Positions 1-64,000 of a DNA stretch of 64,000 bases are shown here, piece after piece (positions within the stretch are counted from its first letter, which is position 1; each line of letters begins with the position of its first letter). The stretch comes from Planctomycetota bacterium (GTDB taxonomy: Bacteria > Planctomycetota > Phycisphaerae > Phycisphaerales > UBA1924). A model generated the notes under the pieces. The model saw only the letters and a list, made by a program, of their open reading frames with translations. It searched no databases and had not been told where the DNA came from. The translations under genes and the position numbers were made by a program. The stretch lies in NCBI GenBank assembly GCA_033763975.1, contig JANRJM010000013.1:186001-250000 (forward strand), in the 5' to 3' direction.

Positions 1-558
1 GCCGACCTGGACGGTGGGCCAGGCGTGCAGGCCGTACATCCGCGTGACGGGCGTGCCCAGCCCGCCCCCGGCGGCGCCGGCGAGGACGCCCTCGCGGCAC
101 ATCTTCTCGGCCCCGCCGCCGTCTTCTTCGGCGGGCTGGAAGACGAACGTCACGCCCCGCTCGCGCACGGGCAGGCGCGAGAGCACCTTCGCGACGCCCA
201 GCAGGATCGTGGTGTGCCCGTCGTGCCCGCAGGCGTGCATGACGCCCGGCGTGCGGCTGGCGTAGGGCTTGCCCGTGCGCTCCTCGATGGGCAGCGCGTC
301 CATGTCGGCGCGGAGCGCGATGGTCGTCGCGCCGTCGCCACGCGTGGGGGGCAGGTATCCCAGCACGCCCGTGCCGCCACCCAGCCCGGCTTTGATCTCG
401 ATGCCGCAGGCGCGGAGCTCGCGCTGCACGACCTCGCTGGTGCGGCGCTCGTGCATCGAGAGCTCGGGGTGCTGGTGCAGATCGCGGCGCAGTTCGCGCA
501 GGCGCGGGAGGTCGGCGTCGATGAGCGGGGACGGGTCCGGGGCGGTCGTCGTGGACAT
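1..558 (-). CDS. M20 family amidohydrolase (N-terminal part, cut by window edge)
   Basis: Only the first 186 codons are in the window; the gene continues past position 1. The start ATG lies at 556-558. The protein has the RRDLHQHPEL opening typical of M20D amidohydrolases (HipO/AbgB/IAA-amino-acid hydrolase type), then LRADMDALP and the metal-binding stretch MHACGHDGHTT near residue 100, followed by FQPAEEDGGGAEKM, where the Glu pair supplies the catalytic base and a metal ligand. The family hydrolyses N-acyl amino acids or related amides using two metal ions; the substrate here cannot be told. No signal peptide is visible, so it is likely cytoplasmic. A TACCCT hexamer ends 6 bases before the ATG and no Shine-Dalgarno is seen. 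It sits downstream of uvrC on the same strand with a 49-bp gap. Confidence 0.9.
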   Translation of the reverse strand, partial: MSTTTAPDPSPLIDADLPRLRELRRDLHQHPELSMHERRTSEVVQRELRACGIEIKAGLGGGTGVLGYLPPTRGDGATTIALRADMDALPIEERTGKPYASRTPGVMHACGHDGHTTILLGVAKVLSRLPVRERGVTFVFQPAEEDGGGAEKMCREGVLAGAAGGGLGTPVTRMYGLHAWPTVQVG

Positions 559-564
559 CACCGG

Positions 565-570
565 AGGGTA
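565..570 (-). promoter_or_regulatory. -10-like hexamer for a leaderless M20 mRNA
   Basis: The minus strand reads TACCCT, fitting TANNNT, with six bases (CCGGTG) between it and the ATG. No recognisable -35 box and no ribosome binding site are present. The spacing is that of leaderless transcripts known from Actinobacteria and Deinococcus. It implies this gene can be transcribed apart from uvrC. Confidence 0.4.
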
Positions 571-607
571 GGGGGCGGACGGGCGGACCCGGCGTCTCGC
601 GGCCTGC

Positions 608-2095
608 TCAGTCCTCTTCCAGCGTCTTCTTGCGGCGGAGGACGTGGTGGTAGTGCTGGGCGAAGCGGTGGGCTTCGTCGCGGACGGCCTGGACGAGGCG
701 CAGGCCCGGGTTGGTGCGCGGGAGGCGGATGGGGGCCGCCCGGCGCTGGACGAAGATGAGTTCTTCCTTCTTCGCGAGGCTGATGACCATGGGGGGCTTG
801 GCGCGGAGGAGGTCGAAGACCTCGAGGGCGGCGTGGAGCTGGCCGAGCCCGCCGTCGATGACGATGACGTCGGGGAAGAGTTCCTGGCCCTCGCCCGCGT
901 CGCGGTAGCGGCGCGAGACGGCCTCGCGGATGCTCGCGTAGTCGTCGTTGCCGCCCTCGACGGTGCGGATCTTGTACCGCCGGTACTCGCTCTTGAACGG
1001 ACGCCCGTCGATGAACGAGACCTTGCTCGCGACGGTCTCGCCCCCCTTGAGGTGCGCGATGTCGATCCCCTCGATGCAGCGGATGGGCTCGTCGAGCTCG
1101 AGCGTCTTCTGGAGGCTCTTGAGCGCCTTGCCGGGCTCGAGCACGAGCGCCTCGGCCTCGGGCTGCCACTGATCGCCCCGGGTGGCGCGCTCGTCGAGCT
1201 TCTCGATGGCGCGGATCTGGTCGCGGATGGCGGCGGCCTGCTCGAAGCGCAGGACGGCGGCGGCCTGCTCCATCTCGGCCCGCAGCTCGCGCAGCATCAC
1301 GCTGCGCTTGCCCGCGAGGAACCGCAGGAACCGGTCGATGTCCGCGCGGTAGAGGTCGCGGGTGACTTTGTCGGCGCACGGCGCGGTGCACTGGTTGATC
1401 GCGTAGAGCAGGCACGGGCGGAAGCGCGCGTTCTTGGGGTCGCCCGCGTCGATGTCGAGGTGGCACGTGCGGAACTTGAAGACCTTCTGCAGGATCGAGA
1501 TCGCCTCGCGCAGCGCGCCGGCGTTCGTGAAGGGCCCGAAGATGCGGGCGCCCTTGAGGTCCGGGCTCGACGGGGCGCGCGTCACGAACACGCGGGGGAA
1601 GTCCTCGCGCATCGTGATCGCGAGGTACGGGAACGTCTTGTCGTCGGTCAGGCGCACGTTGAACCGGGGCTTCAGGTCCTTGATCAGCCGGTTCTCGGTG
1701 AGCAGGGCCTCCCACTCGCTCTCGCACGGGATGACGTCGACGGCCTCGACGACGTCCAGCAGGCGGTTCTTCTGGTAGCCCAGGTCGGCGCTGGGCACGA
1801 AGTACGACGACACGCGTTCGGCCAGCACCAGCGCCTTGCCCACGTACACCACCGTGCCGGCGGCGTCTTTCATCAGGTACACGCCCGGCTCGCGCGGGAG
1901 CGCCCGCGCTACGCCCAGCAGGCGGACGAGGCGCGCGTCGCGCGGGCCCGCGGGAGCGACAAGAGGCGGCGCCTCGCCGGCGGGATCGGACAGATCGGCG
2001 TCGTCCGGCCCGTCGGGGTCGAGCGCTTCGGCATCGAGCGCGTCGGCGTCCTCGCCGGGCGGGGCGTTGTCGGGGAACTCGTCGGGGGCGCTCAC
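608..2095 (-). CDS. uvrC: UvrABC excinuclease subunit C, lacking the C-terminal HhH module
   Basis: Nucleotide excision repair endonuclease that cuts on both sides of a lesion after UvrA/UvrB loading. An acidic N-terminal extension of about 50 residues precedes the GIY-YIG nuclease domain (about 65-150, PREPGVYLMKDAAG and VVYVGK). A UVR/UvrB-binding helix pair lies near 265-300. The RNase H-like second nuclease covers about 340-490, with EGIDIAHLKG, DVIVIDGGLGQLH and RDEAHRFA carrying the expected Asp, Asp and His. The protein is 495 residues against roughly 600 in the family and stops shortly after the RNase H fold (RRKKTLEED), so the tandem helix-hairpin-helix DNA-binding domain is absent. 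The next gene begins 49 bp on, so it is not hidden downstream. Start is GTG at 2095. Confidence 0.95.
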   Translation of the reverse strand: MSAPDEFPDNAPPGEDADALDAEALDPDGPDDADLSDPAGEAPPLVAPAGPRDARLVRLLGVARALPREPGVYLMKDAAGTVVYVGKALVLAERVSSYFVPSADLGYQKNRLLDVVEAVDVIPCESEWEALLTENRLIKDLKPRFNVRLTDDKTFPYLAITMREDFPRVFVTRAPSSPDLKGARIFGPFTNAGALREAISILQKVFKFRTCHLDIDAGDPKNARFRPCLLYAINQCTAPCADKVTRDLYRADIDRFLRFLAGKRSVMLRELRAEMEQAAAVLRFEQAAAIRDQIRAIEKLDERATRGDQWQPEAEALVLEPGKALKSLQKTLELDEPIRCIEGIDIAHLKGGETVASKVSFIDGRPFKSEYRRYKIRTVEGGNDDYASIREAVSRRYRDAGEGQELFPDVIVIDGGLGQLHAALEVFDLLRAKPPMVISLAKKEELIFVQRRAAPIRLPRTNPGLRLVQAVRDEAHRFAQHYHHVLRRKKTLEED

Positions 2096-2100
2096 AGGGG

Positions 2101-2106
2101 AGGGTA
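2101..2106 (-). promoter_or_regulatory. -10-like hexamer for leaderless uvrC mRNA
   Basis: TACCCT on the minus strand, five bases before the GTG start of uvrC, in the 19-bp gap after the GAF-domain gene. No Shine-Dalgarno. It suggests uvrC has its own start of transcription rather than only read-through. Confidence 0.4.
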
Positions 2107-2114
2107 CGAACGGG

Positions 2115-3221
2115 CTAGGCGCGAAGATCGAAGTCGTCGGGGCCGGCCTCGCCCGGGCCGTCCCACTGGCTCTTGGGCAGGTGGCGGTTGTGCGTGCGGA
2201 CGACGCGGGCCATCTGCTCGGCGAAGAGCGAGCCGATGAGCCCGAGCGTGCGGACGTGGGCGTCGGCGAAGGGCGTCCGGCGGTCGCGGAAGAAGAGCGC
2301 CACGCCGACGCACTCGCCCTGTGCGCGGCAGGGGATGGCGACCATCGAGCGGTCCTGCAGGCAGGGGGACTCGCGTCCCAGGGCCCCGGTGATCTCGGCG
2401 GGGGTGCGGAGCACGACGGGGGCCTCGCCGGATTCGAACGCGGGGGCGACGACCTCGGCCATGTCGGCGAACATCGACTCGGACGCGTCCTTCGGGCAGT
2501 CGTAGTTCACGTACGCGCCGAGGGTGTAGTCGCCGAGCGAGTTGGGCAGGAAGATGGCGGCGTTGGTGGAGCCGATGCGGCGCAGGGTGTATTCCAGGGT
2601 CGTGCGCAGCAGGCTCTCGACGTCGAGTTCCTGGCGGAGGATGGCGGAGAGTTCGCTGCACATCGAGACGGTGCGCATCTGATCGGAGAGGTCGCGGTAC
2701 GAGCCGGCCATCTGGGCGCACAGGTCGCTCATCTGCTGGGCGAGTTCGCGGCGCGACCCGCGGAGGTGGGCCGCGAGGGCCAGCAGGCGGCGGACGCGTC
2801 GGCGCTCGCGCACCACGCCCCGCTGGCTGCGCTGGACGCGTGCCCAGGCGCCGGCCAGGCTGTGCGCGATGGTGTCGGGCCCTGCGGCGGCGTCGAGGAC
2901 GTCGCCGACGCCCGCGCGGAGCGCCCGGGTGAGGAACGCCGCGTCGGGCGATTCACGGACGATGACGCCGGCGAGGCCGGGGCGGGCGTGCTCGAGCCGC
3001 AGCCAGAGGTCGATGGATCCGGGGAGGTCCAGCAGCACGAGATCGGCGCGGGACGCGTGCTGGGGGGCGTGCTCGGCGTCGCAGGATTCGACGTGCCCCG
3101 CCCAGGCGCCCAGCGACCGGGCGAGATCTTCGCGCCGCGCACGCTTTGCCGACACCACCAGCACGCTCGCGTCCTTGAGCGTTTGTGCGGGGGCGGGGGG
3201 TGGGGTGGTGCGTCGTGCCAT
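2115..3221 (-). CDS. Degenerate receiver-GAF regulatory protein
   Basis: 368 residues. The first ~125 residues resemble a response-regulator receiver: SVLVVSAKR in strand 1, DLVLLDLPG in strand 3. The paired acidic residues normally after strand 1 are missing, so phosphorylation is doubtful although the central Asp remains. A helical linker, probably coiled coil (about 140-180, LRGSRRELAQQMSDLC), leads into a GAF domain (about 185-345) with SMVAIPCRAQGECVGVALFF and a GLIGSLFAEQMARVV closing helix. No output domain is visible, so it probably works through protein contacts or ligand sensing. It lies 60 bp downstream of the HTH/pseudo-receiver gene on the same strand; the two may form a regulatory pair. 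The ligand is unknown. Confidence 0.75.
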   Translation of the reverse strand: MARRTTPPPAPAQTLKDASVLVVSAKRARREDLARSLGAWAGHVESCDAEHAPQHASRADLVLLDLPGSIDLWLRLEHARPGLAGVIVRESPDAAFLTRALRAGVGDVLDAAAGPDTIAHSLAGAWARVQRSQRGVVRERRRVRRLLALAAHLRGSRRELAQQMSDLCAQMAGSYRDLSDQMRTVSMCSELSAILRQELDVESLLRTTLEYTLRRIGSTNAAIFLPNSLGDYTLGAYVNYDCPKDASESMFADMAEVVAPAFESGEAPVVLRTPAEITGALGRESPCLQDRSMVAIPCRAQGECVGVALFFRDRRTPFADAHVRTLGLIGSLFAEQMARVVRTHNRHLPKSQWDGPGEAGPDDFDLRA

Positions 3222-3281
3222 GTGGACGCTGCGAGCATCGGCCCGGCACCGTCCGGTGTTCAGCGCGACCGGACGGAAATC

Positions 3282-3914
3282 TCAGGAGCGCGTGGGGCCG
3301 CCCGAGGCATCCTCGAGCGCGCGGCGGATCGCGGCGCACGCGTCCTGCGTGCCCAGGCCCGGCTCGAGGGCCAGCACGGCGCCGGGGGCGACCTCGCCCT
3401 GCACCCGCTCGCGCAGGGTGCGTTCGGTCAGCCCGGGCACGGCGCCGGCGAGCACCAGCACGTGGGGGCGGAATCGTTCGACCTCGCGACCGGCCTCGAA
3501 GGCGTCGCGCGCGATGCGCCAGTGCACGCCCTCGCCCATCGCGCTCGCCCACGCATCGGCGACGGGGCCGGCCTCGCTCACGAACAGCACACGCCCCACG
3601 GGCGAGTGCGCCTCGAGCAGGTCCGCCGGGATGTTGTTCGCTCGCATGAAGCGGAGCAACTCCTCGCGCGGGATGCGCCGGAACTTGCTCCCGGGCACCC
3701 GAAAGCCCCCGATCCGCCCCGCGTCGAAGCACCGGATGATGGTCTGCTGGCTGACCTTGCAGATCGCCGCGGCTTCGCCCGTGGAGAACACGCGCTTGGG
3801 ATCGTGCGTCCCCTCGCGCCCGTTGGCTTGTCGTCCCGTCTGGTCCACGCGCGGCCCCCCGGCGGCAAGCCGCCAGTCTGCCGGTCTATCGACCTCGACT
3901 CTGCCCAACTTCAC
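3282..3914 (-). CDS. Excisionase-type HTH protein with receiver-like C-terminal domain
   Basis: 210 residues from the GTG at 3914. A MerR/excisionase-like HTH (about 42-95) is clear: FSTGEAAAICKVSQQTIIRC followed by the wing residues GGFRVPGSKFRRIPREEL. The C-terminal ~100 residues fold like a receiver (VGRVLFVSEAG, HVLVLAGAVPG) but lack the normal acidic pocket and phospho-acceptor Asp. The first ~40 residues look non-conserved, so the true start could be the GTG at 3791, giving 169 residues. HTH plus receiver-like architecture suggests a DNA-binding regulator signalling with the adjacent receiver-GAF protein downstream. The gap to tsaB is 31 bp and contains GATAAC at 3934-3939, a possible own -10 element. 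The target genes are unknown. Confidence 0.75.
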   Translation of the reverse strand: MKLGRVEVDRPADWRLAAGGPRVDQTGRQANGREGTHDPKRVFSTGEAAAICKVSQQTIIRCFDAGRIGGFRVPGSKFRRIPREELLRFMRANNIPADLLEAHSPVGRVLFVSEAGPVADAWASAMGEGVHWRIARDAFEAGREVERFRPHVLVLAGAVPGLTERTLRERVQGEVAPGAVLALEPGLGTQDACAAIRRALEDASGGPTRS

Positions 3915-3945
3915 AGGGGGATCCCGCCCGCGGGTTATCCGCCCC

Positions 3946-4653
3946 TCAGCCCTCGTGACGCTCGCGCCACTTCGTCACCGCCTCGGGTTCTCGGGGGTAC
4001 AGGGGGCGCAGTTGGGCCGGGTCGGTGGGTTCCAGGTCGGCGGCGGCCTCGATGCACGCGAGGGCGTCGAACGCGGGGGGCTCGATGACGATGCCCAGCG
4101 ACGCCGCCCGCGTGCGCATCGCGTCGGGCAGGTAGTGATCGGCGACGAGGCGGGCGACGCCCAGCGACGCGAGGGCGTCGGGCGTGCAGATTCCGCCCGG
4201 CGCCCGGGGACGGTCGGCCCGCTCGAAGACCTGGATCCAGGCGGAGTCGCCCTTGGAGGCGAGCGCGACGGCGAAGGGCGCGCTCTGGGCGGCGCGCCGG
4301 GCGACGACGTGGGCGGTGGGCACGGCGAAGCACCGCGCGCCGGTGGCCTCGGCGATCATGGCGCCGGCCGCGACGCTGATGCGCAGGGCCGTGAACCCGC
4401 CGGGCCCGACCGAAACCGCGACGCCGGCGAGGTCGGCGGGTCGAACGTCGCCCGCCCGACAGAGGCGTGCGACGGCGGGGAGCAGGTCATCGTCGTGAGG
4501 ACTTTGGCCGGCCAGGGGCTCGAAGGCCAGCAGGACCGGAACGGCGTCGGCGACGCGGGCGAGGGCGACACCGGGCGCCCACGGGGCGTGCTGAGTGCGC
4601 GCGGAGGGGTTGCTGATCTCGATGCCGAGGATCACGCCGCGGGGCAGGGGCAC
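3946..4653 (-). CDS. tsaB: tRNA threonylcarbamoyladenosine biosynthesis protein TsaB
   Basis: TsaB is the scaffold that pairs with TsaD in making the t6A modification at position 37 of ANN-decoding tRNAs. The 235-residue protein opens with an ASKHA-like strand (VILGIEISNPS) and carries the diagnostic VAVSVGPGGFTALRISVAAG segment near residues 80-98, followed by the GARCFAVPTAH region. The length matches the family (about 220-235). Like other TsaB proteins it lacks the metal-binding His pair of TsaD. The GTG start has TAGCCT six bases upstream and no Shine-Dalgarno. The partner genes tsaD and tsaE are not in the window. Confidence 0.9.
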   Translation of the reverse strand: MPLPRGVILGIEISNPSARTQHAPWAPGVALARVADAVPVLLAFEPLAGQSPHDDDLLPAVARLCRAGDVRPADLAGVAVSVGPGGFTALRISVAAGAMIAEATGARCFAVPTAHVVARRAAQSAPFAVALASKGDSAWIQVFERADRPRAPGGICTPDALASLGVARLVADHYLPDAMRTRAASLGIVIEPPAFDALACIEAAADLEPTDPAQLRPLYPREPEAVTKWRERHEG

Positions 4654-4659
4654 GCGGGA

Positions 4660-4665
4660 AGGCTA
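4660..4665 (-). promoter_or_regulatory. -10-like hexamer for leaderless tsaB mRNA
   Basis: TAGCCT on the minus strand with a six-base gap to the GTG start. It fits TANNNT and no ribosome binding site is visible. It lies in the 84-bp divergent gap to the beta-barrel gene at 4738. Confidence 0.4.
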
Positions 4666-4737
4666 GGTGGGGGGAGCGGGCTCGCGTGCCGCGCGGGGGC
4701 GCGGTACGCTCCCTGCCCGCTTGTCCGGAGAGACCGC

Positions 4738-5658
4738 ATGAACATGCAGGATGCTGGAAGGTTGATCGCGTGGTGTGCCGCGGGGCTGCTGTGCCCCGTG
4801 GCGGTGGCGCAGGTGCTGGAGCCGGGCGTGGCGCCGGCGGAGGCGTCGCCGGCGCGCGAAACGCCGCCGACATGGCGGGACGAGGCGGCGTGGACGGTGC
4901 GGTTCGAGCCGAGCGTGTGGTTCGTGGGCATCGCGGGCGACGTGCAGTTGCCTCGCGCGGCGGGCGCGCCGAGCAACGACACGACGGACCTGGCGGACCT
5001 GGACCTGGACGACACGTCGCTCGTGCAGCCCCTGGGCGAGATCACGCTGCGCAAGGGCGACTGGGGGATCGGGCTGCGCGGGTTCGCTTTCTCCAACGAT
5101 CAGCAGGCCAGCGGGCGCGCCGGGCGGATCGGCGACCTGCCGATCGCGGACGGCGACCGCATCACGTCGTCGGTCGACGTACTGGATCTCGAGATCGAGG
5201 CGATGTACACCATCGCCAAGGGCGTGCGGTCGCCGCTCTCGGGCCGCGACGGGTACGCCCTGCGCTGGCGGGTGGATGTGCTGGCGGGCGTGCGGGTGTT
5301 TCAGACGGACTGGGAGGTCGCGAACCTGGACGTGGCGTTCGCGCCGCCGGCGTCGAACGTCGCGAGCGCCGAGGAGACGACGGCGCACCCGCTGGTGGGC
5401 GTGAAGGTCTCGGCGCTGTTCCTGGAGCAGTTCACGCTGGACGCGAAGATCGACGTGGGGTATCTCCCGCTGGGGGACACCAGTTCGTACGGGGTGGACA
5501 TCTTCGTGGGCGGGTCGTGGCAGCCCCACCGCAACGTGGGCGTCCAGATAGGCTATAGGGCGATGTTCGTGGGTGTGTCGTCCGGCGACGGCGTGGAAGC
5601 ATATGAGTACGACGGGTCCCTGCAGGGGCTGTACGCCGGTCTGGTTCTGGAGTTCTGA
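4738..5658 (+). CDS. Outer-membrane beta-barrel protein (porin-like)
   Basis: 306 residues from the ATG at 4738; a second ATG follows two codons later. The N-terminus is a signal peptide (hydrophobic stretch ending near AVAQ at residue 25). The mature part alternates polar and hydrophobic residues in strand-like runs (WTVRFEPSVWFVGIAGDV, WGIGLRGFAFSND, YALRWRVDVLAGVRVF, FTLDAKIDVGYLPLG, VGVQIGYRAMFVGV) and ends in LYAGLVLEF, the aromatic C-terminal residue typical of barrels inserted by BamA. These features indicate an outer-membrane barrel of about 10-12 strands. It stands alone, divergent from tsaB and upstream of the HU-like gene. Cargo or ligand is unknown; a surface structural role is equally possible. 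Confidence 0.75.
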   Translation: MNMQDAGRLIAWCAAGLLCPVAVAQVLEPGVAPAEASPARETPPTWRDEAAWTVRFEPSVWFVGIAGDVQLPRAAGAPSNDTTDLADLDLDDTSLVQPLGEITLRKGDWGIGLRGFAFSNDQQASGRAGRIGDLPIADGDRITSSVDVLDLEIEAMYTIAKGVRSPLSGRDGYALRWRVDVLAGVRVFQTDWEVANLDVAFAPPASNVASAEETTAHPLVGVKVSALFLEQFTLDAKIDVGYLPLGDTSSYGVDIFVGGSWQPHRNVGVQIGYRAMFVGVSSGDGVEAYEYDGSLQGLYAGLVLEF

Positions 5659-5682
5659 GCGCGCTTCAAACTTCGATAGGCA

Positions 5683-5711
5683 TTGACCTTGAGAGTCGGG
5701 CGCGTGATACT
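5683..5711 (+). promoter_or_regulatory. Sigma-70-type promoter for the HU-like gene
   Basis: TTGACC at 5683-5688 and GATACT at 5706-5711 are separated by exactly 17 bases: five of six and four of six matches to TTGACA and TATAAT. It lies in the 208-bp gap before the HU-like gene and implies an untranslated leader of about 150 bases. It is the best two-box promoter I found in the window; most other genes show only a -10-like box. Confidence 0.6.
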
Positions 5712-5866
5712 TGCCCCCTGCCCCGGCGCGGCCAAAGGCCGGGGCGATCCGCACGGACTCGCGGGCTCTACCGTCGCTTGCAGCCTTCCGCGTCTCCACC
5801 GCATGTGAACTTGTTCATCCGACGTTCCAACGCCTCGAGCGGGTCAGTCAGCCAGCAGGATCTCCC

Positions 5867-6217
5867 ATGCCGACGATCACCAAGAAGGACCTGGTGGAAC
5901 GCATCTCCGAGCGGACGCGCCTGCCGCGCGCGGATGTGAAGCGCACCCTGCAGGAGTTCCTCGATCTGATCATCGTGGAGCTGAAGCGGGGCAACCGCCT
6001 GGAGTTCCGCGATTTCGGCGTGTTCGAGGTCAAGACGCGCGCCGCGCGCCTGGCCCAGAACCCCAAGACCCTGCAGAAGGTCGACGTCCCCGCCAAGCGG
6101 GCGGTGCGCTTCAAGGTCGGACGCCTCATGCGCGAGAGCGTCGAGCTGACCCCCCCGCCGTCGGCGACCATCGCCGAGGTGAAGGTGCCCGTCAAGGTGC
6201 CGGCGAACAGCCAGTAA
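5867..6217 (+). CDS. HU/IHF family DNA-binding protein
   Basis: 116 residues. The HU fold is clear: TITKKDLVERISERTRLPR at the N-terminus, then VELKRGNRLEFRDFGVFEVK (beta arm entry), and the arm/tail region QNPKTLQKVDVPAKRAVRFK where HU has the GRNPxTG signature. The arm tip sequence PKTLQKVDVP differs from the usual PKTGEEIxIP, and a Pro/Val-rich tail of about 20 residues follows the fold. Such proteins bend and compact DNA. The ATG at 5867 was chosen because it begins directly at the HU fold; in-frame sequence upstream is unrelated. It stands alone, behind a strong promoter and convergent with nadA (14 bp apart). Confidence 0.9.
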   Translation: MPTITKKDLVERISERTRLPRADVKRTLQEFLDLIIVELKRGNRLEFRDFGVFEVKTRAARLAQNPKTLQKVDVPAKRAVRFKVGRLMRESVELTPPPSATIAEVKVPVKVPANSQ

Positions 6218-6231
6218 GGGGCGCCGGCGTT

Positions 6232-7530
6232 CTAGTCGGCCTGGGCCATCCGCAGGGCGGTGCCGGGCGTTCGGGGCGAGAGCGCCAGCATGCGGTCGAG
6301 GGCGCGGAGCGCGAGGTCGCGCACCGCGGGGGGCACGCGGATCTCGTTCACGACGCGGGGCCGCCCTTCCTTGCCCCCGCCCCGCCCCTCGAACGATCCG
6401 ACGAGGTTGTCGAGCACCCAGAGCAGGTGGGGCTCGTCGATGCGGTACATCGTGGTGCAGAGGCACTGGCAATCGGACAGGATGCGGACGTCGACGCCCC
6501 GGGGGGCCGCCTCGCGCGCGAGGCGCGAGACCAGGTGCACCTCGGTGCCCACCGCCCAGCGTGAGCCGGCGGGGGCGTCGCGGATCGTGCGGATGATGAA
6601 CTCGGTGCTGCCGTCGAGGTCGGCCAGGTCGACGACCTCTTTCGCGCACTCGGGGTGGACGAGGATCGTGGTGCTCGTGCCCTCGGCGCGGTCGCGCTCG
6701 CGCACCTGCGCGCAGTGCTCGGGGCGGAAGAGCTTGTGCACCGAGCAATGGCCGGCCCAGAGGATGATGCGCGCGTCGGCGAGCGCGGTCGCCGTCATGC
6801 CGCCCAGTTCGTCGCCCCGGCGCGCCAGGCGCGGGTCGTAGACGGCGCTGTTGCGGGCGACGTCGATGCCCTCCTTGGCGGCGGTGTTGCGCCCCAGGTG
6901 CTGATCGGGCAGGAAGAGCACCCTGATGTCCTCGCCGGGCGACGCAACGCGTTCGCCCCCGGCCAACGCCCATCGCAGCACCTCGCGGGCGTTGCTCGAG
7001 GTGCAGCAGGCGCCGCCCCGCTCGCCGACGAAGGCCTTGATCGCCGCGGACGAGTTGACGTACGTCACGGGGATGATGCGTCCGCCCCAGCCGCCCTCGC
7101 GGAGCGACGCGTGCATCGCGTCCCAGGCCTGCACGGTGTCGTCGTACTGGGCCATGTCGGCCATCGAGCAGCCGGCGGAGAGATCGGGGAGGATGACGCG
7201 CACGCGGTCGGGCGTGAGCATGTCGGCGGACTCGGCCATGAAGTGCACGCCGCAGAAGACGACGAACTCGAGCGCGTCGTCGGGCGGGCGCTGCGTCGCG
7301 AGGCCCGCGGCGATCTGCGAGAGTTTCAGCGAGTCGCCGGTGTGGTCGGCGTGGCGCACGACCTCGTCGGTCTGGTAGTGGTGCCCGAGGACGACCAGTC
7401 GCGAGCCGAGTTCTGCGCGGCGTGCATCGATGGCACGCGCCAGGTCATCGGGCGCAAGCCGCCGGTACGCCTCGGGGAGCGACGGCTGCCAGAGCATGGC
7501 GGACTGTAGGGTCGCGGTGGGCGCGCTCAC
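6232..7530 (-). CDS. nadA: Quinolinate synthase A
   Basis: NadA condenses iminoaspartate with dihydroxyacetone phosphate to quinolinate in de novo NAD synthesis, using a [4Fe-4S] cluster. The 432-residue protein shows LVVLGHHYQTDEVV, FCGVHFMAESADML, LPDLSAGCSMADM, GGACCTSSNAREVL, LFLPDQHLGRN and SDCQCLCTTMYRIDEPHLL. Cluster-ligand cysteines are present in the first, central and last of these regions. It is longer than the E. coli type (about 350) through an N-terminal extension and insertions. The GTG start at 7530 overlaps the stop of the PilZ gene as GTGA, which suggests translational coupling; ATG at 7497 is an alternative. nadB and nadC are not in the window. Confidence 0.93.
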   Translation of the reverse strand: MSAPTATLQSAMLWQPSLPEAYRRLAPDDLARAIDARRAELGSRLVVLGHHYQTDEVVRHADHTGDSLKLSQIAAGLATQRPPDDALEFVVFCGVHFMAESADMLTPDRVRVILPDLSAGCSMADMAQYDDTVQAWDAMHASLREGGWGGRIIPVTYVNSSAAIKAFVGERGGACCTSSNAREVLRWALAGGERVASPGEDIRVLFLPDQHLGRNTAAKEGIDVARNSAVYDPRLARRGDELGGMTATALADARIILWAGHCSVHKLFRPEHCAQVRERDRAEGTSTTILVHPECAKEVVDLADLDGSTEFIIRTIRDAPAGSRWAVGTEVHLVSRLAREAAPRGVDVRILSDCQCLCTTMYRIDEPHLLWVLDNLVGSFEGRGGGKEGRPRVVNEIRVPPAVRDLALRALDRMLALSPRTPGTALRMAQAD

Positions 7531-7862
7531 GCCGCGAGACGGCGCACGCCCGCGACGGCGCCCTGGAAGGCGACGCCGACGAACTGGCGGGGTGAATCGG
7601 TGCGGAGCACGCGCATGACGCGGGCGGGCACCTTGCTCGCGCTCGAGAGCAGCGTGCGATCGTCCCAGCCGATGTGCACGTCGATGACGTCGCCGACCTC
7701 GATGGGGCGGGGTGAATCAATGGCGAGCAGCGCCCCGCCGGACGCGACGTCGCGCGTCGTGCCCGGCATGTACCGCGCGCTCCCCACGTGGTAGACCTTG
7801 CACGGGCGCGTGAGCGCCTGGCGGGGACTGCGGCGGCGTTCGGTCGTGTATTCCAGGCTCAT
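7527..7862 (-). CDS. PilZ domain protein
   Basis: 111 residues, essentially a single PilZ domain. The cyclic-di-GMP binding elements are visible: an RxxxR-type motif at the N-terminus (ERRRSPRQALTRP) and D-x-S-x-x-G (RDVASGGALLAID) near residue 40, then VGDVIDVHIGW and a VGVAFQG strand. Such proteins are cyclic-di-GMP receptors acting on motility, secretion or polysaccharide synthesis. A GGAGG site lies about 10 bases before the ATG. The gene is translationally coupled to nadA, which makes no obvious functional sense, but it faces the glycan island that starts at 8025. Confidence 0.85.
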   Translation of the reverse strand: MSLEYTTERRRSPRQALTRPCKVYHVGSARYMPGTTRDVASGGALLAIDSPRPIEVGDVIDVHIGWDDRTLLSSASKVPARVMRVLRTDSPRQFVGVAFQGAVAGVRRLAA

Positions 7863-8011
7863 GGGGGAACGACCTCCGAACAGGCAGACGCAGCGTGTAT
7901 CGACCCCGCGTCGGGCCCGCCCCACCGCGACGTCCCGGGAGACGCGTGCGCCGCCCGCGCACGCCCCCCACATTGCGCACGCCGCGCTTCATGTCGCGCG
8001 TCGTGCGGGCC

Positions 8012-8017
8012 GATAAC
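8012..8017 (+). promoter_or_regulatory. -10-like hexamer before the first glycan-island gene
   Basis: GATAAC seven bases before the ATG at 8025, with no Shine-Dalgarno between. The same GCCGATAA-type core appears before other island genes (23167 minus, 23254 plus). Confidence 0.35.
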
Positions 8018-8024
8018 GCTCGTC

Positions 8025-9038
8025 ATGGACGTGAGCGTGCTCATCCCGACGCACCGGCGAGCGGCGAAACTCGGCGCGTGCGTCGGGGCCCTCGCCCGCC
8101 AGCACACCGACGCCCGCTTCGAGGTGCTCGTCGGCGTCGACGGCGGGGACGAGGGCGCCTCGGCCCGCGCCGCCCACGACGCCTGGGGCGACCGGCCCGG
8201 CCTGCGGGTGGTCGACCTTCCCAAAGGCGGCCCGGGCGCCGTGCGCAATGCGCTCGCCCGTCTGGCCGCGGGCGCGCTCACGATCCTCCTCAACGACGAC
8301 GTCGTGCCCGAGCCGACGCTGCTGGACGCGCACGTCGCGGCCCGGCGCACGCTCGCCGATCCGCGGGCGCTCGTCCTGGGCGACGCGCCGTGGAAGCGCC
8401 ACACGCCCGACCGGCTCTTCGACCAGGTCGTGCGAGAGACCTCGATGGTGTTCTTCTACGACCGCATGCTCCCGCACTGGAACGACCGCGACCGCGACTG
8501 GGGCTACCGGCACGCGTGGACGCTCAACCTCTCGCTGCCGACGGACCTGCTGCGCGAGACACGCTTCTTCGAGATCGACGGCACGTACGGGTACGACGAC
8601 ATCGAGTTCGCGTATCGCGCGCGCGTGCCCGTGTTCTTCCGCCCGGGGGCGCGCGTCGTGCACGACCACCGCATCGAACCCGCCGAGTACCTGCGCCGCG
8701 AGTACCACCTCGGACGCACCGCGCGGGTGTACGCGGCACGCTTCCCGGAGATGTGCCGCGACTTGTTCCGACGCGACATCCTCTCGCCGGTCGAGGTCGA
8801 CGCCGCCCGGCGCCACGTGCACGAGGGCCTCACCGGGCTCCGGCGCGTGTGCCTGTGGTTCCTCGCGCTCGCCGACACGCCCGCCGGGCAGATGCACGAC
8901 AACATCACGGCCTTGTACGACGCGCACCTGCCCCTCAAACGCTGGGCCTGGCGGCGCGGGCTGCTCGACGCCCTCGACGACGTCGCGGCGCGCGACATCG
9001 TGCGTGAACTGGTCGGCGAGCCGGTGACGACGGACTGA
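8025..9038 (+). CDS. Family 2 glycosyltransferase (GT-A fold)
   Basis: 337 residues. Opens directly with the nucleotide-sugar binding strand SVLIPTHRRAAKLGACVGAL and continues VGVDGGDEGA, GGPGAVRNALARLAAG and LNDDVVPEPTLLDAH, the last being the metal-binding D-x-D equivalent. YGYDDIEFAYRAR near residue 195 supplies the catalytic-base region. The family moves a sugar from an activated donor to a growing glycan in the cytoplasm; donor and acceptor cannot be read from sequence. The C-terminal third is helical and lacks the extra Rossmann-like domain of its relatives further along the island. It is monocistronic, divergent from the PilZ gene and convergent with the GT4 gene at 9097. Confidence 0.88.
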   Translation: MDVSVLIPTHRRAAKLGACVGALARQHTDARFEVLVGVDGGDEGASARAAHDAWGDRPGLRVVDLPKGGPGAVRNALARLAAGALTILLNDDVVPEPTLLDAHVAARRTLADPRALVLGDAPWKRHTPDRLFDQVVRETSMVFFYDRMLPHWNDRDRDWGYRHAWTLNLSLPTDLLRETRFFEIDGTYGYDDIEFAYRARVPVFFRPGARVVHDHRIEPAEYLRREYHLGRTARVYAARFPEMCRDLFRRDILSPVEVDAARRHVHEGLTGLRRVCLWFLALADTPAGQMHDNITALYDAHLPLKRWAWRRGLLDALDDVAARDIVRELVGEPVTTD

Positions 9039-9096
9039 GTGCGGCCCCGAAACACTCGGTCGGCGACACGAACGGAGCGGGCGGGGCACGCGGTGC

Positions 9097-10632
9097 TTAC
9101 TCGCCCGGGTAGATCGCGTGCACGCGCAGGCCCTGGCCCTCGTACACGCGGCGGCGGGAGAGGATCGCGCGCTGGTTGATCCACGACGACACCACGACGT
9201 CGGTCGCGCCGGATTCGCCGGCGCGCTCGGGCGCCACGACGGGCACGCCCCAGAGCGTGCCGCCCTGCCTCGCGGGATCGTCGTCGATGAACGCGACGAT
9301 GCGCGTCGCGCCAGCCGGGGCGTGCGCGAGGGGCTCGAGCACGTGGCGCAGTTCGATGGTGTGGCGTCCCGTGCCGTGCACCGCCAGCGCGCGCCCCGAC
9401 AGACCGGCGAGCACCGCGCGCAGGCGCACCTCGCCCGCCGGCGGCACCGACCCGCCCCCGGCGCCGGCGAACGCGCACGGGCGCTCCGCGGGCCACGTGC
9501 GCGCCGGCCCCAACGCGACGTCGTCCAGCAGGCGTCCGACGGCGTCGGCCTGGCGATCAATCGCGAACGCGCCGCGCGCGCGTTCGAACGCGCCGGTGCG
9601 CAGTCGCGCGAGATCTCCCGCCGCACGCTCGATCCCCGAGGCCAACTGCTCCCCCACCGCCGCGATCGGCTGTTCGGGGCCCGCGTCGACGATCACGCCC
9701 GACACGCCGTCGTCGATGAGTTCGTCGCCCGAGTCGGTGCGGGTGACGACGGGCACGCAGCCGCGGCTCATGGCCTCGATCACCGCGAGCGACAGCCCCT
9801 CGAAGGTCGACGCGAGCAGCGCGACGTCCGCGTGCGCCAGCAGCCCGAGCACGCGGGCCGGGGGCTGCGCGTGCAGTCGCACGATCGCCGGCTTGCCCCG
9901 GATGGCGCGCTCGACGTCGGGCGTCGCGGGCCCGTCGCCGACGATCGCGAGCTCGTGCGAGAACCCGCGCCGCGTGAGCGCGTCGCTCGCCGCGACCAGC
10001 GCCAGCACGCGCTTGGGCGTGTGGTCCAGCCGCCCGGCGTAGACGAGGCGCAGCGGGCGCCCCGGGTACGCCGGGCGCACGGGGATGGCCCCGGGCATCT
10101 CGACCCCGTGCGGGATGCGGACGATGTCGCCCGCGCGGTCGGGCAGGCGCGAGGCGAGCGTGCGCTCCAAGGTGCGGCTCGCGGGCACGAAGCGCGAGAT
10201 GATCGGCGCGAAGTGCGCCTGCACGTGGTACTCGTACGGGATGTCGCTGTGGAGCCAGCCGACGATGCGGGCGGCGGGCTGGGCCTGCGCGGCGCGGGCG
10301 GCGATCGCGTAGCAGTCGCCCAGGAGATTCGGGCTGATCACGACGCCCCGCGCTTCGGCCGCGAGCGTCGCCGCGGCGTGCGCGTAGGGCGCGACGAACG
10401 CGTCGACCTCGCCCCCGGCGTCTTCGAGGGGCGGGCGATCGCGCAGGTCGGTGACGCGGATGCGCGGGTCCAGGTCGATCGCGAGCGGGGGGTGGCGCGC
10501 GGGCGAGGCGTGGAGGATGAGCCCGCACGGGCGTCCGCGGGCCACGAGCGCGCCCAGCAGGCGCACCGCCCACGACGCGACGCCGGACACGACCAACCCC
10601 GAGGGCAGCGCGACGAGGAAGGCGGCGGTCAT
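9097..10632 (-). CDS. Family 4 glycosyltransferase with C-terminal Rossmann-like domain
   Basis: 511 residues. The GT-B core occupies about 1-370: N-terminal SGLVVSGVASWAVRLLGALV, then the donor domain RLVYAGRLDHTPKR, ELAIVGDGP, LLAHADVALLASTFEGLSLA and IEAMSRGCVPVVTR, with the EGLSLAVIEAM element typical of GT4. After a linker, residues about 410-500 form an extra domain (ALAVHGTGRHTIELRHV, RIVAFIDDDPARQGG, GVPVVAPER, DVVVSSWIN). Its GxGxxx...DDDP..G layout resembles the C-terminal domain of sugar C-methyltransferases or the N-terminal domain of PglD. Four GT2 genes of the same island carry a similar tail. TACCGT lies five bases before the ATG. Sugar specificity is unknown. Confidence 0.85.
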   Translation of the reverse strand: MTAAFLVALPSGLVVSGVASWAVRLLGALVARGRPCGLILHASPARHPPLAIDLDPRIRVTDLRDRPPLEDAGGEVDAFVAPYAHAAATLAAEARGVVISPNLLGDCYAIAARAAQAQPAARIVGWLHSDIPYEYHVQAHFAPIISRFVPASRTLERTLASRLPDRAGDIVRIPHGVEMPGAIPVRPAYPGRPLRLVYAGRLDHTPKRVLALVAASDALTRRGFSHELAIVGDGPATPDVERAIRGKPAIVRLHAQPPARVLGLLAHADVALLASTFEGLSLAVIEAMSRGCVPVVTRTDSGDELIDDGVSGVIVDAGPEQPIAAVGEQLASGIERAAGDLARLRTGAFERARGAFAIDRQADAVGRLLDDVALGPARTWPAERPCAFAGAGGGSVPPAGEVRLRAVLAGLSGRALAVHGTGRHTIELRHVLEPLAHAPAGATRIVAFIDDDPARQGGTLWGVPVVAPERAGESGATDVVVSSWINQRAILSRRRVYEGQGLRVHAIYPGE

Positions 10633-10637
10633 GCCCG

Positions 10638-10643
10638 ACGGTA
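10638..10643 (-). promoter_or_regulatory. -10-like hexamer before the GT4 gene
   Basis: TACCGT on the minus strand, five bases before the ATG, no Shine-Dalgarno. It fits the TANNNT leaderless pattern; the gene is also only 27 bp downstream of the KdsC-like gene, so read-through is possible as well. Confidence 0.35.
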
Positions 10644-10659
10644 GCGCGGGGTGCCGCGG

Positions 10660-11199
10660 CTACTTCGACAGCGCGCCCAGGAACCAGTCGCAGATCTCGC
10701 GGACGGCCCCGTGCCCGCCCGGACGCGTGGTGATGAACTTCGCGGCGCGCCGGGCGGCGGGCCACGCGTCGGCCACGGCGATGGGCATGCCCACGGCGCG
10801 CATGCACGCCTCGTCGTTCACGTCGTTGCCCACGTACGCGACGCGCGCGAGCGCCAGGCCCAGGTCGCCGCAGCGCCGGCGGAGTTCGGTCACCTTGTCG
10901 TCCACGCCCTGCACGCAGTCCAGGCGGAGTTTGCGGCATCGGGCCGCGACCACCGGGTTGCGCTCCTTGCTCATCACGAGCATCGGCAGGCCGGCGTCGC
11001 GCAGCAGGCCGATGCCCAGCCCGTCGGAGCGGTTGCAGAACACGCCCTCGCGCCCGTCCTCCATCACCAGCACGCGGTTGTCGGTCATCACGCCGTCGAA
11101 GTCGAAGACCAGCAGCGCCACGCGGCGCAGCGCGGCCTTGGACGGCGCGGCCTTGGACGGCGGGGCCTTGGCCGGCGCCGAGCGGGGGCGCTTGCTCAC
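10660..11199 (-). CDS. HAD-IIIA phosphatase, KdsC-like (KDO 8-phosphate phosphatase family)
   Basis: 179 residues. The HAD core is plain: motif I LVFDFDGVMTDN near residue 35, LPMLVMSKERNPVVAARC (motif II region), a Lys in the DDKVTELRRR segment, and motif III VAYVGNDVNDEACM. C-cap-free tetrameric HADs of this type remove phosphate from 3-deoxy-manno-octulosonate 8-phosphate (KdsC) or from 9-carbon sialic-acid-like sugars. Within a glycan island either is plausible; kdsA, kdsB and sialic-acid genes are not in the window. An N-terminal Lys/Ala/Pro-rich leader of about 28 residues precedes the fold. The GTG start overlaps the stop of the preceding methyltransferase as GTGA, implying coupled translation. 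Confidence 0.85.
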   Translation of the reverse strand: MSKRPRSAPAKAPPSKAAPSKAALRRVALLVFDFDGVMTDNRVLVMEDGREGVFCNRSDGLGIGLLRDAGLPMLVMSKERNPVVAARCRKLRLDCVQGVDDKVTELRRRCGDLGLALARVAYVGNDVNDEACMRAVGMPIAVADAWPAARRAAKFITTRPGGHGAVREICDWFLGALSK

Positions 11200-11822
11200 G
11201 CCGCCCTCCGGGCGGCCTCGGCACTGCGCCAGGCCTCGCTGAAGAGCACGTCGGGCATGTTCTCGGTGCGGGTCACCTCGCGCATCGCCGGGTGCAGGCT
11301 CTTTCCACCCGCGGCGCGATAGACGCCCTCGAAGCCGGCGCGCTTCAGCAGGGCGGCGATGCTCTCGTCATCGGGCGCCCAGGCGCGCGGGCGTCCGTCG
11401 GCGCGGGGTGCGTATAGCCAGCGCGAGAGCCGCTCGGCCCACGTGCCGTCCTTGGTGGCGCGGGCCGCCGACGCGACGGCGAAGAAGTCAACCTCGCGAT
11501 CTGCCGCGGCGCGCAGCGCGGCGGGCATGTCGGGGAAGACGACGCGCACGAGCCCGCCCTCGAACGGGGCCGAGCCGTCCGCCGACTCGCGCAGCCCGCC
11601 GGGGCGCACGACGCGACGGACCTCGCGGAAGAAGGTCTCGCACTGCTCGGGCGAGAGGAACTCCACCACGTCGCGCACGTACACGCAGTCCACGACGCCG
11701 TCCGCCAGTGGCCACTCGCGCTCGCCCGGGTCCAGGCGCAGGTCGGCCCCGTCGAACGGCCCGACGGTGGACCACCCGCGCACGTCCAGTCCGGCACACC
11801 CTGACACGATCAGCCGCAGCAC
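11196..11822 (-). CDS. SAM-dependent methyltransferase-like protein (type 11)
   Basis: 208 residues from the GTG at 11822, chosen because GAGGAGATC lies a few bases upstream; an in-frame ATG at 11873 is an alternative. The fold is recognised from DLRLDPGEREWPLADGVVD, VYVRDVVEFLSPEQ and FFREVRRVVRPGG, which match motifs after the SAM-binding strand in class I methyltransferases. The glycine-rich motif I is weak (LIVSGCAGLDV), so cofactor binding is less certain. Proteins of this kind in surface-glycan clusters methylate sugars. It heads a short operon with the KdsC-like phosphatase, overlapping it by four bases. Confidence 0.7.
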   Translation of the reverse strand: MLRLIVSGCAGLDVRGWSTVGPFDGADLRLDPGEREWPLADGVVDCVYVRDVVEFLSPEQCETFFREVRRVVRPGGLRESADGSAPFEGGLVRVVFPDMPAALRAAADREVDFFAVASAARATKDGTWAERLSRWLYAPRADGRPRAWAPDDESIAALLKRAGFEGVYRAAGGKSLHPAMREVTRTENMPDVLFSEAWRSAEAARRAA

Positions 11823-11873
11823 GGTCGATCTCCTCGGAGCGCCCCCGCGCCCTCCCCGCCCCGCGAAGTACAT

Positions 11874-11893
11874 CGGCCCGCGCGTGCGGGCCG
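11874..11893. terminator. Perfect 8-bp hairpin in a 217-bp intergenic gap
   Basis: CGGCCCGC and GCGGGCCG flank a 4-base loop (GCGT). The gap 11823-12039 lies between the two-domain GT4 gene and the methyltransferase on the same strand. There is no T-run, so it is a candidate terminator or RNA processing site only. Nothing else recognisable is in the gap. Confidence 0.35.
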
Positions 11894-12039
11894 GCACAGT
11901 CGGCGGGGCGTGCACGCCCGCCCCCGTGCCAGCCGCGCCGGGCAGATCGCCCGCGCCGTCACGCGCCACCGTCGTGCCCGCGTCCGTTCCGGGTTCTCGC
12001 CGGTCGCCGGCGGGCTCCGAACGAAGCCCGCACACGTCG

Positions 12040-14169
12040 TCACACCTGGTACACGCGGTCGTCGAGCAGCAGCGCGAGGTACTTGTCGCACACCTCGTCG
12101 AGCGGCTCGGTCACGATCAGGTTGCGGTACACGTCGTAGTGCCGGCGGATGCGCTCCAACGCCGCGGGGATCTCCGACGGCCTGCGGAACGCCACGCCCC
12201 CGAGCCCGGCGAGCTCGGGGTGCCCGCCCGAATCCAGGTAGACCGCGGGCAGGCCGCAGGCGAGCCCCTCGATGAGCGCGTTCGAGCACGGGTCGTTGCG
12301 CGACGCGGTCAGATAGACGTCGTGCTCGCGCAGCAGATCGGCCAGACGCTCGGAGGGCTGGGGCTCGACGACGCGCACGCGTCGCATCGCGACGGGGCAG
12401 TTGCCCACGAACGTGACATCGAATCGCTCGAAGTCGAGGTTCCGGTCCAGCCATTCGTACACGGGCGCGCCCTTGCCGGGCGAGGGCGACCAACTGGTCG
12501 CGATGACGCGGAGGCGTTCGCCCGGGCGTCGCAGGCGCTCGGCGCGCCGGAAGATCGCGGGGTCGCAGGCATTAAGCACGAGCACGGGGTTCACGACGTC
12601 GAAGCCCAGGGCGGCGATGTTCGTGAGCGTGTGCCACGACTGGATGACCGTGGCGCTCGCGTAGCGGGCGTTGAAGTCGAAGCAGCGCCGGTCCTGTTCG
12701 AGCGATTCGGGCGTGCCGCGCAGCGTGCTGATGGGCCCGTCGATGCGGTGGACGACGCGGACGCTGCCGGGCTCGACGAGGCGTTCGAACGCGTCGATGG
12801 GGAACTGCACGGAGTTGACGATGTGCCCCGCGAAGTCGGACGCACGGAGCGCGGCCCCGGCGTCGCGGCCCTCGCCCGGGCTCTGCCCGTTCGCCGCCAC
12901 GCGCACGCCGCGGCGCTGCGCCGCGTGCATGAGCGCCATCATGAACTGGTTGCCCCCGCCCCAGGGCGGCGGGGTGAAGTTGTTCCAGAACGAGACGACG
13001 CCCTCGCGCCTCGGGGGCGCCACACGCGCGGGGGAACGCACCGACGCGGCCGACGTGATCGGCGACGGGGTCGATCTCGCCGCGGCCTCTCGCGCGGCGT
13101 TCGCGTACACCTCAACGAAGCGGAGCACGTTCGCGTCGGGCGTGTGGCGCGCACGGACGATCTCGCGGTGCGCGGGCGCGAACCGGGCGAGCGTTCCGCC
13201 CGCGTCCGGCGCGGACGCGCCGGCGCGAGACTCGATGTCCGCCTCGATCTTCTCGACCGCCTCGACGACGTCGGTGTACAGGCACTCGGGGCTCAGCACG
13301 TCGGGCGCCAGGCCCACGGGCGTGCTCAGCACCGGCACGCCCAGGGCCGACGCTTCGAGCACCGCGCGCGGGCCGCCTTCGGAGCGGCTCGTCACCAGGC
13401 ACAGGTCCGCTCCGCGGTAGAGCGCCAGGATCTTCGCCGCGGGCAGGATCGCGCCCGGGTAGTCGTCGTCGGGTGTTTCATGCCCCGCGAAGGCGTACGG
13501 CACGGCGCGCTCGCGCAGGCGCTCGCGCACCCAGTGTCGCCGGGGGCCCGCGAGCAGGGCGGCGACGTTCCGCCCGCGCCGGCGCAGTTCGGCGAGGATC
13601 TCGACGAACAGGTCGGGCCCTTTGACGAGCTTGGGGACCCAGTTGCCCACGCCCCCGCCGCGGTACCCCGGGCCGGCGGTGTCGCGGTGGAAGTTCGCGA
13701 TGACGTACGCGCCCTCGGGCAGGCGCGCCCGCACGCCGCTCGCCCAGGCGCTCGCCTGTGCATCGCCCGTCGCCTCGCCCCCCGGCGCGTGCAGCCACGC
13801 GGGGTCGATCGCGTAGGGCACGTACGCGCACGCGAGCCCGAGGGTGCGCAGTTTCTCGAGCGCGCCGCGCGACTGCGCGATCCAGGTCGTGACGCGGCGG
13901 ACGGCCCCGCGGAACCGCGGCTCGCTCAGCACGCGCGCCGGATCGCCCGCCATGTGGCACACCACCGCCCGCCCGCGCACCGCGTCGGCGGGCAGCGCCA
14001 TCAGCGGCTCCCACCAGCACGCGTGGATCACCTCCGCCTCGGGCGGCGTGGGCACGAGCGTCGCGACGCGCGCCAGGGCCATCGCGGTCAATCGCCGGTC
14101 CTCGTCCACCGCCCAGCCCGTGCCGTCGCCGGAACAGAGGTACACGCGCGTCGGCGGGGCGGCGCTCAT
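12040..14169 (-). CDS. Protein with two GT4 glycosyltransferase domains
   Basis: 709 residues. Two complete GT-B units are joined in one chain. Unit 1 (about 1-370) has PEGAYVIANFHRD, GPDLFVEILAELRRRG, GADLCLVTSRSEGGPRAVLE and ASALGVPVLSTP. Unit 2 (about 400-705) starts at VVSFWNNFTPPPWGGGNQF and has DGPISTLRGTPE, RVIATSWSPSPGKG, DVYLTASRNDPCSNALIEGL and ACGLPAVYLDSGGHPELAG. Each unit keeps the Glu-rich donor-binding E-x7-E type region. A Ser/Pro/Arg linker separates them. Fused pairs usually add two sugars in sequence or make a repeating unit. The start ATG overlaps the stop of the preceding methyltransferase as ATGA. The long in-frame extension upstream of 14169 runs antisense-like through that gene and is rejected. 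Confidence 0.85.
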   Translation of the reverse strand: MSAAPPTRVYLCSGDGTGWAVDEDRRLTAMALARVATLVPTPPEAEVIHACWWEPLMALPADAVRGRAVVCHMAGDPARVLSEPRFRGAVRRVTTWIAQSRGALEKLRTLGLACAYVPYAIDPAWLHAPGGEATGDAQASAWASGVRARLPEGAYVIANFHRDTAGPGYRGGGVGNWVPKLVKGPDLFVEILAELRRRGRNVAALLAGPRRHWVRERLRERAVPYAFAGHETPDDDYPGAILPAAKILALYRGADLCLVTSRSEGGPRAVLEASALGVPVLSTPVGLAPDVLSPECLYTDVVEAVEKIEADIESRAGASAPDAGGTLARFAPAHREIVRARHTPDANVLRFVEVYANAAREAAARSTPSPITSAASVRSPARVAPPRREGVVSFWNNFTPPPWGGGNQFMMALMHAAQRRGVRVAANGQSPGEGRDAGAALRASDFAGHIVNSVQFPIDAFERLVEPGSVRVVHRIDGPISTLRGTPESLEQDRRCFDFNARYASATVIQSWHTLTNIAALGFDVVNPVLVLNACDPAIFRRAERLRRPGERLRVIATSWSPSPGKGAPVYEWLDRNLDFERFDVTFVGNCPVAMRRVRVVEPQPSERLADLLREHDVYLTASRNDPCSNALIEGLACGLPAVYLDSGGHPELAGLGGVAFRRPSEIPAALERIRRHYDVYRNLIVTEPLDEVCDKYLALLLDDRVYQV

Positions 14170-14894
14170 GCGCGCACCGCCCGCACGCCGTAGCCGGTGG
14201 CGAAGCTCCGGTAGTACGGGTGCGCACGCTCGCCGAGTGATCGCTCGTGGGCGAGGGCGCGCTCGCGCACCCAGCGGACGAAGGGCATGGCGTGCGCCTC
14301 GACGCCCGGCCAGAACCCGTCGGTGTCGCGCAGGTGCAGGGCCCAGCCGCGCAGGAGTTCGGCGAGCACGCTGAAGAACATGCCCTGGGGCTCGACGGCG
14401 ATGTCGCCGAAGCCGCAGGCGCGCAGCGTGGTGGTCCACCAGTAAGGGGTGTAGCGCCCGACGTCGATGGGATCGTCGTGCACGCGGAACATGAACGGCG
14501 CGGTCGCCAGCAGTTCGCCCCCGGGGCGGAGCAGGCGGGCGGCCTCGCGCAGGGCCGCGACGGGATCGGGCAGGTGCTCGACCACCTCGCCCATGATGAC
14601 GGCGTCGGCCTGGGCGTCGGGCAGCGGGATGCAGGCCGCGTCAGCGACGACATCGGGCGACGCCGCCGCGCTCGTGTTGACGCGGATGGCGCGGACGTCG
14701 CAGGCGTCGAGGTCGAACTGCCCGCGCTTGCGTCCCTTGATGCCGCCGATGTCGACGACGCGGGCGCCCGGGGGCAAGCGCGCCACGCGGCGCGTGAAGA
14801 ACTCGTCGACGAAGTACCGCCGGACGGAGTACGCCAGGTCGTCGACGCGGGGGTCGACGGCCGGTGGTCGCGGGGTGCTCAGGGTCTGCGTCAT
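14166..14894 (-). CDS. Class I SAM-dependent methyltransferase
   Basis: 242 residues. Motif I is GARVVDIGGIKGRKRGQ, followed by VVADAACIPLPDAQADAVIM, GEVVEHLPDPVAALREAARL and LRPGGELLATAPFM, the standard order of a type 11 methyltransferase. The later segment DPIDVGRYTPYWWTTTLRAC is typical of methylases acting in sugar or O-antigen clusters. It is the middle member of an overlapping trio: its ATG shares bases with the upstream stop (TGATG) and its stop overlaps the start of the two-domain GT4 gene (ATGA), so the three are probably made together. Substrate unknown. Confidence 0.85.
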   Translation of the reverse strand: MTQTLSTPRPPAVDPRVDDLAYSVRRYFVDEFFTRRVARLPPGARVVDIGGIKGRKRGQFDLDACDVRAIRVNTSAAASPDVVADAACIPLPDAQADAVIMGEVVEHLPDPVAALREAARLLRPGGELLATAPFMFRVHDDPIDVGRYTPYWWTTTLRACGFGDIAVEPQGMFFSVLAELLRGWALHLRDTDGFWPGVEAHAMPFVRWVRERALAHERSLGERAHPYYRSFATGYGVRAVRA

Positions 14895-16258
14895 CAGGCC
14901 CCCGCCGTTGCTCGCAGGATGACCCGGGCCGCCTGCTGCGCCGGCGCACCGACCTGCGGCCCGACCTCGCTCCACACCACGCGCGTGCCGGGGAAGAGCG
15001 CGGCGACGCCCTGGGGAGACTCGAAGTCCCACAGGTCCGCGCCGCGGCGTCCGTAGCGGACGGGCACCTCGATCACGATCGTGCCGCCCGGGCGCAGCAC
15101 GCGCATCCACTCGCGGGCCGCCTTCTCGGGGTCGAGCGCGTGCTCGAGGCTGTGCGAGGCGTACACGACGTCGAACGACGCGCCCTGCAGGTCCAGGGCG
15201 TGCATGTCCATCACGTGCACGCGCGGATCGGCCGCGTGCAGATCGATCCCCAGCGTGTGCACGTAGCCGGCCCGGGCCAGGTGGTCCAGCTCGTGCCCGT
15301 TGCGGCAGCCCACGCACAGGATCCGCGGCTCGGGCGTCGTGGGCACAAAGTCGCTCATGCGCTCGATCAGCCGGCGGGCCCGATCGCCCGGGTCGTGGTC
15401 CTTCAGCGACAGGCTGCGCTCCAGTTGCACCCGCCGGTACTCGTCGGGCGACAGTCCCGGCGCGTTCTGGCGGCGCCAGGCGTCGGCCGGGTCGGGGCGC
15501 GGGACGTGCGCTTCGACCCAGTACTCGCCCCATATCGCGACGCACTCGCGCACCTCGAGCCCCGCCTCGCGCAGTTCGCTCCGCAGTTGGTCGCGCGTGT
15601 ACTCGGTCTCGTGCGTCGGGTCGAGGCGCCATTCGAGGCCCAGTTCCTTGCGGAACGGCACGCGCCAGTCGCGGTCGAACGCGGGCACGCGGACCAGGAA
15701 GCGCTCGGCGCCGTACCACGCGCGCCACACCGCCAGGCGGGCCGCCCGCTGCGTGAGGTGCTCGAGCACGTTCGAGAGCACGACGACGTCGAACGACCCC
15801 GGGACGCGTGTCGTGGTGATGTCGCCGATGTCGAACGACGACCGTTCGGACACGCCCGCGCGTGCCGCCCGTTCGCGGCATGCGCGCACGTTCGCTTCCG
15901 AGAGGTCCAGGCCCGTGACGTGCGCCCCGGCCTGCTGCGCGATCGCGCAGGCGAGCGCCCCCACGCCGCAGCCCAGGTCGATGACCCGCTCGCCCGCGCG
16001 GACGCGCTGGACGAAGAACTCGTGGTAGCGCGTGAGGCGGTGCTTGGGGTGCAGCCCGCCGTCAGACTCGATGGCGCTCTCGCCCAGCCACTCGTACAGG
16101 CGGGCGTCGAGCCCGAAGAGCACCCGCGCCCGCTGCTCGGGCGAGAGCCGCTTCGCGTAGCCGTGCAGGCTGCGGAAGAAGGCCTCGACCGCGCCGGGGG
16201 CGTCGGCCTCGAGCAGTTCCGGGCTCCACCGCACCTCGTGCCGCGCAACCTGCGTCAT
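14894..16258 (-). CDS. Fusion of two SAM-dependent methyltransferase domains
   Basis: 454 residues. Domain 1 (about 60-230) has RVIDLGCGVGALACAIAQQ as motif I, VTGLDLSEANVRACR, SFDVVVLSNVLEHLT and a tail typical of sugar methylases. Domain 2 (about 310-450) has RILCVGCRNGHELDHLARAG, LGIDLHAADPRVHVMDMHAL, SFDVVYASHSLEHALDPEKA and VLRPGGTIVIEVPV. Both keep a glycine-rich SAM loop, so both may be active. A GAGAGGACGTC site precedes the ATG. It leads the operon of two methyltransferase genes and the two-domain GT4 gene. Paired methylases may act at two positions of one sugar or at a chain end. Confidence 0.85.
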   Translation of the reverse strand: MTQVARHEVRWSPELLEADAPGAVEAFFRSLHGYAKRLSPEQRARVLFGLDARLYEWLGESAIESDGGLHPKHRLTRYHEFFVQRVRAGERVIDLGCGVGALACAIAQQAGAHVTGLDLSEANVRACRERAARAGVSERSSFDIGDITTTRVPGSFDVVVLSNVLEHLTQRAARLAVWRAWYGAERFLVRVPAFDRDWRVPFRKELGLEWRLDPTHETEYTRDQLRSELREAGLEVRECVAIWGEYWVEAHVPRPDPADAWRRQNAPGLSPDEYRRVQLERSLSLKDHDPGDRARRLIERMSDFVPTTPEPRILCVGCRNGHELDHLARAGYVHTLGIDLHAADPRVHVMDMHALDLQGASFDVVYASHSLEHALDPEKAAREWMRVLRPGGTIVIEVPVRYGRRGADLWDFESPQGVAALFPGTRVVWSEVGPQVGAPAQQAARVILRATAGA

Positions 16259-16343
16259 GACGTCCTCTCCGGGCGCGGCGTGCGCGCCCTCCGGACCGTC
16301 TGTATCGGTTGTGCCGACGGGGAGACTTGGGCGAAGGCGCGGG

Positions 16344-17582
16344 TTACGCGGAGACGCGCAGCGCGCTGCGCGAGGCGTGGGCCAGGGCCCGCTTGTGCAC
16401 CTCGGTCTCGACCTCCACGATCCGGGGCAGGCCGACCTCGTTGCGCACCGTGCGCGCCGCCGAGCAGCCCAGCATGTCGCGCCACTCGGCGTCGTTCAGC
16501 AGTTCCTCGATCGCCGTTGCGAGCGCCTGCGGGTCGGCGTCGACGCGCAGCCCGTTCATCCCGTGCGTCACGACCTCCGCCAGGCCCGGCGCCTTCACCA
16601 CCAGCACCGGCGCCCCGGCCGCCATGGCTTCCAGCACGGTCTTGGGGTGCCCTTCCAGTTCCGACGACTGGACGTACGCCGTGCACCGCGACATCCGCTC
16701 CACCAGTTCGCGGTGCGGGATGCGGCTGCGGAACCGGACCGGCGCGCCCAGTTCCTTCGCCAGCTTCTCGAGCGCGCCGCGCTGGTCGCCCTCGCCGATG
16801 ATCTCCAGCACCACGTTCCTGCGGCGTTCTTCGGGCAGCAGCGCCACCGCACGCACCAGCAAATCGACGTTCTTGCGTTTCGAGAGCTGCCCGGCGTACA
16901 GCAGCGTGCCCGGCTCGCGGTCCTCGCTCGCGCGGGGCTCCACGTCGAGCAGCACGTAGTTCGGCACCACCACGCAGCGCGACGGCTCCAGCCCGTACCG
17001 CCACGCCAGGTCGTCCACCATGTCGCCGGTCGTCCCGACGACGATGTCCGCGGCCTGGCACAGGGCGCGCTCGCGCTGGGCGGCCGACAGGGCCGCGGCG
17101 CTCTGCGGGCCGTGCTCGTGCGCGACGAACCGCGTCCAGAGATAGCCCCCGCGGGCGATCAGCCCCGCGGCGCACCCGCTGGCGCGCAGCGCCCGGGTGA
17201 TCTCCACCGCCGCCTCGCCGCCCTGCATCTGGTTCGTCTTCACCACCACCGACTCGCAGCCCGCGACCGCCGCCCGCACCCGCGCGGGCACCGTTCGGAG
17301 GTACTCCGCCGGCGACAGCCCGTCCTCGTTGCTCACGACCGTCAGTTTCGACGACTCCTCGGGCGTCAACTCCGGCTCCAGCGCCGCGCGGTCATCCCGC
17401 CCGCCGTAGGTCACCAGCACCAGCCGCCCGTACTGCGGCCCCAATGCTCGGTACAGCGCCCACTCGCGCTCCAGCATCCCCAGGTTCGCCCACGCGCGCA
17501 GTGACACCCCTTCCGTAAACACCAGCACCAGGCAGTCGGCGATCCCGCGGCCCATCTCCGCTTCTATCGGTCCGCCCGCCAT
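16344..17582 (-). CDS. Family 4 glycosyltransferase
   Basis: 412 residues. The N-terminal half (CLVLVFTEGVSLRAW, GRLVLVTYGGRDD, VVVKTNQMQGGEAAVEI) is the acceptor side. The C-terminal half is the donor side, with VVVPNYVLLDVEP, GTLLYAGQLSKRKNVDLLV, VVLEIIGEGDQRGALEKLA, SRCTAYVQSSELEGHPKTVL and AMAAGAPVLVV. The ELEGHPKTVLEAM element is the E-x7-E motif. The C-terminal Rossmann-like tail seen in other island members is absent. The ATG at 17582 gives the longest form; an ATG at 17553-17555 lies seven bases after GATAGA and may be the real start of a leaderless mRNA. It is divergent from the GT2 gene at 17719. Confidence 0.87.
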   Translation of the reverse strand: MAGGPIEAEMGRGIADCLVLVFTEGVSLRAWANLGMLEREWALYRALGPQYGRLVLVTYGGRDDRAALEPELTPEESSKLTVVSNEDGLSPAEYLRTVPARVRAAVAGCESVVVKTNQMQGGEAAVEITRALRASGCAAGLIARGGYLWTRFVAHEHGPQSAAALSAAQRERALCQAADIVVGTTGDMVDDLAWRYGLEPSRCVVVPNYVLLDVEPRASEDREPGTLLYAGQLSKRKNVDLLVRAVALLPEERRRNVVLEIIGEGDQRGALEKLAKELGAPVRFRSRIPHRELVERMSRCTAYVQSSELEGHPKTVLEAMAAGAPVLVVKAPGLAEVVTHGMNGLRVDADPQALATAIEELLNDAEWRDMLGCSAARTVRNEVGLPRIVEVETEVHKRALAHASRSALRVSA

Positions 17583-17718
17583 CTCAATCCACCAGAGTCA
17601 CCGGCACCCGACCACCCACTCGGGCGGGGGTACGACAGAACCGATCCCCCGCCGACGCGATTTGCGGGATGTGTTCGGGGCCGCACGTTCCGGCTGCGGC
17701 GGCCCGTCGGCCGATCTT

Positions 17719-19041
17719 GTGTGCGTGCCCGACCGCCCCGCCGTCGAGTTCGTCGTCCCCGCGTACAACGCCGCCGACACGCTGGCGGACACGCTGCGTT
17801 CGCTGGTCGCGCAATCCGAGCCGCGCTGGCGTGCGGTCGTGGTCGACGACGGCGGCCAGGACAACCCCGAGGCGGTGGTCGGCGAGATCAACGATCCGCG
17901 CATCCGGATCGAGCGTCGGACCAACGGCGGGCTTGCCGCCGCTCGCAACACGGGTTATCGGAGCACCACCGCGCCGGCGATCTGCTTCCTGGACGCCGAC
18001 GACCTGGTCGAACCGGATTTCGCGCGGCGGATGCTGGCGCGGCTGCGCGACGCCGACGCCGCCGCGTGCTGGTTTCGGTATGTCGGGCCAATGCTCGACG
18101 ATTTGGGCTGGACGTACCGCGTCGGGGAGCACGACCTGCACACCGATCGGCTGGCGGGCATGAACCCGCTGGGCGTCGGGGGCGTGGTGGTGCGGCGCGA
18201 CGCGCTGGACCGCGTGCGCGGCGGCGGGGCGGTGTTCGACGAATCGCTGCCGGTCGTTGAGGACTGGGACCTGTGGCTGCGCCTCGACGCCATCGGCGCC
18301 CGCTGGGCCATTGAGCCGGCGGCGCTGTTCGTCTGCCGCCTGCGGGCCCAGTCGCTCTCGGCGGGCGTCGAACGCATGTGGCGCGAGGGGCTGCGCGTGG
18401 TTCGCACCAGCGCCGCGGCGGCGGCGCGGCGTGCGGGGCTTGATGAACGCGCGCTCGAACGGCGCTGGCACCTTCGCCACCTCGCGCGGGGGGTAGCGGC
18501 CGACGACGCCGGGCTCGTGCGCGCCATCCGCGCCGAACTGGGGCCCCTGACCGCCGACGACGACGCGGAACTGGTGGGCGCGCTGCGCGAAGCGTTCTGC
18601 CGGCGGCACGCCGTGGGCGAGCACGACGCGGGGATGCGCGCGGCCGCGTGGCGGGCGACGATCGCGCGCTGCCTGCCCGATCGGCCCGCGCTCGCGCCGC
18701 GCGTGTCGTGGACGCCCGGGCGCTGGGCGACGATCGCGCGCCGGGCCGCGGCGGCGGTGCCGGCCGGGGGAACGCTCGTGATCTATGGGCTCGGGCTCAA
18801 CGGGCGGGCGGCGCTCGACGCGCTGGCCGATGGCCCCGTGCCGGTGGCGGCGATCGACGACCACCCGGGGGCGCACTGCCCGGTGCCGCGCCTCGGCGTG
18901 CACGACCTCACGTCGTCGCACCGCGTGCTCGTGACGCCCGACCGGCGCGAGACGATCGTGTCGCGTCTGCGCGAGGCGGGGATCGATCGCGTGCTGCTGC
19001 CCGAGATGTTCGAGGACGAACCGGCACGCCGCGCGTCGTGA
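17719..19041 (+). CDS. Family 2 glycosyltransferase with C-terminal Rossmann-like domain
   Basis: 440 residues from GTG at 17719 (GTG at 17725 is also possible; neither has a ribosome site). The GT-A domain shows FVVPAYNAADTLADTLRSLV, VVVDDGGQDNPEAV, GLAAARNTGY, CFLDADDLVEPDF and VVEDWDLWLRLDAIG, that is, the nucleotide-binding, D-x-D and catalytic ED elements. A helical middle section follows. Residues about 353-425 form a separate nucleotide-binding-like fold: TLVIYGLGLNGRAALDAL, VAAIDDHPGA, RVLVTPDRRETIV, RVLLPEMF. The layout matches the tails of three neighbouring GT2 genes and the GT4 at 9097. The tail may bind a nucleotide sugar or act as a non-catalytic regulator. Confidence 0.87.
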   Translation: MCVPDRPAVEFVVPAYNAADTLADTLRSLVAQSEPRWRAVVVDDGGQDNPEAVVGEINDPRIRIERRTNGGLAAARNTGYRSTTAPAICFLDADDLVEPDFARRMLARLRDADAAACWFRYVGPMLDDLGWTYRVGEHDLHTDRLAGMNPLGVGGVVVRRDALDRVRGGGAVFDESLPVVEDWDLWLRLDAIGARWAIEPAALFVCRLRAQSLSAGVERMWREGLRVVRTSAAAAARRAGLDERALERRWHLRHLARGVAADDAGLVRAIRAELGPLTADDDAELVGALREAFCRRHAVGEHDAGMRAAAWRATIARCLPDRPALAPRVSWTPGRWATIARRAAAAVPAGGTLVIYGLGLNGRAALDALADGPVPVAAIDDHPGAHCPVPRLGVHDLTSSHRVLVTPDRRETIVSRLREAGIDRVLLPEMFEDEPARRAS

Positions 19042-19050
19042 GCGCGGGAC

Positions 19051-20523
19051 CTAGGAGACGGCGTCGAGGAGCGTCGCGAGGCGGCCATCGATCGTCGCGG
19101 CGAGTTCGTCTCGCACGACGCGCCACCGGCGGAGGCGCAGGTCGCCCGCCCAGCGGGACGCGAGGCGTTCGTCGTCGAGCGGCGTGACGATGACGGCGCG
19201 CGTGTCGGGGCGGAGCGGATCCTTCGGGCGGAGTGAATCCTGGGGGCGCGAAGCACTGTGGTGGCTGAGCCCTTCTGGCCCCGAGGGTGGAAACGCGGGC
19301 GCGGAAGCCCCCGCCTGGGACGCGACAGCCGCGGAAGCCCCCGCGCCGGCGGGCAAACGATCGTCGTGGATGTCGACGTCGAGCCCGCGCGCTCGCGCCG
19401 CATCGACGAGCAGGCGCCCGTTCGTGCCATAGCCCGCGACGAGCACCGCGTCTGGCGGCTCGAGCCCGTGCAAGAGCGCGTCCATGATCGCCTCTGGCGC
19501 AACGAGCAGCGGCGCGAGGCACGCGGCGGCGTCGCGGGCGAAGCCCGGCGCGCCCCAGCCCGCACGTTCGCACGCGCGCCACCAGCGCAGCACCCCCGGC
19601 CACACCTCCCACGCCGACGCCGACGACTCGTGCACGGCGCGCACGAGCACCGGCGCCCACCGCGCAGCGTCGGCGGTGTGCGCGGGGGAGATCACCCCGG
19701 GGGCGTCGAGCGTCGGGTCGGCGCGCCACATGTCGACGGCGCGTTCGGGCGTGGCGTCGCCCGCCGCACGGAGCGTGCAGAACTCCAGCGCGGCGCGCGC
19801 GGGCGCACCGGCTCGCGCGGCGCGGCCGGCGGGCTCGAGCGCGAGCCGCTCGCGCGAGCGGGACAGGATCTCCCGCACCGCGCGCAGCATCCCCGCGACG
19901 TCGCTGCTGAGCCCCGCCGGCATGACGCGGTGGACCGACACGTCGGCGTCGACGGGCGTCCAGCGCAGCCCGCGGGCGGCGAGGCGCGACCAGAGGTCAA
20001 AGTCTTCGGCGGCGCGGCGCGCGGGGTCGAACTTCTCGGCGTCGTAGCGAGCGCGGCGCACAAGGTGCGAGCCCGTGCAGAGCGCGTTGCCGAGCGCGAG
20101 CCTGTGCTCGTCGACCACGCCGGGCCCGGCGGCGATGCGGTGCAGCGTGCGCCCGGCGGGGTCGCACAGCAGGGTCGCGCCGCACGCCGCGTCGCCCGCG
20201 CCCGCCCCGCCGAGCAGGCCTTCGAACCCGGCGGGCAGCAGCCAGTCGTCGGCGTCGAGAAAGTAAACGAACGCGCCCGAGGCCAGGCCGATCCCTTGGT
20301 TGCGGGCGATCGACGGGCCGGCGTTGGGCTGCGAGACCACGCGGATGCGCCGATCTCGGGCGGCGTACGCGCGGGCGAGCGCGCCCGTGCCGTCGGTCGA
20401 GCCGTCGTCCACGACGATCGCCTCCCACGCGGGGACGCTCTGCGCGAGCAGCGAGTCGAGCGCGCGGGCGAGCGTCGCCTCGGCGTTGAAGGCGGGGATG
20501 ATCGACGAGACGAGCGGGGTCAC
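19051..20523 (-). CDS. Family 2 glycosyltransferase with Rossmann-like tail and low-complexity insert
   Basis: 490 residues. GT-A core: SSIIPAFNAEATLARALDSL, VVDDGSTDGTGALARAY, GPSIARNQGIGLASGAFVY, FLDADDWLLPAG and AAEDFDLWSRLAARG. Residues about 354-480 are the Rossmann-like tail (AVLVAGYGTNGRLLVDAARA, VDIHDDRLPAG, AVIVTPLDDERLA). Between the DD strand and the VIVTP strand, residues about 388-438 are a Ser/Ala/Pro-rich and then RPxDxLRP-repeat insert missing from its relatives. The GTG start overlaps the stop of the preceding GT2 (GTGA). In-frame sequence upstream of 20523 belongs to that gene in another frame. It is the last of three tightly coupled GT2 genes. Confidence 0.87.
   Translation of the reverse strand: MTPLVSSIIPAFNAEATLARALDSLLAQSVPAWEAIVVDDGSTDGTGALARAYAARDRRIRVVSQPNAGPSIARNQGIGLASGAFVYFLDADDWLLPAGFEGLLGGAGAGDAACGATLLCDPAGRTLHRIAAGPGVVDEHRLALGNALCTGSHLVRRARYDAEKFDPARRAAEDFDLWSRLAARGLRWTPVDADVSVHRVMPAGLSSDVAGMLRAVREILSRSRERLALEPAGRAARAGAPARAALEFCTLRAAGDATPERAVDMWRADPTLDAPGVISPAHTADAARWAPVLVRAVHESSASAWEVWPGVLRWWRACERAGWGAPGFARDAAACLAPLLVAPEAIMDALLHGLEPPDAVLVAGYGTNGRLLVDAARARGLDVDIHDDRLPAGAGASAAVASQAGASAPAFPPSGPEGLSHHSASRPQDSLRPKDPLRPDTRAVIVTPLDDERLASRWAGDLRLRRWRVVRDELAATIDGRLATLLDAVS
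19301..19344. repeat. Two direct copies of a 14-bp GC-rich unit inside a GT2 gene
   Basis: GCGGAAGCCCCCGC occurs at 19301-19314 and 19331-19344, a 30-bp period, encoding AGASA twice on the minus strand. It lies in the in-frame low-complexity insert of the GT2 gene 19051-20523. Confidence 0.6.
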
Positions 20524-21938
20524 GCGGCGGCCTCTCGCGGGTCGCGCGACGCAACGGCCTCGCGCACGAGGGCCGCCAGCGCGTCGCGCCAGCGCGGCGC
20601 ACCCGGGAATCGCGGGGCCAGCGCCTCGTCGTGCAGGGGCGTCACGACCGGCGGCAGCCCCCACGGCGCGTCCATAGGCTCGGGCTCGACGCCCGGCGGG
20701 AGCGCGCCCAGCGCGCCGGGCGGACGGTCGTCTCGCACGCGCACGCGGAGCGAACGCTCAATGGCACGGGCGATCAGCGCGCGTCCGTTGCGCCCGCAGC
20801 CGACGACCGTGACGCCCGGGCCGGGCACGCGGTCGAGCAGGCGGTCGGCGATCGCGACCGGGTCGAGCAGTCGCGCGGCCGCCGCCCGGCGCGTGCCGCG
20901 TGGATCACGCAGCATGCCCGACGCGGCGCAGACGTCCCACCATCGCTCGGCAAGCGCCCACCACGCGGGCAGCCCGTCGGTCGGGCGAAGGAACGGGCGC
21001 TCGCACCGCCCGTACAGCACGCCCCAGTAGAGCGCCGCGGCGAACGCGTCCGGCTCGAGCGTGCCCGGCGCGAAGCCATCGTCGGGCGCCAGCCCGTCGC
21101 GCATCACGCCGAGCGCGAGACGCGCATCGCCCCCGGGCGCCACGGCGGCCATGGTCGCGTAGTCGAGCGCGAGACGCGCGAGCACGGCGCGTTCGCGCGC
21201 GGGAGAAGCGTCGCACGCGGGCCCCGGCGCGAGACGCGCCCGCGCGAAGCCGCCCCGCACCGACGATTGGCCCACGCGCAGCATCGCGCCGAAGTCGCGG
21301 CTCAGGCTGCGGGCGCGCAGGCGGTACCCCGCGACGAGCGCGGGCGTGCCGGCCCAGCGCACGCCGCGCGACGCGAGGCGCAGCCACAGGTCGTAGTCCT
21401 CGCCCACGCGGAGGCGCTCGTCGAAGCGGTCGTCGCCGAGGAGATCGCGCCGGAGCATGGTGGAATGCACGATGAACGGGTTGCCCGCGAGCAGTTCGTG
21501 TAGGCCGACGTCGTGGCGGGCCTCGTGGGGCGAGGCGTCGAGGAGCGTGGCACGCTCGTCGCGGAACTCGATCCCTCCGTACGCCGCCCCGGTGGCGCGG
21601 GGCGTGCGCTCGCAGGCGTCGACCAGCGCCGCCAGTGCGCCGGGGAGGGCGAGGTCGTCGGCGTCGAGGAAGTACACGTAGCGCCCGCGGCAGCGCGGGA
21701 GGCCGGCGTTGCGCGCCCCCGCGAGCCCGCGGTTGGCCTGGTGCACGAGCTCGAGGCGGGCGTCGTCCTGCGCGAGGGCGCGGACGAGCGCCGGGCCGTC
21801 GTCGGTCGAGCCGTCGTCAACGACGATGCAGTGCCAGTCGCGCAGCGACTGGGCGCGCAGCGACGCAAGCGTGTCTCGCACGGTGGACGCGCTGTTGAAC
21901 AGCGGGACGACGACGCTGACGAGCGGGGGCGGGGTCAT
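20520..21938 (-). CDS. Family 2 glycosyltransferase with C-terminal Rossmann-like domain
   Basis: 472 residues. GT-A core: SVVVPLFNSASTVRDTLASL, VVDDGSTDDGPALVRAL, GLAGARNAGLPRCRGRYVY, FLDADDLALPGAL and VGEDYDLWLRLASRG. The tail begins near residue 372 with GVTVVGCGRNGRALIARAI, RVRDDRPPGAL and PPVVTPLHDEALAP. The spacer inside the tail is Pro-rich (GALPPGVEPEPMDAPWG) where the downstream relative has its repeat insert. Start ATG overlaps the stop of the preceding GT2 as ATGA, and its own stop overlaps the next start as GTGA. The three GT2 proteins are therefore probably made in fixed ratio and may build consecutive linkages of one glycan. Confidence 0.88.
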   Translation of the reverse strand: MTPPPLVSVVVPLFNSASTVRDTLASLRAQSLRDWHCIVVDDGSTDDGPALVRALAQDDARLELVHQANRGLAGARNAGLPRCRGRYVYFLDADDLALPGALAALVDACERTPRATGAAYGGIEFRDERATLLDASPHEARHDVGLHELLAGNPFIVHSTMLRRDLLGDDRFDERLRVGEDYDLWLRLASRGVRWAGTPALVAGYRLRARSLSRDFGAMLRVGQSSVRGGFARARLAPGPACDASPARERAVLARLALDYATMAAVAPGGDARLALGVMRDGLAPDDGFAPGTLEPDAFAAALYWGVLYGRCERPFLRPTDGLPAWWALAERWWDVCAASGMLRDPRGTRRAAAARLLDPVAIADRLLDRVPGPGVTVVGCGRNGRALIARAIERSLRVRVRDDRPPGALGALPPGVEPEPMDAPWGLPPVVTPLHDEALAPRFPGAPRWRDALAALVREAVASRDPREAAA

Positions 21939-23167
21939 CGGGCGGCCTCCGCGCGCGGGCCGCGGACGGGCGCGAGCCGCCAGACATGCACGCCCCGCGC
22001 GCGGTGGGGCTCGCTCGCGCGCCAGATGGCGTCCGCGAACCGCTCGCTGGCGATGAGCACGTGCGCGCCGGGGGCGAGCGAGTCGGGGCGCGAGACGCGC
22101 AGGCCGTGCCGGGTGGTGTCGGGCGGGGCGTCGTCGACGATGGCGGCGATGGGCAGGGCGAGGTCGTGCTGGCGATCGATGATCCACGCGGCGCCGGCGC
22201 CCGCGCCCCACAGGGTGACCTCGCGCGCGCCCGCGTCGCGCATGTGCCGCCCGACGTCGCGCAGGCACGCGACGCGTCCGGCGTCGGCGGCGTGGTGCAG
22301 GGCGCCCGCGCGGCGCCAGTGCGCGAGCAGGTACGCGTGGATCCCCTCGCGGGACGGGCCGTCCCGTGTCAGGAGCGCGCCGATGGCGTCGGGGTCGGGC
22401 GCGTTCGCGGCGATCTGGCGGGCGAGCGCGTCGCGCAGGGCGCGCCGGGCCTGGGGGTCGGGGGCGTCGGGCAGGAAGGCGAGCGCGTCGAGCGGGGCGC
22501 CGGCCGCGACGGCCGCCTGCGCGGCGCAGTTAGCGCTGGGCGCGTCCGCGTCGCGCACGCGGTAGGTGTACAGCACGTCGGGCAGGTTCGCGAGGTCGGC
22601 GGCGCGGGCGAGGCGCAGCCAGAGGTCGTAGTCCTGCGCCCGGGTGCAGCGCTCGTCGTACCCGCCGACTGCCAGGACGGCGTCGCGGCGCAGCATCATC
22701 GAGCCGTGGCAGAAGACGTTCTCGAGCAGCAGGCGCCAGCGGGTCTCGCGCGGGTCGGTCGGGGGCAGGACGCGGTCGATGCGCGCGCCGTCGGGCCCGA
22801 CGCGTTCGTACGCCGTGCCCAGCGCCGCGAGGTTCGGCGCGGCGTGCATCGCGGCGGCCTGTCGCGCGAGGCGGTCGGGCGGGCAGCGGTCGTCGGCGTC
22901 CATGCGCGCGACGAGCGCGTGCCGGGCGCGGCGGAGGGCCTCGTTGAGCCCGGCGGCGAGGTTGGCGCCGGGCAACTCGATGACCCGGGCGCGCGGGTCG
23001 CTCCCCGCGAGGTCGCGGGCGGTGCGGGCGGTGGGGGCGTCGGCGCCGTTGAGGACGAGCAGGATCTCGAGATCGACGTCGCGCTGCGCGGCGATGCACG
23101 CGAAGGCCTCGGCGAGGCCGCCGTCGTCGCGGTGAACCGGGAGCGCTACCGACACGCCTGGAGTCAT
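21935..23167 (-). CDS. Family 2 glycosyltransferase with C-terminal Rossmann-like domain
   Basis: 410 residues, first of three overlapping GT2 genes. GT-A core: SVALPVHRDDGGLAEAFACI, LLVLNGADAPTARTARDLA, ANLAAGLNEALRRARHALV, RMDADDRCPPDRL and RAQDYDLWLRLARA. The tail, about residues 316-400, reads EVTLWGAGAGAAWIID, IAAIVDDAPPDTTRHGL, HVLIASERFADAIW, with the clearest GxGxxx motif of the set. GATAAG lies eight bases before the ATG, with no Shine-Dalgarno, consistent with a leaderless start. The divergent methyltransferase begins 86 bp away. Confidence 0.88.
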   Translation of the reverse strand: MTPGVSVALPVHRDDGGLAEAFACIAAQRDVDLEILLVLNGADAPTARTARDLAGSDPRARVIELPGANLAAGLNEALRRARHALVARMDADDRCPPDRLARQAAAMHAAPNLAALGTAYERVGPDGARIDRVLPPTDPRETRWRLLLENVFCHGSMMLRRDAVLAVGGYDERCTRAQDYDLWLRLARAADLANLPDVLYTYRVRDADAPSANCAAQAAVAAGAPLDALAFLPDAPDPQARRALRDALARQIAANAPDPDAIGALLTRDGPSREGIHAYLLAHWRRAGALHHAADAGRVACLRDVGRHMRDAGAREVTLWGAGAGAAWIIDRQHDLALPIAAIVDDAPPDTTRHGLRVSRPDSLAPGAHVLIASERFADAIWRASEPHRARGVHVWRLAPVRGPRAEAAR

Positions 23168-23174
23168 GCCGGGT

Positions 23175-23236
23175 ACTTATCGGCCGTGCGGGGCGGGGGG
23201 GAAAACTCCGAAGGCCAGTTCCCGGAGCGCCGATAA
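23175..23236. promoter_or_regulatory. Inverted repeat between divergent GT2 and methyltransferase genes
   Basis: TTATCGGC at 23177-23184 and GCCGATAA at 23229-23236 are exact reverse complements, 44 bp apart; extending to ten bases adds one mismatch. Each copy reads GCCGATAA toward its own gene, so each could be the -10 box of a divergent promoter pair, or together an operator. The left copy is eight bases before the GT2 ATG, the right copy 17 bases before the methyltransferase ATG, which also has GGAGG. Confidence 0.5.
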
Positions 23237-23253
23237 CTCGGATCGGAGGACCC

Positions 23254-23943
23254 ATGACGACCCTGGCCACAGCGAGCACGACCGGTCCCGCGGCCTCCAC
23301 GGGCACGCCGACGGGCGAGCCCCGGTACGCGACGGCGTACCGCTACACCGACCGCGAGACCAAGGCGCGGTACATCGCGGAGAAGTACGCCCCGATCCTG
23401 CACGGGAGCGTGCTCGACGTCGGGTGCGACAAGGCGCCGCTGCGGGCGCTGGTCGCGAGCCCGTCCCGCTACACGGGCGTCGACATGGCGCCGGGGTCGG
23501 ACATCGTGCTGAACCTGGACGCGAGCCCGCTGCCCCTCGCAAACCGGTCGTACGACACGGTGGTGTGCACGGACGTGCTGGAGCACCTGGAGCGCTGTCA
23601 CGGGGTGTTCGACGAGCTCTGCCGCGTCGCGAACGGGCACGTGGTCGTCTCGCTCCCGAACCCCGTGCGCTGCCTGCTGGACGCGCTGCGCGACGGGGCG
23701 AAGGGGCGGCTGAAGTACTACGGGCTGCCGTCGCAGCCGCCGCCCGACCGGCACCGCTGGTTCTTCGGCGCGGAGGACGCGCGGGCGTTCGTCGAGACCG
23801 GGGCCGCCCGCAACGGGTTCGACGTCGAGCAGATGGACTTTGAGAGCGTGGGCAATCTGTCGTGGATCGTCAACGGGACGGACGTGATGGACTCGCTGAA
23901 CCTGCGCCTGGGCACGATGTGGGCGGTGCTCCGCCGGGCGTAG
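23254..23943 (+). CDS. Class I SAM-dependent methyltransferase
   Basis: 229 residues, ATG preceded by GGAGGACCC. Motifs: GSVLDVGCDKAPLRALV (motif I), YTGVDMAPGSDIVLNLD, SYDTVVCTDVLEHLERCH, NGHVVVSLPNPVRCLLDALR. The segment RLKYYGLPSQPPPDRHRWFF is like those of methylases in O-antigen clusters. No membrane segment. It stands between divergent GT2 genes and a convergent CgeB-like gene, whose 3' end overlaps its own by 74 bp. The substrate is probably a sugar or lipid-linked glycan, inferred from context only. Confidence 0.85.
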   Translation: MTTLATASTTGPAASTGTPTGEPRYATAYRYTDRETKARYIAEKYAPILHGSVLDVGCDKAPLRALVASPSRYTGVDMAPGSDIVLNLDASPLPLANRSYDTVVCTDVLEHLERCHGVFDELCRVANGHVVVSLPNPVRCLLDALRDGAKGRLKYYGLPSQPPPDRHRWFFGAEDARAFVETGAARNGFDVEQMDFESVGNLSWIVNGTDVMDSLNLRLGTMWAVLRRA

Positions 23944-26392
23944 AGGGCGCGCCGGCCGGCCGGCTGGCCAGCGCGCCGTGCACGAACCCGAGCAGCGACC
24001 GGGCGAACACGCGGTGGGTGTAGCGCGTGCGCACGCGCGACGCGATGCCCGACGAGCGCGCACGCCGCCACGCGCCGTCGCCGATCGCGCGCTCCGCGAG
24101 GCGTTCGAGCCCGGGTGCGTCGCGGAACGCGCCCTCGCCCAGCCCGCCCAGCAGCCACTGGGGCGTGGTCTCGAACGCGGGGAGGATGTCGCGTTCCAGG
24201 TAGATCCGGCGGCGGCGTTCGCTCACCCAGATGCAGTCGTCGGTCGTCAGGCCCAGCCCGCGCCGGGCGTCCATCAGGTCGCGGCATTCGGGGTGGTCGT
24301 GCGCGAGGTGCCCGCCCAGGCGCGTGCCGACGTGGCACACCGTGGGCTCTTCCCGCCGCGATGCTTCGAGGGCCGCGCGGAACGTGAGGTCGTCGAAGTC
24401 GGGCTTGAGCAGGCGGCACACTGGCAGCCCGCCGCTGAGCGCGCACTCCATCACGCGCTGGTGCGTGGTCGTGGTGATGCTCGCGTGGATCGTGACGCCC
24501 GCGCACCGGTACGCGGCACGCAGCGTCTCGGCGTGCTCGAGGTCGCCGTGGGCCCAGCGGGCGAACGCCGGGTGCGCGTCCCACCCGCGCCCGTACAGGC
24601 GGAGCCTCCAGCCCCGGCGCTCGCAGATGTCCGAGGCCCACGCGATGGTCTGGTGGCGGAGCAGGCGATCGGCCAGGGGCAGCGCGAAGGAGCGCGTGAC
24701 GTGGGCGAGAAGCGCGCCGGGCGGGTCGGCGCCGAGCTCGCGCCGCAGTTCGTCGAGCGCGATCGCTCGGACCTCGGCGTCGCCGGGGGCGGGGCTGGCG
24801 CCCGCGACGTGCTCTCGCGTGCGCTGCCAGATGCGTTCGAGCGTCGCCCGGCGCGGGCCGCCGCGTTCCACGCCCGCGAGCAGGCGGGCGAGCATGGCCT
24901 CGGGCGCTTCGCTGTGGTGGGTCACGAAGGCGATGTCGCAGGCGAGTCGGGCGGCGAGCGCGGGGTCGACGGGCGCGTCGTGGAACTTGGCCTCGCTGGC
25001 GACGACGGGGAAGGCGAGCGTGCGCTCGCGCGGGTAGCCGAACGTGCCGAAGAGCTCGGGGAGCAGGTGCCCGGCGACGAGGTCGAGCGGGCCCTGGGCG
25101 CGCCCTTCCTCGGCGTCGAGGAGGTGCGACATCGCGTCCTGGATCCACGTGACGAACGGGACGTTCGCGGGGATGGCCTCGCCGATCGCCCGGCGCGTGA
25201 AGTTCACGAGCACGATGAGGTCCGGGTCGAGCCGGTCGAGCGCCTCGACGTACGCGACCGCCGAGAGGCGCGCGTGCGCGTCGGGCTCGGTGAGCACCTC
25301 GCAGACGCAGCCGGCGTCGCGGAGCGCACGGGCGAGGTCGTCGGCGGCGTGCCGCACGAACGTGCTGTGCCGGCTGATGGGAACCAGCACGCGCAGCGGG
25401 GGCCCGCCCGCGCGGGCGGCGTCGTACCGGGCCGCCCAGAACGCGCGGTCGCGCGGGGCGTAGCGGGCCTGCACGCGCGCGTGCAGCGTGTCCAGTTCCC
25501 GGCCCTGGGCTTCCAATGACGCGGAGAGCACCTCGCCGAGCGCGGGCGACACGCGCGCACGCACGAACGGGCTGGAGAGCACCAGCCCCGGCAGGATCTC
25601 GGCGTGGCGCGATGCGAGGTCCGCGCGGAGGCGTGCGCCGGCGTCGGGCCCGACGAGCACGCGGACCCGCGCGTCGGCGAGGGGTTCGCGAAGATCTGCG
25701 GACGCCAGCCCGTCGAGGGCCTCGCCCGGGTCGGCCTGCACGACCCACAGACGCGGGCGGTAGCCGTTGGAGTCCGGCATGGTCGCACGCCAGGCTTCGA
25801 GGAGCGTCCAGGGCGGGTCGAGCCCTTCGATGACGGCGGGCGAGGCGTAGAGCGCGTCGGGCGGGCGGAGGCTCTTGGCGGCGGCCACGCCCTGGGCCCG
25901 GGCATTCGCGAGCCAGGCGAGCACGCGCAGGTCGGCGCGCGGGGCGGCCGCGGCACGACGCACGATCGTGCCGTCCAGCGCCCGGTACCACTCGACGCCC
26001 GGCTGGCGGAGCGTCCACGCGCCCAGATGCTCGTGGAGCGACGCCGCGAGCGCCGGGCAGGCGTCGAGGTTGGTGCGCAGCGTGTGCATGCGGACGTCGG
26101 GCGAGAGCAGATCGCGCGGGAGCGCGGAAAGTGCGCTCGCGAGGCCACGGATATCCGGGTGATCGCGGACGGCGTCGGGGAGGCTGAGGAGCAGTTCCTC
26201 GGCGAGGGCCTTGAGGCCGAGGCGCGCGAGATTGGCCGCGGCGAGGAACCGCAGCCCGTGATCGGCGGGGGCCAGGGCGAGGGCGGCGGCGGCGAGCGGG
26301 AGGAACTCCCAGGGACGCCCGTCGCGCCCGATGCGGACCAGGTCATCGCGCGAGAGCGAGGCACGGCTTGGGGCGGCGGGGGCCTGGGTCAC
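23870..26392 (-). CDS. Large glycosyltransferase, CgeB/GT-B-like
   Basis: 840 residues from the GTG at 26392, chosen because GATACT lies seven bases upstream and because the longer form (ATG at 26504-26506) would overlap the start of the divergent HldE-like gene and adds only low-complexity residues. The first ~330 residues are helical and unrecognised. From about 350 a GT-B fold is seen: PLRVLVPISRHSTFVRHAA, DPDLIVLVNFTRRAIG, VPFVTWIQDAMSHLLD, then the donor half RRGWRLRLYGRGWDAHPAF, YRCAGVTIHASITTTTHQRV and MECALSGGLPVCR. This is the arrangement of CgeB/YkvP glycosyltransferases. The last ~25 residues are Pro/Ser/Gly-rich and overlap the convergent methyltransferase gene. Sugar unknown. Confidence 0.75.
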   Translation of the reverse strand: MTQAPAAPSRASLSRDDLVRIGRDGRPWEFLPLAAAALALAPADHGLRFLAAANLARLGLKALAEELLLSLPDAVRDHPDIRGLASALSALPRDLLSPDVRMHTLRTNLDACPALAASLHEHLGAWTLRQPGVEWYRALDGTIVRRAAAAPRADLRVLAWLANARAQGVAAAKSLRPPDALYASPAVIEGLDPPWTLLEAWRATMPDSNGYRPRLWVVQADPGEALDGLASADLREPLADARVRVLVGPDAGARLRADLASRHAEILPGLVLSSPFVRARVSPALGEVLSASLEAQGRELDTLHARVQARYAPRDRAFWAARYDAARAGGPPLRVLVPISRHSTFVRHAADDLARALRDAGCVCEVLTEPDAHARLSAVAYVEALDRLDPDLIVLVNFTRRAIGEAIPANVPFVTWIQDAMSHLLDAEEGRAQGPLDLVAGHLLPELFGTFGYPRERTLAFPVVASEAKFHDAPVDPALAARLACDIAFVTHHSEAPEAMLARLLAGVERGGPRRATLERIWQRTREHVAGASPAPGDAEVRAIALDELRRELGADPPGALLAHVTRSFALPLADRLLRHQTIAWASDICERRGWRLRLYGRGWDAHPAFARWAHGDLEHAETLRAAYRCAGVTIHASITTTTHQRVMECALSGGLPVCRLLKPDFDDLTFRAALEASRREEPTVCHVGTRLGGHLAHDHPECRDLMDARRGLGLTTDDCIWVSERRRRIYLERDILPAFETTPQWLLGGLGEGAFRDAPGLERLAERAIGDGAWRRARSSGIASRVRTRYTHRVFARSLLGFVHGALASRPAGAPSTPGGAPPTSCPGAGSASPSRPSR

Positions 26393-26399
26393 GGGCTGG

Positions 26400-26405
26400 A
26401 GTATC
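26400..26405 (-). promoter_or_regulatory. -10-like hexamer before the CgeB-like gene
   Basis: GATACT on the minus strand, seven bases before the GTG at 26392; same hexamer as in the HU-like promoter. No Shine-Dalgarno. It supports the shorter start and leaves about 110 bp of shared regulatory DNA with the divergent HldE-like gene. Confidence 0.4.
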
Positions 26406-26489
26406 GACCGGCGGGCGTGCGGCTCGCCAGCGGGGGCCGCGGGCGGGACGGACGCGGGCGCTTTCGCGTGCCACGGGCGGGAGCGAGCC

Positions 26490-26495
26490 GATAGA
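26490..26495 (+). promoter_or_regulatory. -10-like hexamer before the HldE-like gene
   Basis: GATAGA preceded by GCC, nine bases before the ATG at 26505. The core GCCGATA matches the element before other island genes. Confidence 0.3.
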
Positions 26496-26504
26496 AGGGC
26501 ACGC

Positions 26505-28211
26505 ATGTGGGACCGAGGGACGAACGGAGAAGTGCCGGGCGGCATGCCGCGGGGCGTGGCGGGGAAGATCGTCGACGCGGCGGGGCTGGCCCGCGCGCGG
26601 GCGGCGGCGCGCGCGGAGGGGCGGCGACTCGTGCAGTGTCACGGGTGCTTCGACATCGTGCACCCCGGGCACATCCGGCACCTGCGTCAGGCGCGGGCCC
26701 TGGGCGACCTGCTGCTGGTAACGATCTCGCCCGATCCGGGCGTGCGCAAGGGCGACGGACGCCCGCTGATCCCCGAGGAACTGCGCGCCGAGAACCTCGC
26801 GGCGCTCGACTGCGTCGACCTCGTGCACGTCGACCGGCACGCGACGGCGGCGGACCTGCTCGAGGCCGTGCGCCCGGATGTGTACGTCAAGGGCAAGGAA
26901 TACGAGACCAACCACGACCCGCGGTTTGCGGCGGAGCGGAAGGTCGTGGAGCGCCACGGCGGGAAGGTGGTGTTTACCTCCGGCGACGTGGTGTTCAGTT
27001 CGACCGCGCTGATCGCGGCGCTGGAACGCAGCGCGGACCCATACCTGCAGCGCCTCAAGGCCCTGGAAGGGCACCCGAGCCTGTCCGGGCAGGCGCTGTA
27101 CGAACTCATCGCGGGGTTCCGGGGGCGGCGGGTGGTGGTCGTGGGCGAGGTGATCCGCGACACGTACATCTTCTGCGATCGCCCCGAGGTGGCGGGCGAG
27201 AGCGCGATGATGACCCTGCGCCCGCTGGAGGCACGCCACTACGACGGCGGGGCGGCGATCATCGCACGCCACGCGACGGCGCTGGGCGCGCGGGCGGTGC
27301 TGGTGACGGCGCTGCCGGACGGGCCCGACGGCGCGGGCGTCCGCACGCGCCTGGAGGGCGAGGGCATCGAGGTGCGATCGCTGAAGGTCGACGCGCCGCT
27401 GGGAGAGAAGCAGCGCTTTCTCGTGGGCTCGCAGAAGGTGATGAAGCTGGACCTGGTCGAGCCCCTGGTGCTGGACCAGACGCAGCACGAGCACCTGCGC
27501 CGGATGGCGCGGGAGGCGGCGGCGGAAAGCCGCGCGGGCGATCCGCTGGACTTGGGCCTGGGGCGCGAGGCCGGGCGGTGCGACGCGGCGATCGTGGCGG
27601 ACTTCGGGCTCGGGCTCTTCACGCCGAGCACGCTGGGCGCGCTGACGCGGGCGCTGCGCCCGGTGTCGGGCGTGCTGTCGGGAGACGTGAGCGGGAAGCG
27701 CTCGTCGCTGGCGGGGTTCTCGCAGATGGACCTGCTGTGCCCCAGCGAGTCCGAGGCGCGCGAGGCGCTGCGCCTGCACGCCGAGGGCCTGCCGCTGGTC
27801 GTGTGGAGGCTGCTGGAAGAAACCCGCTCGCGCGGGGCGATCATCACGATGGGGTCCGAGGGGCTGATCGCGTTCGACCGCCTGCCCGACGCGGCGAGCG
27901 CGGGCGACGAGTGGCGAACCCGCCTGGACTCGCAGCACGTCCCGGCGCTGGTGCCCATCCCGCTCGACCCGCTCGGCTGCGGCGACGCGCTGCTGACGAC
28001 CGCGACGCTCGCGCTGTCCTCCGGGGGCACCATGCTGCAGGCGGCGTTCCTGGGGGCGGTCGCGGCGGGGGTCGAGGTGCAGCGACTGGGGAATCTCCCG
28101 GTGACGGCGCACGATCTGCGGCATCTGATCGCTCGGGTGCACGCCTCGCATCTCACCTATTCGGGTGATCCGGGGGCGGGGCGGGCTCCGGCGATGAGCC
28201 GTGCGGGGTAA
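26505..28211 (+). CDS. HldE-like bifunctional heptose enzyme with reversed domain order
   Basis: 568 residues. Residues about 20-165 are an RfaE2-type nucleotidyltransferase: RRLVQCHGCFDIVHPGHIRH, LLVTISPDPGVRKG, VDLVHVDRHATAADLLEAVR, VYVKGKEYE and VVFSSTALI. Residues about 200-560 are a PfkB/ribokinase fold: FRGRRVVVVGEVIRDTYIFC, ALPDGPDGAGVRTRLEGEGI, DLLCPSESEAREALR, and PLDPLGCGDALLTTATLALS, which keeps the catalytic Asp of the G-x-GD anion hole. E. coli HldE has kinase first and adenylyltransferase second; here the order is swapped. The pair would phosphorylate heptose 7-phosphate at C1 and activate it as ADP-heptose for LPS-type glycans. An ATG at 26544 is an alternative start. Confidence 0.85.
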   Translation: MWDRGTNGEVPGGMPRGVAGKIVDAAGLARARAAARAEGRRLVQCHGCFDIVHPGHIRHLRQARALGDLLLVTISPDPGVRKGDGRPLIPEELRAENLAALDCVDLVHVDRHATAADLLEAVRPDVYVKGKEYETNHDPRFAAERKVVERHGGKVVFTSGDVVFSSTALIAALERSADPYLQRLKALEGHPSLSGQALYELIAGFRGRRVVVVGEVIRDTYIFCDRPEVAGESAMMTLRPLEARHYDGGAAIIARHATALGARAVLVTALPDGPDGAGVRTRLEGEGIEVRSLKVDAPLGEKQRFLVGSQKVMKLDLVEPLVLDQTQHEHLRRMAREAAAESRAGDPLDLGLGREAGRCDAAIVADFGLGLFTPSTLGALTRALRPVSGVLSGDVSGKRSSLAGFSQMDLLCPSESEAREALRLHAEGLPLVVWRLLEETRSRGAIITMGSEGLIAFDRLPDAASAGDEWRTRLDSQHVPALVPIPLDPLGCGDALLTTATLALSSGGTMLQAAFLGAVAAGVEVQRLGNLPVTAHDLRHLIARVHASHLTYSGDPGAGRAPAMSRAG

Positions 28212-28319
28212 CCGCCGCCGGCAAAGTCCGAACGACACGGCACCGCGGTTGCGGATGCACCGCCGGGGCCGGGGCGGGTGCCCGGGCCGTCCGACGACCG
28301 ACACGCAGGGCGCACACGC

Positions 28320-29516
28320 ATGATCTCGTACGTCATCCCGACCCGCGACCGACCCGAGCGCTTGCGCGCCACGCTGCACCGGCTGACGATGCTCGGCGAT
28401 CACGCCGCGGCGGGCGGGGCCGAAGTCGTGATCGTCGACAACGACTCGCGCGAGCGGCTGGTGCTGCCCCGCGTGCTGGCGGGGGGCATCGGCGTGCGCC
28501 AGGTGCTGCTGCCCACGAACGAAGGTGCGGCGGCCCGGAACCACGGCGTGCGCGCCTCGGACCCGCGGAGCGCGTGGATCGTCATGCTCGACGACGACTC
28601 GTACCCGCTTGACCTGGGGTTCGCGGGCGTGCTGGCCCGCCAGGGGGCGGACGTGGGCGCGGTGTCGGCGGACATCTGGCTGCAGGAACCGGCGGGCGAG
28701 ACGTTCGGCGTGCGCGAATCGGGCGGGCTGCCCGAGGTGTTCATCGGCTGCGGGGTGGCGATCCGGCGCGAGGTCTTCCTGCGACTGGGCGGGTACGACC
28801 CGGCGTTCGGCTACTACGCCGAGGAGTACGACCTGGCCGCGAAGATGCTGCTGGCGGGGCTGCGGGTGGCGTTCGAGCCGGCGTTCCGCGTGCGTCACGA
28901 GAAGGTGAGCGCCAACCGCGACATGAACCTGATCCTGGAGCGCCTGGTGCGCAACAACGGGTGGGTGATGCAGCGGTACGCGCCGGAGCACGAGCGGCTG
29001 GAGCGCCTCCGCGAGGTGCGCCGGCGCTACCGGGCGATCGCCGTGAAGGAGCGCGCGCTGGACGGGTTCGGGCGAGGCCTGACGGCGCTGCGCGAGACCG
29101 TGCGCGAGCAACCCCGCACGCCCATGTCGCACGACCTGTGGGACCGGTTCACCGGGCTGGCGGCGGCACGGGCCGCGCTGGGGCGGGCCCACGCGGCGCG
29201 TCCGTTCGCGAGCGCGGCGTTGGTGGACGAGGGCAAGAACGCCTGGGCCGTCGTGCGGGCGCTGGAAGAACTGGGCGTGCGCCTGGCGGGGGAGAGCGAG
29301 GAAGCCGCGGTGCGCGTGGTGGGCACGCTCTCGCCGGGGCCGATGCTCGACGCGATCGACCGGCGTCGCCGGTGGCACGCGCCGCACCTGCCGATGGTGC
29401 TGGCGCCGTGGGACATCGGGCGGGAGGCGACGAACGTGCGCCGCCCGTCGCGCCGAGCGTCGCCAGCGGCTTCCGATCGCGCGGTCGAGGCGGGCGCGCG
29501 GGGCGAGGCGGCCTAG
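28320..29516 (+). CDS. Family 2 glycosyltransferase
   Basis: 398 residues, starting at the GT-A core: SYVIPTRDRPERLRATLHRL, VVIVDNDSRERLVLPRVLAG, NEGAAARNHGVRASD, IVMLDDDSYPLDLGF, FIGCGVAIRREVFLRLGGYD and YYAEEYDLAAKMLLAGLRVA (catalytic acid region). This resembles rhamnosyl- and related GT2 enzymes. The last ~130 residues include FASAALVDEGKNAWAVVRAL and AVRVVGTLSPGPMLDAIDRR, possibly a decayed form of the Rossmann-like tail seen elsewhere in the island. It follows the HldE-like gene on the same strand after 108 bp, in which I see nothing else, and closes the island. Confidence 0.87.
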   Translation: MISYVIPTRDRPERLRATLHRLTMLGDHAAAGGAEVVIVDNDSRERLVLPRVLAGGIGVRQVLLPTNEGAAARNHGVRASDPRSAWIVMLDDDSYPLDLGFAGVLARQGADVGAVSADIWLQEPAGETFGVRESGGLPEVFIGCGVAIRREVFLRLGGYDPAFGYYAEEYDLAAKMLLAGLRVAFEPAFRVRHEKVSANRDMNLILERLVRNNGWVMQRYAPEHERLERLREVRRRYRAIAVKERALDGFGRGLTALRETVREQPRTPMSHDLWDRFTGLAAARAALGRAHAARPFASAALVDEGKNAWAVVRALEELGVRLAGESEEAAVRVVGTLSPGPMLDAIDRRRRWHAPHLPMVLAPWDIGREATNVRRPSRRASPAASDRAVEAGARGEAA

Positions 29517-29519
29517 GAC

Positions 29520-30061
29520 CTACCGCGCCACCGTCGCGGGATCGATCGCGAGCACGGCCCGCACGGGCGAGACCTCGGGCAGGATCAGGGCGTAGATCTC
29601 GGCGATGCACGCGCGCTGGCCCGGCCAGATGAACGCGTCGGCGCTGGCGGTCCACCGGGCATCGTCATGGGCGGGCTCGTGCGGGTGGGCGGGGTCGCGG
29701 GTGAGGTCGGGCTTCCACGCGGGGTCGACCTCGACGGCGAAGCGGGGCGAGAGCACGATCTCGTCGCGCCCCGCGAGGTAGAACGGGTGGACGCTCTCCA
29801 GGGCCCAGAAGCCCCGCAGCGCGGGGCTGGTGCGCGACAGGCCAGTTTCTTCTTGCAGTTCGCGCAGGGCGGCGTGCGGCGCGGACTCGCCCGGCTCGAC
29901 GTGCCCCATCACCGGCTGCCACGTGCCGTGCATCGGCGGGCGGGCGCGCCGCAGTTGCAGGAACTCGGGGGCACGCCCGTCGGGGCGGCGGAAGACGTAG
30001 ACGTCGACGAGATCGGTGCGGAGGCGCGGGCCGGGCGGGGCGCTGACGGGCGGACGGTCGG

Positions 30062-30065
<4 letters not shown>
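29520..30065 (-). CDS. Nudix hydrolase
   Basis: 181 residues. The Nudix box is intact: GHVEPGE, seven residues, then RELQEETGL, near residues 60-82. Upstream strands read LVDVYVFRRPDG and EFLQLRRARPPMHGTWQPV. Nudix enzymes hydrolyse nucleoside diphosphates linked to another group; the form resembles dihydroneopterin-triphosphate or NADH/ADP-sugar type members. The GTG start overlaps the pabB stop (GTGA), so the two are co-translated. Because PabB acts in folate synthesis, a role as dihydroneopterin triphosphate pyrophosphatase is an attractive inference but not shown by the sequence. Confidence 0.88.
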
Positions 30066-31372
<1,307 letters not shown>

Positions 31373-31377
31373 GTCGG

Positions 31378-31383
31378 ATGCTA
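31378..31383 (-). promoter_or_regulatory. -10-like hexamer for leaderless pabB mRNA
   Basis: TAGCAT on the minus strand, five bases before the GTG. It fits TANNNT, there is no Shine-Dalgarno, and it fixes the start of pabB. The rest of the 217-bp divergent gap to ppdK holds a TAGACT at 31436-31441 pointing toward ppdK without a matching -35 box. Confidence 0.4.
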
Positions 31384-31589
31384 CGGGAGGCGGGTGGGAA
31401 AGGTGTGAAAACTCGCTTCCGTGACGGCCCGTTCCTAGACTTGTGGCCCGGCCCGGAGTGGCGCACGGGAGCGAGCCCGGCGTCCGATCAGGACCCGAAC
31501 GCGGACTTGGCGAAGAACGTGGCGGCGGTGGAGCCGCGGAGTTCTCCGCGGGCGCGAGTTCGGCGCACCGGGTGCGAGAAAGGGATTCG

Positions 31590-34358
<2,769 letters not shown>

Positions 34359-34404
34359 GCCGCCGGCGGCCCGGGCTCGGGTGTGGTTTCGGAGAGGCGT
34401 CGCG

Positions 34405-35865
34405 TTACGGCGCGGGCGGGGGCGTGTCCGCGCCCGGCGCGGGCTCGCCCAGGGCGGCGTCGAGCGCCGCGGAGAGTTCCGCCATCGTCGTCTCGGGGAC
34501 GTACCGCGTCGGGGGCATGACGAGCACGCCCGCGCCGTCCACGATCGCGTACGACGGGAAGACGTGCGCGCCGAACGCGCGGGCGGTGGCGTCCGCGTCG
34601 AGCAGCAGGCCCAGCGCGTCGGAGGGCGGGGCGTGCCCGGCGATCGCGAGGTCGCGCGACTTCTCGCGCACCGCCAGCGTGTAGGCCCGGACGTTGCGGC
34701 CCTGCACGCGCTCGAGGACGGGGCCGAGCTCGGCGTGCGCCTCGCGCAGACGCACGGCCCAACTGCCGGCGAACTCGAGCAGCACGACAGAGCCCCGCAG
34801 GCTCGCGAGGCTCACGGTGTCTCCCGTTGGCGTGCGGAGCTCGAACTCCGGCGCCAGGCGCGGGGCGGGAGGGGGCGTCGGGTCGGGGGTGGCCGGGGGC
34901 GCCGCATCGGCGGGAGCGGGGTCGATCGGGGCGGGGTTGACGGGGTCCTTCGGCTCGGACTTGGCGGGGCGTTCGAAGGTGGGGCCTCCGGGCGTGTTCG
35001 CGCCCGGGACGGGCACGGGCGCGGGCGGGCGGTCTTCGGTGTAGCCCTCGGGAACGTCGACGCGCAGGCTCGCGAGCAGGGTGGGCGCCGGGTCGGCGGT
35101 GTCTACGCGGACGTTGGTCCACTCGAGGACGACGCGACCGGTCTCGGTGTCCTTGCTGGTGATGATGCGCTCGACGCGGCGGGGCAGGTGGTCGTCTTCA
35201 CTGAAGTACCAGACCGCGCGGTTGCGCCCGTCGTTGAAGGTGACGAGCACACCCTCGCAGCGCGTGCCGTCGAGGTCCTGGGTGGGCTGGGGCTCGAACT
35301 CCGAGCCCGCGAGCTCGCGCGCGAAGGGCTGGGGCGACGTGAGGTCGTCGAGGCGGACGGCGGCGATCGCGTTGACGCCCCGGGCGCGCCGGGCGTCGAT
35401 GCCGGATTTCTCGATGACCGTGCGGGCGGTGTGGTCGACCCACTCGACGCCGTTGACCAGCCAAGCGACGTCGAAGTCGGTCCAGGGGTCTTTGCCGCCG
35501 GGCGCGGAGATCTGCCCGGTGAGGCGGAGGCGCCAGCCGGGGAGAATGCCCCCGGGCGCCCGGACCTGGCGGGCGTCGGCGCGGATGGCGCGGGAGGTGC
35601 TGCCCAGGAAGGACCCGGTGGAGTAGGACCGGGCGGAATAGGTGATGCTCTTGGCCTCGCGGATGGACCGGGCGGCGCGGACGAAGAGCTCGCGGGCGGG
35701 GTTTGCCTGCGGCGCGGCGGGCGGCGTGGACGCCGCCCCGGGCTGCGCAGCAGGGGTTCGCGGGAGGTTGTTGAGCTTGGGCGCGTCCTCTTCGCCCGCT
35801 TCCTGCGCGCGAACGGGGATGGTGAGGAAGAGAAGAACGGCGAGGATCAGAAGGGCGCGGGGCAT
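34405..35865 (-). CDS. Exported protein with LolA-like and thioredoxin-like domains, no catalytic cysteines
   Basis: 486 residues. A signal peptide (ALLILAVLLFLTIPVRAQ) leads into a region (about 60-270) with the shape of outer-membrane lipoprotein-sorting/LolA-like proteins: SITYSARSYSTGS, GWRLRLTGQISAPGG, WLVNGVEWVDHTARTVI, VWYFSEDDHLPRRVERII. A Pro-rich linker (about 285-345) joins a redoxin/TlpA-like fold: APEFELRTPTGDTVSLASLR, GSVVLLEFAGSWAVRLREAH, FGAHVFPSYAIVDGAGVLV. Where TlpA has WCxxC this protein has SWAVR, so thiol redox activity is not expected. The cis-Pro region (VFPSYAIVD) is kept. A binding or scaffold role in the periplasm is the simplest reading. It lies 38 bp downstream of trpC and convergent with ppdK. 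Confidence 0.75.
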   Translation of the reverse strand: MPRALLILAVLLFLTIPVRAQEAGEEDAPKLNNLPRTPAAQPGAASTPPAAPQANPARELFVRAARSIREAKSITYSARSYSTGSFLGSTSRAIRADARQVRAPGGILPGWRLRLTGQISAPGGKDPWTDFDVAWLVNGVEWVDHTARTVIEKSGIDARRARGVNAIAAVRLDDLTSPQPFARELAGSEFEPQPTQDLDGTRCEGVLVTFNDGRNRAVWYFSEDDHLPRRVERIITSKDTETGRVVLEWTNVRVDTADPAPTLLASLRVDVPEGYTEDRPPAPVPVPGANTPGGPTFERPAKSEPKDPVNPAPIDPAPADAAPPATPDPTPPPAPRLAPEFELRTPTGDTVSLASLRGSVVLLEFAGSWAVRLREAHAELGPVLERVQGRNVRAYTLAVREKSRDLAIAGHAPPSDALGLLLDADATARAFGAHVFPSYAIVDGAGVLVMPPTRYVPETTMAELSAALDAALGEPAPGADTPPPAP

Positions 35866-35903
35866 CGGCTGATTGTTCGCGTGTCGCGGGGGCGGCGCTC
35901 GCC

Positions 35904-36740
35904 CTAGGCGAGCAGGGCCCGCAGGGCCTCGCCCGGGTCGGGCTGGCGCATGAGGTGCTCGCCCACGAGCGCGATGCGGACCCCCGCCCCGCGCAGACGC
36001 CGCAGGTCGTCGGGCGTGCGGATGCCCGACTCGCTGACGAGCACCGTGCGGTCCTCGACGAGTTCGGCCATGCGGAGCGTGGTGCCCAGGTCGACGGTCA
36101 TCGTCGCGAGATCGCGGTTGTTGATGCCCAGCAGCGCGTAGCTGCGGTGCGGGAAGCCCACGTGCGGACGCACGCGCAGGAGATTGTCGAGGCTGTGCAC
36201 CTCGAGCAGCGTGGTGAGCCGGAGCTGCTGGGCGAGGATGAGCAGGTCGACGAGCAGGCTCTCGGAAAGGCACTCGGCGATGAGCAGGATGGCGTCGGCG
36301 CCCGCGGCCCGCGATTCGTACACCTGCCACGCGTCGATGATGAAGTCCTTGCGGAGCACCGGGAGCGGGACGGCGGCCTTGACGCGGGCGATAAAGGAAA
36401 GATCCCCCCCGAAGAACTCGCGGTCGGTCAGGCAGGAGATCGCCGCGGCGCCGGCGCGGTGATACGTTGTGGCGATGTCCTCCGGCCGCCAGTCGCGCGT
36501 GTCGTACTCACGGCGCAGCAGCCCGGACGAGGGGCTCCGCCGCTTGATCTCCGCGATCACGCTCGTCGAGTGCGTCACGGGGCGCGTCACCGCGGCGAAG
36601 AAGTTGCGCGGGGGCTCGGCCTGCGCGCATCGCTCGCGGAGCGCGTCGAGCGGAGTCTCCCGGCTCGCTCGGGCGACCTCCTCGCGCTTGTGCGCGATGA
36701 TCCGGTCGAGCGTCGCGATCGGGCTGGTCATCGGGGCCAT
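35904..36740 (-). CDS. trpC: Indole-3-glycerol phosphate synthase
   Basis: 278 residues (275 from the second ATG at 36731). TrpC closes the indole ring from CdRP in tryptophan synthesis. The barrel motifs are all present: LDRIIAHKREEVARA, SVIAEIKRRSPSSGLLRREY, AAAISCLTDREFFGGDLSFI, PVLRKDFIIDAWQVYESRAA, AILLIAECL, LLEVHSLDNLL, LGINNRDLATMTVDL, VSESGIRTPDDLRRL and ALVGEHLM. Catalytic Lys residues in EIKRRSPS and LRKDF and the Glu residues are intact. No other trp biosynthesis gene is adjacent; trpS is close but on the other strand. The start is crossed by the divergent CPBP gene, whose first ATG lies inside trpC. Confidence 0.95.
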   Translation of the reverse strand: MAPMTSPIATLDRIIAHKREEVARASRETPLDALRERCAQAEPPRNFFAAVTRPVTHSTSVIAEIKRRSPSSGLLRREYDTRDWRPEDIATTYHRAGAAAISCLTDREFFGGDLSFIARVKAAVPLPVLRKDFIIDAWQVYESRAAGADAILLIAECLSESLLVDLLILAQQLRLTTLLEVHSLDNLLRVRPHVGFPHRSYALLGINNRDLATMTVDLGTTLRMAELVEDRTVLVSESGIRTPDDLRRLRGAGVRIALVGEHLMRQPDPGEALRALLA

Positions 36741-37614
36741 TGTTGGCGCGCCGTCCGTCGCGCTGGGCGCGCCGCCAACCTCCGGCCCCGCCGACGCGGG
36801 CGCGCTCCGCGGGCTGCTCGAGCCCTGGGCGCTGCTGCACCTGGCGTGGGCCGGCGCGGCGGTTGCGTTCGTGCTCTCGCGCGGACTGTGGCGCCTGCGC
36901 GCGCGCCGGGTGACGGGCATCCCGTGGTGGCTGTGGCTGAACGCGGCGATCGCGTCGTGGCTGGCCTTGGGCGCCTGCGCGGGGCTCGCCTCGTGGGTGC
37001 TGGGCGGGGCGGGCAACGCCTCGCTCCGCGCGCAGTCGCTGACGGCGTTGTGGGGCTACGCCGGCGGGCTGTTGTGCGCGCTCTCGCTGTCGGTCCACCT
37101 GGCGAAGTTGGCACCGGCCAGCGGGCTGCACATCCGTGTACGCGGGCTGCTGCTCGGGGCGGCGCTCTTGGCGCTCGGCTGGCCGCTGGTGCAGGGCGTG
37201 AGCCTCGTGTGTGTGGCCGCCCATCGACTGGCGACGGGCCAGCCCCCGGAGCAGATCTCGCACCCGACGCTGCGGGCGCTGGTCGACAACCCGCGCGAGC
37301 CCTGGGCGTGGCTGATGGTGGCGCTGGCGGTGCTCGTCGCGCCGGTGTTCGAGGAGGTGCTGTACCGCGGGTTCTTGCAGTCGCTGGCGGTGCGCGCGAC
37401 GGGGCGGCCCTGGGCCGCGGTGTTGCTCACGTCCGTGATCTTCGCCGCCGCCCACCTCGGGCAGGGCATGGCGTGGTACTCGCTCGCGGTGATCGGCGCG
37501 CTGGGCGTCGTGCTGGGGGCGGCGTACGAGCGGACGCGCTCGCTGGGCGTGCCCATCGCCATGCACGCGATCTTCAACGCGGCCAACGTGGCGCTGGCGA
37601 TCACGACGGCCTAG
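36697..37614 (+). CDS. CPBP family intramembrane metalloprotease
   Basis: 305 residues with about seven or eight hydrophobic segments. The three CPBP/CAAX-protease motifs are present: EEVLYRGFLQSL (EExxxR) near residue 219, FAAAHLGQGMAWYSL (the His motif) near 252, and HAIFNAANVALA (HxxxN) near 290. Such proteins cleave or bind membrane substrates; bacterial roles are mostly unknown. The ATG at 36697 gives a leading hydrophobic helix (VAIGLVIGAIVGAPSVALGA) but overlaps the divergent trpC start by 44 bp; codons from the trpC side may shorten it. Longer forms run antisense through trpC and are rejected. trpS begins 37 bp after it. Confidence 0.83.
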   Translation: MIRSSVAIGLVIGAIVGAPSVALGAPPTSGPADAGALRGLLEPWALLHLAWAGAAVAFVLSRGLWRLRARRVTGIPWWLWLNAAIASWLALGACAGLASWVLGGAGNASLRAQSLTALWGYAGGLLCALSLSVHLAKLAPASGLHIRVRGLLLGAALLALGWPLVQGVSLVCVAAHRLATGQPPEQISHPTLRALVDNPREPWAWLMVALAVLVAPVFEEVLYRGFLQSLAVRATGRPWAAVLLTSVIFAAAHLGQGMAWYSLAVIGALGVVLGAAYERTRSLGVPIAMHAIFNAANVALAITTA

Positions 37615-37638
37615 GCGGCGTTCGGGCCCGCCCGGCAC

Positions 37639-37644
37639 TACCCT
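37639..37644 (+). promoter_or_regulatory. -10-like hexamer for trpS
   Basis: TACCCT, seven bases before the trpS ATG, fits TANNNT with leaderless spacing; no Shine-Dalgarno lies between. Confidence 0.35.
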
Positions 37645-37651
37645 TGCCGCC

Positions 37652-38737
37652 ATGAGCGCCAGCCCATCCAAGCCCCGCATCCTGACCGGCGACACCCCCA
37701 CCGGGCGCCTGCACCTGGGGCACTGGGTGGGCAGCGTCGAGCGGCGGGTCGCGCTGCAGGACGAGTACGACTGCTACTTCCTGCTCGCGAACATGCACGC
37801 CTTCACCACGCGCTTCGACAAGCCCCAGGACATCCGCCAGGACACCATCGAGATCGTGAAGGACTGGCTGGCGGCGGGCATCGACCCCGCGCGTTCGACC
37901 ATTGTTTTGCAGACCGAGGTGCCCGCGATCGCCGAGTTGACGTGGTACTTCGCGATGCTGCTGTCGTTCAATGACGTGATGGGCAACCCGACGCTCATCC
38001 ACGAGCTCGAGACCAAGGGGCTGGCGGACAAGTACTCGTTCGGGTTCCCGATGTACACGGTGGGGCAGTGCGCGGACATCCTGGCGTTCCGCCCGGTGTA
38101 CGTGCCGGTGGGCGAGGACCAGGCGCCGCACATCGAGATGTGCCGCAAGGCGGCGCGGAAGTTCAACCAGTTGTACTGCGCCGTGCCCAACCGCACGGAG
38201 GACGCGGACTATGTGCAGGCGGGGGGCGTGTTCCCGATTCCCCGGGCGCTCATCGGTCGCGTGGGGCGCCTGCCGGGCGTGGGCGACGGCACGCAGAAGA
38301 TGAGCAAGAGCCTGGGCAACGCGATCTTCCTGAGCGACAGCGCGAAGGACGTGCAGAAGAAGATCAACAAGATCACGACCGGGCGCCAGAGCCCCACCGA
38401 GCCGGGCGACCCCGACAACGTGCTGTTCAGGTTCGTCGAGGCGTTCATCACCGACGAGGCCCGCGTCGCCGAGCTCAAGGACCGCTACCGGCGGGGCGAC
38501 AACCTGGGCGACGGGCACGTCAAGGCCGAAGTCGCCGAGGCGATCAACCGCCTGCTCGAGCCCATGCGGGCACGCCGGGCCGAGTTCGAATCGCCCGCGG
38601 GCGACACGCGCATCGTCGAGATCATCAAAGACGGCGTGAAACGCGCGAATGTCGTGGCGGAAGAGACGCTGTACCTCGCGAAAAAGGCGATGGGACTGGA
38701 CTTCGGGAAGCGGGTGCTCGGATACGACAGGGGGTGA
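37652..38737 (+). CDS. trpS: Tryptophanyl-tRNA synthetase
   Basis: 361 residues. Class I aminoacyl-tRNA synthetase charging tRNA-Trp. The HIGH-type motif is TGRLHLGHW at residues 17-25 and the KMSKS motif is QKMSKSLGN near 214. Between them are DYDCYFLLANMHAFTT, LSFNDVMGNPT, YPMY-type FGFPMYTVGQCADIL, VGEDQAPHIEMCRKAARKFN. The C-terminal helical tRNA-binding part ends ANVVAEETLYLAKKAMGLDF. Length is slightly above the usual ~330. No T-box or leader peptide is visible. It is followed four bases later by the DUF695/RraB gene. Confidence 0.95.
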   Translation: MSASPSKPRILTGDTPTGRLHLGHWVGSVERRVALQDEYDCYFLLANMHAFTTRFDKPQDIRQDTIEIVKDWLAAGIDPARSTIVLQTEVPAIAELTWYFAMLLSFNDVMGNPTLIHELETKGLADKYSFGFPMYTVGQCADILAFRPVYVPVGEDQAPHIEMCRKAARKFNQLYCAVPNRTEDADYVQAGGVFPIPRALIGRVGRLPGVGDGTQKMSKSLGNAIFLSDSAKDVQKKINKITTGRQSPTEPGDPDNVLFRFVEAFITDEARVAELKDRYRRGDNLGDGHVKAEVAEAINRLLEPMRARRAEFESPAGDTRIVEIIKDGVKRANVVAEETLYLAKKAMGLDFGKRVLGYDRG

Positions 38738-38741
38738 GCGA

Positions 38742-39479
38742 ATGGACGAGCAGTGGATCGGGCACGTGGTAGAGGCCGAGGAGGGCGTGCTCTCGTGCCT
38801 GGTGAACACGGCGTTGGGCGAGCACGCGCCGGACGCGTCGCGCCCCTGCTGCACGCTGGTGCGCGTGCCCTTCGCCGAGCCGGGCGAGGACGGCATGGGT
38901 TCGCAGGACGAGCGTGACGCGCTGCACGACGCGGAGGAGTCGCTCGGCGAGGCGATCGCGGCGTACGGCGTGCTGCACGTCGCGACGGTGCGCGGCGCGG
39001 GCGTGCTGGACCTGTGGTACTACTCGTCGACCGAGGCGGCGACGCACATCGGCCCCGCCGCGAAGCGGGCGATGGGCGAGCGCGCGGTGGAGGTCGGCTC
39101 GCAGGACGACCCCGAGTGGTCGCAGTACGGCGCGATGTTCCCGCCCCCCGAGGCGTTCGGGCAGTACCTCGACTGGATGCTGATCGAGACGCTCGAATCC
39201 AAGGGCGACCGGCTCGAGCAGGAGCGGCCGGTGGACCACGGCGTGTACCTGCCGACGAAGGAGGCCGCGGCGGCGGTGGAACGCGACGCCGCCCGCGCGG
39301 GGTTCGAGGTCACCGACCGGGGCGTCGAAGAAGGCGACGAGGCGGCGTACTTCCTGCAACTCACGCGGACGCACGCGGTGACCATGGACGTCGTGCAGGA
39401 GATGCGGGCGATGCTCACCGAGATGGTCGAGTCCCACGACGGGGTGTACGACGGCTGGGCGACGGCGGTGGTGGAATAG
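38742..39479 (+). CDS. DUF695-RraB domain protein
   Basis: 245 residues. The N-terminal ~135 residues fit DUF695 (LSCLVNTALGEHAPDASRP, VATVRGAGVLDLWYYSS, WSQYGAMFPPPEAFGQYLD). The C-terminal ~80 residues fit the RraB fold: VDHGVYLPTKEAAAAVERDA, GFEVTDRGVEEGDEAAYFLQ, and the closing ESHDGVYDGWATAVVE. In E. coli RraB inhibits RNase E; in this fused form, known from other bacteria, the role is uncertain. GGGGGTGAG lies just before the ATG and the gap to trpS is four bases, so they are probably one transcript. Confidence 0.8.
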   Translation: MDEQWIGHVVEAEEGVLSCLVNTALGEHAPDASRPCCTLVRVPFAEPGEDGMGSQDERDALHDAEESLGEAIAAYGVLHVATVRGAGVLDLWYYSSTEAATHIGPAAKRAMGERAVEVGSQDDPEWSQYGAMFPPPEAFGQYLDWMLIETLESKGDRLEQERPVDHGVYLPTKEAAAAVERDAARAGFEVTDRGVEEGDEAAYFLQLTRTHAVTMDVVQEMRAMLTEMVESHDGVYDGWATAVVE

Positions 39480-39508
39480 GGGCTGGCCGATCGCGTCAAC
39501 CTCGCGCA

Positions 39509-39850
39509 TCAGTGGACGAGCGCGCTGCCGGGTACACCTGCCGCGACCCGTTCACGCCGAGCGGTGAACCCGGCCACGCCGAACGCGCACATGAACGCGC
39601 CCGGGACGAGATACCACCAGAAGTTTGCGTTGGTGCTGTCCGCAAGCGCACCCAAGCTGCTCATTCGCTCTTCCATCGACTTCCCGCCATCGCGGAAGTA
39701 GCCCCCGGCCATCTGCCCGGCGATGATGCCCGCCTCCAAGTTGGCCAAGTACGTGTGATACTGCGAGTTGTCTTCCATGCTCTTGTAGGCGCCGCCGAGG
39801 CAGATGATCCCTCCGGCGAGCAGCACGGTCGCAGCGGCGCGTACGAGCAT
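39509..39850 (-). CDS. Small membrane protein of unknown function
   Basis: 113 residues, not recognised. One hydrophobic helix opens the protein (VRAAATVLLAGGIICLGGAY, about 3-23) and another lies near the end (FWWYLVPGAFMCAFGVAGF, about 77-97). The polar region between them (SMEDNSQYHTYLANLEAGII, GGKSMEERMSSLGAL) would face one side of the membrane. GGAGGGAAC directly before the ATG at 39850 supports this start over the longer in-frame form. Local GC looks lower than in neighbouring genes. It sits alone between the DUF695-RraB gene and the OPT transporter, which is divergent. Confidence 0.6.
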   Translation of the reverse strand: MLVRAAATVLLAGGIICLGGAYKSMEDNSQYHTYLANLEAGIIAGQMAGGYFRDGGKSMEERMSSLGALADSTNANFWWYLVPGAFMCAFGVAGFTARRERVAAGVPGSALVH

Positions 39851-40002
39851 GTTCCCTCCGTCGGCGGCACCCAGTTCGCAGGTCGGCCGATGGGCCGAGG
39901 CCGGGAGATTACCGGGCCCCGCCGGCGCGAGCAAGACGTGCCGAACGGCGCGTTCTGTTAGTCTGCCCCCTTGCGGGCCAACCGCCCGCGGGAAGGACAC
40001 TC

Positions 40003-41982
40003 ATGGCCGACGCTGTTTCTGGAGCGGCTTCCGGGCCCATGGCGGGCGACGACCCGCGCCTCGCCCCGCCCCCGCCGCTCTCGCCCGACGCGAGCCCGGA
40101 GGAGAAGGACCGGCACTGGTTCCGCCACGTGTACCAGGGCGACCGCATGCCGCAGCTCACGCTGCGCGCGGTGCTCATGGGGGGCGTGCTGGGCATGCTC
40201 ATGTCCCTCTCGAACCTGTACACGACGGTGAAGCTCGGGTGGGCGTTCGGCGTCGCGATCACGGCGTGCGTGCTCAGCTACGTCATCTGGAACGCGCTGC
40301 GCGCCCTGACAGGCGGCAAGCTGCGCCAGATGTCGATCCTCGAGAACACGTGCATGGCGAGCACGGCGTCGGCGGCGGGGTACTCCACGGGCGGCACGGT
40401 CGGCACCGCCGTCGGCGCGCTGCTGCTCATCAGCGGCAACCACATGAACTGGCAGGTGCTCGTGCCGTTCGTGCTGCTGAGCGCGGGGCTGGGGGTGTTC
40501 CTCGCCATCCCCATGAAGCGCCAGATGATCAACCACGAGCAGTTGCCCTTCCCCAGCGGGATCGCCGCGGCGGAGACGCTGCGCAGCCTGTACACCAAGG
40601 GGCGCGAGGCCGCGCAGAAGGCCACGAGCCTGGTCGCGGCGTTGCTCATCGGCATGCTGCTGGCGTTCCTGCGGTCGTACGAGGGGCTCGTGCACCTGCT
40701 GCACGAGGCGAAGAAGGCGCCGCTGTGGCTGGTGGACGCGAGCAAGTGGCTGAAGGTGCCCGAGTTCATGGCGTTCCCGAGCTCCTGGCTCGTGCCCCGC
40801 GGCACGGTCGCGACATGGGGCTTTGAGCCCAGCGGGCTGCTGGTGGCGGCGGGGATGATCGTGGGCCTGCGCGTGTCGCTGTCGATGCTCGGCGGATCGC
40901 TGCTGCTGTTCCTGTTCTTCATCCCGTACCTGCACGGGCTGGATGCAAGCGCGACCGGGAACGCGGTCACGTCGTTCACGTACGGGCCCGAGGGGGCCTT
41001 CAACCCGATCCGCTGGTCGCTGTGGGGCGGCACGAGCCTGATGATCTTCTCGAGCCTCACGAGCCTGGCGGTGCAGTGGAAGGCGCTGGTGCGGGCGTTC
41101 AAGATCGAGAAGAAGGCGCCGGGGGCCGAATCGACGGCGATGGACGCGATCGAAGTCCCGTTCATGTGGCTGGTCATCGGGCTGGTGCCGATCGGGCTGG
41201 GCCTGGTGATCCTGCAGCACTACGCGTTCCAGATGAGCTATCTGCTGGGCACGATCGCGGTGGTGATGGCGTTCCCGGTGGCGCTGGTGTGCTGCCGCGC
41301 CACGGGCGAGACCGACACGACGCCCATCGGCGCGATGGGGAAGGTGACGCAGCTCCTGTACGCGCTGCTCGCGAAGGGGAACGTGACGGTGAACCTGATG
41401 TCGGCGGGCGTGACGTCGGCGGCGGGCGGCGCGTCGGCGGACCTGCTGACCGACCTCAAGAGCGGGTACCTGCTGGGCGCGAACCCGCGCAAGCAGTTCC
41501 TCGCGCAGTTCTTCGGGTGCTTCTTCGGCACGCTGTCGGTGGTGCCGGCGTGGTACCTGATGTTCCCGAACAAGGACGTGCTGGAGGAGTACAACCCGCC
41601 GGCGGCGAACATGTGGCGGGCCTTCGCCGAGGCGCTGACGAAGGGGCTCGACAGCGTGCCGCAGACGGCGCAGGCGGCGATCGTGGTGGGCGGGCTGGTG
41701 GGGATCCTGCTCCCGCTGGCGGGCGCGCTGTTCCCCAAGAGCCGCAAGTACCTGCCCAGCGCCATGGGGCTGGGGCTCGCGTGGGTCGTGCCGTTCGCGA
41801 ACTCGCTCAGCTTCGCGATCGGCGCGGTGCTGACCGAGGTGTGGCGGCGTGTGCACGCGAAGCAGTGCGAGAAGTACAACACGCCGGTTGCGTCGGGCCT
41901 CATCGCGGGCGAGGCGCTGCTGGCGGCGGTCATCGCCATCGCCAGCACGGTCGTCGGCATCCTGTGGCTGACGCCGAAGTGA
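40003..41982 (+). CDS. OPT family oligopeptide/metal-chelate transporter
   Basis: 659 residues with about 14-16 hydrophobic segments. OPT family features: QLTLRAVLMGGVLGMLMSLS, NLYTTVKLGWAFGVAI, RQMSILENTCMASTASAAGY, EQLPFPSGIAAAETLRSLY, AGVTSAAGGASADLLTDLKS, GYLLGANPRKQFLAQFFGCF and FPNKDVLEEYNPPAANMWRA. OPT transporters of this bacterial type import small peptides or metal-chelating compounds across the inner membrane by proton symport; the substrate is not evident. GGAAGGACACTC precedes the ATG. No binding protein or partner is adjacent, which suits a single-chain secondary carrier. Confidence 0.92.
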   Translation: MADAVSGAASGPMAGDDPRLAPPPPLSPDASPEEKDRHWFRHVYQGDRMPQLTLRAVLMGGVLGMLMSLSNLYTTVKLGWAFGVAITACVLSYVIWNALRALTGGKLRQMSILENTCMASTASAAGYSTGGTVGTAVGALLLISGNHMNWQVLVPFVLLSAGLGVFLAIPMKRQMINHEQLPFPSGIAAAETLRSLYTKGREAAQKATSLVAALLIGMLLAFLRSYEGLVHLLHEAKKAPLWLVDASKWLKVPEFMAFPSSWLVPRGTVATWGFEPSGLLVAAGMIVGLRVSLSMLGGSLLLFLFFIPYLHGLDASATGNAVTSFTYGPEGAFNPIRWSLWGGTSLMIFSSLTSLAVQWKALVRAFKIEKKAPGAESTAMDAIEVPFMWLVIGLVPIGLGLVILQHYAFQMSYLLGTIAVVMAFPVALVCCRATGETDTTPIGAMGKVTQLLYALLAKGNVTVNLMSAGVTSAAGGASADLLTDLKSGYLLGANPRKQFLAQFFGCFFGTLSVVPAWYLMFPNKDVLEEYNPPAANMWRAFAEALTKGLDSVPQTAQAAIVVGGLVGILLPLAGALFPKSRKYLPSAMGLGLAWVVPFANSLSFAIGAVLTEVWRRVHAKQCEKYNTPVASGLIAGEALLAAVIAIASTVVGILWLTPK

Positions 41983-42016
41983 CGTCGGCGCGGGCGCGAG
42001 CGGAGGTCCGGGGAGG

Positions 42017-42913
42017 TCAGCGGGCGGCGGGGTCGGCCGAGGGGTCGGCGCGCTCGCCCGGGGCGGCGTCGGGAGGCGTCGTGCAGCCCATCGCGCCGGC
42101 ACGCCGCCGGGCGGCGACGAGCGTCAGCGGGATCGAGAGCACGTAGAGCGCCGCGAGCACGCTGAGCGTGAGCCACAGGTCCACCGCCGCCCCGACCGCG
42201 AGCAGCCCGACGCAGACCAGCAGCGGGACGACCGCGCGGCGCGTGATGCGGAGCGCCTTGAGCGAGAACATGGGCACGCGCGTGACCATGAGCACCGCGA
42301 TGACCAGCGTGTACACCATGACGACCCACGCGGGTGCGGTCCAGTCGAGGATGCCGGATCGCGCGAGCATGGGCGGGATGAGCACCGCGCCCGCCGCGGC
42401 GGGCGAGGGCATGCCGGTGAAGTAGGTCGCGGGCCGCTCGATCGTGCGTTCGCCCGCCGGGGCGCCGGGCGTCCGCTCGGGCGCGCGATCCGCGCGGGGT
42501 GCTTTGGACGCGGGGGCGTCGGCGGTGAATCGCGCGAGGCGCAGGGCCGCGCACAGGGCGTAGGTGACGAACGCGGCCAGGGCGAAGGCGCCGAGCTTGC
42601 CCTCGAGCTTCTCCTGCACGCGCAGCCACTCGTGCAGGATCATCGCGGGCGCGATCCCGAAGGCGAGGAAGTCGGAGAGCGAATCGAGCACGGCCCCGAA
42701 ACCGGAGCTGACGCGCAGGAGGCGGGCGGCCCGCCCGTCGAGCGCGTCGAAGACGCCCGCGAGCACGACCGCGCCCAGCGCGCGATCCCACTCGTGACGC
42801 GTCGCGAAGTGCAACGCCGCCAGCCCGCAGCAGAGCGCCACCGTGGTGAGCAGGTTCGGGATGAGGGCGGCGACCGGGAACTCGTGCTTGCGTGGGCCCA
42901 GGCGGATGAACAT
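42017..42913 (-). CDS. pssA: CDP-diacylglycerol-serine O-phosphatidyltransferase
   Basis: 298 residues. Inner-membrane enzyme making phosphatidylserine from CDP-diacylglycerol and serine. The CDP-alcohol phosphotransferase signature is present: FDALDGRAARLLRVSSGF followed by GAVLDSLSDFLAFG, giving D-G-x2-A-R-x8-G-x3-D-x3-D near residues 55-82. Several hydrophobic helices follow (FALAAFVTYALCAAL, WVVMVYTLVIAVLMV, RRAVVPLLVCVGLLA). A polar insert of about 40 residues (SKAPRADRAPERTPG) lies between helices and the C-terminus is an Ala/Pro-rich tail. The gene follows psd after 28 bp; together they give phosphatidylethanolamine. Confidence 0.93.
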   Translation of the reverse strand: MFIRLGPRKHEFPVAALIPNLLTTVALCCGLAALHFATRHEWDRALGAVVLAGVFDALDGRAARLLRVSSGFGAVLDSLSDFLAFGIAPAMILHEWLRVQEKLEGKLGAFALAAFVTYALCAALRLARFTADAPASKAPRADRAPERTPGAPAGERTIERPATYFTGMPSPAAAGAVLIPPMLARSGILDWTAPAWVVMVYTLVIAVLMVTRVPMFSLKALRITRRAVVPLLVCVGLLAVGAAVDLWLTLSVLAALYVLSIPLTLVAARRRAGAMGCTTPPDAAPGERADPSADPAAR

Positions 42914-42941
42914 CGGTGCTCCGGAGATAGCGTGCGGCGGC

Positions 42942-43682
42942 CTAGCCGGCGCGACGCGCCAGGATCGTCTCCCCCGCCACCGCCCGCTGTCCCAGGCGCG
43001 CCGTCACTTCCGTCCCCGCAGGAAGATAGAGGTCCACCCGCGAGCCGAACCGGATCATTCCGTAGCGTTCGCCGGCGGCGAGTTGCTTCCCGACGCTCAC
43101 GCGGCAGACGATGCGTCGCGCGACGAGCCCCGCGATCTGCACGACCGGCAGGGCGGCGCCGTCGGGAAGGCGCAGCAGCATCGAGAGCCGCTCGTTGTCG
43201 GTGCTGGCCTTGTCGAAGGACGCGTTGAAGAACTTGCCCGCGCGGTGCTCGAGGCGCTCGACCACGCCACGCGCTGGCGCACGGTTCACGTGGACATCGA
43301 AGACGTTCATGAACACGCACACGCGATCGCGGGGCTCGTCGCCCAGGCCGAGTTCGGGCGGCGGCGGCGCGCGGTCGATGAGGCAGACGCGTCCGTCGGC
43401 GGCGCTGAGGAAAGCGCCTGTCTCCTGCGGGATTCTCCGCGGGGGATCGCGGAAGAACCAGGCGCACCAGACGATCAGCAGCAGCGCGACCACCGGGACG
43501 GGGTAGGCGACGTGCTCGAGCCCGATGGTGTAGAGCCCGCCGATGGCGATGGCGCTGACGAGCACGCCACCGACGACAAAGCCGGCGAGGATGGGACGTC
43601 CTTCGGGGGCGAGGATCGGGGCGGGGGCGTCGGGCACGACCTCGCGGGTGGGGTGTGAGCCGTCGGGGGTCGCGGGGGGCAC
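42942..43682 (-). CDS. psd: Phosphatidylserine decarboxylase
   Basis: 246 residues, the short archaeal/Gram-negative Psd-A type. It converts phosphatidylserine to phosphatidylethanolamine using a pyruvoyl group formed by self-cleavage at a Gly-Ser bond. That site is the FGS in YGMIRFGSRVDLYLPAG near residue 211, the usual position before a C-terminal fragment of about 35 residues. Other motifs: WFFRDPPRRIP, FLSAADGRVC, VFMNVFDVHVNRAPARGVVE, GKFFNASFDKASTDNERL. Two hydrophobic helices near residues 33-72 anchor it. The GTG start has TATACT five bases upstream. Order psd-pssA matches the pathway pair in many bacteria. Confidence 0.93.
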   Translation of the reverse strand: MPPATPDGSHPTREVVPDAPAPILAPEGRPILAGFVVGGVLVSAIAIGGLYTIGLEHVAYPVPVVALLLIVWCAWFFRDPPRRIPQETGAFLSAADGRVCLIDRAPPPPELGLGDEPRDRVCVFMNVFDVHVNRAPARGVVERLEHRAGKFFNASFDKASTDNERLSMLLRLPDGAALPVVQIAGLVARRIVCRVSVGKQLAAGERYGMIRFGSRVDLYLPAGTEVTARLGQRAVAGETILARRAG

Positions 43683-43687
43683 GGAAG

Positions 43688-43693
43688 AGTATA
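43688..43693 (-). promoter_or_regulatory. -10 hexamer for leaderless psd-pssA mRNA
   Basis: TATACT on the minus strand, five bases before the psd GTG start; five of six matches to TATAAT, the best -10 box among the leaderless candidates. No Shine-Dalgarno and no clear -35 box. Confidence 0.5.
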
Positions 43694-43798
43694 GGAAACC
43701 GCGGGAGATTCACTCTGCGCCGCGCACCGAGGTCCCAGAACGGCGGTGATGAGGCGCGGGCTCAAGGACGCGCGCCGGGGGTTCGATGTCGGGAGCAC

Positions 43799-44218
43799 AT
43801 GAACGCGGCTCGCGCGAGAACGGTGCTGGTGTGCGACGACGAGGCGCCGATCCGCCAGGTGATCGCGCACAAGCTCCGCGCGCACGGGTACGTCGTGCAC
43901 GAGGCGCGGACGGGGCAGGAGGGCGTGGACGCGGTGCTCGGCGGGCTGAGCCCGGACCTCATCCTGAGCGACCTGCAGATGCCCGTGATGAGCGGGCTGG
44001 AGATGTGCCGCGTGCTGCGGGAGATGGCGCCGACGCGCGAGACGCCCGCGCTGATGCTGACGGCGCGCGGGTACATCATCGCGCCGGAGGACCTCGAGCA
44101 CACGAACATCCGCCAGGTGATCGCGAAGCCGTTCGGCGTGAAGCAGCTGGTCGATCGCGTGCGGGCCCTGCTGGGCCCGGACCGGGCCCCGGGCGATCCG
44201 TCGGCCCTGGCCGCGTAG
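43799..44218 (+). CDS. Single-domain response regulator
   Basis: 139 residues, a receiver domain only. Strand 1 ends in VLVCDDEAPIRQVIAHKLRA (acidic pair), the phospho-acceptor is the Asp in LILSDLQMPVMSGLEMCRV near residue 57, with the Thr in ALMLTARG and Lys in VIAKPFGVKQLVDRVRAL completing the active site. The 20-residue segment GYIIAPEDLEHTNIRQV between them is slightly long. No output domain. The GAF-HD-GYP gene starts 11 bp later, so this receiver probably controls it in trans; in RpfG the two are one chain. GGGAG precedes the ATG. Confidence 0.9.
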   Translation: MNAARARTVLVCDDEAPIRQVIAHKLRAHGYVVHEARTGQEGVDAVLGGLSPDLILSDLQMPVMSGLEMCRVLREMAPTRETPALMLTARGYIIAPEDLEHTNIRQVIAKPFGVKQLVDRVRALLGPDRAPGDPSALAA

Positions 44219-44229
44219 AGGGACGTGCC

Positions 44230-45810
44230 ATGAACGACCGCACCGCACGGGACATCGGCGCCGCGATCATCGATCGGTGCGAGCTGCTGGGCCTGGGGGC
44301 GTGCCTGCTGACGCCGGAGGGGCGGATCGCGGGCACGACGGTGCGGCCGCGGGCGCTGGCGGCGCTCATGCGGACCCCGCGGGTGATGACGGCGGTGAAC
44401 GGGGCGGCGCACTCGGGCGTGGTGGACGCCGCGCCGAAGGTGCGCATCGCGCTGGTCGCGTACACCACGGTGCGTGGCGAGCGCGGGCGCATCGCGGCGC
44501 TCGTGCTCGACGAGGGCTTCCACGCCGACCCGGCGTTCGCCGAGATGTGCCGGCACGCCTCGCTCGATCCGCACGCGACGCGCGCCGATCTGTCGGCGTT
44601 CGTGTGCGGGGGGGCGCGCCCCGCAGAGCTGGTGCGCCGCACGCTCGAGGGGCTCGCGGCCGACGCGCTCGAGCTGCACGAGCGCGACGAGACGATCGAG
44701 GGCTTCTCGCGCCAACTGGGCGAGTCGTTCGACACGATCGACCTGCTGTACTCGCTCGGACGCTCGATGCACGGGCCCTTCGACGCCGCCGGATTCCTGG
44801 GCATGGTGTGCGAGCGCCTGCACGCGACGATGAGCTTCTCGTGGGTGGCGGCGGTCTTCTCCGACGCGCCGGCGATCACGCCCCGCCTGCGCGGGATGAC
44901 GCTCTCGCGCGGGCAGACGCCGGTCGCGCACCCGCGCCTCCGCGAGGGTGCGATGGGGCTGCTCCGCGCGTGCGGCGAGACCGGCACCATCACCAGCCAG
45001 AGCCCCTTCGCCGTCGAGGGCACGCCCCCCCAGATCATCGTCGAGCCCGTCCGCTGCAAGGGGCAGGTCGCGGGCGTGCTGCTCTGCGGGGGCAAGCACG
45101 GCGAGGACCCGTTCGTCAGCAGCTACGACAGCCAGCTCATGGAGGCGTCCGCCGGGCTGGTGACGGCGTTCGCCGACAACCTCGCGCTGTACGACGACCT
45201 GCACGCCTCGTTCGTCGGCACGGTGCGGGCGCTCTCGGCGGCGATCGACGCGAAGGACCGCTACACGTTCGGCCACTCCGAGCGGGTCGCGTGGATGGCG
45301 CGCGAGCTCGCGCTCGCGTCCGGGCTCTCGAAGCGCGAGAGCGACCGCGTGCACATCGCGGGCCTGGTGCACGACGTGGGCAAGATCGGCGTGCCCGAGG
45401 GGGTGCTGTGCAAGCCCGGCGCGCTCACCCCGCAGGAGTTCGACGCCGTCAAGCAGCACCCGGCCATCGGGCACCGCATCCTGCGCGACATCCCGGGGTT
45501 CGAGGACGTGCTCCCGGGCGTGCTGCACCACCACGAGCGCTACGACGGGCACGGGTACCCCGCGGGGCTCGCGGGCGAGGACATCCCGCTGATCGCGCGC
45601 CTCATCGCCGTCGCCGACACCTTCGACGCCATGAGCAGCAACCGCTCGTACCGCCCCGCCATGCCCCGCCCGCGCGTGCTGGCCGAGATCGAGCGGTGCG
45701 GCGGGAGCCAACTGGACGCGCGCATCGCGTCGCTGCTGCGGACGATCGACCTGACCGGGTACGACGAACTGTTCAACGCGCGGCGTGCCGAGGCGGCCCA
45801 GGCCGCGTGA
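44230..45810 (+). CDS. GAF-HD-GYP cyclic-di-GMP phosphodiesterase
   Basis: 526 residues. The N-terminal ~150 residues are unrecognised (ARDIGAAIIDRCELLGLGAC). A GAF-like domain spans about 165-315 (DTIDLLYSLGRSMHGPFDAA, PQIIVEPVRCKGQVAGVLLC). The HD-GYP domain (about 335-515) is intact: LSAAIDAKDRYTFGHSERVA, GLVHDVGKIGVPEGVLCKPG, VKQHPAIGHRIL, VLHHHERYDGHGYPAGLAGE, IAVADTFDAMSSNRSYRP. The HD pair, HHE and DGxGYP motifs indicate hydrolysis of cyclic-di-GMP. GAGGGACGTGCC precedes the ATG. Paired with the upstream receiver protein; together with the PilZ protein at 7527 it suggests cyclic-di-GMP signalling. Confidence 0.93.
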   Translation: MNDRTARDIGAAIIDRCELLGLGACLLTPEGRIAGTTVRPRALAALMRTPRVMTAVNGAAHSGVVDAAPKVRIALVAYTTVRGERGRIAALVLDEGFHADPAFAEMCRHASLDPHATRADLSAFVCGGARPAELVRRTLEGLAADALELHERDETIEGFSRQLGESFDTIDLLYSLGRSMHGPFDAAGFLGMVCERLHATMSFSWVAAVFSDAPAITPRLRGMTLSRGQTPVAHPRLREGAMGLLRACGETGTITSQSPFAVEGTPPQIIVEPVRCKGQVAGVLLCGGKHGEDPFVSSYDSQLMEASAGLVTAFADNLALYDDLHASFVGTVRALSAAIDAKDRYTFGHSERVAWMARELALASGLSKRESDRVHIAGLVHDVGKIGVPEGVLCKPGALTPQEFDAVKQHPAIGHRILRDIPGFEDVLPGVLHHHERYDGHGYPAGLAGEDIPLIARLIAVADTFDAMSSNRSYRPAMPRPRVLAEIERCGGSQLDARIASLLRTIDLTGYDELFNARRAEAAQAA

Positions 45811-45826
45811 GGCGATTCACAGCGCT

Positions 45827-47053
45827 CTACTCGACCACCCGCGTCAGCGTTGCGCCGTCGATGGACCACCCCACCGTCTCGCGGAAGCCGGGGGCGGGCG
45901 TCGCCGGGCGGGCCGCGCGGACGGTGAGGCGCCCTTCCGTCGCGAAGTGCCTCCCGACCAGCAGCACGCCCTCGATGGTCACGACGCCCTTGCACGCGAC
46001 GTCGCCCGTCGCGTAGATGAGCCCGCGCAGCAACCCCGGGTACGAGTCGCTCTGATCGGCGTCGCTCACGCCACGGTAGGGCGTGCCGGCGGGGTTGAGG
46101 TTCACGCGCAGCGACGACTCCGCGAAGTCCGTCGAGGTCTGCGTGATGGCGATGGACCCGTCGACGATGAGCGACACGCCGCCCGCGCCGGGCTCGAGGA
46201 GCACGCTCTCCATGATCTGGGCCCCCGCCCCGACATCCACCAGCACGAGGGTGCCGACGATGCGGCACTCGCGCAGACGCACGGGCGCACCCCGGCAGTC
46301 GATGACATAGATGCCGTTCGGGTCCGCGGCGCCGAACGGGTTCGACGAGGACGACAGCACCACGTCCCGCAGTTCGCCCCCCGTGAGCGAGGCGTATGCG
46401 ATCGGCGTGCCCATCGCCGACCACGCCGCCACCACGCCCGGGCCCGGCATCTCGACCGGCTCGGTCAGCACACGGGTCGACCGCTGGAACGAGGAGCCGG
46501 TGATCGCGCCGGCGGCGACGGGCGCCGCGACGCTCGCGGAGACGGCGTGCATCGCGCCGTTCGCGCCGATGACGTCGTCGGCGAAGACGGTCGTGCCGTT
46601 GAACGTCGCGCTCCCGCCCGCCCAGACGCACCCGGCCGTGACACTCGCGAGGTGCCCGAAGCTCGGCAGCGCATCGGCGCGCAGGCCCTGGCGTGCGGCC
46701 CCCTTTGCCGCGAGCACCTCGAGACGCACGGGCTCGCCGGTGTCCGCCGTCAGATCACCCGCGGGATCGGCCAGCGTGCCGGCCATGCGAAGCCCGGCGT
46801 CGGCGTGGTTGACCGCCGTGTAGGGCCCCTTGTCCGCACGCCACGACGTGCCCCGCGGGTCGGCGTGCAGCACGTCGCACACGATCTCGAACGCGGACGC
46901 GGCGGCCCGGCGCGCGTCGGCGGCGTCGCCCCCCGCTTCCGCGCTCGTGCGCTGCACCCGCACGATCCCGAGCGCCGCGATGCCCAGCCCGGTGAGCGCC
47001 ACGCCCACGCACAACACGAGCGCGTACACCCCGCCGCGTCGGCGGCGCTTCAC
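45827..47053 (-). CDS. GspK/PilX-like pilus or secretion protein
   Basis: 408 residues, weakly recognised. The N-terminus KRRRRGGVYALVLCVGVALT followed by GLGIAALGIVRVQRT is a basic stretch plus one membrane helix, like GspK or PilX minor pseudopilins, but without the Phe-Thr/Ser-Leu cleavage site. The exported part has beta-helix-like repeats (AYASLTGGELRDVVLSSSSN, IYVIDCRGAPVRLRECRIVG, LVLVDVGAGAQIMESVLLEP, LIVDGSIAITQTS), as in polymer-forming or right-handed helix proteins. The GTG start overlaps the preceding pseudopilin stop (GTGA), and it closes the secretion operon. Position after GspG-H-J-I is that of GspK in type II systems, which is the main reason for the name. Confidence 0.65.
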   Translation of the reverse strand: MKRRRRGGVYALVLCVGVALTGLGIAALGIVRVQRTSAEAGGDAADARRAAASAFEIVCDVLHADPRGTSWRADKGPYTAVNHADAGLRMAGTLADPAGDLTADTGEPVRLEVLAAKGAARQGLRADALPSFGHLASVTAGCVWAGGSATFNGTTVFADDVIGANGAMHAVSASVAAPVAAGAITGSSFQRSTRVLTEPVEMPGPGVVAAWSAMGTPIAYASLTGGELRDVVLSSSSNPFGAADPNGIYVIDCRGAPVRLRECRIVGTLVLVDVGAGAQIMESVLLEPGAGGVSLIVDGSIAITQTSTDFAESSLRVNLNPAGTPYRGVSDADQSDSYPGLLRGLIYATGDVACKGVVTIEGVLLVGRHFATEGRLTVRAARPATPAPGFRETVGWSIDGATLTRVVE

Positions 47054-47553
47054 GGGAGCACCTCGTCGGCGCCGCGCGTCCGGTAGACCACCCGCGTCGC
47101 GAGCGGCACGCCGTCCTTGCGCACCGTGACGGTCACGCGCTTGATGGAGGTCGCGGTGAGCGAGGGCGTCAAGGCGCCGGAGGGCAGCCGCGTCATCCAC
47201 ACGACCTCGGTGTCGCGCTGCCAGGACCCGTCGGCCCCCGCGACGCCGTCGCGCGACTCGGGGGGCTTCTCGGAAAGGGCGTGGTAGTCGTCCACGTCGT
47301 CGAACCCCGCGCGCGTCACGCCCGCGTCGCCCGGGTTTGGCCCGATGGCGTCCGTGCCGGCGTCGGGGTCGCTGAACGCCCGGGCGCCGACCTCGGCGCA
47401 CAGCGATTCGGCGAGCGCGTGCGCCCGGGCCGCATCCGCGAGCCGGTGGCGTGCCCGGGCGGTGGCGCCCAGGGTTTCCAGCGCGCCGATCACGAGCACG
47501 ACGAGCACGGCCGCGGCGATCGTCGCCTCGATGAGCGAGAAGCCCCGGCGCAT
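47050..47553 (-). CDS. Minor pseudopilin, GspI/PilV-like
   Basis: 167 residues. The class III signal MRRGFSLIEATIAAAVLVVL has the Gly-Phe cleavage site and Glu at position 5 of the mature form, needed for prepilin peptidase and methylation, followed by the usual hydrophobic helix. A helical stretch (ATARARHRLADAARAHALAE) and a beta-rich C-terminus (DTEVVWMTRLPSGAL, IKRVTVTVRKDGVPLATRVV) match GspI/PilV. Start ATG overlaps the preceding stop (TGATG) and its stop overlaps the next start (GTGA). It would be a tip component of the pseudopilus. Confidence 0.82.
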   Translation of the reverse strand: MRRGFSLIEATIAAAVLVVLVIGALETLGATARARHRLADAARAHALAESLCAEVGARAFSDPDAGTDAIGPNPGDAGVTRAGFDDVDDYHALSEKPPESRDGVAGADGSWQRDTEVVWMTRLPSGALTPSLTATSIKRVTVTVRKDGVPLATRVVYRTRGADEVLP

Positions 47554-48668
47554 CACTTGTCCTCCGCGACGATCGGCTCGTCCGCCGTCACCGAGATGTC
47601 GAGCACGAGGGGCGTGGCGGACAACGCGGGCAGCAGGGGCCTCGCGGGCATGCCGGCGCCGGCGCGTGCTTCGCCGTCGCTCCCGCCCGAGTCGACGTGC
47701 ACGCGCACGCCCGAGGCCCGGGCCGCGCTGGCGACAATGGTACCGGGCTGCTTTACCAAGCCGTACAGCTCGTAGCGCAGGCTCACGTCGGGGCGAGCGC
47801 CCCACGAGGCGCCGGAGGAGGTCGAGACGGCGACGCCCGCTTCCGTGTTCGCGACCGCCGACTGCGTGGGGAACGAGACGAACGGCAGCAGCGCCTGGCG
47901 GAAGACGAACCACCGCCCGGTGCCGGCGGGGATGTCCGACGGCCCGGCGCCGAAGCCCGAGAAGTCAAAGGTGATCCACGACGCCGCCGGGAGGTTGAGG
48001 GCCAGCAGCGCGGACGCCGACGACTCGACCGTGCCGGGGAGGTCGTCGCCGTCGGGAAGCGTGCAATCGGCGACGAGCGTCGCGGAGAGGATGCTGGAAG
48101 GCGAGACGCGGACGCGCAGACGCGAGATGCTGTAGTGCGTTGCGCCGGCGGGCAGCGTCGGGCAGATGAACTGCGCGACGCGGGTCGACGCGGTGAGCGC
48201 GGTCGAGCCGTCGGCGTCGTCGTCGAACGACGCGAGCAGCACCTCCGAGCCGTACGAGCCCGCGGTGGCGGCGGTCACCGAGTCGTTCACCGTGTCCCAG
48301 TCGATGGAGAACGCGTGCACGTCGTCGAAGGCGTGGGTCTGCTTCCCGTTCTGGGCGCGCACGAGCGGATCGCCGGGGGTGCCCGACCACGCCCACGAGA
48401 CGGTCTCGTGGACGTCGTCCTGGTCCTGGTCGGCGAGCGTCAGCTCGACCGCGTGCGCAGACCGCGCGACGATCGCGGTCGCGAGCGAGACGTCGGACGC
48501 AACGCGTTCGGCGATCCGACGCGCGGCGAGCGTGCGGGACACGGCGTCGTCCTCGCGCGGGGAGGCCCGGGCCGCGAGCACCATGGAAGAGGCCAGCGCC
48601 GCGCCGATGAGCGCGACGACACCGAGGCTCACGACCATCTCGAGGAGCGAGAAGGCCCGGCGCGTCAT
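47553..48668 (-). CDS. Minor pseudopilin, GspJ/PilW-like
   Basis: 371 residues. The leader MTRRAFSLLEMVVSLGVVAL has an Ala-Phe cleavage site and the conserved Glu at mature position 5, then a membrane helix. The large beta-rich remainder includes AFSIDWDTVNDSVTAATAGS, HYSISRLRVRVSPSSIL, RWFVFRQALLPFVSF and VSLRYELYGLVKQPGTIVAS, resembling GspJ/PilW proteins with an extra ~150 residues. It overlaps both neighbours (ATGA at the start, TGATG at the end). GspJ usually caps the pseudopilus with GspI and GspK. Confidence 0.8.
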   Translation of the reverse strand: MTRRAFSLLEMVVSLGVVALIGAALASSMVLAARASPREDDAVSRTLAARRIAERVASDVSLATAIVARSAHAVELTLADQDQDDVHETVSWAWSGTPGDPLVRAQNGKQTHAFDDVHAFSIDWDTVNDSVTAATAGSYGSEVLLASFDDDADGSTALTASTRVAQFICPTLPAGATHYSISRLRVRVSPSSILSATLVADCTLPDGDDLPGTVESSASALLALNLPAASWITFDFSGFGAGPSDIPAGTGRWFVFRQALLPFVSFPTQSAVANTEAGVAVSTSSGASWGARPDVSLRYELYGLVKQPGTIVASAARASGVRVHVDSGGSDGEARAGAGMPARPLLPALSATPLVLDISVTADEPIVAEDK

Positions 48669-49246
48669 CGCTTGTCCTCCTCGGCGGTGACCTCGCCCAC
48701 CTCGATGTCGGCCGGCACGGAGCGCGTCCGATCGACGACCACGCGCGTCGCGACCACTTCCGGGGTGCCCACCCGCACGGACCCGTCGGACGCGACCGTC
48801 ACGGTGGAAGCGACCCGCCCGGCGCGGACGGTCACCGTGCCGGCGTCGCTCGGGCGGGCGAACGCGTCGAACGTGACCGAGTCCGAGGTCCCGAACGTCG
48901 CGGTCGAGATGACGCCCCCGTAGGGCTCGATGGACAGGTCGGGCGTGCGGGGCGTGCCCCGCGCGGGACGCACCTTGAACTGGCAGTAGCCCTCGAAGAA
49001 CATGACGACCACGGGCGCGCTCGACGCTTCGGCGGTCTCTCGCGCCAGCTCGAGTTCCGCCGCGACCCGCCGGGCGCTCGCGTCGACGCGGTAGCGGTTC
49101 TGCGCGACGGCGTAGCGCGGGACGGCCATCGCCGCGACGACCGCCACCACGCCGAGCACGAGCACGAGCTCGATCAGGCTGAACCCGGGGCGCGCAAAGG
49201 CCCGGCGAAGTTCGTTCGCCGGGCGACGTTCGGCTGGCGGGTGCAT
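48665..49246 (-). CDS. Minor pseudopilin, GspH/FimT-like
   Basis: 193 residues from the ATG at 49246. A long leader of about 24 residues (ERRPANELRRAFARP) precedes the cleavage site GFSLIELVLVLGVVAVVAAM. The rest has a helix (ASARRVAAELELARETAEAS) and the strand pair PVVVMFFEGYCQFKVRP typical of GspH/FimT, then DSVTFDAFARPSDAGTVTVR and SVRVGTPEVVATRVVVDRTR. A further in-frame start at 49321 only adds basic residues. It follows the major pseudopilin gene by 71 bp and overlaps the GspJ-like gene by four bases. Confidence 0.83.
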   Translation of the reverse strand: MHPPAERRPANELRRAFARPGFSLIELVLVLGVVAVVAAMAVPRYAVAQNRYRVDASARRVAAELELARETAEASSAPVVVMFFEGYCQFKVRPARGTPRTPDLSIEPYGGVISTATFGTSDSVTFDAFARPSDAGTVTVRAGRVASTVTVASDGSVRVGTPEVVATRVVVDRTRSVPADIEVGEVTAEEDKR

Positions 49247-49317
49247 CAGTCGAGCCCCTGCGCCCCCTGCACGACAGACTGTTCGGGAGTTGCGCCGTGC
49301 ACGACGGCCCCGCCCCC

Positions 49318-49794
49318 TCAATACGCGTTGTACTTCTTGCCGTTCGCGTCGACCTCGCCGTCGGCGAGCGCCGCCTGGATGGCGCCGGTGCTCTCGTCGT
49401 ACACCCAGCCCACGGTGGCGCCGACCGCCGCGGCGACGCCGGTCTGGCCCTTCTTGCTCCCCACGGGCAGCGGGGGAATGGCGCGCAGGTACGGGCCAAA
49501 GATGAACTCGCCGGTCTTGGTCGCGTTCGCCGTGCCGTCGAGCTTGGTGTACGTCGTCAGCTGCGCTTCAAAGGTGAGGACCTTGGGCCAGTCCGCGTCC
49601 GTCCCGCCGTGCTCCGTGTGGAACAGGTCGATGGCGTTGCGCAGAATGGTGAGGTTGCCCGAGAGGGCCGCGTCCGCGGCGCCCGCCGCGCCGCGGCTCA
49701 TCCGCGGGATCGCGATCGCCGCGATGATCCCGATGATGACGACGACGATCACCAGCTCGATCAGGCTGAATCCACGACGCACGGCGTGCCGCAT
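49318..49794 (-). CDS. Major pseudopilin, GspG-like
   Basis: 158 residues. The prepilin signal RRGFSLIELVIVVVIIGIIA has the Gly-Phe cleavage site and Glu at mature position 5, followed by AIAIPRMSRGAAGAADAALS, as in GspG major pseudopilins. The C-terminal part (GEFIFGPYLRAIPPLPVG, VGWVYDESTGAIQAALADGE) fits GspG, including the Pro-rich loop. GGAGGACGTC precedes the ATG. A 147-bp gap with a hairpin separates it from the PilP/GspC-like gene, so it may be expressed more strongly than the rest of the operon, as expected for the pilus subunit. Confidence 0.9.
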   Translation of the reverse strand: MRHAVRRGFSLIELVIVVVIIGIIAAIAIPRMSRGAAGAADAALSGNLTILRNAIDLFHTEHGGTDADWPKVLTFEAQLTTYTKLDGTANATKTGEFIFGPYLRAIPPLPVGSKKGQTGVAAAVGATVGWVYDESTGAIQAALADGEVDANGKKYNAY

Positions 49795-49822
49795 GACGTC
49801 CTCCGATGTGCCCGGTGGGGCT

Positions 49823-49851
49823 GCGTCGGGCCCGGGGCCATCGCCCGACGC
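49823..49851. terminator. 9-bp hairpin upstream of the major pseudopilin gene
   Basis: GCGTCGGGC (49823-49831) and GCCCGACGC (49843-49851) are exact reverse complements around an 11-base loop. It lies in the gap before the GspG-like gene on the minus strand, about 28 bases upstream of its ATG. It could be an RNA processing or stabilising element rather than a terminator; no T-run follows. Confidence 0.35.
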
Positions 49852-49941
49852 CCGCCGACCGCATGTTGCATCGTCCCCTCACGCACTCGTGTTGAGCAAC
49901 TCGCGCACCATCCAGCCCGCACGAGCGGCATGATCCCACCT

Positions 49942-50484
49942 TCAGCGCGGCGCGCCCCGCGTTCCCGTGGGAACCTGCAACGCGACCTCGTGCCCCGCGA
50001 CCGAGAACGTCGCGCGACGCTCCTTCGCGTCCACCGCCACCAGCGTCGCGCGTCCCGATCCGTCGGGCAGGGCCACGCTCTCGCCCAGCGCGAGCGTCAC
50101 CCCGTTCACCACCGCCACTCCCGTCGAGACCGACGTCAGCCGCAGCCCCGTCGGCGTCGAGGACACCTCCGGCGCATCGACAGGCGCCGGGGCGTCGTCG
50201 GACGGCCCGGGCAGCCACTCCGGCGGGCAGCGGAAGACCCCGCCCGGGGGCGGCTCGCCCTCCATCTGGGCCGCCATCCGGCGCAGGCGTTCGGCCAACG
50301 ACTCGGCCTCCGGCGCCCGCGCGCGCGCCGAGGCCGCGGGCGCCGGGGCCCCGCCGGTATCGGTCGTGGCGTGCGCCGTGGCCGGGGCCGCCCCGCCCGA
50401 GAGCACGAGCTTGTCGACCCCCAGGGCGATCAGGCCGATCACGAGCACCCCGGACGCGAACTTCTGTTGTGCGGTGAGTTCCAC
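49942..50484 (-). CDS. PilP/GspC-like assembly protein
   Basis: 180 residues from the GTG at 50484, 31 bp after the PilO-like gene; the longer in-frame start at 50574 would overlap that gene. One N-terminal membrane helix (FASGVLVIGLIALGVDKLVL) is followed by an Ala/Pro-rich linker and a small C-terminal beta domain (LRLTSVSTGVAVVNGVTLAL, GESVALPDGSGRATLVAVDA, RRATFSVAGHEVALQVP). The motif A-V-V-N-G-x-L-x-x-G-E-x-V is that of the homology region of GspC/GspB and PilP, which contacts the secretin. Position after PilM-N-O matches PilP. Weak by sequence, good by order. Confidence 0.65.
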   Translation of the reverse strand: MELTAQQKFASGVLVIGLIALGVDKLVLSGGAAPATAHATTDTGGAPAPAASARARAPEAESLAERLRRMAAQMEGEPPPGGVFRCPPEWLPGPSDDAPAPVDAPEVSSTPTGLRLTSVSTGVAVVNGVTLALGESVALPDGSGRATLVAVDAKERRATFSVAGHEVALQVPTGTRGAPR

Positions 50485-50515
50485 GCTCCGAATGGGCGAT
50501 ACGCGCGGGCGTCCG

Positions 50516-51106
50516 TCAAGGCCGCTCCGCGCGGGATGTCGTGTCGGCGTCGGCACGCGCGGCGTCACCGGCACGCGTGTACCAGATCATCTCGACGGTG
50601 AACCGGGCCGGCTCGTCGGGCGCATCGGGGCGGGCGCCCACGCCGAAGGCGACCGTCTCCATGTCCGGGAACCGCTCGCGCAGCGCTCCCAGGAACGGCG
50701 CGAACGAGTGGGGCGGGCACTCGCCCCCCACGACGATCGGGATCGTCCCGTAGCGGGGAGTCTGCGTGGGCTGCCGCGGCGCCACCTCGCGGACCAGCAC
50801 GCCCAGTTCGTCGCCCAGTTCCGGGATCGCCGCCAGGCGCGACGTGAGCCCCGAGGCGGGCCCCAGCACGACCTGCGTGCCGAGGTCGGCCTCGGCGCGG
50901 GCGAGCTGCTCGCGCAGCGTGCGCACCTCGCGTTCGCGCGCGTCGAGCAGGCCTCGCTGCTCGTCGAGCTGGGCGCGCTCGTGCCGCGCCGCCGCCGCCG
51001 CCTGCTGCGCGGGGCGGACCACGCCCAGGTAGCCCAGCAGCGTGAGGCCCGCGACGCAGGCCACGCCGACGAGGTCGACCGCCGAGAAGACACGTGCGAG
51101 GTTCAT
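50516..51106 (-). CDS. PilO-like inner-membrane assembly protein
   Basis: 196 residues. A single N-terminal helix (VDLVGVACVAGLTLLGYLGV) is followed by a long coiled coil (AQQAAAAARHERAQLDEQRG, LLDAREREVRTLREQLARAE) and a ferredoxin-like C-terminal domain (ELGVLVREVAPRQPTQTPRY, ARFTVEMIWYTRAG). This is the shape of PilO/GspM. The start ATG overlaps the PilN-like stop as ATGA. With PilN it forms the periplasmic link between the PilM ring and the outer parts of the machine. Confidence 0.75.
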   Translation of the reverse strand: MNLARVFSAVDLVGVACVAGLTLLGYLGVVRPAQQAAAAARHERAQLDEQRGLLDAREREVRTLREQLARAEADLGTQVVLGPASGLTSRLAAIPELGDELGVLVREVAPRQPTQTPRYGTIPIVVGGECPPHSFAPFLGALRERFPDMETVAFGVGARPDAPDEPARFTVEMIWYTRAGDAARADADTTSRAERP

Positions 51107-51723
51107 CGGCGGGGCTCCTTGGAGGCACCGTCGCGCAGCGCGCACTGCACGCCGAACTCCACGAGCGCGGGGCGATCGGGGCGGGCGTCGCCGCGGGACC
51201 GGAGTTCCACGACCGCCACGCTCTCGAAGACGCCCGACTCTTCGAGGCGCAGCGCGAAGTCCGATACCGCGCGCTGCGAGCCGCCGACCCCGGCGAGCGA
51301 GAGCGTCCAGGGCCCGCGGCGCACGAGGCCCTCGCCCGCGCGGGGCGGGCCCCCGCCGCGCGACGAGAGTGACACGCGCTCGAACGCGACGTCCGCCCGC
51401 TTGGCCCGCGCCAGGAGATCGAGCAGCAGGCTCCAGTCGGGATGGTCGCCCACGGCGCGCGCGGTCGACAGTCGTTCGTCGGCGACCGAGACCGACCGGC
51501 GCAGGGCCTGGCACGCGCGTTCGGCGTCGGCCAGGCGGGTCTGCGTCTCGGCGAGGTCGCCCGCGGGCGAGGCGGTCGCCGGGCGAGAGAGCGCCGTCCA
51601 CGCCCAGCCGGCGCCCAGCAGCACGACGTACGCCGCGCAGGCGCCGGTCCAGGCGCGGGCGCGGGCGCGCAGGCGCAGCGCGCGGACGCGCGAGGCGGGC
51701 AGCAGATTGAGCGCGCCGTTCAT
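51103..51723 (-). CDS. PilN-like inner-membrane assembly protein
   Basis: 206 residues. The N-terminus NGALNLLPASRVRALRLRAR holds the short NLLP motif with which PilN binds PilM. A membrane helix (WTGACAAYVVLLGAGWAWTA) follows, then a coiled coil (GDLAETQTRLADAERACQAL) and a ferredoxin-like domain (DVAFERVSLSSRGGG, GPWTLSLAGVGGSQRAVSDF, SVAVVELRSRGDARPDR). The ATG overlaps the PilM-like stop (ATGA). PilM-PilN-PilO order and the NLLP motif give good confidence. Confidence 0.82.
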   Translation of the reverse strand: MNGALNLLPASRVRALRLRARARAWTGACAAYVVLLGAGWAWTALSRPATASPAGDLAETQTRLADAERACQALRRSVSVADERLSTARAVGDHPDWSLLLDLLARAKRADVAFERVSLSSRGGGPPRAGEGLVRRGPWTLSLAGVGGSQRAVSDFALRLEESGVFESVAVVELRSRGDARPDRPALVEFGVQCALRDGASKEPRR

Positions 51724-52805
51724 GCCGCCCTCCGTGCGCCGGCGCGGGTCGGGACGTCGCGCACCGCCACGCCCAGCGCGATCGCGAAGGCGGGGTCGAT
51801 CGGCGCGCGCCCGGGCCCCGCGTCATCGATCTCCCAGAGGCGCGCGGGGTCGAGCTCTTGCACGGGCAGGCCCAGCGACTCGGCGAGGCGCTCGCGCAGG
51901 CCCGAGGCGTGCCACCCTTCGCCGCAGAGCAGCACCCGCCCCGGACGCGCCCCCGGGTAGCGATGGGCCGCGTACGCCAGCGAGCGCGCCACCTCCGGCG
52001 CGGCCCGCGCGCCAAAGTCCGTCTGCACGCCCCGCATCGCCCCGCGGACGCGTTCGGGGAGCGCCGGCGAGGCGTCGGCCGATGCGTCGGTCGTCCGCGC
52101 GAGGCTCCGCACGAGATCCGGCGGCAGGCCGCCCCGCGCGCCGACGTCCTCGCACACCTGCCTCCAACTCGTGGACTCGACGACCCGCTCGAACACGATC
52201 GCGCGGTCGAGCACCAGCACGATGGTCAGCCCGTCCCAGCCCACGTCGAGCACGCACGTCAGCACTCCGGGGAGCGCGAGCGCATCGGCGGCGCGCGCCA
52301 TCGCCATCCCGCCGGACTCCATCGCGACGCACTCGAGCCCCTCGTCTTCCAGGCGCTCGATGATCGGCTCGACGCGATCGCGCACCACGCCCAGGCACAT
52401 CGCGTGCAGCCCGTCCTTGGCACGGGGGGGCGGCGGCACTTCCCACATGACGTGGTGCACGCCGGACGCGTCCACGCGCGACGCGCGGGCCAGCTCCAGC
52501 CGCGCGATCTGGTCCAGCGGCGCCCCGCTCGAGCGAGGAGGCAGTTCCAGCGAGGCGCTCAGCACGAGCGGCTGGGGCAGCACCACGCCGACACGGTCGC
52601 CCGAGAACCCGCCGCGGCGCACGAGCCCGGCGACGAGCGAGGCGTCTTCGGGCGTGAAGATCGCGCCGGGCTCGCGCGCGGGCGAGCGCACGCCCGACGC
52701 CCACGCGCGCACCCGCACGCGCCCGCCCCGCACGTCGCCCTGCGCCAGGCGCACGACGCCGCCGGTGAGGTCTACGCCGATCAGCGTCGCCCGGGGCGCG
52801 ATCAT
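51720..52805 (-). CDS. PilM-like actin-fold assembly ATPase
   Basis: 361 residues. An ASKHA fold of the PilM/FtsA type: ATLIGVDLTGGVVRLAQGDV opens strand 1, FSGDRVGVVLPQPLVLSASL, DGLHAMCLGVVRDRVEPIIE, LECVAMESGGMAMARAADAL, VLTCVLDVGWDGLTIVLVLD (phosphate 2 loop) and GRVLLCGEGWHASGLRERLA (adenosine loop), ending DPAFAIALGVAVRDV. PilM sits in the cytoplasm, binds the N-terminus of PilN and links to the ATPase; GspL fills the same place in type II systems. Starts with ATG overlapping the GspF-like stop (ATGA). Confidence 0.85.
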   Translation of the reverse strand: MIAPRATLIGVDLTGGVVRLAQGDVRGGRVRVRAWASGVRSPAREPGAIFTPEDASLVAGLVRRGGFSGDRVGVVLPQPLVLSASLELPPRSSGAPLDQIARLELARASRVDASGVHHVMWEVPPPPRAKDGLHAMCLGVVRDRVEPIIERLEDEGLECVAMESGGMAMARAADALALPGVLTCVLDVGWDGLTIVLVLDRAIVFERVVESTSWRQVCEDVGARGGLPPDLVRSLARTTDASADASPALPERVRGAMRGVQTDFGARAAPEVARSLAYAAHRYPGARPGRVLLCGEGWHASGLRERLAESLGLPVQELDPARLWEIDDAGPGRAPIDPAFAIALGVAVRDVPTRAGARRAA

Positions 52806-54019
52806 CGCCCACCTCCCGCCGCCGTGAGGTCGAACAGTGGCAGGAACATGCTGATCGCCATCCCGCCCACGACGAGCCCGAGCAGCACCAGGATCACCGG
52901 CTCGAGCAGCCCGGTGACGGTCTTCAGCAGCACCTCGTTGTCCTCGTCCATCGCGTCGGCCATCGCCAGCAGCACGGCGGGCACCTGGCCCGAGCGCTCC
53001 CCGCTGCGGATCGCCTCCACCATCACCGGCGGCACGAGGTCCGACTGGCTGAACGCGGTGCTCACGTTCTCCCCGCGCGTCACGCTCGACTCGACCTCGC
53101 CCAGCAGCGCCTCGAAGCTCGCTACCCCAGCCGCCTCGCGCGTCAGGCGCAGCGCGTCCAGCATCGGCACGCGCCCTTCCAGCAGCACCCCCAGCACGCG
53201 CGACAGACGCGCCAGCGCGAACCCGCGCATCAGCCGCCCCACCTGTGGCGTGCGCAGCATGCAACGCTCCAGCGCCCGGCGCCCGCCCGGCGTGCCCGCG
53301 TAGACGTACAGCGACGCCGGGATCCCCAGCGCTACCCCCACGACCACGTACCAGTACGTCCGCACCAGCGCCGAGGTGTCCATCAGCAGGCGCGTAGTCG
53401 GCGGGAGCGGCGCGTCGAGCGTCTTGAACAGCCCCTCGAACCGCGGCATCACGAACCCCAGCATCCCCGCCGTCACGCCCAGCGCCACCACCACCAGCAG
53501 CGCCGGGTACACCAGCGCCCCGGTCAACTGCTTGCGCACCCGCACCCGCTGGCGCATGAACACCGCCAGACGCTGCAGCATCGCGTCCAGACGCCCGCCC
53601 GACTCGCCCGCCGAGATCAGGCTGCGGCACACCCCGTCGAAGTACGCCGGGTGCTGCGCCAGCGTCTCCGACAACTGCGAGCCCTCTTCCAGACGCGTCC
53701 GCATCGACGCCAGCGCGTCGCGCCACGCGCCCGCGGGCTGCTGGCGCTCGATCGACGTGATCGCCTCGACCAGCGGCGTGCCCGTCTGCACCAGCACCGC
53801 CAGCTGCCGCAGGAACGCCGCCGCCCGCTCCGCCCGCGCGCCCCCGCCCAGGCGCGGCACGCGCCGGCGCCCCGCGCCCTCGCCCCGCACCTCCCGCACC
53901 TCCGACACGAACACGCCCCGGCGCGCAACCTCCTCGCCCGCCTCGCGCGCGCTCGGCGCTTCCACCGTCTCGCGCAGCGATGTCCCGTCCTTGGCGTACC
54001 CGGTCACGCGGAACTTCAC
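52802..54019 (-). CDS. Inner-membrane platform protein GspF/PilC
   Basis: 405 residues, the normal family length. Two repeats of the GspF domain: the first has AAFLRQLAVLVQTGTPLVEA, DALASMRTRLEEGSQLSETL, ALVYPALLVVVALGVTAGML; the second has FALARLSRVLGVLLEGRVPM, LGEVESSVTRGENVSTAFSQ, VPPVMVEAIRSGERSGQVPA, LLEPVILVLLGLVVGGMAIS. Three membrane helices are visible and the last segment MFLPLFDL is conserved. The N-terminus is a short domain (FRVTGYAKDGTSLRETVEAP) typical of GspF/PilC. The GTG start overlaps the GspE stop (GTGA). It couples ATPase action to pseudopilin movement. Confidence 0.93.
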   Translation of the reverse strand: MKFRVTGYAKDGTSLRETVEAPSAREAGEEVARRGVFVSEVREVRGEGAGRRRVPRLGGGARAERAAAFLRQLAVLVQTGTPLVEAITSIERQQPAGAWRDALASMRTRLEEGSQLSETLAQHPAYFDGVCRSLISAGESGGRLDAMLQRLAVFMRQRVRVRKQLTGALVYPALLVVVALGVTAGMLGFVMPRFEGLFKTLDAPLPPTTRLLMDTSALVRTYWYVVVGVALGIPASLYVYAGTPGGRRALERCMLRTPQVGRLMRGFALARLSRVLGVLLEGRVPMLDALRLTREAAGVASFEALLGEVESSVTRGENVSTAFSQSDLVPPVMVEAIRSGERSGQVPAVLLAMADAMDEDNEVLLKTVTGLLEPVILVLLGLVVGGMAISMFLPLFDLTAAGGGR

Positions 54020-55788
54020 GCGGCCTCCTTGTGCGCCGGCGCCGCGCGCTGCTCGTCGTCGTTCTGCGTCACCCGCAGGATCTCCTCGAGGTTCGTCTTC
54101 CCGTCGATCGCCAGCAGCACGCCCTCCTCGCGCAGCGTCAGCATCCCCTGCTCGCGCATCTTCGCGCGCAGCTCGTGCGTCGGGCGCCCGTGGTGCACCA
54201 GACGCCGGATCTCGGGCGTCACCTCGAACACCTCGTACACGCCCAGCCGCCCCTGGTACCCCGAGTCGTGGCAGCGCTGGCAGCCGGCCCCCTTGCGGAA
54301 CGCCTTGCCCGCGTGCGTCGCGTCGAGCCCCGCGTCCTGCAGCACCTGCTCGCTGGGGTAGTAGCGCGTCGCGCACCCGGCGCAGATCGTCCGCGCCAGA
54401 CGCTGCGCCACCGCGCCGTTCAGCGCCCCGCTCAGCAGGTACGTCTCGATGCCCATGTCTACCAATCGCGCCACCGCGCCGGGCGCGTCGTTGGTGTGCA
54501 GCGTCGCGAGCACCAGGTGCCCCGTCAGCGCCGCCTGCACCGCGACGCGCGCCGTCTCGTTGTCGCGGATCTCGCCCACCATGATCACGTCCGGGTCCTG
54601 TCGCAGAATGCTCCGCAACGCCCGCGCGAACGTCAGCCCGATCGGCTCGTTCGTCTGGATCTGGTTCACCATGTCGAGCTGATACTCGACCGGGTCCTCC
54701 ACCGTCAGCAGGTTCACCTCGGGCCCGCGCAGCAGTTCCAGCGCCGAGTACAGCGTCGTGGTCTTCCCGCTCCCTGTCGGGCCCGTCACCAGCGCCATCC
54801 CGTGCGACTGCTGCAGGAATCGCTTGAACGTGACGAGGGGCTCGGCCCGGAACCCCAGGTCCTCCAGCCGCACCTTCAGGTTCTGCTTGTCGAGCACGCG
54901 CACCACGATCTTCTCGCCCAGCAGCGTCGGCATGCTCGACACGCGCAGGTCGATCTCGCGCCCCTCCGCCACGATCCGCACGCGCCCCTCCTGCGGCAGG
55001 CGTTTCTCCGCGATGTCCATCTTGCCGATGACCTTCACCCGCGAGACGATCGCCGCGTGCATGCCCGAGGGGGGCTTCATCAGGTCGCGCAGGTTCCCGT
55101 CGATGCGGTAGCGGATCCGCGTCCCCTTCTTGTCGGGCTCGATGTGGATGTCGCTCGCCCGGTCCTTCACCGCCGTCAGCAGCGCGATGTTCACCAGGTT
55201 CACGATCGGGCTGCCCGCGACCATCCGGTCCAGGTCGGTGGAGGGCCCTTCGTCCACCGACTCGCGCTCCACCACCTCCACCGCCGCGTCCTGGAGTTTC
55301 GTGAGGAACTCGTCGACGTCGACATCGCCCGACGAGTACTTCTTCACGAACTCGAGGATGTTCGCCTCCATGGCGAGCACCGGGCGCACCGTGCACCCCG
55401 AGAGGTGCGCCACGCGGTCGATCGTCGGCAGGCTCTGGGGCTCGGCCATCGCCACCGTCAGTTCGCGCCCCACCTTGAACATCGGGATGACGCGCAGACG
55501 CTCGCACTCCTCGGCGCCCAGCAGCTTCAGCAGCGCCGGGTCGATGAGCCCGTGGCGCAGCGTGACGCCCTTCACGCCCAGGCACTTCGCGACCGATCGC
55601 ACGAGCACCGACGGGCTGATGACCCCCTGCTGCACCAGCATCTCGCCCAGCAGGCGCCCGCCCGTGCGCTGCTCCGTAAGCGCGCGCTCCAGCTGCTCGG
55701 GCGTGATGTGCCCCTCGGCCAGCAGCACGTCGCCCACGCGCACGCGCCCCGCGGACGGGAACCCGGGTTGTCCGCTCGCCTGGCTCAC
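54016..55788 (-). CDS. Secretion/pilus assembly ATPase GspE/PilB
   Basis: 590 residues. An N-terminal MshEN-like domain (about 10-160, VGDVLLAEGHITPEQLERAL) precedes the ATPase core. Walker A is TGPTGSGKTT near 335-344; the Asp box and Walker B segments are LLTVEDPVEYQLDMVNQIQT and DPDVIMVGEIRDNETARVAV; the His box is LATLHTNDAP. Four Cys of the zinc-binding domain (ICAGCATRYYPSEQ and GAGCQRCHDSGYQGRLGVYE) are present, as in PilB/GspE but not in retraction ATPases. GTG start overlaps the STAS stop (GTGA). It powers pseudopilus growth at the inner membrane. Confidence 0.95.
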   Translation of the reverse strand: MSQASGQPGFPSAGRVRVGDVLLAEGHITPEQLERALTEQRTGGRLLGEMLVQQGVISPSVLVRSVAKCLGVKGVTLRHGLIDPALLKLLGAEECERLRVIPMFKVGRELTVAMAEPQSLPTIDRVAHLSGCTVRPVLAMEANILEFVKKYSSGDVDVDEFLTKLQDAAVEVVERESVDEGPSTDLDRMVAGSPIVNLVNIALLTAVKDRASDIHIEPDKKGTRIRYRIDGNLRDLMKPPSGMHAAIVSRVKVIGKMDIAEKRLPQEGRVRIVAEGREIDLRVSSMPTLLGEKIVVRVLDKQNLKVRLEDLGFRAEPLVTFKRFLQQSHGMALVTGPTGSGKTTTLYSALELLRGPEVNLLTVEDPVEYQLDMVNQIQTNEPIGLTFARALRSILRQDPDVIMVGEIRDNETARVAVQAALTGHLVLATLHTNDAPGAVARLVDMGIETYLLSGALNGAVAQRLARTICAGCATRYYPSEQVLQDAGLDATHAGKAFRKGAGCQRCHDSGYQGRLGVYEVFEVTPEIRRLVHHGRPTHELRAKMREQGMLTLREEGVLLAIDGKTNLEEILRVTQNDDEQRAAPAHKEAA

Positions 55789-56120
55789 AGGAAGCTCCGC
55801 ACCGCCGTGTGCACGTCCTCGTAGAACTCGAACCGGTCCGCCAGCCCCGTCAGGTCCAGCACCTCGCGCAGCGTCTCGCCCGCCCCCGCCACGCGCAGCG
55901 CCCGTCCCCCGGCGCTCAGGTCGTCGCTCGCGCCCACCAGCGCCTCGAGCCCCAGGCTGTCCACGTACGGGATGCCCGAGGCGTCCATCACCAGCCGCCC
56001 CAGCGAACGCGTCGACACCTCGCGCGCTCGCGCGCGGAACTGCTCGACCTCGCCCTGCACCAGCGGGCCCACCGGCCTGAGCACCGTGACCGCTCCCTGT
56101 CGCTGTTCCTCGATGTCCAT
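55785..56120 (-). CDS. STAS domain protein (anti-sigma factor antagonist type)
   Basis: 111 residues, a single STAS fold: VTVLRPVGPLVQGEVEQFRA, LGRLVMDASGIPYVDSLGLE, ALRVAGAGETLREVLDLTGL, and a final helix YEDVHTAVRSFL. The Ser in VDSLGLEAL is the residue phosphorylated in SpoIIAA/RsbV. Such proteins switch partner proteins by phosphorylation. It lies between a sensor kinase and the GspE ATPase, with a 16-bp gap upstream and a 4-bp overlap downstream. No serine kinase or phosphatase partner is visible here, and no sigma factor. A role tuning the secretion machine is inference from position. Confidence 0.85.
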   Translation of the reverse strand: MDIEEQRQGAVTVLRPVGPLVQGEVEQFRARAREVSTRSLGRLVMDASGIPYVDSLGLEALVGASDDLSAGGRALRVAGAGETLREVLDLTGLADRFEFYEDVHTAVRSFL

Positions 56121-56136
56121 CCCCGGTCACCCCCGG

Positions 56137-57984
56137 CTACGCGGCCTGGCACACCGCCGGCGACGGCGCCAGCGGCACCGACAGCGTGAACGTGCTCCCC
56201 TTGTCCACCTGGCTCTCCACCGTGATGTCCCCGCCGTGCATCCGCACCACCTGCCGCGCCAGCGCCAGCCCCAGCCCCGACCCCGTGATCCCGGTGATCC
56301 GCTTGTCCTTCGCCCGGTAGAACCGCTCGAACACCAGCTCCTGCTCCTCGGGCTTGATCCCGATCCCGTTGTCCGTCACGCTCACCCGCAGCACGCCCCC
56401 CTCCGCGTCCGCCTTCACCCGCACCGCCCCGCCCGCGGGCGTGTACTTGAGCGCGTTGCCCACCAGGTTGTGCAGCGCCAGCACCAGCTTGTCCCGATCG
56501 CCCTGGATCACCGGCAGCTTCGGGGGCAGCTCCACCCGCAGCGCGATCTCCCGGTCCTCCGCCTGCGCCCGGAAGTCCGCCTCCAGCTCCTCGAACAGCG
56601 CGTCCAGACGCACGTCGTCCGTGCGCAGCTTCAGCACGCCGGCCTCCATCTCCGACACGCTCAGCATGTCCGCGATGATCCGTTCCAAGCGGCGCGACTC
56701 GCCCGTGATCACGTTCAGGCACTTGGCCCGCAACGCCGGGTCGTTCTCCCCGTCGTCCACCAGCGTCTCGGCGTACAGCCGGATGTTCGTCAGGGGCGTG
56801 CGCAGCTCGTGCGTCGCCTGCGCCACGAACGCGTTGCGGCTCTCGTCCGCCACGCGCTGCTGGGTCACGTCCTCGATCACCACCACCGCCGCCGCCCCGT
56901 CCTCGCGCCGCAGCCGCCGCGCCGTCAGCCGCAGCATCGTCCGCTCGCCCCCGCTCCCGGTGCGCTCGACCTCAACGCTCGCGCGAGACCGCGACCCCTC
57001 GGCCAGCACGCCCGAGACGATGTCCGATCCGCCGCCCGCGCCCAGCAGGCGCGCCGCCGGCGCGCCCACGATCGCCTCGCGGGCCGCCTGCAGCACCACG
57101 CCCGCCGCCCCGTTCGCCGCCACGACCACCCCGCGCTCGTCCAGCACCAGCACGCCGTGCCACAGCGCGTCGAGCGCCGCGGTCATCGCGCCCTCGGCGG
57201 CCCGCGCGGTCCCGCCCGGCTCGGCGCTCGCCGTCAGCAGCGTCCGCACGCGCAGCGCTTCACGCTCACGCACCAGCGCGTTCCACGACGCCGCCTCGCC
57301 CCCCAGCGCGGGCGAGACCTCCAGCGACGCCGCGTCACGCTCGCCCCCCGCGTTCCACCGCAGCGCGTCGCCGATCGCGCCCAGGGCCAGCCACCGCCGG
57401 CGCATCACCCGGTACGTCAGCAGCACGCCCGCGAAGGCGCCCACCCCGATGCCCGCCTGCGCTTCCCACGCCGTCCACCCGGGGTACGTCACCGCCGCGC
57501 CAACCTCCAGCATCGCCTGCCCGTGCCCGGGCACCAGCAGGGGCGTGCGCACCTCGACCCGCCCCGGCACGTGCGGCGTCACCACCATCGCCCCAGGCGG
57601 GGGCCACGCCTCGGGCGTCACCACCGAGATCCGCGACGGGTCCGCGTCCGCGAGCACCGTCCCGTCGCTCAGCACGATGCGGCAGCGGCCCAGTTCCAGC
57701 TCGCGCGCCGCGTCCGCCACCATCCGGCGCAGCGCCGTCCACTCCGACCCCGCGAGCATCGTCTCCGCGCTCTGGCTCAGCACGCGCGACACCGCCTGCA
57801 CCTGCGTGCGCCGTGCGTCCTCCGCCGCCTCGCGCGCCGAACGCACCGTCCACCAGGTCGACACGCCCACCACGCCCAGCACCAGCCCGCCGACGCACAG
57901 GCCGGGAATGATCACCGCGCGTTCGCCGTTGCCGACGCCGCACAGGCGTGAGATCGTGCGCAGCCTCCGGGTCTTCGTCGGCAC
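56137..57984 (-). CDS. Membrane sensor histidine kinase, PhoR-like
   Basis: 615 residues from the GTG at 57984, the first start before the membrane helix. Membrane helices at about 24-46 and 170-188 flank a periplasmic sensor region (VSRVLSQSAETMLAGSEWTA, RCRIVLSDGTVLADADPSRI). A PAS domain (about 275-385) reads ALWHGVLVLDERGVVVAANG and AAVVVIEDVTQQRV. The dimerisation helix has QATHELRTPLTNIRLYAETL, with His near 398. The ATPase has LVLALHNLVGNALKYTPAGG (N box), VSVTDNGIGIKPEEQ (G1) and RITGITGSGLGLALARQVVR (F/G2). No HAMP domain is obvious. No response regulator is adjacent; it opens the secretion operon instead. Confidence 0.92.
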   Translation of the reverse strand: MPTKTRRLRTISRLCGVGNGERAVIIPGLCVGGLVLGVVGVSTWWTVRSAREAAEDARRTQVQAVSRVLSQSAETMLAGSEWTALRRMVADAARELELGRCRIVLSDGTVLADADPSRISVVTPEAWPPPGAMVVTPHVPGRVEVRTPLLVPGHGQAMLEVGAAVTYPGWTAWEAQAGIGVGAFAGVLLTYRVMRRRWLALGAIGDALRWNAGGERDAASLEVSPALGGEAASWNALVREREALRVRTLLTASAEPGGTARAAEGAMTAALDALWHGVLVLDERGVVVAANGAAGVVLQAAREAIVGAPAARLLGAGGGSDIVSGVLAEGSRSRASVEVERTGSGGERTMLRLTARRLRREDGAAAVVVIEDVTQQRVADESRNAFVAQATHELRTPLTNIRLYAETLVDDGENDPALRAKCLNVITGESRRLERIIADMLSVSEMEAGVLKLRTDDVRLDALFEELEADFRAQAEDREIALRVELPPKLPVIQGDRDKLVLALHNLVGNALKYTPAGGAVRVKADAEGGVLRVSVTDNGIGIKPEEQELVFERFYRAKDKRITGITGSGLGLALARQVVRMHGGDITVESQVDKGSTFTLSVPLAPSPAVCQAA

Positions 57985-58131
57985 GGTGCGGTCCTCGGCG
58001 GGCGCGAGAGGCCCGGTGCGGATATCGGTCAGACCTCCCGCGTCGTCCAGCCGCCCACCGCGCGCGCGCTCCGCGCCCGCCCCCCCAGCCCGACCGGCAC
58101 GGGTGATAACCTTCTCGCGGAGGACACCGCC

Positions 58132-59172
58132 ATGCCCGCCGCCCCACGCCGCGCCGCGATCTGCACCCTGCTGAGCATCGGCCTCGCCGCGGCCTCTGCG
58201 CCCCCGCCCCGGGCCACCCCCACGCTCGAGACCGATCCCCGCGCCGACGTCGCCGACGCCGCCGTCGCGCCGGCCGTGTGGACCAACTCGCGCGATCCCG
58301 CCGCCAGCCTGATCCTCGGCACCCACGCCCGCACGGGCGTCGTTGCCTTCGATCTGGGCGGACGCGCCACGCAGATCCTCGATCTTCCCGGCGCCGACCA
58401 GATCGCGCTTTGCTCACTGCCCGGGGGCACGGGCATCGCCGCCGTTTCTCTGCGCGGGCAGCCCGCACTCGCCTTCGTCGAGATCTCGGCCGCCGGCAAG
58501 CTCTCCCTCGCCCCGGGCCTCTCCATCGCGCTGCCCGCCCCCACCCCGACCGCGGTCGCGCTCGCCCCCGGCGTTGACGCTTCCGCCCTCGACTGCGTCG
58601 TCGCGCTGCCCGGCGGCGCGATCGAGCACCACCGCCTCACCCCCGCGCCCGACGGCTCGCGCAGCGCCGCCCGCGCGACAACGTTCAAGCACCCCGCCGA
58701 AGTTGGCGCCGTCGCCGTCCACGCCGGGAACGTGCTGGTCGGCGACGCCACGGGAGCCATCTGGAGGTACCCGGTTCAGGGGGGTCAGCCGGGCGCGGCT
58801 GTCGTACCGCCGACGCCCAAGGCACTGATAAAGCCGGTTATCGGTCTCGCGACGTTCGTCCACGCGGATGGGTCGGGGTATCTGCTCGCGACGTTCGACC
58901 GGTCGACACAGGTGGTGCTGTACGACCTCCGCACCTTCGAGCGCCTGCGCGTGTTCGGCATTGAGCGCACGGCGTCCGTCGACGAGGTGCAGTACCCCGG
59001 CGAGATCGCCGCGAGTGCCGCGGCCCTGGGCGCCACGATGCCGTTCGGGTGCGTGGTCGTGCAGGACGCGGACAACGAGGGGCAGGGGCCAAACTTTAAA
59101 GTGCTTGCGTGGGAGGCCGTTGCGCGTTCGGTCCGCCCCCCGCTGCCGCTTCGTCCCGCCGGCGCGAAGTAA
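58132..59172 (+). CDS. Phytase-like beta-propeller protein with altered metal site
   Basis: 346 residues with a signal peptide (AAICTLLSIGLAAASA). The six-bladed phytase layout is seen in APAVWTNSRDPAASLILGTH, TGVVAFDLGGRATQILDLPG, GTGIAAVSLRGQPALAFVEI, LVGDATGAIWRYPVQGG, GSGYLLATFDRSTQVVLYDL and VVVQDADNEGQGPNFKVLAW. Known phytases have DDPAIW at the start where two Asp bind calcium; here the stretch reads AVAPAVW, so those ligands are missing. The last-blade Asp (VVQDADN) is kept. It may therefore be a weak or repurposed phosphoesterase. GGAGGACACC precedes the ATG; the kinase is divergent, 147 bp away. Confidence 0.75.
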   Translation: MPAAPRRAAICTLLSIGLAAASAPPPRATPTLETDPRADVADAAVAPAVWTNSRDPAASLILGTHARTGVVAFDLGGRATQILDLPGADQIALCSLPGGTGIAAVSLRGQPALAFVEISAAGKLSLAPGLSIALPAPTPTAVALAPGVDASALDCVVALPGGAIEHHRLTPAPDGSRSAARATTFKHPAEVGAVAVHAGNVLVGDATGAIWRYPVQGGQPGAAVVPPTPKALIKPVIGLATFVHADGSGYLLATFDRSTQVVLYDLRTFERLRVFGIERTASVDEVQYPGEIAASAAALGATMPFGCVVVQDADNEGQGPNFKVLAWEAVARSVRPPLPLRPAGAK

Positions 59173-59286
59173 GCCCGGCCCGCCGCGGGCGCGAGTGAAG
59201 TTTGCGCTTTCTTAACACTTAGATCGCCGATCAACCCTAGGTTTCCCCTCTTCGAGTTTGGACGGCGCGAAGCGGGAAACTGACGC

Positions 59287-60264
59287 ATGGACAGGTCGCG
59301 GCATGGGCGACTCGGGTTTACCCTGATCGAACTGCTGGTCGTCATCGCTGTGATTGCGTTGCTGATCGGCATTCTGCTGCCGGCGTTGGGGAACGCGCGC
59401 GAGAGCGGGCGCACCACCAAGTGCGCGGCCAACCTGCGCCAGTTCGTGACCGGGTTCGCGGCCTACGCGAACGACCAGCGCGGGTACTTCTCCAGCGGGC
59501 CCTGGGACAACGACTCGGACGAGAGTTACGGCTCGCTGGACACCACGGGATGGGTGGCGGACTTCGTGCTGGGCGGGTTCGGCAACGCGGCGAACATGTT
59601 GTGCCCCTCGAGCCCCGCGCGGGCGAGCCAGTCGCTGGCGTTCTCGCGCGCGAACAGCGGCGGGGCGTACCGCGGCTTCACCCAGCCGCAACTGGACGAA
59701 CTGGCGGACCGCGGGTTCAACACGAACTACTGCCAGTCGTGGTACATGGCCCACACGGACGTGAAGAACCACCGGCAGACGGGCAACTACAAGGACCGCA
59801 CGACGCTGCGGGGCCCGCTGAACGAGAAGAGCCTCGGCAACACGGCGACCCCCTCGATCGTCCCGATGCTGGCCGACGGTGCGGCGGTGCTGCTCGACCC
59901 GGACGACGACGTGCTGCTGGACGGGCAGATCGTGCCGGGCGCGAAGGTGCTGACGGACGGGCCCGTGTCGATGGTGAGCGTCCCGTTCCTGAACGTTCCG
60001 GGCGCGGGGCGCCAGCGGTACGAGGACTGGGGGCCGGTGCACGGCAAGGGCGGGAAGGTCACCGGCGAGGTGAACCACGACAAGATGTACGGCAACATCG
60101 GGTTCGCGGACGGGCATGTCGCGGTGTTCGCCGACACGGGGCGTCGCGACGGGCGGTGGGAAGCGAGCAGCGTGCAGGTCAACGGGCGCTGGACCATCCA
60201 GTACGACGAACTCGAGGGCAAGGTGTACGGGGGCTGGCTGACGAAGCAGGGCCTCAACTGGTAG
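59287..60264 (+). CDS. Planctomycete-type prepilin-like protein (H-x9-DG)
   Basis: 325 residues. The prepilin leader [20 protein letters not shown] has the Gly-Phe cleavage site and Glu at mature position 5, followed by [20 protein letters not shown], the form that is very common in Planctomycetota. The body has [20 protein letters not shown] and ends with a module [20 protein letters not shown]; its DGHV element is the H-x9-DG C-terminal signature of DUF1559-like proteins. Function is unknown; large families of them occur in planctomycetes and probably form surface filaments or cargo of the secretion system. It is separate from the secretion operon, with an A/T-rich upstream patch (59205-59225) that may hold a promoter. 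Confidence 0.85.
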
Positions 60265-60294
60265 GTGGGGCAGGGCGGGGCGGGATCGTCCGTG

Positions 60295-60313
60295 CCCGCG
60301 CGCGTCGCGCGGG
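60295..60313. terminator. 8-bp hairpin after the H-x9-DG prepilin gene
   Basis: CCCGCGCG and CGCGCGGG with a 3-base loop, 31 bases after the prepilin stop codon and before the dockerin gene. No T-run, so a candidate terminator only. Confidence 0.4.
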
Positions 60314-60375
60314 GCGAGCGAGCCCGCCGGGAAGTCGGTACGACACGATCCGGGAGGATCAGAGGAGATCGAACG

Positions 60376-61320
60376 ATGAAGAAGTTCATGGGTGTGTGCG
60401 CGCTCGTCGCGCTGGCCGGGGTGGCGCAGGGCCAGGTGCAGTTCAACGAGATCTTCGTGAACGCGCCGGGCACGGACCAGGGGCGCGAGTTCATCGAGCT
60501 GCTCAGCGCGGCTCCCAACCAGAGCCTGGACGGGCTCACGATCCTCGTCATCGAGGGCGACTGCGGCAGCGGGTGCGTCGCGGGCACCATCGACCAGGCG
60601 CTGTCCCTTACCGGGCAGTCGACCGGCGCCAACCGCCTGTTCATGTGGCGTGACAGCACGGACGCGCTCATCCCCGAGGCCGAGCCCGCGACGGCGATCT
60701 TCGTGCAGGACTTCAGCCCCGACATCGAGAACGGCTCGAACACGTACCTGATCGTCGAGGGCTTCACGGGCGCGGTCGGCGACGATCTCGACGCGAACAA
60801 CGACGGCGTGCTCGACTCGCAGCCCTGGACGCGCGTCGTCGACGCCGTGGGGTACAAGGAGGGCGACAACCGCGACACGCACCTGCAGTATTCCACGCAG
60901 CTGGGCGGGCCCGATGTCACCGACTACATCCGCCCGGGAACCAGCGCGTTCACGCCCGACACCCTGATGCGCCTCTGCGGCGGGTGGGTGACCATGGACG
61001 TGCTCGGCGGCGGCTTTGGCCCGTGGGTCGCCGATCCCAACGAGACGCTGTTCGTTCCCGACAACGGGCAGGTCCTCAACCCGAACTTCACGCTCACCCC
61101 GGGCGCGCCGAACATCGAGTGCGAGTCGGCCCCGCCCTGCGAGCCCGACTTCAACCAGGACGGCAACGTCGACCAGGACGACATCGCGTGCCTCGCGCAG
61201 GTCGTCGCGGGCGACCCCTCGTGCTCGTCGAGCGATCCGGACTTCAACCGCGACGGCAACGTCGACCAGGACGACATCGCCGGCCTCGAGCAGGTCGTCG
61301 CCGGGCAGCCCTGCCCGTAA
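60376..61320 (+). CDS. Secreted protein with lamin-tail-like body and two dockerin-like repeats
   Basis: 314 residues, start ATG behind AGAGGAGATC. A signal peptide (FMGVCALVALAGVAQGQ) is followed by a beta-rich body: VQFNEIFVNAPGTDQGREFI, ELLSAAPNQSLDGLTILVIE, ENGSNTYLIVEGFTGAVGDD, DAVGYKEGDNRDTHLQY. This resembles lamin-tail/LTD-type surface domains. The C-terminus carries two near-identical calcium-loop repeats, CEPDFNQDGNVDQDDIACL and DPDFNRDGNVDQDDIAGL, each followed by AQVVAG or EQVVAG and two Cys, as in planctomycete dockerin modules. These may tether the protein to a surface partner. No cohesin is in the window. It would leave the cell by the secretion system, inferred only. Confidence 0.8.
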   Translation: MKKFMGVCALVALAGVAQGQVQFNEIFVNAPGTDQGREFIELLSAAPNQSLDGLTILVIEGDCGSGCVAGTIDQALSLTGQSTGANRLFMWRDSTDALIPEAEPATAIFVQDFSPDIENGSNTYLIVEGFTGAVGDDLDANNDGVLDSQPWTRVVDAVGYKEGDNRDTHLQYSTQLGGPDVTDYIRPGTSAFTPDTLMRLCGGWVTMDVLGGGFGPWVADPNETLFVPDNGQVLNPNFTLTPGAPNIECESAPPCEPDFNQDGNVDQDDIACLAQVVAGDPSCSSSDPDFNRDGNVDQDDIAGLEQVVAGQPCP

Positions 61321-61411
61321 GTTCGCGCCCGTACGAGCCCGACGCGCGAGCGCGGGCTGCTTCCCGATCTTCCTGTTCCACTTCACCACGCCGTTGAACT
61401 CGTGATCTCAC

Positions 61412-61441
61412 CAACGCCCCGGGCACACGCCCGGGGCGTTG
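61412..61441. terminator. 13-bp perfect hairpin between convergent genes
   Basis: CAACGCCCCGGGC (61412-61424) and GCCCGGGGCGTTG (61429-61441) pair exactly around the loop ACAC. It lies between the dockerin gene (plus) and purK (minus), so it can terminate transcription from both sides. There is no T-run on either strand. The strongest hairpin in the window. Confidence 0.7.
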
Positions 61442-61472
61442 TCGTTGGTGGCACGCCGGGGCGTCGGCCGGC

Positions 61473-62588
61473 TTACTCGGTAGCTTCGTCGCACAGAGCC
61501 GCGGCGTGCGCGAGCGTGGCGTCGAGCTCGGTCGGGCTGTGGGCGCGGAGCGTGACGTGCCCCAGCTTGCGCCCCGGGCGCGGGGCCTTGTCGTAGAGGT
61601 GCACCGATGCGCCGGGCACGGAGAGCAACGCCGCGAGCGGGGGCGAGCGGCCGATGATGTTCACCATCGCGCACGGGCCCAGCGCATGGCAGGGCCCCAG
61701 CGGCAGGCCCGCGACCGCGCGGACGTGGTTCGCGAACTGGCTCGTCGCGGCGCCCTCGATGGTCCAGTGCCCGCTGTTGTGCACGCGCGGCGCCATCTCG
61801 TTGGCGAGCAGGCGCCCCTGCACCACGAAGAACTCGATCGTGAGCACGCCGACGTAGTCGAGCTCGTCGAGGATGCGCGACGCGGCGTGCTCGGCCGCCG
61901 CCTGCAGCACGCTCCAGCGCGAGGGGACGCGCGAGACGCGCAGGATGCCCTGGCGATGGACATTCTCGATCAGCGGGTAGCACGCGGTGGCGCCGTCGCG
62001 TGCGCGGCAGGCGATGACCGAGACCTCCGCGTCAAACGGCACCATGCGCTCGACGATGATGCCCAGCGGGGCCGCGCCCTGCAGCACGTGCCAGGCCCGG
62101 CCGGTGTCGGCCTCGGCGCGGATGACGGCCTGGCCCTTGCCGTCGTAGCCCATGCGGCAGGTCTTGGCGACGAGTGGCGGGCCAAGCGACGCGACGGCGT
62201 CGGCGAACTCGGCGTGCGTGAACACCACGCGGTACGCGGGCACTTCGAGCCCGATGCGCGAGAAGAGCGCCTTCTCCTGCGCGCGGTCCTGGCCGACGGC
62301 GAGCGCCCGCGGGGGCGGAAAGGTCGGACGGGCCGCCGCCAGACGGTGCGCGACGGAGACGGGGACGTTCTCGAACTCGAAGGTGATGGCGTCGAGCGGA
62401 TCATCGTGGCCGAAAGCGAAGCGGTCGCCGGCGGCGGGGTCGCTGAAATCACCGACGACGAGCTCGCCGACATGGCGGGCCGGGGCGTCGGGGGTCACGT
62501 CGAAGAACCGGAAGCGCATGCCCAGCGGGATGCCCGCGAGAGCGAGCATGCGCCCGAGCTGTCCGCCCCCGACCACGCCGATGAGCAC
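61473..62588 (-). CDS. purK: N5-carboxyaminoimidazole ribonucleotide synthase
   Basis: 371 residues. PurK converts AIR, ATP and bicarbonate to N5-CAIR in purine synthesis. ATP-grasp fold: LIGVVGGGQLGRMLALAGIP at the N-terminus, FGHDDPLDAITFEFENVPVS, VGQDRAQEKALFSRIGLEVP, PLVAKTCRMGYDGKGQAVIR (ATP-binding loop), IVERMVPFDAEVSVIACRAR, VLTIEFFVVQGRLLANEMAP (metal-binding Glu) and NSGHWTIEGAATSQFANHVR. The GTG start lies three bases after the purE stop. Length is normal for the family. Ends convergent with the dockerin gene across the hairpin. Confidence 0.95.
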   Translation of the reverse strand: MLIGVVGGGQLGRMLALAGIPLGMRFRFFDVTPDAPARHVGELVVGDFSDPAAGDRFAFGHDDPLDAITFEFENVPVSVAHRLAAARPTFPPPRALAVGQDRAQEKALFSRIGLEVPAYRVVFTHAEFADAVASLGPPLVAKTCRMGYDGKGQAVIRAEADTGRAWHVLQGAAPLGIIVERMVPFDAEVSVIACRARDGATACYPLIENVHRQGILRVSRVPSRWSVLQAAAEHAASRILDELDYVGVLTIEFFVVQGRLLANEMAPRVHNSGHWTIEGAATSQFANHVRAVAGLPLGPCHALGPCAMVNIIGRSPPLAALLSVPGASVHLYDKAPRPGRKLGHVTLRAHSPTELDATLAHAAALCDEATE

Positions 62589-62591
62589 GGA

Positions 62592-63176
62592 TCACCTCGT
62601 TGCGGAAGGGCGGGCGGGCTTGGATGCCCGGGCGGTCTTTGACGCCGCGGGCTTCTTCGCGCGCGGCGCGTCGCGGCGCGGGTCGTCGGCGTCGAGCACG
62701 TCGCGCGTCTGGCGGGCGCGGTGCGCGAGCAGCGCGTCACGGATCGCGTCGTCGTGCAGCGCGAGGATGGCGGCGGCGGCGAACGCCGCGTTGATCGCAC
62801 CAGCCCGCCCGATCGCGAACGTGTGCACCGGCACGCCCGCGGGCATCTGCACGATGGAGAGCAGCGAGTCGAGCCCCTTGAGGGCGTGGCTCTCGACCGG
62901 CACGCCCAGCACGGGCAGATGCGTCTTGCTGGCGGCCATGCCCGGCAGGTGTGCCGCCCCGCCCGCGCCGGCGATGATGACGTGCAGCCCGCGCTCCGCG
63001 GCGGACGACGCGTACTCGAAGAGGCGGTCGGGCGTGCGGTGCGCGGAGACCACGCGGACCTCGTGCGCGATGCCAAGGGCCTGCAGCGTGTCGGCGGCGT
63101 GCTGCATGGTCTCCCAGTCGGAGCGCGAGCCCATGATGACGCCGACCAGCGGGGCGGGAGCGGTGCGTGTGCCCAT
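62592..63176 (-). CDS. purE: N5-carboxyaminoimidazole ribonucleotide mutase
   Basis: 194 residues. PurE class I isomerises N5-CAIR to CAIR. Motifs: [116 protein letters not shown]. The active-site Ser-Asp and His are present, and the paired purK confirms the class I mutase function. About 30 extra residues form a Lys/Ala/Pro-rich tail ([20 protein letters not shown]) of unknown role. TACACT lies eight bases before the ATG. Confidence 0.95.
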
Positions 63177-63184
63177 GAGCCGCG

Positions 63185-63190
63185 AGTGTA
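63185..63190 (-). promoter_or_regulatory. -10-like hexamer for purE-purK
   Basis: TACACT on the minus strand, eight bases before the purE ATG; fits TANNNT, no Shine-Dalgarno. No purine riboswitch or PurR-like palindrome is seen in the 38-bp gap. Confidence 0.35.
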
Positions 63191-63214
63191 TTCGGGCCTG
63201 CGCCCCGGTGGGCG

Positions 63215-63706
63215 TCAGCGGTTGAGCTGCACGCGCAGACGCCAGGTGGCGGCGGTGTCGCTCGAGACGCCCCGGAGGAACTCCTGCCGCCGGGCGTCCA
63301 GAAGCTGGTACTTCCAGTCGTTCTGCACGCGGAGCGGGACACCGGCCTCGTCGAAGAACATGAACTGGTACTGGATGCGCGAGTACTCGCCCGTGTCGCC
63401 CAGCACGCGCACCGGCACGGTGACGGTCATGATCTCGCCCTTGGTGACGGCGGGCTCGGCGAAGGTGAGATGGCGCCCGAGCTCGCGCTCCAGCACCTCG
63501 ATCTGCGGGTATTCGCGACGCGCGTCCTGGGGCTGCTCGCCCGCGCCCCACGGCTGCTGGCCCGCGGGCGTCGTCGTCGTCGCGAGGGTGTCGCGCTTGC
63601 CGGCGTACGGGCCCTTTTCGGAGTTGCGGCAGGCGGCCGGGCCGAGCAGGGCGGCGGTCGAGAGAGCGATCAACATCACGGCGGGTCGGGTCAGCGAGCG
63701 GGTCAT
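63215..63706 (-). CDS. YcfL-like (DUF1425) lipoprotein
   Basis: 163 residues. A lipoprotein signal ([19 protein letters not shown]) with Cys near residue 26 as acceptor. After a Thr/Gln-rich linker the DUF1425/YcfL fold follows: [60 protein letters not shown], and the closing strand [13 protein letters not shown]. coli ycfL sits beside lpoB, the activator of PBP1B. AGGAGACCC precedes the ATG. It lies 54 bp downstream of the cut gene at the window end and 38 bp upstream of purE. Confidence 0.8.
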
Positions 63707-63760
63707 CGGGCGGGTCTCCTGTGGGTCGTTGGGAGTCGGTCAATCCGACATGTGCGTGCG

Positions 63761-64000
63761 TCAGGGCTGGGTGGGCGGGGGCGTGATCGTGCGGGTGCCG
63801 GCGCCGAGCACGCTGCCGGCCCGGTATCGGGCGATCGCGTCCTTGAGCGCGTCCGAGACCGGCTTGTACGCGCGGTGCTCTTGCGCGAACAGGCGCTGGT
63901 ACCCGATCGTGCCCGGGAGCGGGCACACCAGCGACGTGCCCCCTTCGAGCACGTGCAGGCGCGAGCGCCCCTGCTGCGCCTCAACCTCGAACGTGATGCC
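63761..64000 (-). CDS. C-terminal end of a gene cut by the window edge
   Basis: The last 79 codons plus stop are present. The fragment reads [77 protein letters not shown] do not recognise the family. It is in the same direction as the YcfL-like lipoprotein and may form an envelope operon with it. Confidence 0.6.

Follow-up and report, generated by a model that had tools for sequence, protein, structure and literature searches.

The N-terminal domain of the PglD-type acetyltransferase Pcryo_0637 is a platform for UDP. In the binding-site description given for this enzyme, the uracil is held by Asp41 and its amide, and the ribose is held by Asp40 and Ser11. The phosphates are held by the amides of Cys13 and Ala75. 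The equivalents named for PglD are Ser13, His15, Asp35, and Asp36 (PMC8040287).

Five glycosyltransferases encoded in a planctomycete gene island are homologous in their last part, a shared module of about 95 residues. The window analyzed here is the whole stretch of 64,000 nt at positions 186,001 to 250,000 of contig JANRJM010000013.1 (Planctomycetota bacterium GCA_033763975.1). The kind of domain is known, and its use on these sugar-transferring enzymes seems to be undescribed. A limited search of openly licensed papers found none on this tail on glycosyltransferases.

Glycosyltransferase genes and their tails

All five glycosyltransferase genes (A to E) are real. B is on the forward strand, and A, C, D, and E are on the reverse strand. 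The initial annotation had the five gene coordinates right but gave no strands. The genes, their tails, and the crevice elements of B are as follows.

9097..10632, reverse strand: A, GT4 (GT-B) glycosyltransferase with a C-terminal Rossmann tail (PF13692, E = 1.3e-19)
9100..9435, reverse strand: tail of A, residues 400 to 511 or, with a tighter boundary, 404 to 511, GTGRHT ... IDDDP ... VVVSS
17719..19041, forward strand: B, GT2 glycosyltransferase, then a helical linker, then a Rossmann tail (PF00535, E = 7.2e-29)
18724..19038, forward strand: tail of B, residues 336 to 440, GLGLNG ... IDDHP ... VLVTP (AlphaFold)
18787..18804, forward strand: crevice loop 1 of B, residues 357 to 362, GLGLNG, with the H/N position at 361 (from conservation at tail positions 23, 25, and 27)
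18856..18861, forward strand: crevice DD of B, residues 380 and 381 (from conservation and alignment)
19051..20523, reverse strand: C, GT2 with a divergent tail (PF00535, E = 1.6e-32; tail from the B-seeded search)
19054..19512, reverse strand: tail of C, residues 338 to 490, with a low-complexity insert inside
20520..21938, reverse strand: D, GT2 with a divergent tail (PF00535, E = 4e-32)
20523..20873, reverse strand: tail of D, residues 356 to 472
21935..23167, reverse strand: E, GT2 with a tail, start at 23167 or 23155 (PF00535, E = 8.8e-21)
21938..22276, reverse strand: tail of E, residues 294 to 406 numbered from the 23155 start, GAGAGA ... VDDAP ... VLIAS

The C and D genes overlap by 4 bases, as do the D and E genes. 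Relatives of E of near full length occur in other genomes. The catalytic part of B, C, D, and E is GT2 (Pfam PF00535, E values from 1.6e-32 to 8.8e-21, over the cutoff). That of A is GT4 (PF13692, 1.3e-19, 71.3 bits; PF00534, 4.3e-13, 49.6 bits; both over the cutoff). The acidic DXD-type motif of GT2 (D92, D94, D95, and D182 in B numbering) is invariant in 30 aligned proteins, including B to E. A contains an E-x7-E motif, identified by eye in the sequence. In each of the five proteins, the tail follows the GT2 or GT4 domain and is the last domain. Pfam detected no dehydrogenase domain and no methyltransferase domain in A to E.

The loop, the DD element, and the VTP/IAS strand listed in the initial annotation are present. 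Neither A (GTGRHT) nor E (GAGAGA) has the third Gly of its GxGxxG motif. In C, DD is separated from VTP by an inserted low-complexity stretch of about 45 residues. The H/N position of the loop is H in A, N in B, C, and D, and neither in E.

Homology of the tails

Iterated profile searches converged. The search seeded with B (GT2) gathered 134 of 756 proteins, and the search seeded with A (GT4) gathered 124, which lie wholly within the 134. L053:1-783, a Gfo/Idh-type protein in the B-seeded set, is a non-tail enzyme and was dropped before the count of 133 tails. E values from iterated models concern members already in the model. The clean tests are models built without the GT2 tails or without the GT4 tails, and the proteins searched included 622 untailed and 756 shuffled ones. 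Omission of all 41 GT2 tails left a model of 92, which recovered E at 3.2e-14 and B at 8.3e-7; it retained tails of B's own clade from other genes. Omission of all 51 GT4 tails left a model of 82, which recovered A at 5.6e-15. Neither model matched any of the 756 shuffled proteins. The stricter model of 89 tails, without B's clade, recovered E at 1.1e-14 and B at 2.1e-4, and the best untailed protein reached 0.0023. The proposal that two unrelated transferase folds share a single homologous tail is supported.

The C and D tails were matched by neither the 92-tail nor the 89-tail model, both built without GT2 tails. They are linked to the module through other GT2 tails. The E tail reached only 0.016 in an earlier B-seeded search and was included after further relatives had been added. 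When the host genome is searched with a model of which they are part, the five island tails take ranks 1 to 5 (1.1e-30 to 7.6e-6). A protein that is a Gfo/Idh-type oxidoreductase by sequence follows at 1.4e-5, so C stands out there only narrowly.

Predicted fold and conserved crevice

The tail of B (residues 335 to 432) was predicted by AlphaFold to have a Rossmann fold (pLDDT 96.8, pTM 0.89). The full-length model of B (pLDDT 92.9, pTM 0.91) has helices at 217 to 345 and tail strands at 352 to 405. B is the sole tail modeled, and the tails of A, C, D, and E are connected to it by sequence. Foldseek returned no match to the B tail model at an E value of ≤0.001; TcaB9 was at rank 26 (E = 0.12). 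The best VIA-align match was an alcohol dehydrogenase (Z = 9.0), followed by RCK and Rex domains, which bind NAD or ADP. Z values from 9.0 downward were spread across many Rossmann families. PglD-type acetyltransferases were absent among the best 50 matches listed by Foldseek and VIA-align. The placement among nucleotide-sugar enzyme domains comes from sequence profiles, not from the fold search.

Among 98 positions compared across 114 tails, conservation is highest at six: 27 (H/N), 46 (D), 47 (D), 25 (G), 23 (G), and 72 (S/T). All six are at the C-terminal ends of strands 1 to 3 and line the ligand crevice. The two DD positions are D in 98% and 96% of these tails (weighted). Mean relative entropy is 2.38 at 13 crevice positions versus 1.14 elsewhere. 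Six of the 12 most conserved positions are in the crevice, with a p of about 0.001 that is only a guide, since the 13 positions were picked from DSSP and general knowledge after the conservation had been seen.

The DD of B aligns with Asp40 and Asp41 of Pcryo_0637. By alignment, the two Asp residues and the H/N of the tails correspond to positions that contact UDP in PglD-type acetyltransferases. The tails have Gly where PglD has a serine touching ribose and phosphate, and this counts against a nucleotide ligand. A further argument against a nucleotide-binding tail is that the donor is already bound by the GT2 and GT4 domains themselves.

Our best reading, to which we assign a probability of about 0.5, is that the tail is a detached small Rossmann domain of nucleotide-sugar enzymes that most likely retains a nucleotide-binding crevice and acts as an accessory nucleotide(-sugar)-binding module on glycan-assembly enzymes. 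Direct support exists for the homology, the confident fold prediction, the crevice conservation, and the spread over unrelated catalytic domains. We infer the identity of the ligand, its binding, and its effect on catalysis. The loop after strand 1 would be turned to the phosphates. In DD, the first Asp would be on the ribose and the second on the base, perhaps uracil. The helical linker may fix the tail against the catalytic domain. The tail would bind an NDP-sugar that the island produces or consumes, or else the nucleotide released from it. The bound nucleotide(-sugar) could set the donor supply, specificity, or feedback of each carrier enzyme. If the tail binds a nucleotide sugar, it offers a testable clue to donor or precursor sensing and sharing in planctomycete surface-glycan clusters. 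It would also be a marker for uncharacterized glycan enzymes, such as the GT-A-like family.

Distribution of the module and other readings

The carriers of the 133 tails are mostly glycan-type enzymes. They comprise GT4 and GT2 enzymes, methyltransferases (FkbM and others), SGNH-like hydrolases, and a GT-A-like family that is unclassified. As far as the B model and the sequence links to it reach, the tails are neither unrelated structures nor a mere part of the glycosyltransferase fold, either of which would have undone the initial annotation; the module is also on methyltransferases and SGNH-like proteins. The A tail belongs to a clade that comprises 35 GT4 tails (support 99). The C and D tails share one clade of 10 rows (support 97). 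The E tail is in a clade of 15 GT2 tails (support 99). This clade is nested in a larger one, which also includes tails of GT4, FkbM, and SGNH-like proteins, and is separate from B, C, and D.

A restriction of the module to the island is not supported. Of the 73 genomes in the host family, 55 have the A tail (E ≤ 1e-5). GT2s with a similar tail are also present in other planctomycete families and in another phylum (that of genome G436). The genes were called with a simple caller, and long or internal cases may be miscalled (e.g., L056:5222-6901). Two small tail frames looked stand-alone, and only L054:9911-10225 remains so. The other, L076:9-335, begins right at the edge of its stretch, groups with GT4 tails, and is probably a cut gene.

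The GT2 at 28320 to 29516 is a candidate for a sixth tail in the window. Its conserved C terminus is in register with the tails, but hhalign gives 5.6 to 12.5% (control with its own N terminus, 0.3 to 3.6%). In an orthologue, the better HMM match falls within the glycosyltransferase domain.

The common ligand or docking role of the tails in the initial proposal is putative. In a docking role, the tails would bind each other or one partner, so that transferases, methyltransferases, and hydrolases of the island form one assembly line, with the crevice conserved only to keep the fold. We consider this docking role less likely than the nucleotide(-sugar) reading. At least seven catalytic types carry the module, which is C-terminal in 125 of 133 tails and N-terminal in 4. 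Adjacent tail-bearing genes occur in runs of 2 to 4, in regions partly selected for several matches. The catalytic type switches 21 times on the tail tree, where the minimum possible is 10. Docking is opposed by the six most conserved positions, which are crevice residues. Mean column identity is only 24% across 114 tails, so no common binding face is evident. The predicted fixed placement of the B tail would suit a role in cis.

The nucleotide-sugar reading has a broader form that we consider rather unlikely. One NDP-sugar-binding domain would have been shuffled among transferases, methyltransferases, and hydrolases as a lineage-specific shared handle, with many of the enzymes in a single glycan island reading the same UDP-linked precursor. 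If this is true, glycans would be built and modified in a channeled or feedback-controlled way, and the tails would give glycan assembly lines a ligand-reading code in common.

The tail could instead be a Rex- or RCK-like sensor of NAD(H) or ADP/ATP that couples glycan synthesis to the redox or energy state, which we think improbable. The structures matched best are Rossmann domains that bind NAD or ADP. The B-seeded profile admitted one Gfo/Idh NAD domain and, in the host genome, matches another. Such a sensor is compatible with GxG and with an Asp after strand 2; G, G, and the first D also fit NAD binding, which, with the unspecific fold search, counts against the nucleotide-sugar reading. 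However, nearly all tails have the second Asp, and H/N is common in the loop. Both are PglD-like and are not typical of NAD domains. The third Gly position is mostly Thr, and A to E have no dehydrogenase part.

A structural remnant that merely stabilizes or dimerizes the enzymes and binds nothing is very unlikely, for although the C and D tails are strongly diverged and C has its long insert, both retain the G, G, D, and D that are conserved at 97 to 98% in 133 tails on unrelated enzymes.

Comparison with known systems

The 114-tail profile was compared with PDB sequences. The best match was 3nkl, a UDP-D-quinovosamine 4-dehydrogenase (7.3e-8), followed by a perosamine N-acetyltransferase (1.2e-4) and the sugar 3-C-methyltransferase 5t64 (2.3e-4, positions 4 to 106 of 110). 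Amine and diaminopimelate dehydrogenases were also matched, which counts against the nucleotide-sugar reading. At an E value of ≤0.1, the 114 tails matched NCBIfam NeuD_NnaD (63 tails; best, 1.2e-6), Pfam PglD_N (32 tails), and Methyltransf_14 (24 tails). These matches agree with the likeness first suggested, to the C-terminal domain of sugar C-methyltransferases and the N-terminal domain of PglD. Neither Pfam nor NCBIfam gave a model specific to the tail.

Single tails matched less. PglD_N did not match the five window tails (E ≤ 10, subject to HMMER filters), and TIGR03570 did not match full-length A, B, or E at E ≤ 1e-5. The only Pfam match to the five was Methyltransf_14 for A (E = 0.1). 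The B tail alone had no sensible relative in the PDB, the best being a lysozyme entry (0.0021), and three other single tails had none at E ≤ 0.1. A tblastn search of plasmids gave four weak matches, all annotated as nucleoside-diphosphate sugar epimerase/dehydratase.

Profile-profile comparison by hhalign of 109 tails with NeuD gave 97%, with the DD and the H of the two profiles coinciding, versus ≤0.54% for column-shuffled controls (10 runs), in support of the nucleotide(-sugar) reading. Two results count against it: the 24 NG-type tails reached only 84% with NeuD, and the tails scored higher with the WbpM-like set than with NeuD, though the WbpM-like, C-methyltransferase, and outside-glycosyltransferase sets were chosen by the tail profile and are favored. 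NeuD versus C-methyltransferase gave 1.3%.

The N-terminal domain of NeuD/PglB/VioB/PglD (TIGR03570, PF17836) is like the tails as a group. It is a Rossmann domain with a GxGxH loop and DD after strand 2, and NeuD-type proteins of relatives read GGGGHA...DDDP. In that family, a left-handed beta-helix acetyltransferase follows the domain, whereas none follows the tails of A to E.

The C-terminal domain of sugar C-methyltransferases (PF08484; TcaB9, 5t64) is likewise a C-terminal Rossmann domain, and the profile match to 5t64 is near full length. The 24 of 114 tails that matched Methyltransf_14 (PF08484) at E ≤ 0.1 reached 1.7e-5 at best. The PF08484 score for window tail A was 12.8 bits, under the cutoff of 23.5. 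The typical C-methyltransferases printed have DR where the tails have DD.

A FkbM methyltransferase, 2py6, has a tail-like stretch at 43 to 108 of 409 residues (7.3e-4 and 2.4e-5). FkbM proteins of the window's relatives instead carry the tail C-terminally.

WbpM-like/CoA_binding_3 domains (PF13727; 3nkl; WbaP 8t53) have GAG...DD as in the tails and gave the top profile-profile score, the WbpM-like proteins being assigned by size and motif rather than by Pfam. The proteins with such a domain have about 600 to 690 residues and carry it in their first half, whereas here it follows glycosyltransferases.

The GT2s of other planctomycete families and of the G436 phylum contain 332 to 411 residues and have a Rossmann unit at the end, as the window GT2s do. 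Four of nine have a GAGRRT/GAGRPT-type loop. None of the nine has DD, unlike the window tails, which counts against the nucleotide-sugar reading; they have DxD or similar instead.

Tail-bearing genes and gene island

Five glycosyltransferase (GT) genes of one island end in a Rossmann-like module of about 95 residues (the tail). The module is genuine and homologous; as an accessory domain it belongs to a known kind and is used in an unusual way. All five were called real frames by coding bias.

A: 9097-10632, minus strand, GT4 enzyme
B: 17719-19041, plus strand (the only one of the five), GT2 enzyme
C: 19051-20523, minus strand, GT2 enzyme
D: 20520-21938, minus strand, GT2 enzyme
E: 21935-23155 or 21935-23167, minus strand, GT2 enzyme with two possible starts

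The acidic motifs are intact in GT2 enzymes B to E. Four-base overlaps join E, D and C in an operon-like arrangement, and B and C are convergent. The host genome contains 3.27 Mb in 19 contigs. The two closest named relatives of B are from records labelled Planctomycetota and Phycisphaerales. Other products of the island are further GTs, methyltransferases, an HldE-like protein and a KdsC-like phosphatase, a context that would fit a surface glycan with heptose and perhaps Kdo. The protein encoded at 23870-26392 (minus strand) is large and gives weak GT and TPR signals; in 14 of 15 distinct loci from relatives (hand count) it is no more than one gene away from the orthologue of B. The window differs from most of these loci in having four genes between the two.

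In the HldE-like protein (26505-28211, plus strand) the adenylyltransferase domain (33-173) precedes the kinase domain (203-541). The HldE model has the adenylyltransferase part last (322-472), so the domain order is swapped. A further GT2 (28320-29516, plus strand) has a C-terminus (GKN ... VIGTLSPGPMLDA ... APW) conserved in 12 aligned rows, which may be a degenerate sixth tail. A NeuD/PglB/VioB-type acetyltransferase gene was found elsewhere on the same host contig (G000:C13:359869-360453), and this family's cut-off was passed in 52 of 61 genomes searched.

Homology of the tails

The protein set held 756 proteins from the window and 92 loci, mostly relatives'. An iterated HMM search seeded with the B tail retrieved 134 of them. 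Seeding with the A tail retrieved 124, every one inside the 134. A Gfo/Idh-type oxidoreductase among the 134 was dropped, leaving 133 tails.

The initial annotation had claimed one tail on two unrelated GT folds, and leave-class-out models bear this out. A model free of GT2 tails (92 tails) recovered E (3.2e-14) as well as B (8.3e-7), and one free of GT4 tails (82 tails) recovered A (5.6e-15). These models matched none of 756 shuffled proteins. The 92-tail model still held B-clade tails borne by other genes. A stricter model lacking these (89 tails) gave 1.1e-14 for E and 2.1e-4 for B, with the best untailed protein at 0.0023. This weaker direct link for B leaves the overall assessment as it was, because other lines tie B in. 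C and D were recovered by neither GT2-free model and are linked to the family only via other GT2 tails. Two tail groups, HT-type and NG-type, matched each other at 98% in hhalign.

AlphaFold models cover B alone of the five proteins. Its tail, modeled with 114 tails, formed a Rossmann unit (pLDDT 96.8, pTM 0.89). In full-length B (pLDDT 92.9, pTM 0.91), helices at 217-345 link the GT domain to the tail. The high pTM suggests that the tail may be held in a fixed placement relative to the GT domain. The structural search was unspecific (alcohol dehydrogenase, Z 9.0; RCK, 8.9; Rex, 8.7; WbaP, 8.0).

Kind of Rossmann domain

The top match of a 114-tail profile to PDB sequences was 3nkl, named UDP-D-quinovosamine 4-dehydrogenase (7.3e-8). 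Among the best 60 of 172 matches, it was followed by perosamine N-acetyltransferase, sugar 3-C-methyltransferase (positions 4-106 of 110) and FkbM methyltransferase 2py6; an amine dehydrogenase, a diaminopimelate dehydrogenase and a designed protein were interspersed with these. Lower in rank were TcaB9, VioB and 4m98, a pilin glycosylation protein. Family models matched at E<=0.1 were NeuD_NnaD (63 of 114 tails), PglD_N (32) and Methyltransf_14 (24).

Profile-profile probabilities for the 109 HT-type tails were 99.3 with WbpM-like proteins, 99.0 with GT2 tails elsewhere, 98.7 with C-methyltransferases and 97.0 with NeuD. For the 24 NG-type tails they were 95.9, 96.6, 66.5 and 84.2. The first three sets were picked by a tail profile, which favours them. 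The NeuD set was selected by TIGR03570 and used 26 of 30 loci (two had no frame and two wrong-frame rows were dropped). Shuffled controls scored at most 0.54, and NeuD against C-methyltransferase only 1.3. The PDB and family-model matches uphold the proposed likeness to the sugar C-methyltransferase C-domain and PglD N-domain.

Catalytic partners

Tail carriers by clustering of the attached part (Pfam run on representatives)
GT4: 51
GT2: 41
GT-A-like family (our label): 16
FkbM methyltransferase: 9
SGNH-like: 4
Methyltransf_11-type: 4
TylF-type: 2
Methyltransf_24 plus weak nucleotide-diphospho-sugar-transferase part: 2
Methyltransf_24-like: 1
Unknown: 1
Small frames: 2

Presence on methyltransferases, SGNH-like proteins and others speaks against the tail being simply part of the GT fold, one of the refutations named in the initial annotation. 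At least one member each of FkbM, TylF, Methyltransf_11 and Methyltransf_24 passed the Pfam cut-off. The SGNH representative (26.0 bits against 32.9), the nucleotide-transferase part and L046:15537 fell under it. The tail is C-terminal in 125 carriers, N-terminal in 4 and internal in 2; the other 2 are the small frames, one probably a gene cut at the stretch's edge. Of the window and 79 other loci, 80 places in all, 30 have at least two tails, a count biased by regions partly fetched for several matches.

The GT-A-like family (L125:10072-11262 and 15 relatives) was gathered by its tail. It has a GGDDM motif in 15 of 16 members, and its representative had no Pfam match at E<=0.5. Its genes often lie beside tail-bearing FkbM and SGNH-like genes.

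In the tail tree, E groups with GT4, FkbM and SGNH-like tails in a large clade of 105 rows (support 97). Within it, the 15 GT2 tails of E's own clade (support 99) are separate from B as well as from C and D; therefore tails seem to have been gained or swapped by GT2s on more than one occasion. Catalytic type switches 21 times (minimum 10) on this tree, which has only 110 columns and 66 of 126 inner branches open.

Distribution

A search for the tail of gene A gave matches at E<=1e-5 in 55 of the 73 genomes in the window's family, against 1 of 48 genomes from the order's other families (hand counts). Across the phylum, a 38-tail profile had matches in 92 of 294 genomes at E<=1e-6. Outside the family 23 loci were opened (L151-L173), two without any matching gene. 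Pfam was run on 10 of the other 21, and the remainder were judged by size and motif. Pfam assigned GT2 (L151, L156, L158, L165, L173), methyltransferase (L153), winged helix (L157), C-methyltransferase (L164, L169) and CoA_binding_3 (L161). The search for tailed GTs in other planctomycetes, proposed in the initial annotation, thus found five GT2s among these 10, all without DD.

In the phylum of G436 (a genome from another phylum), 34 of 200 genomes matched at E<=1e-8. When 10 opened loci were run against Pfam, four showed GT2 (L196, L205, L209, L215) and three radical SAM, with single cases of FkbM, C-methyltransferase and CoA_binding_3. DD occurs in none of the nine GT2 tails from other planctomycete families and this phylum. 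Rossmann-tailed GT2s occur in both; therefore such a fusion is not unusual. What stands out in the window's family is a DD-bearing tail spread over many enzymes.

The winged-helix DNA-binding protein of another planctomycete (L157:1498-2136, minus strand), fused to a tail-like Rossmann domain, is possibly a regulator with the same module. The radical SAM enzymes of the G436 phylum carry an N-terminal tail-like domain (L197:1453-2715, L198:1450-3258, L202:1411-2745).

Putative ligand

The top six conserved tail positions are all at the crevice. The tail is most likely a nucleotide-sugar-binding module. Perosamine N-acetyltransferase acts on a GDP sugar, and in the alignment it has Ala at the second Asp position. 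Because of this, the second Asp of the tails, judged from sequence, leans towards a uridine-type ligand.

According to PMC8040287, the N-domain of Pcryo_0637 holds UDP: Asp41 contacts uracil, Asp40 and Ser11 contact the ribose, and the Cys13 and Ala75 amides bind the phosphates. The PglD equivalents given there are Ser13, His15, Asp35 and Asp36. The relatives' NeuD proteins read GGGGHA and DDDP. The tails resemble the NeuD/PglD N-domain in both Asp residues and mostly in the H/N position, but have Gly where serine stands.
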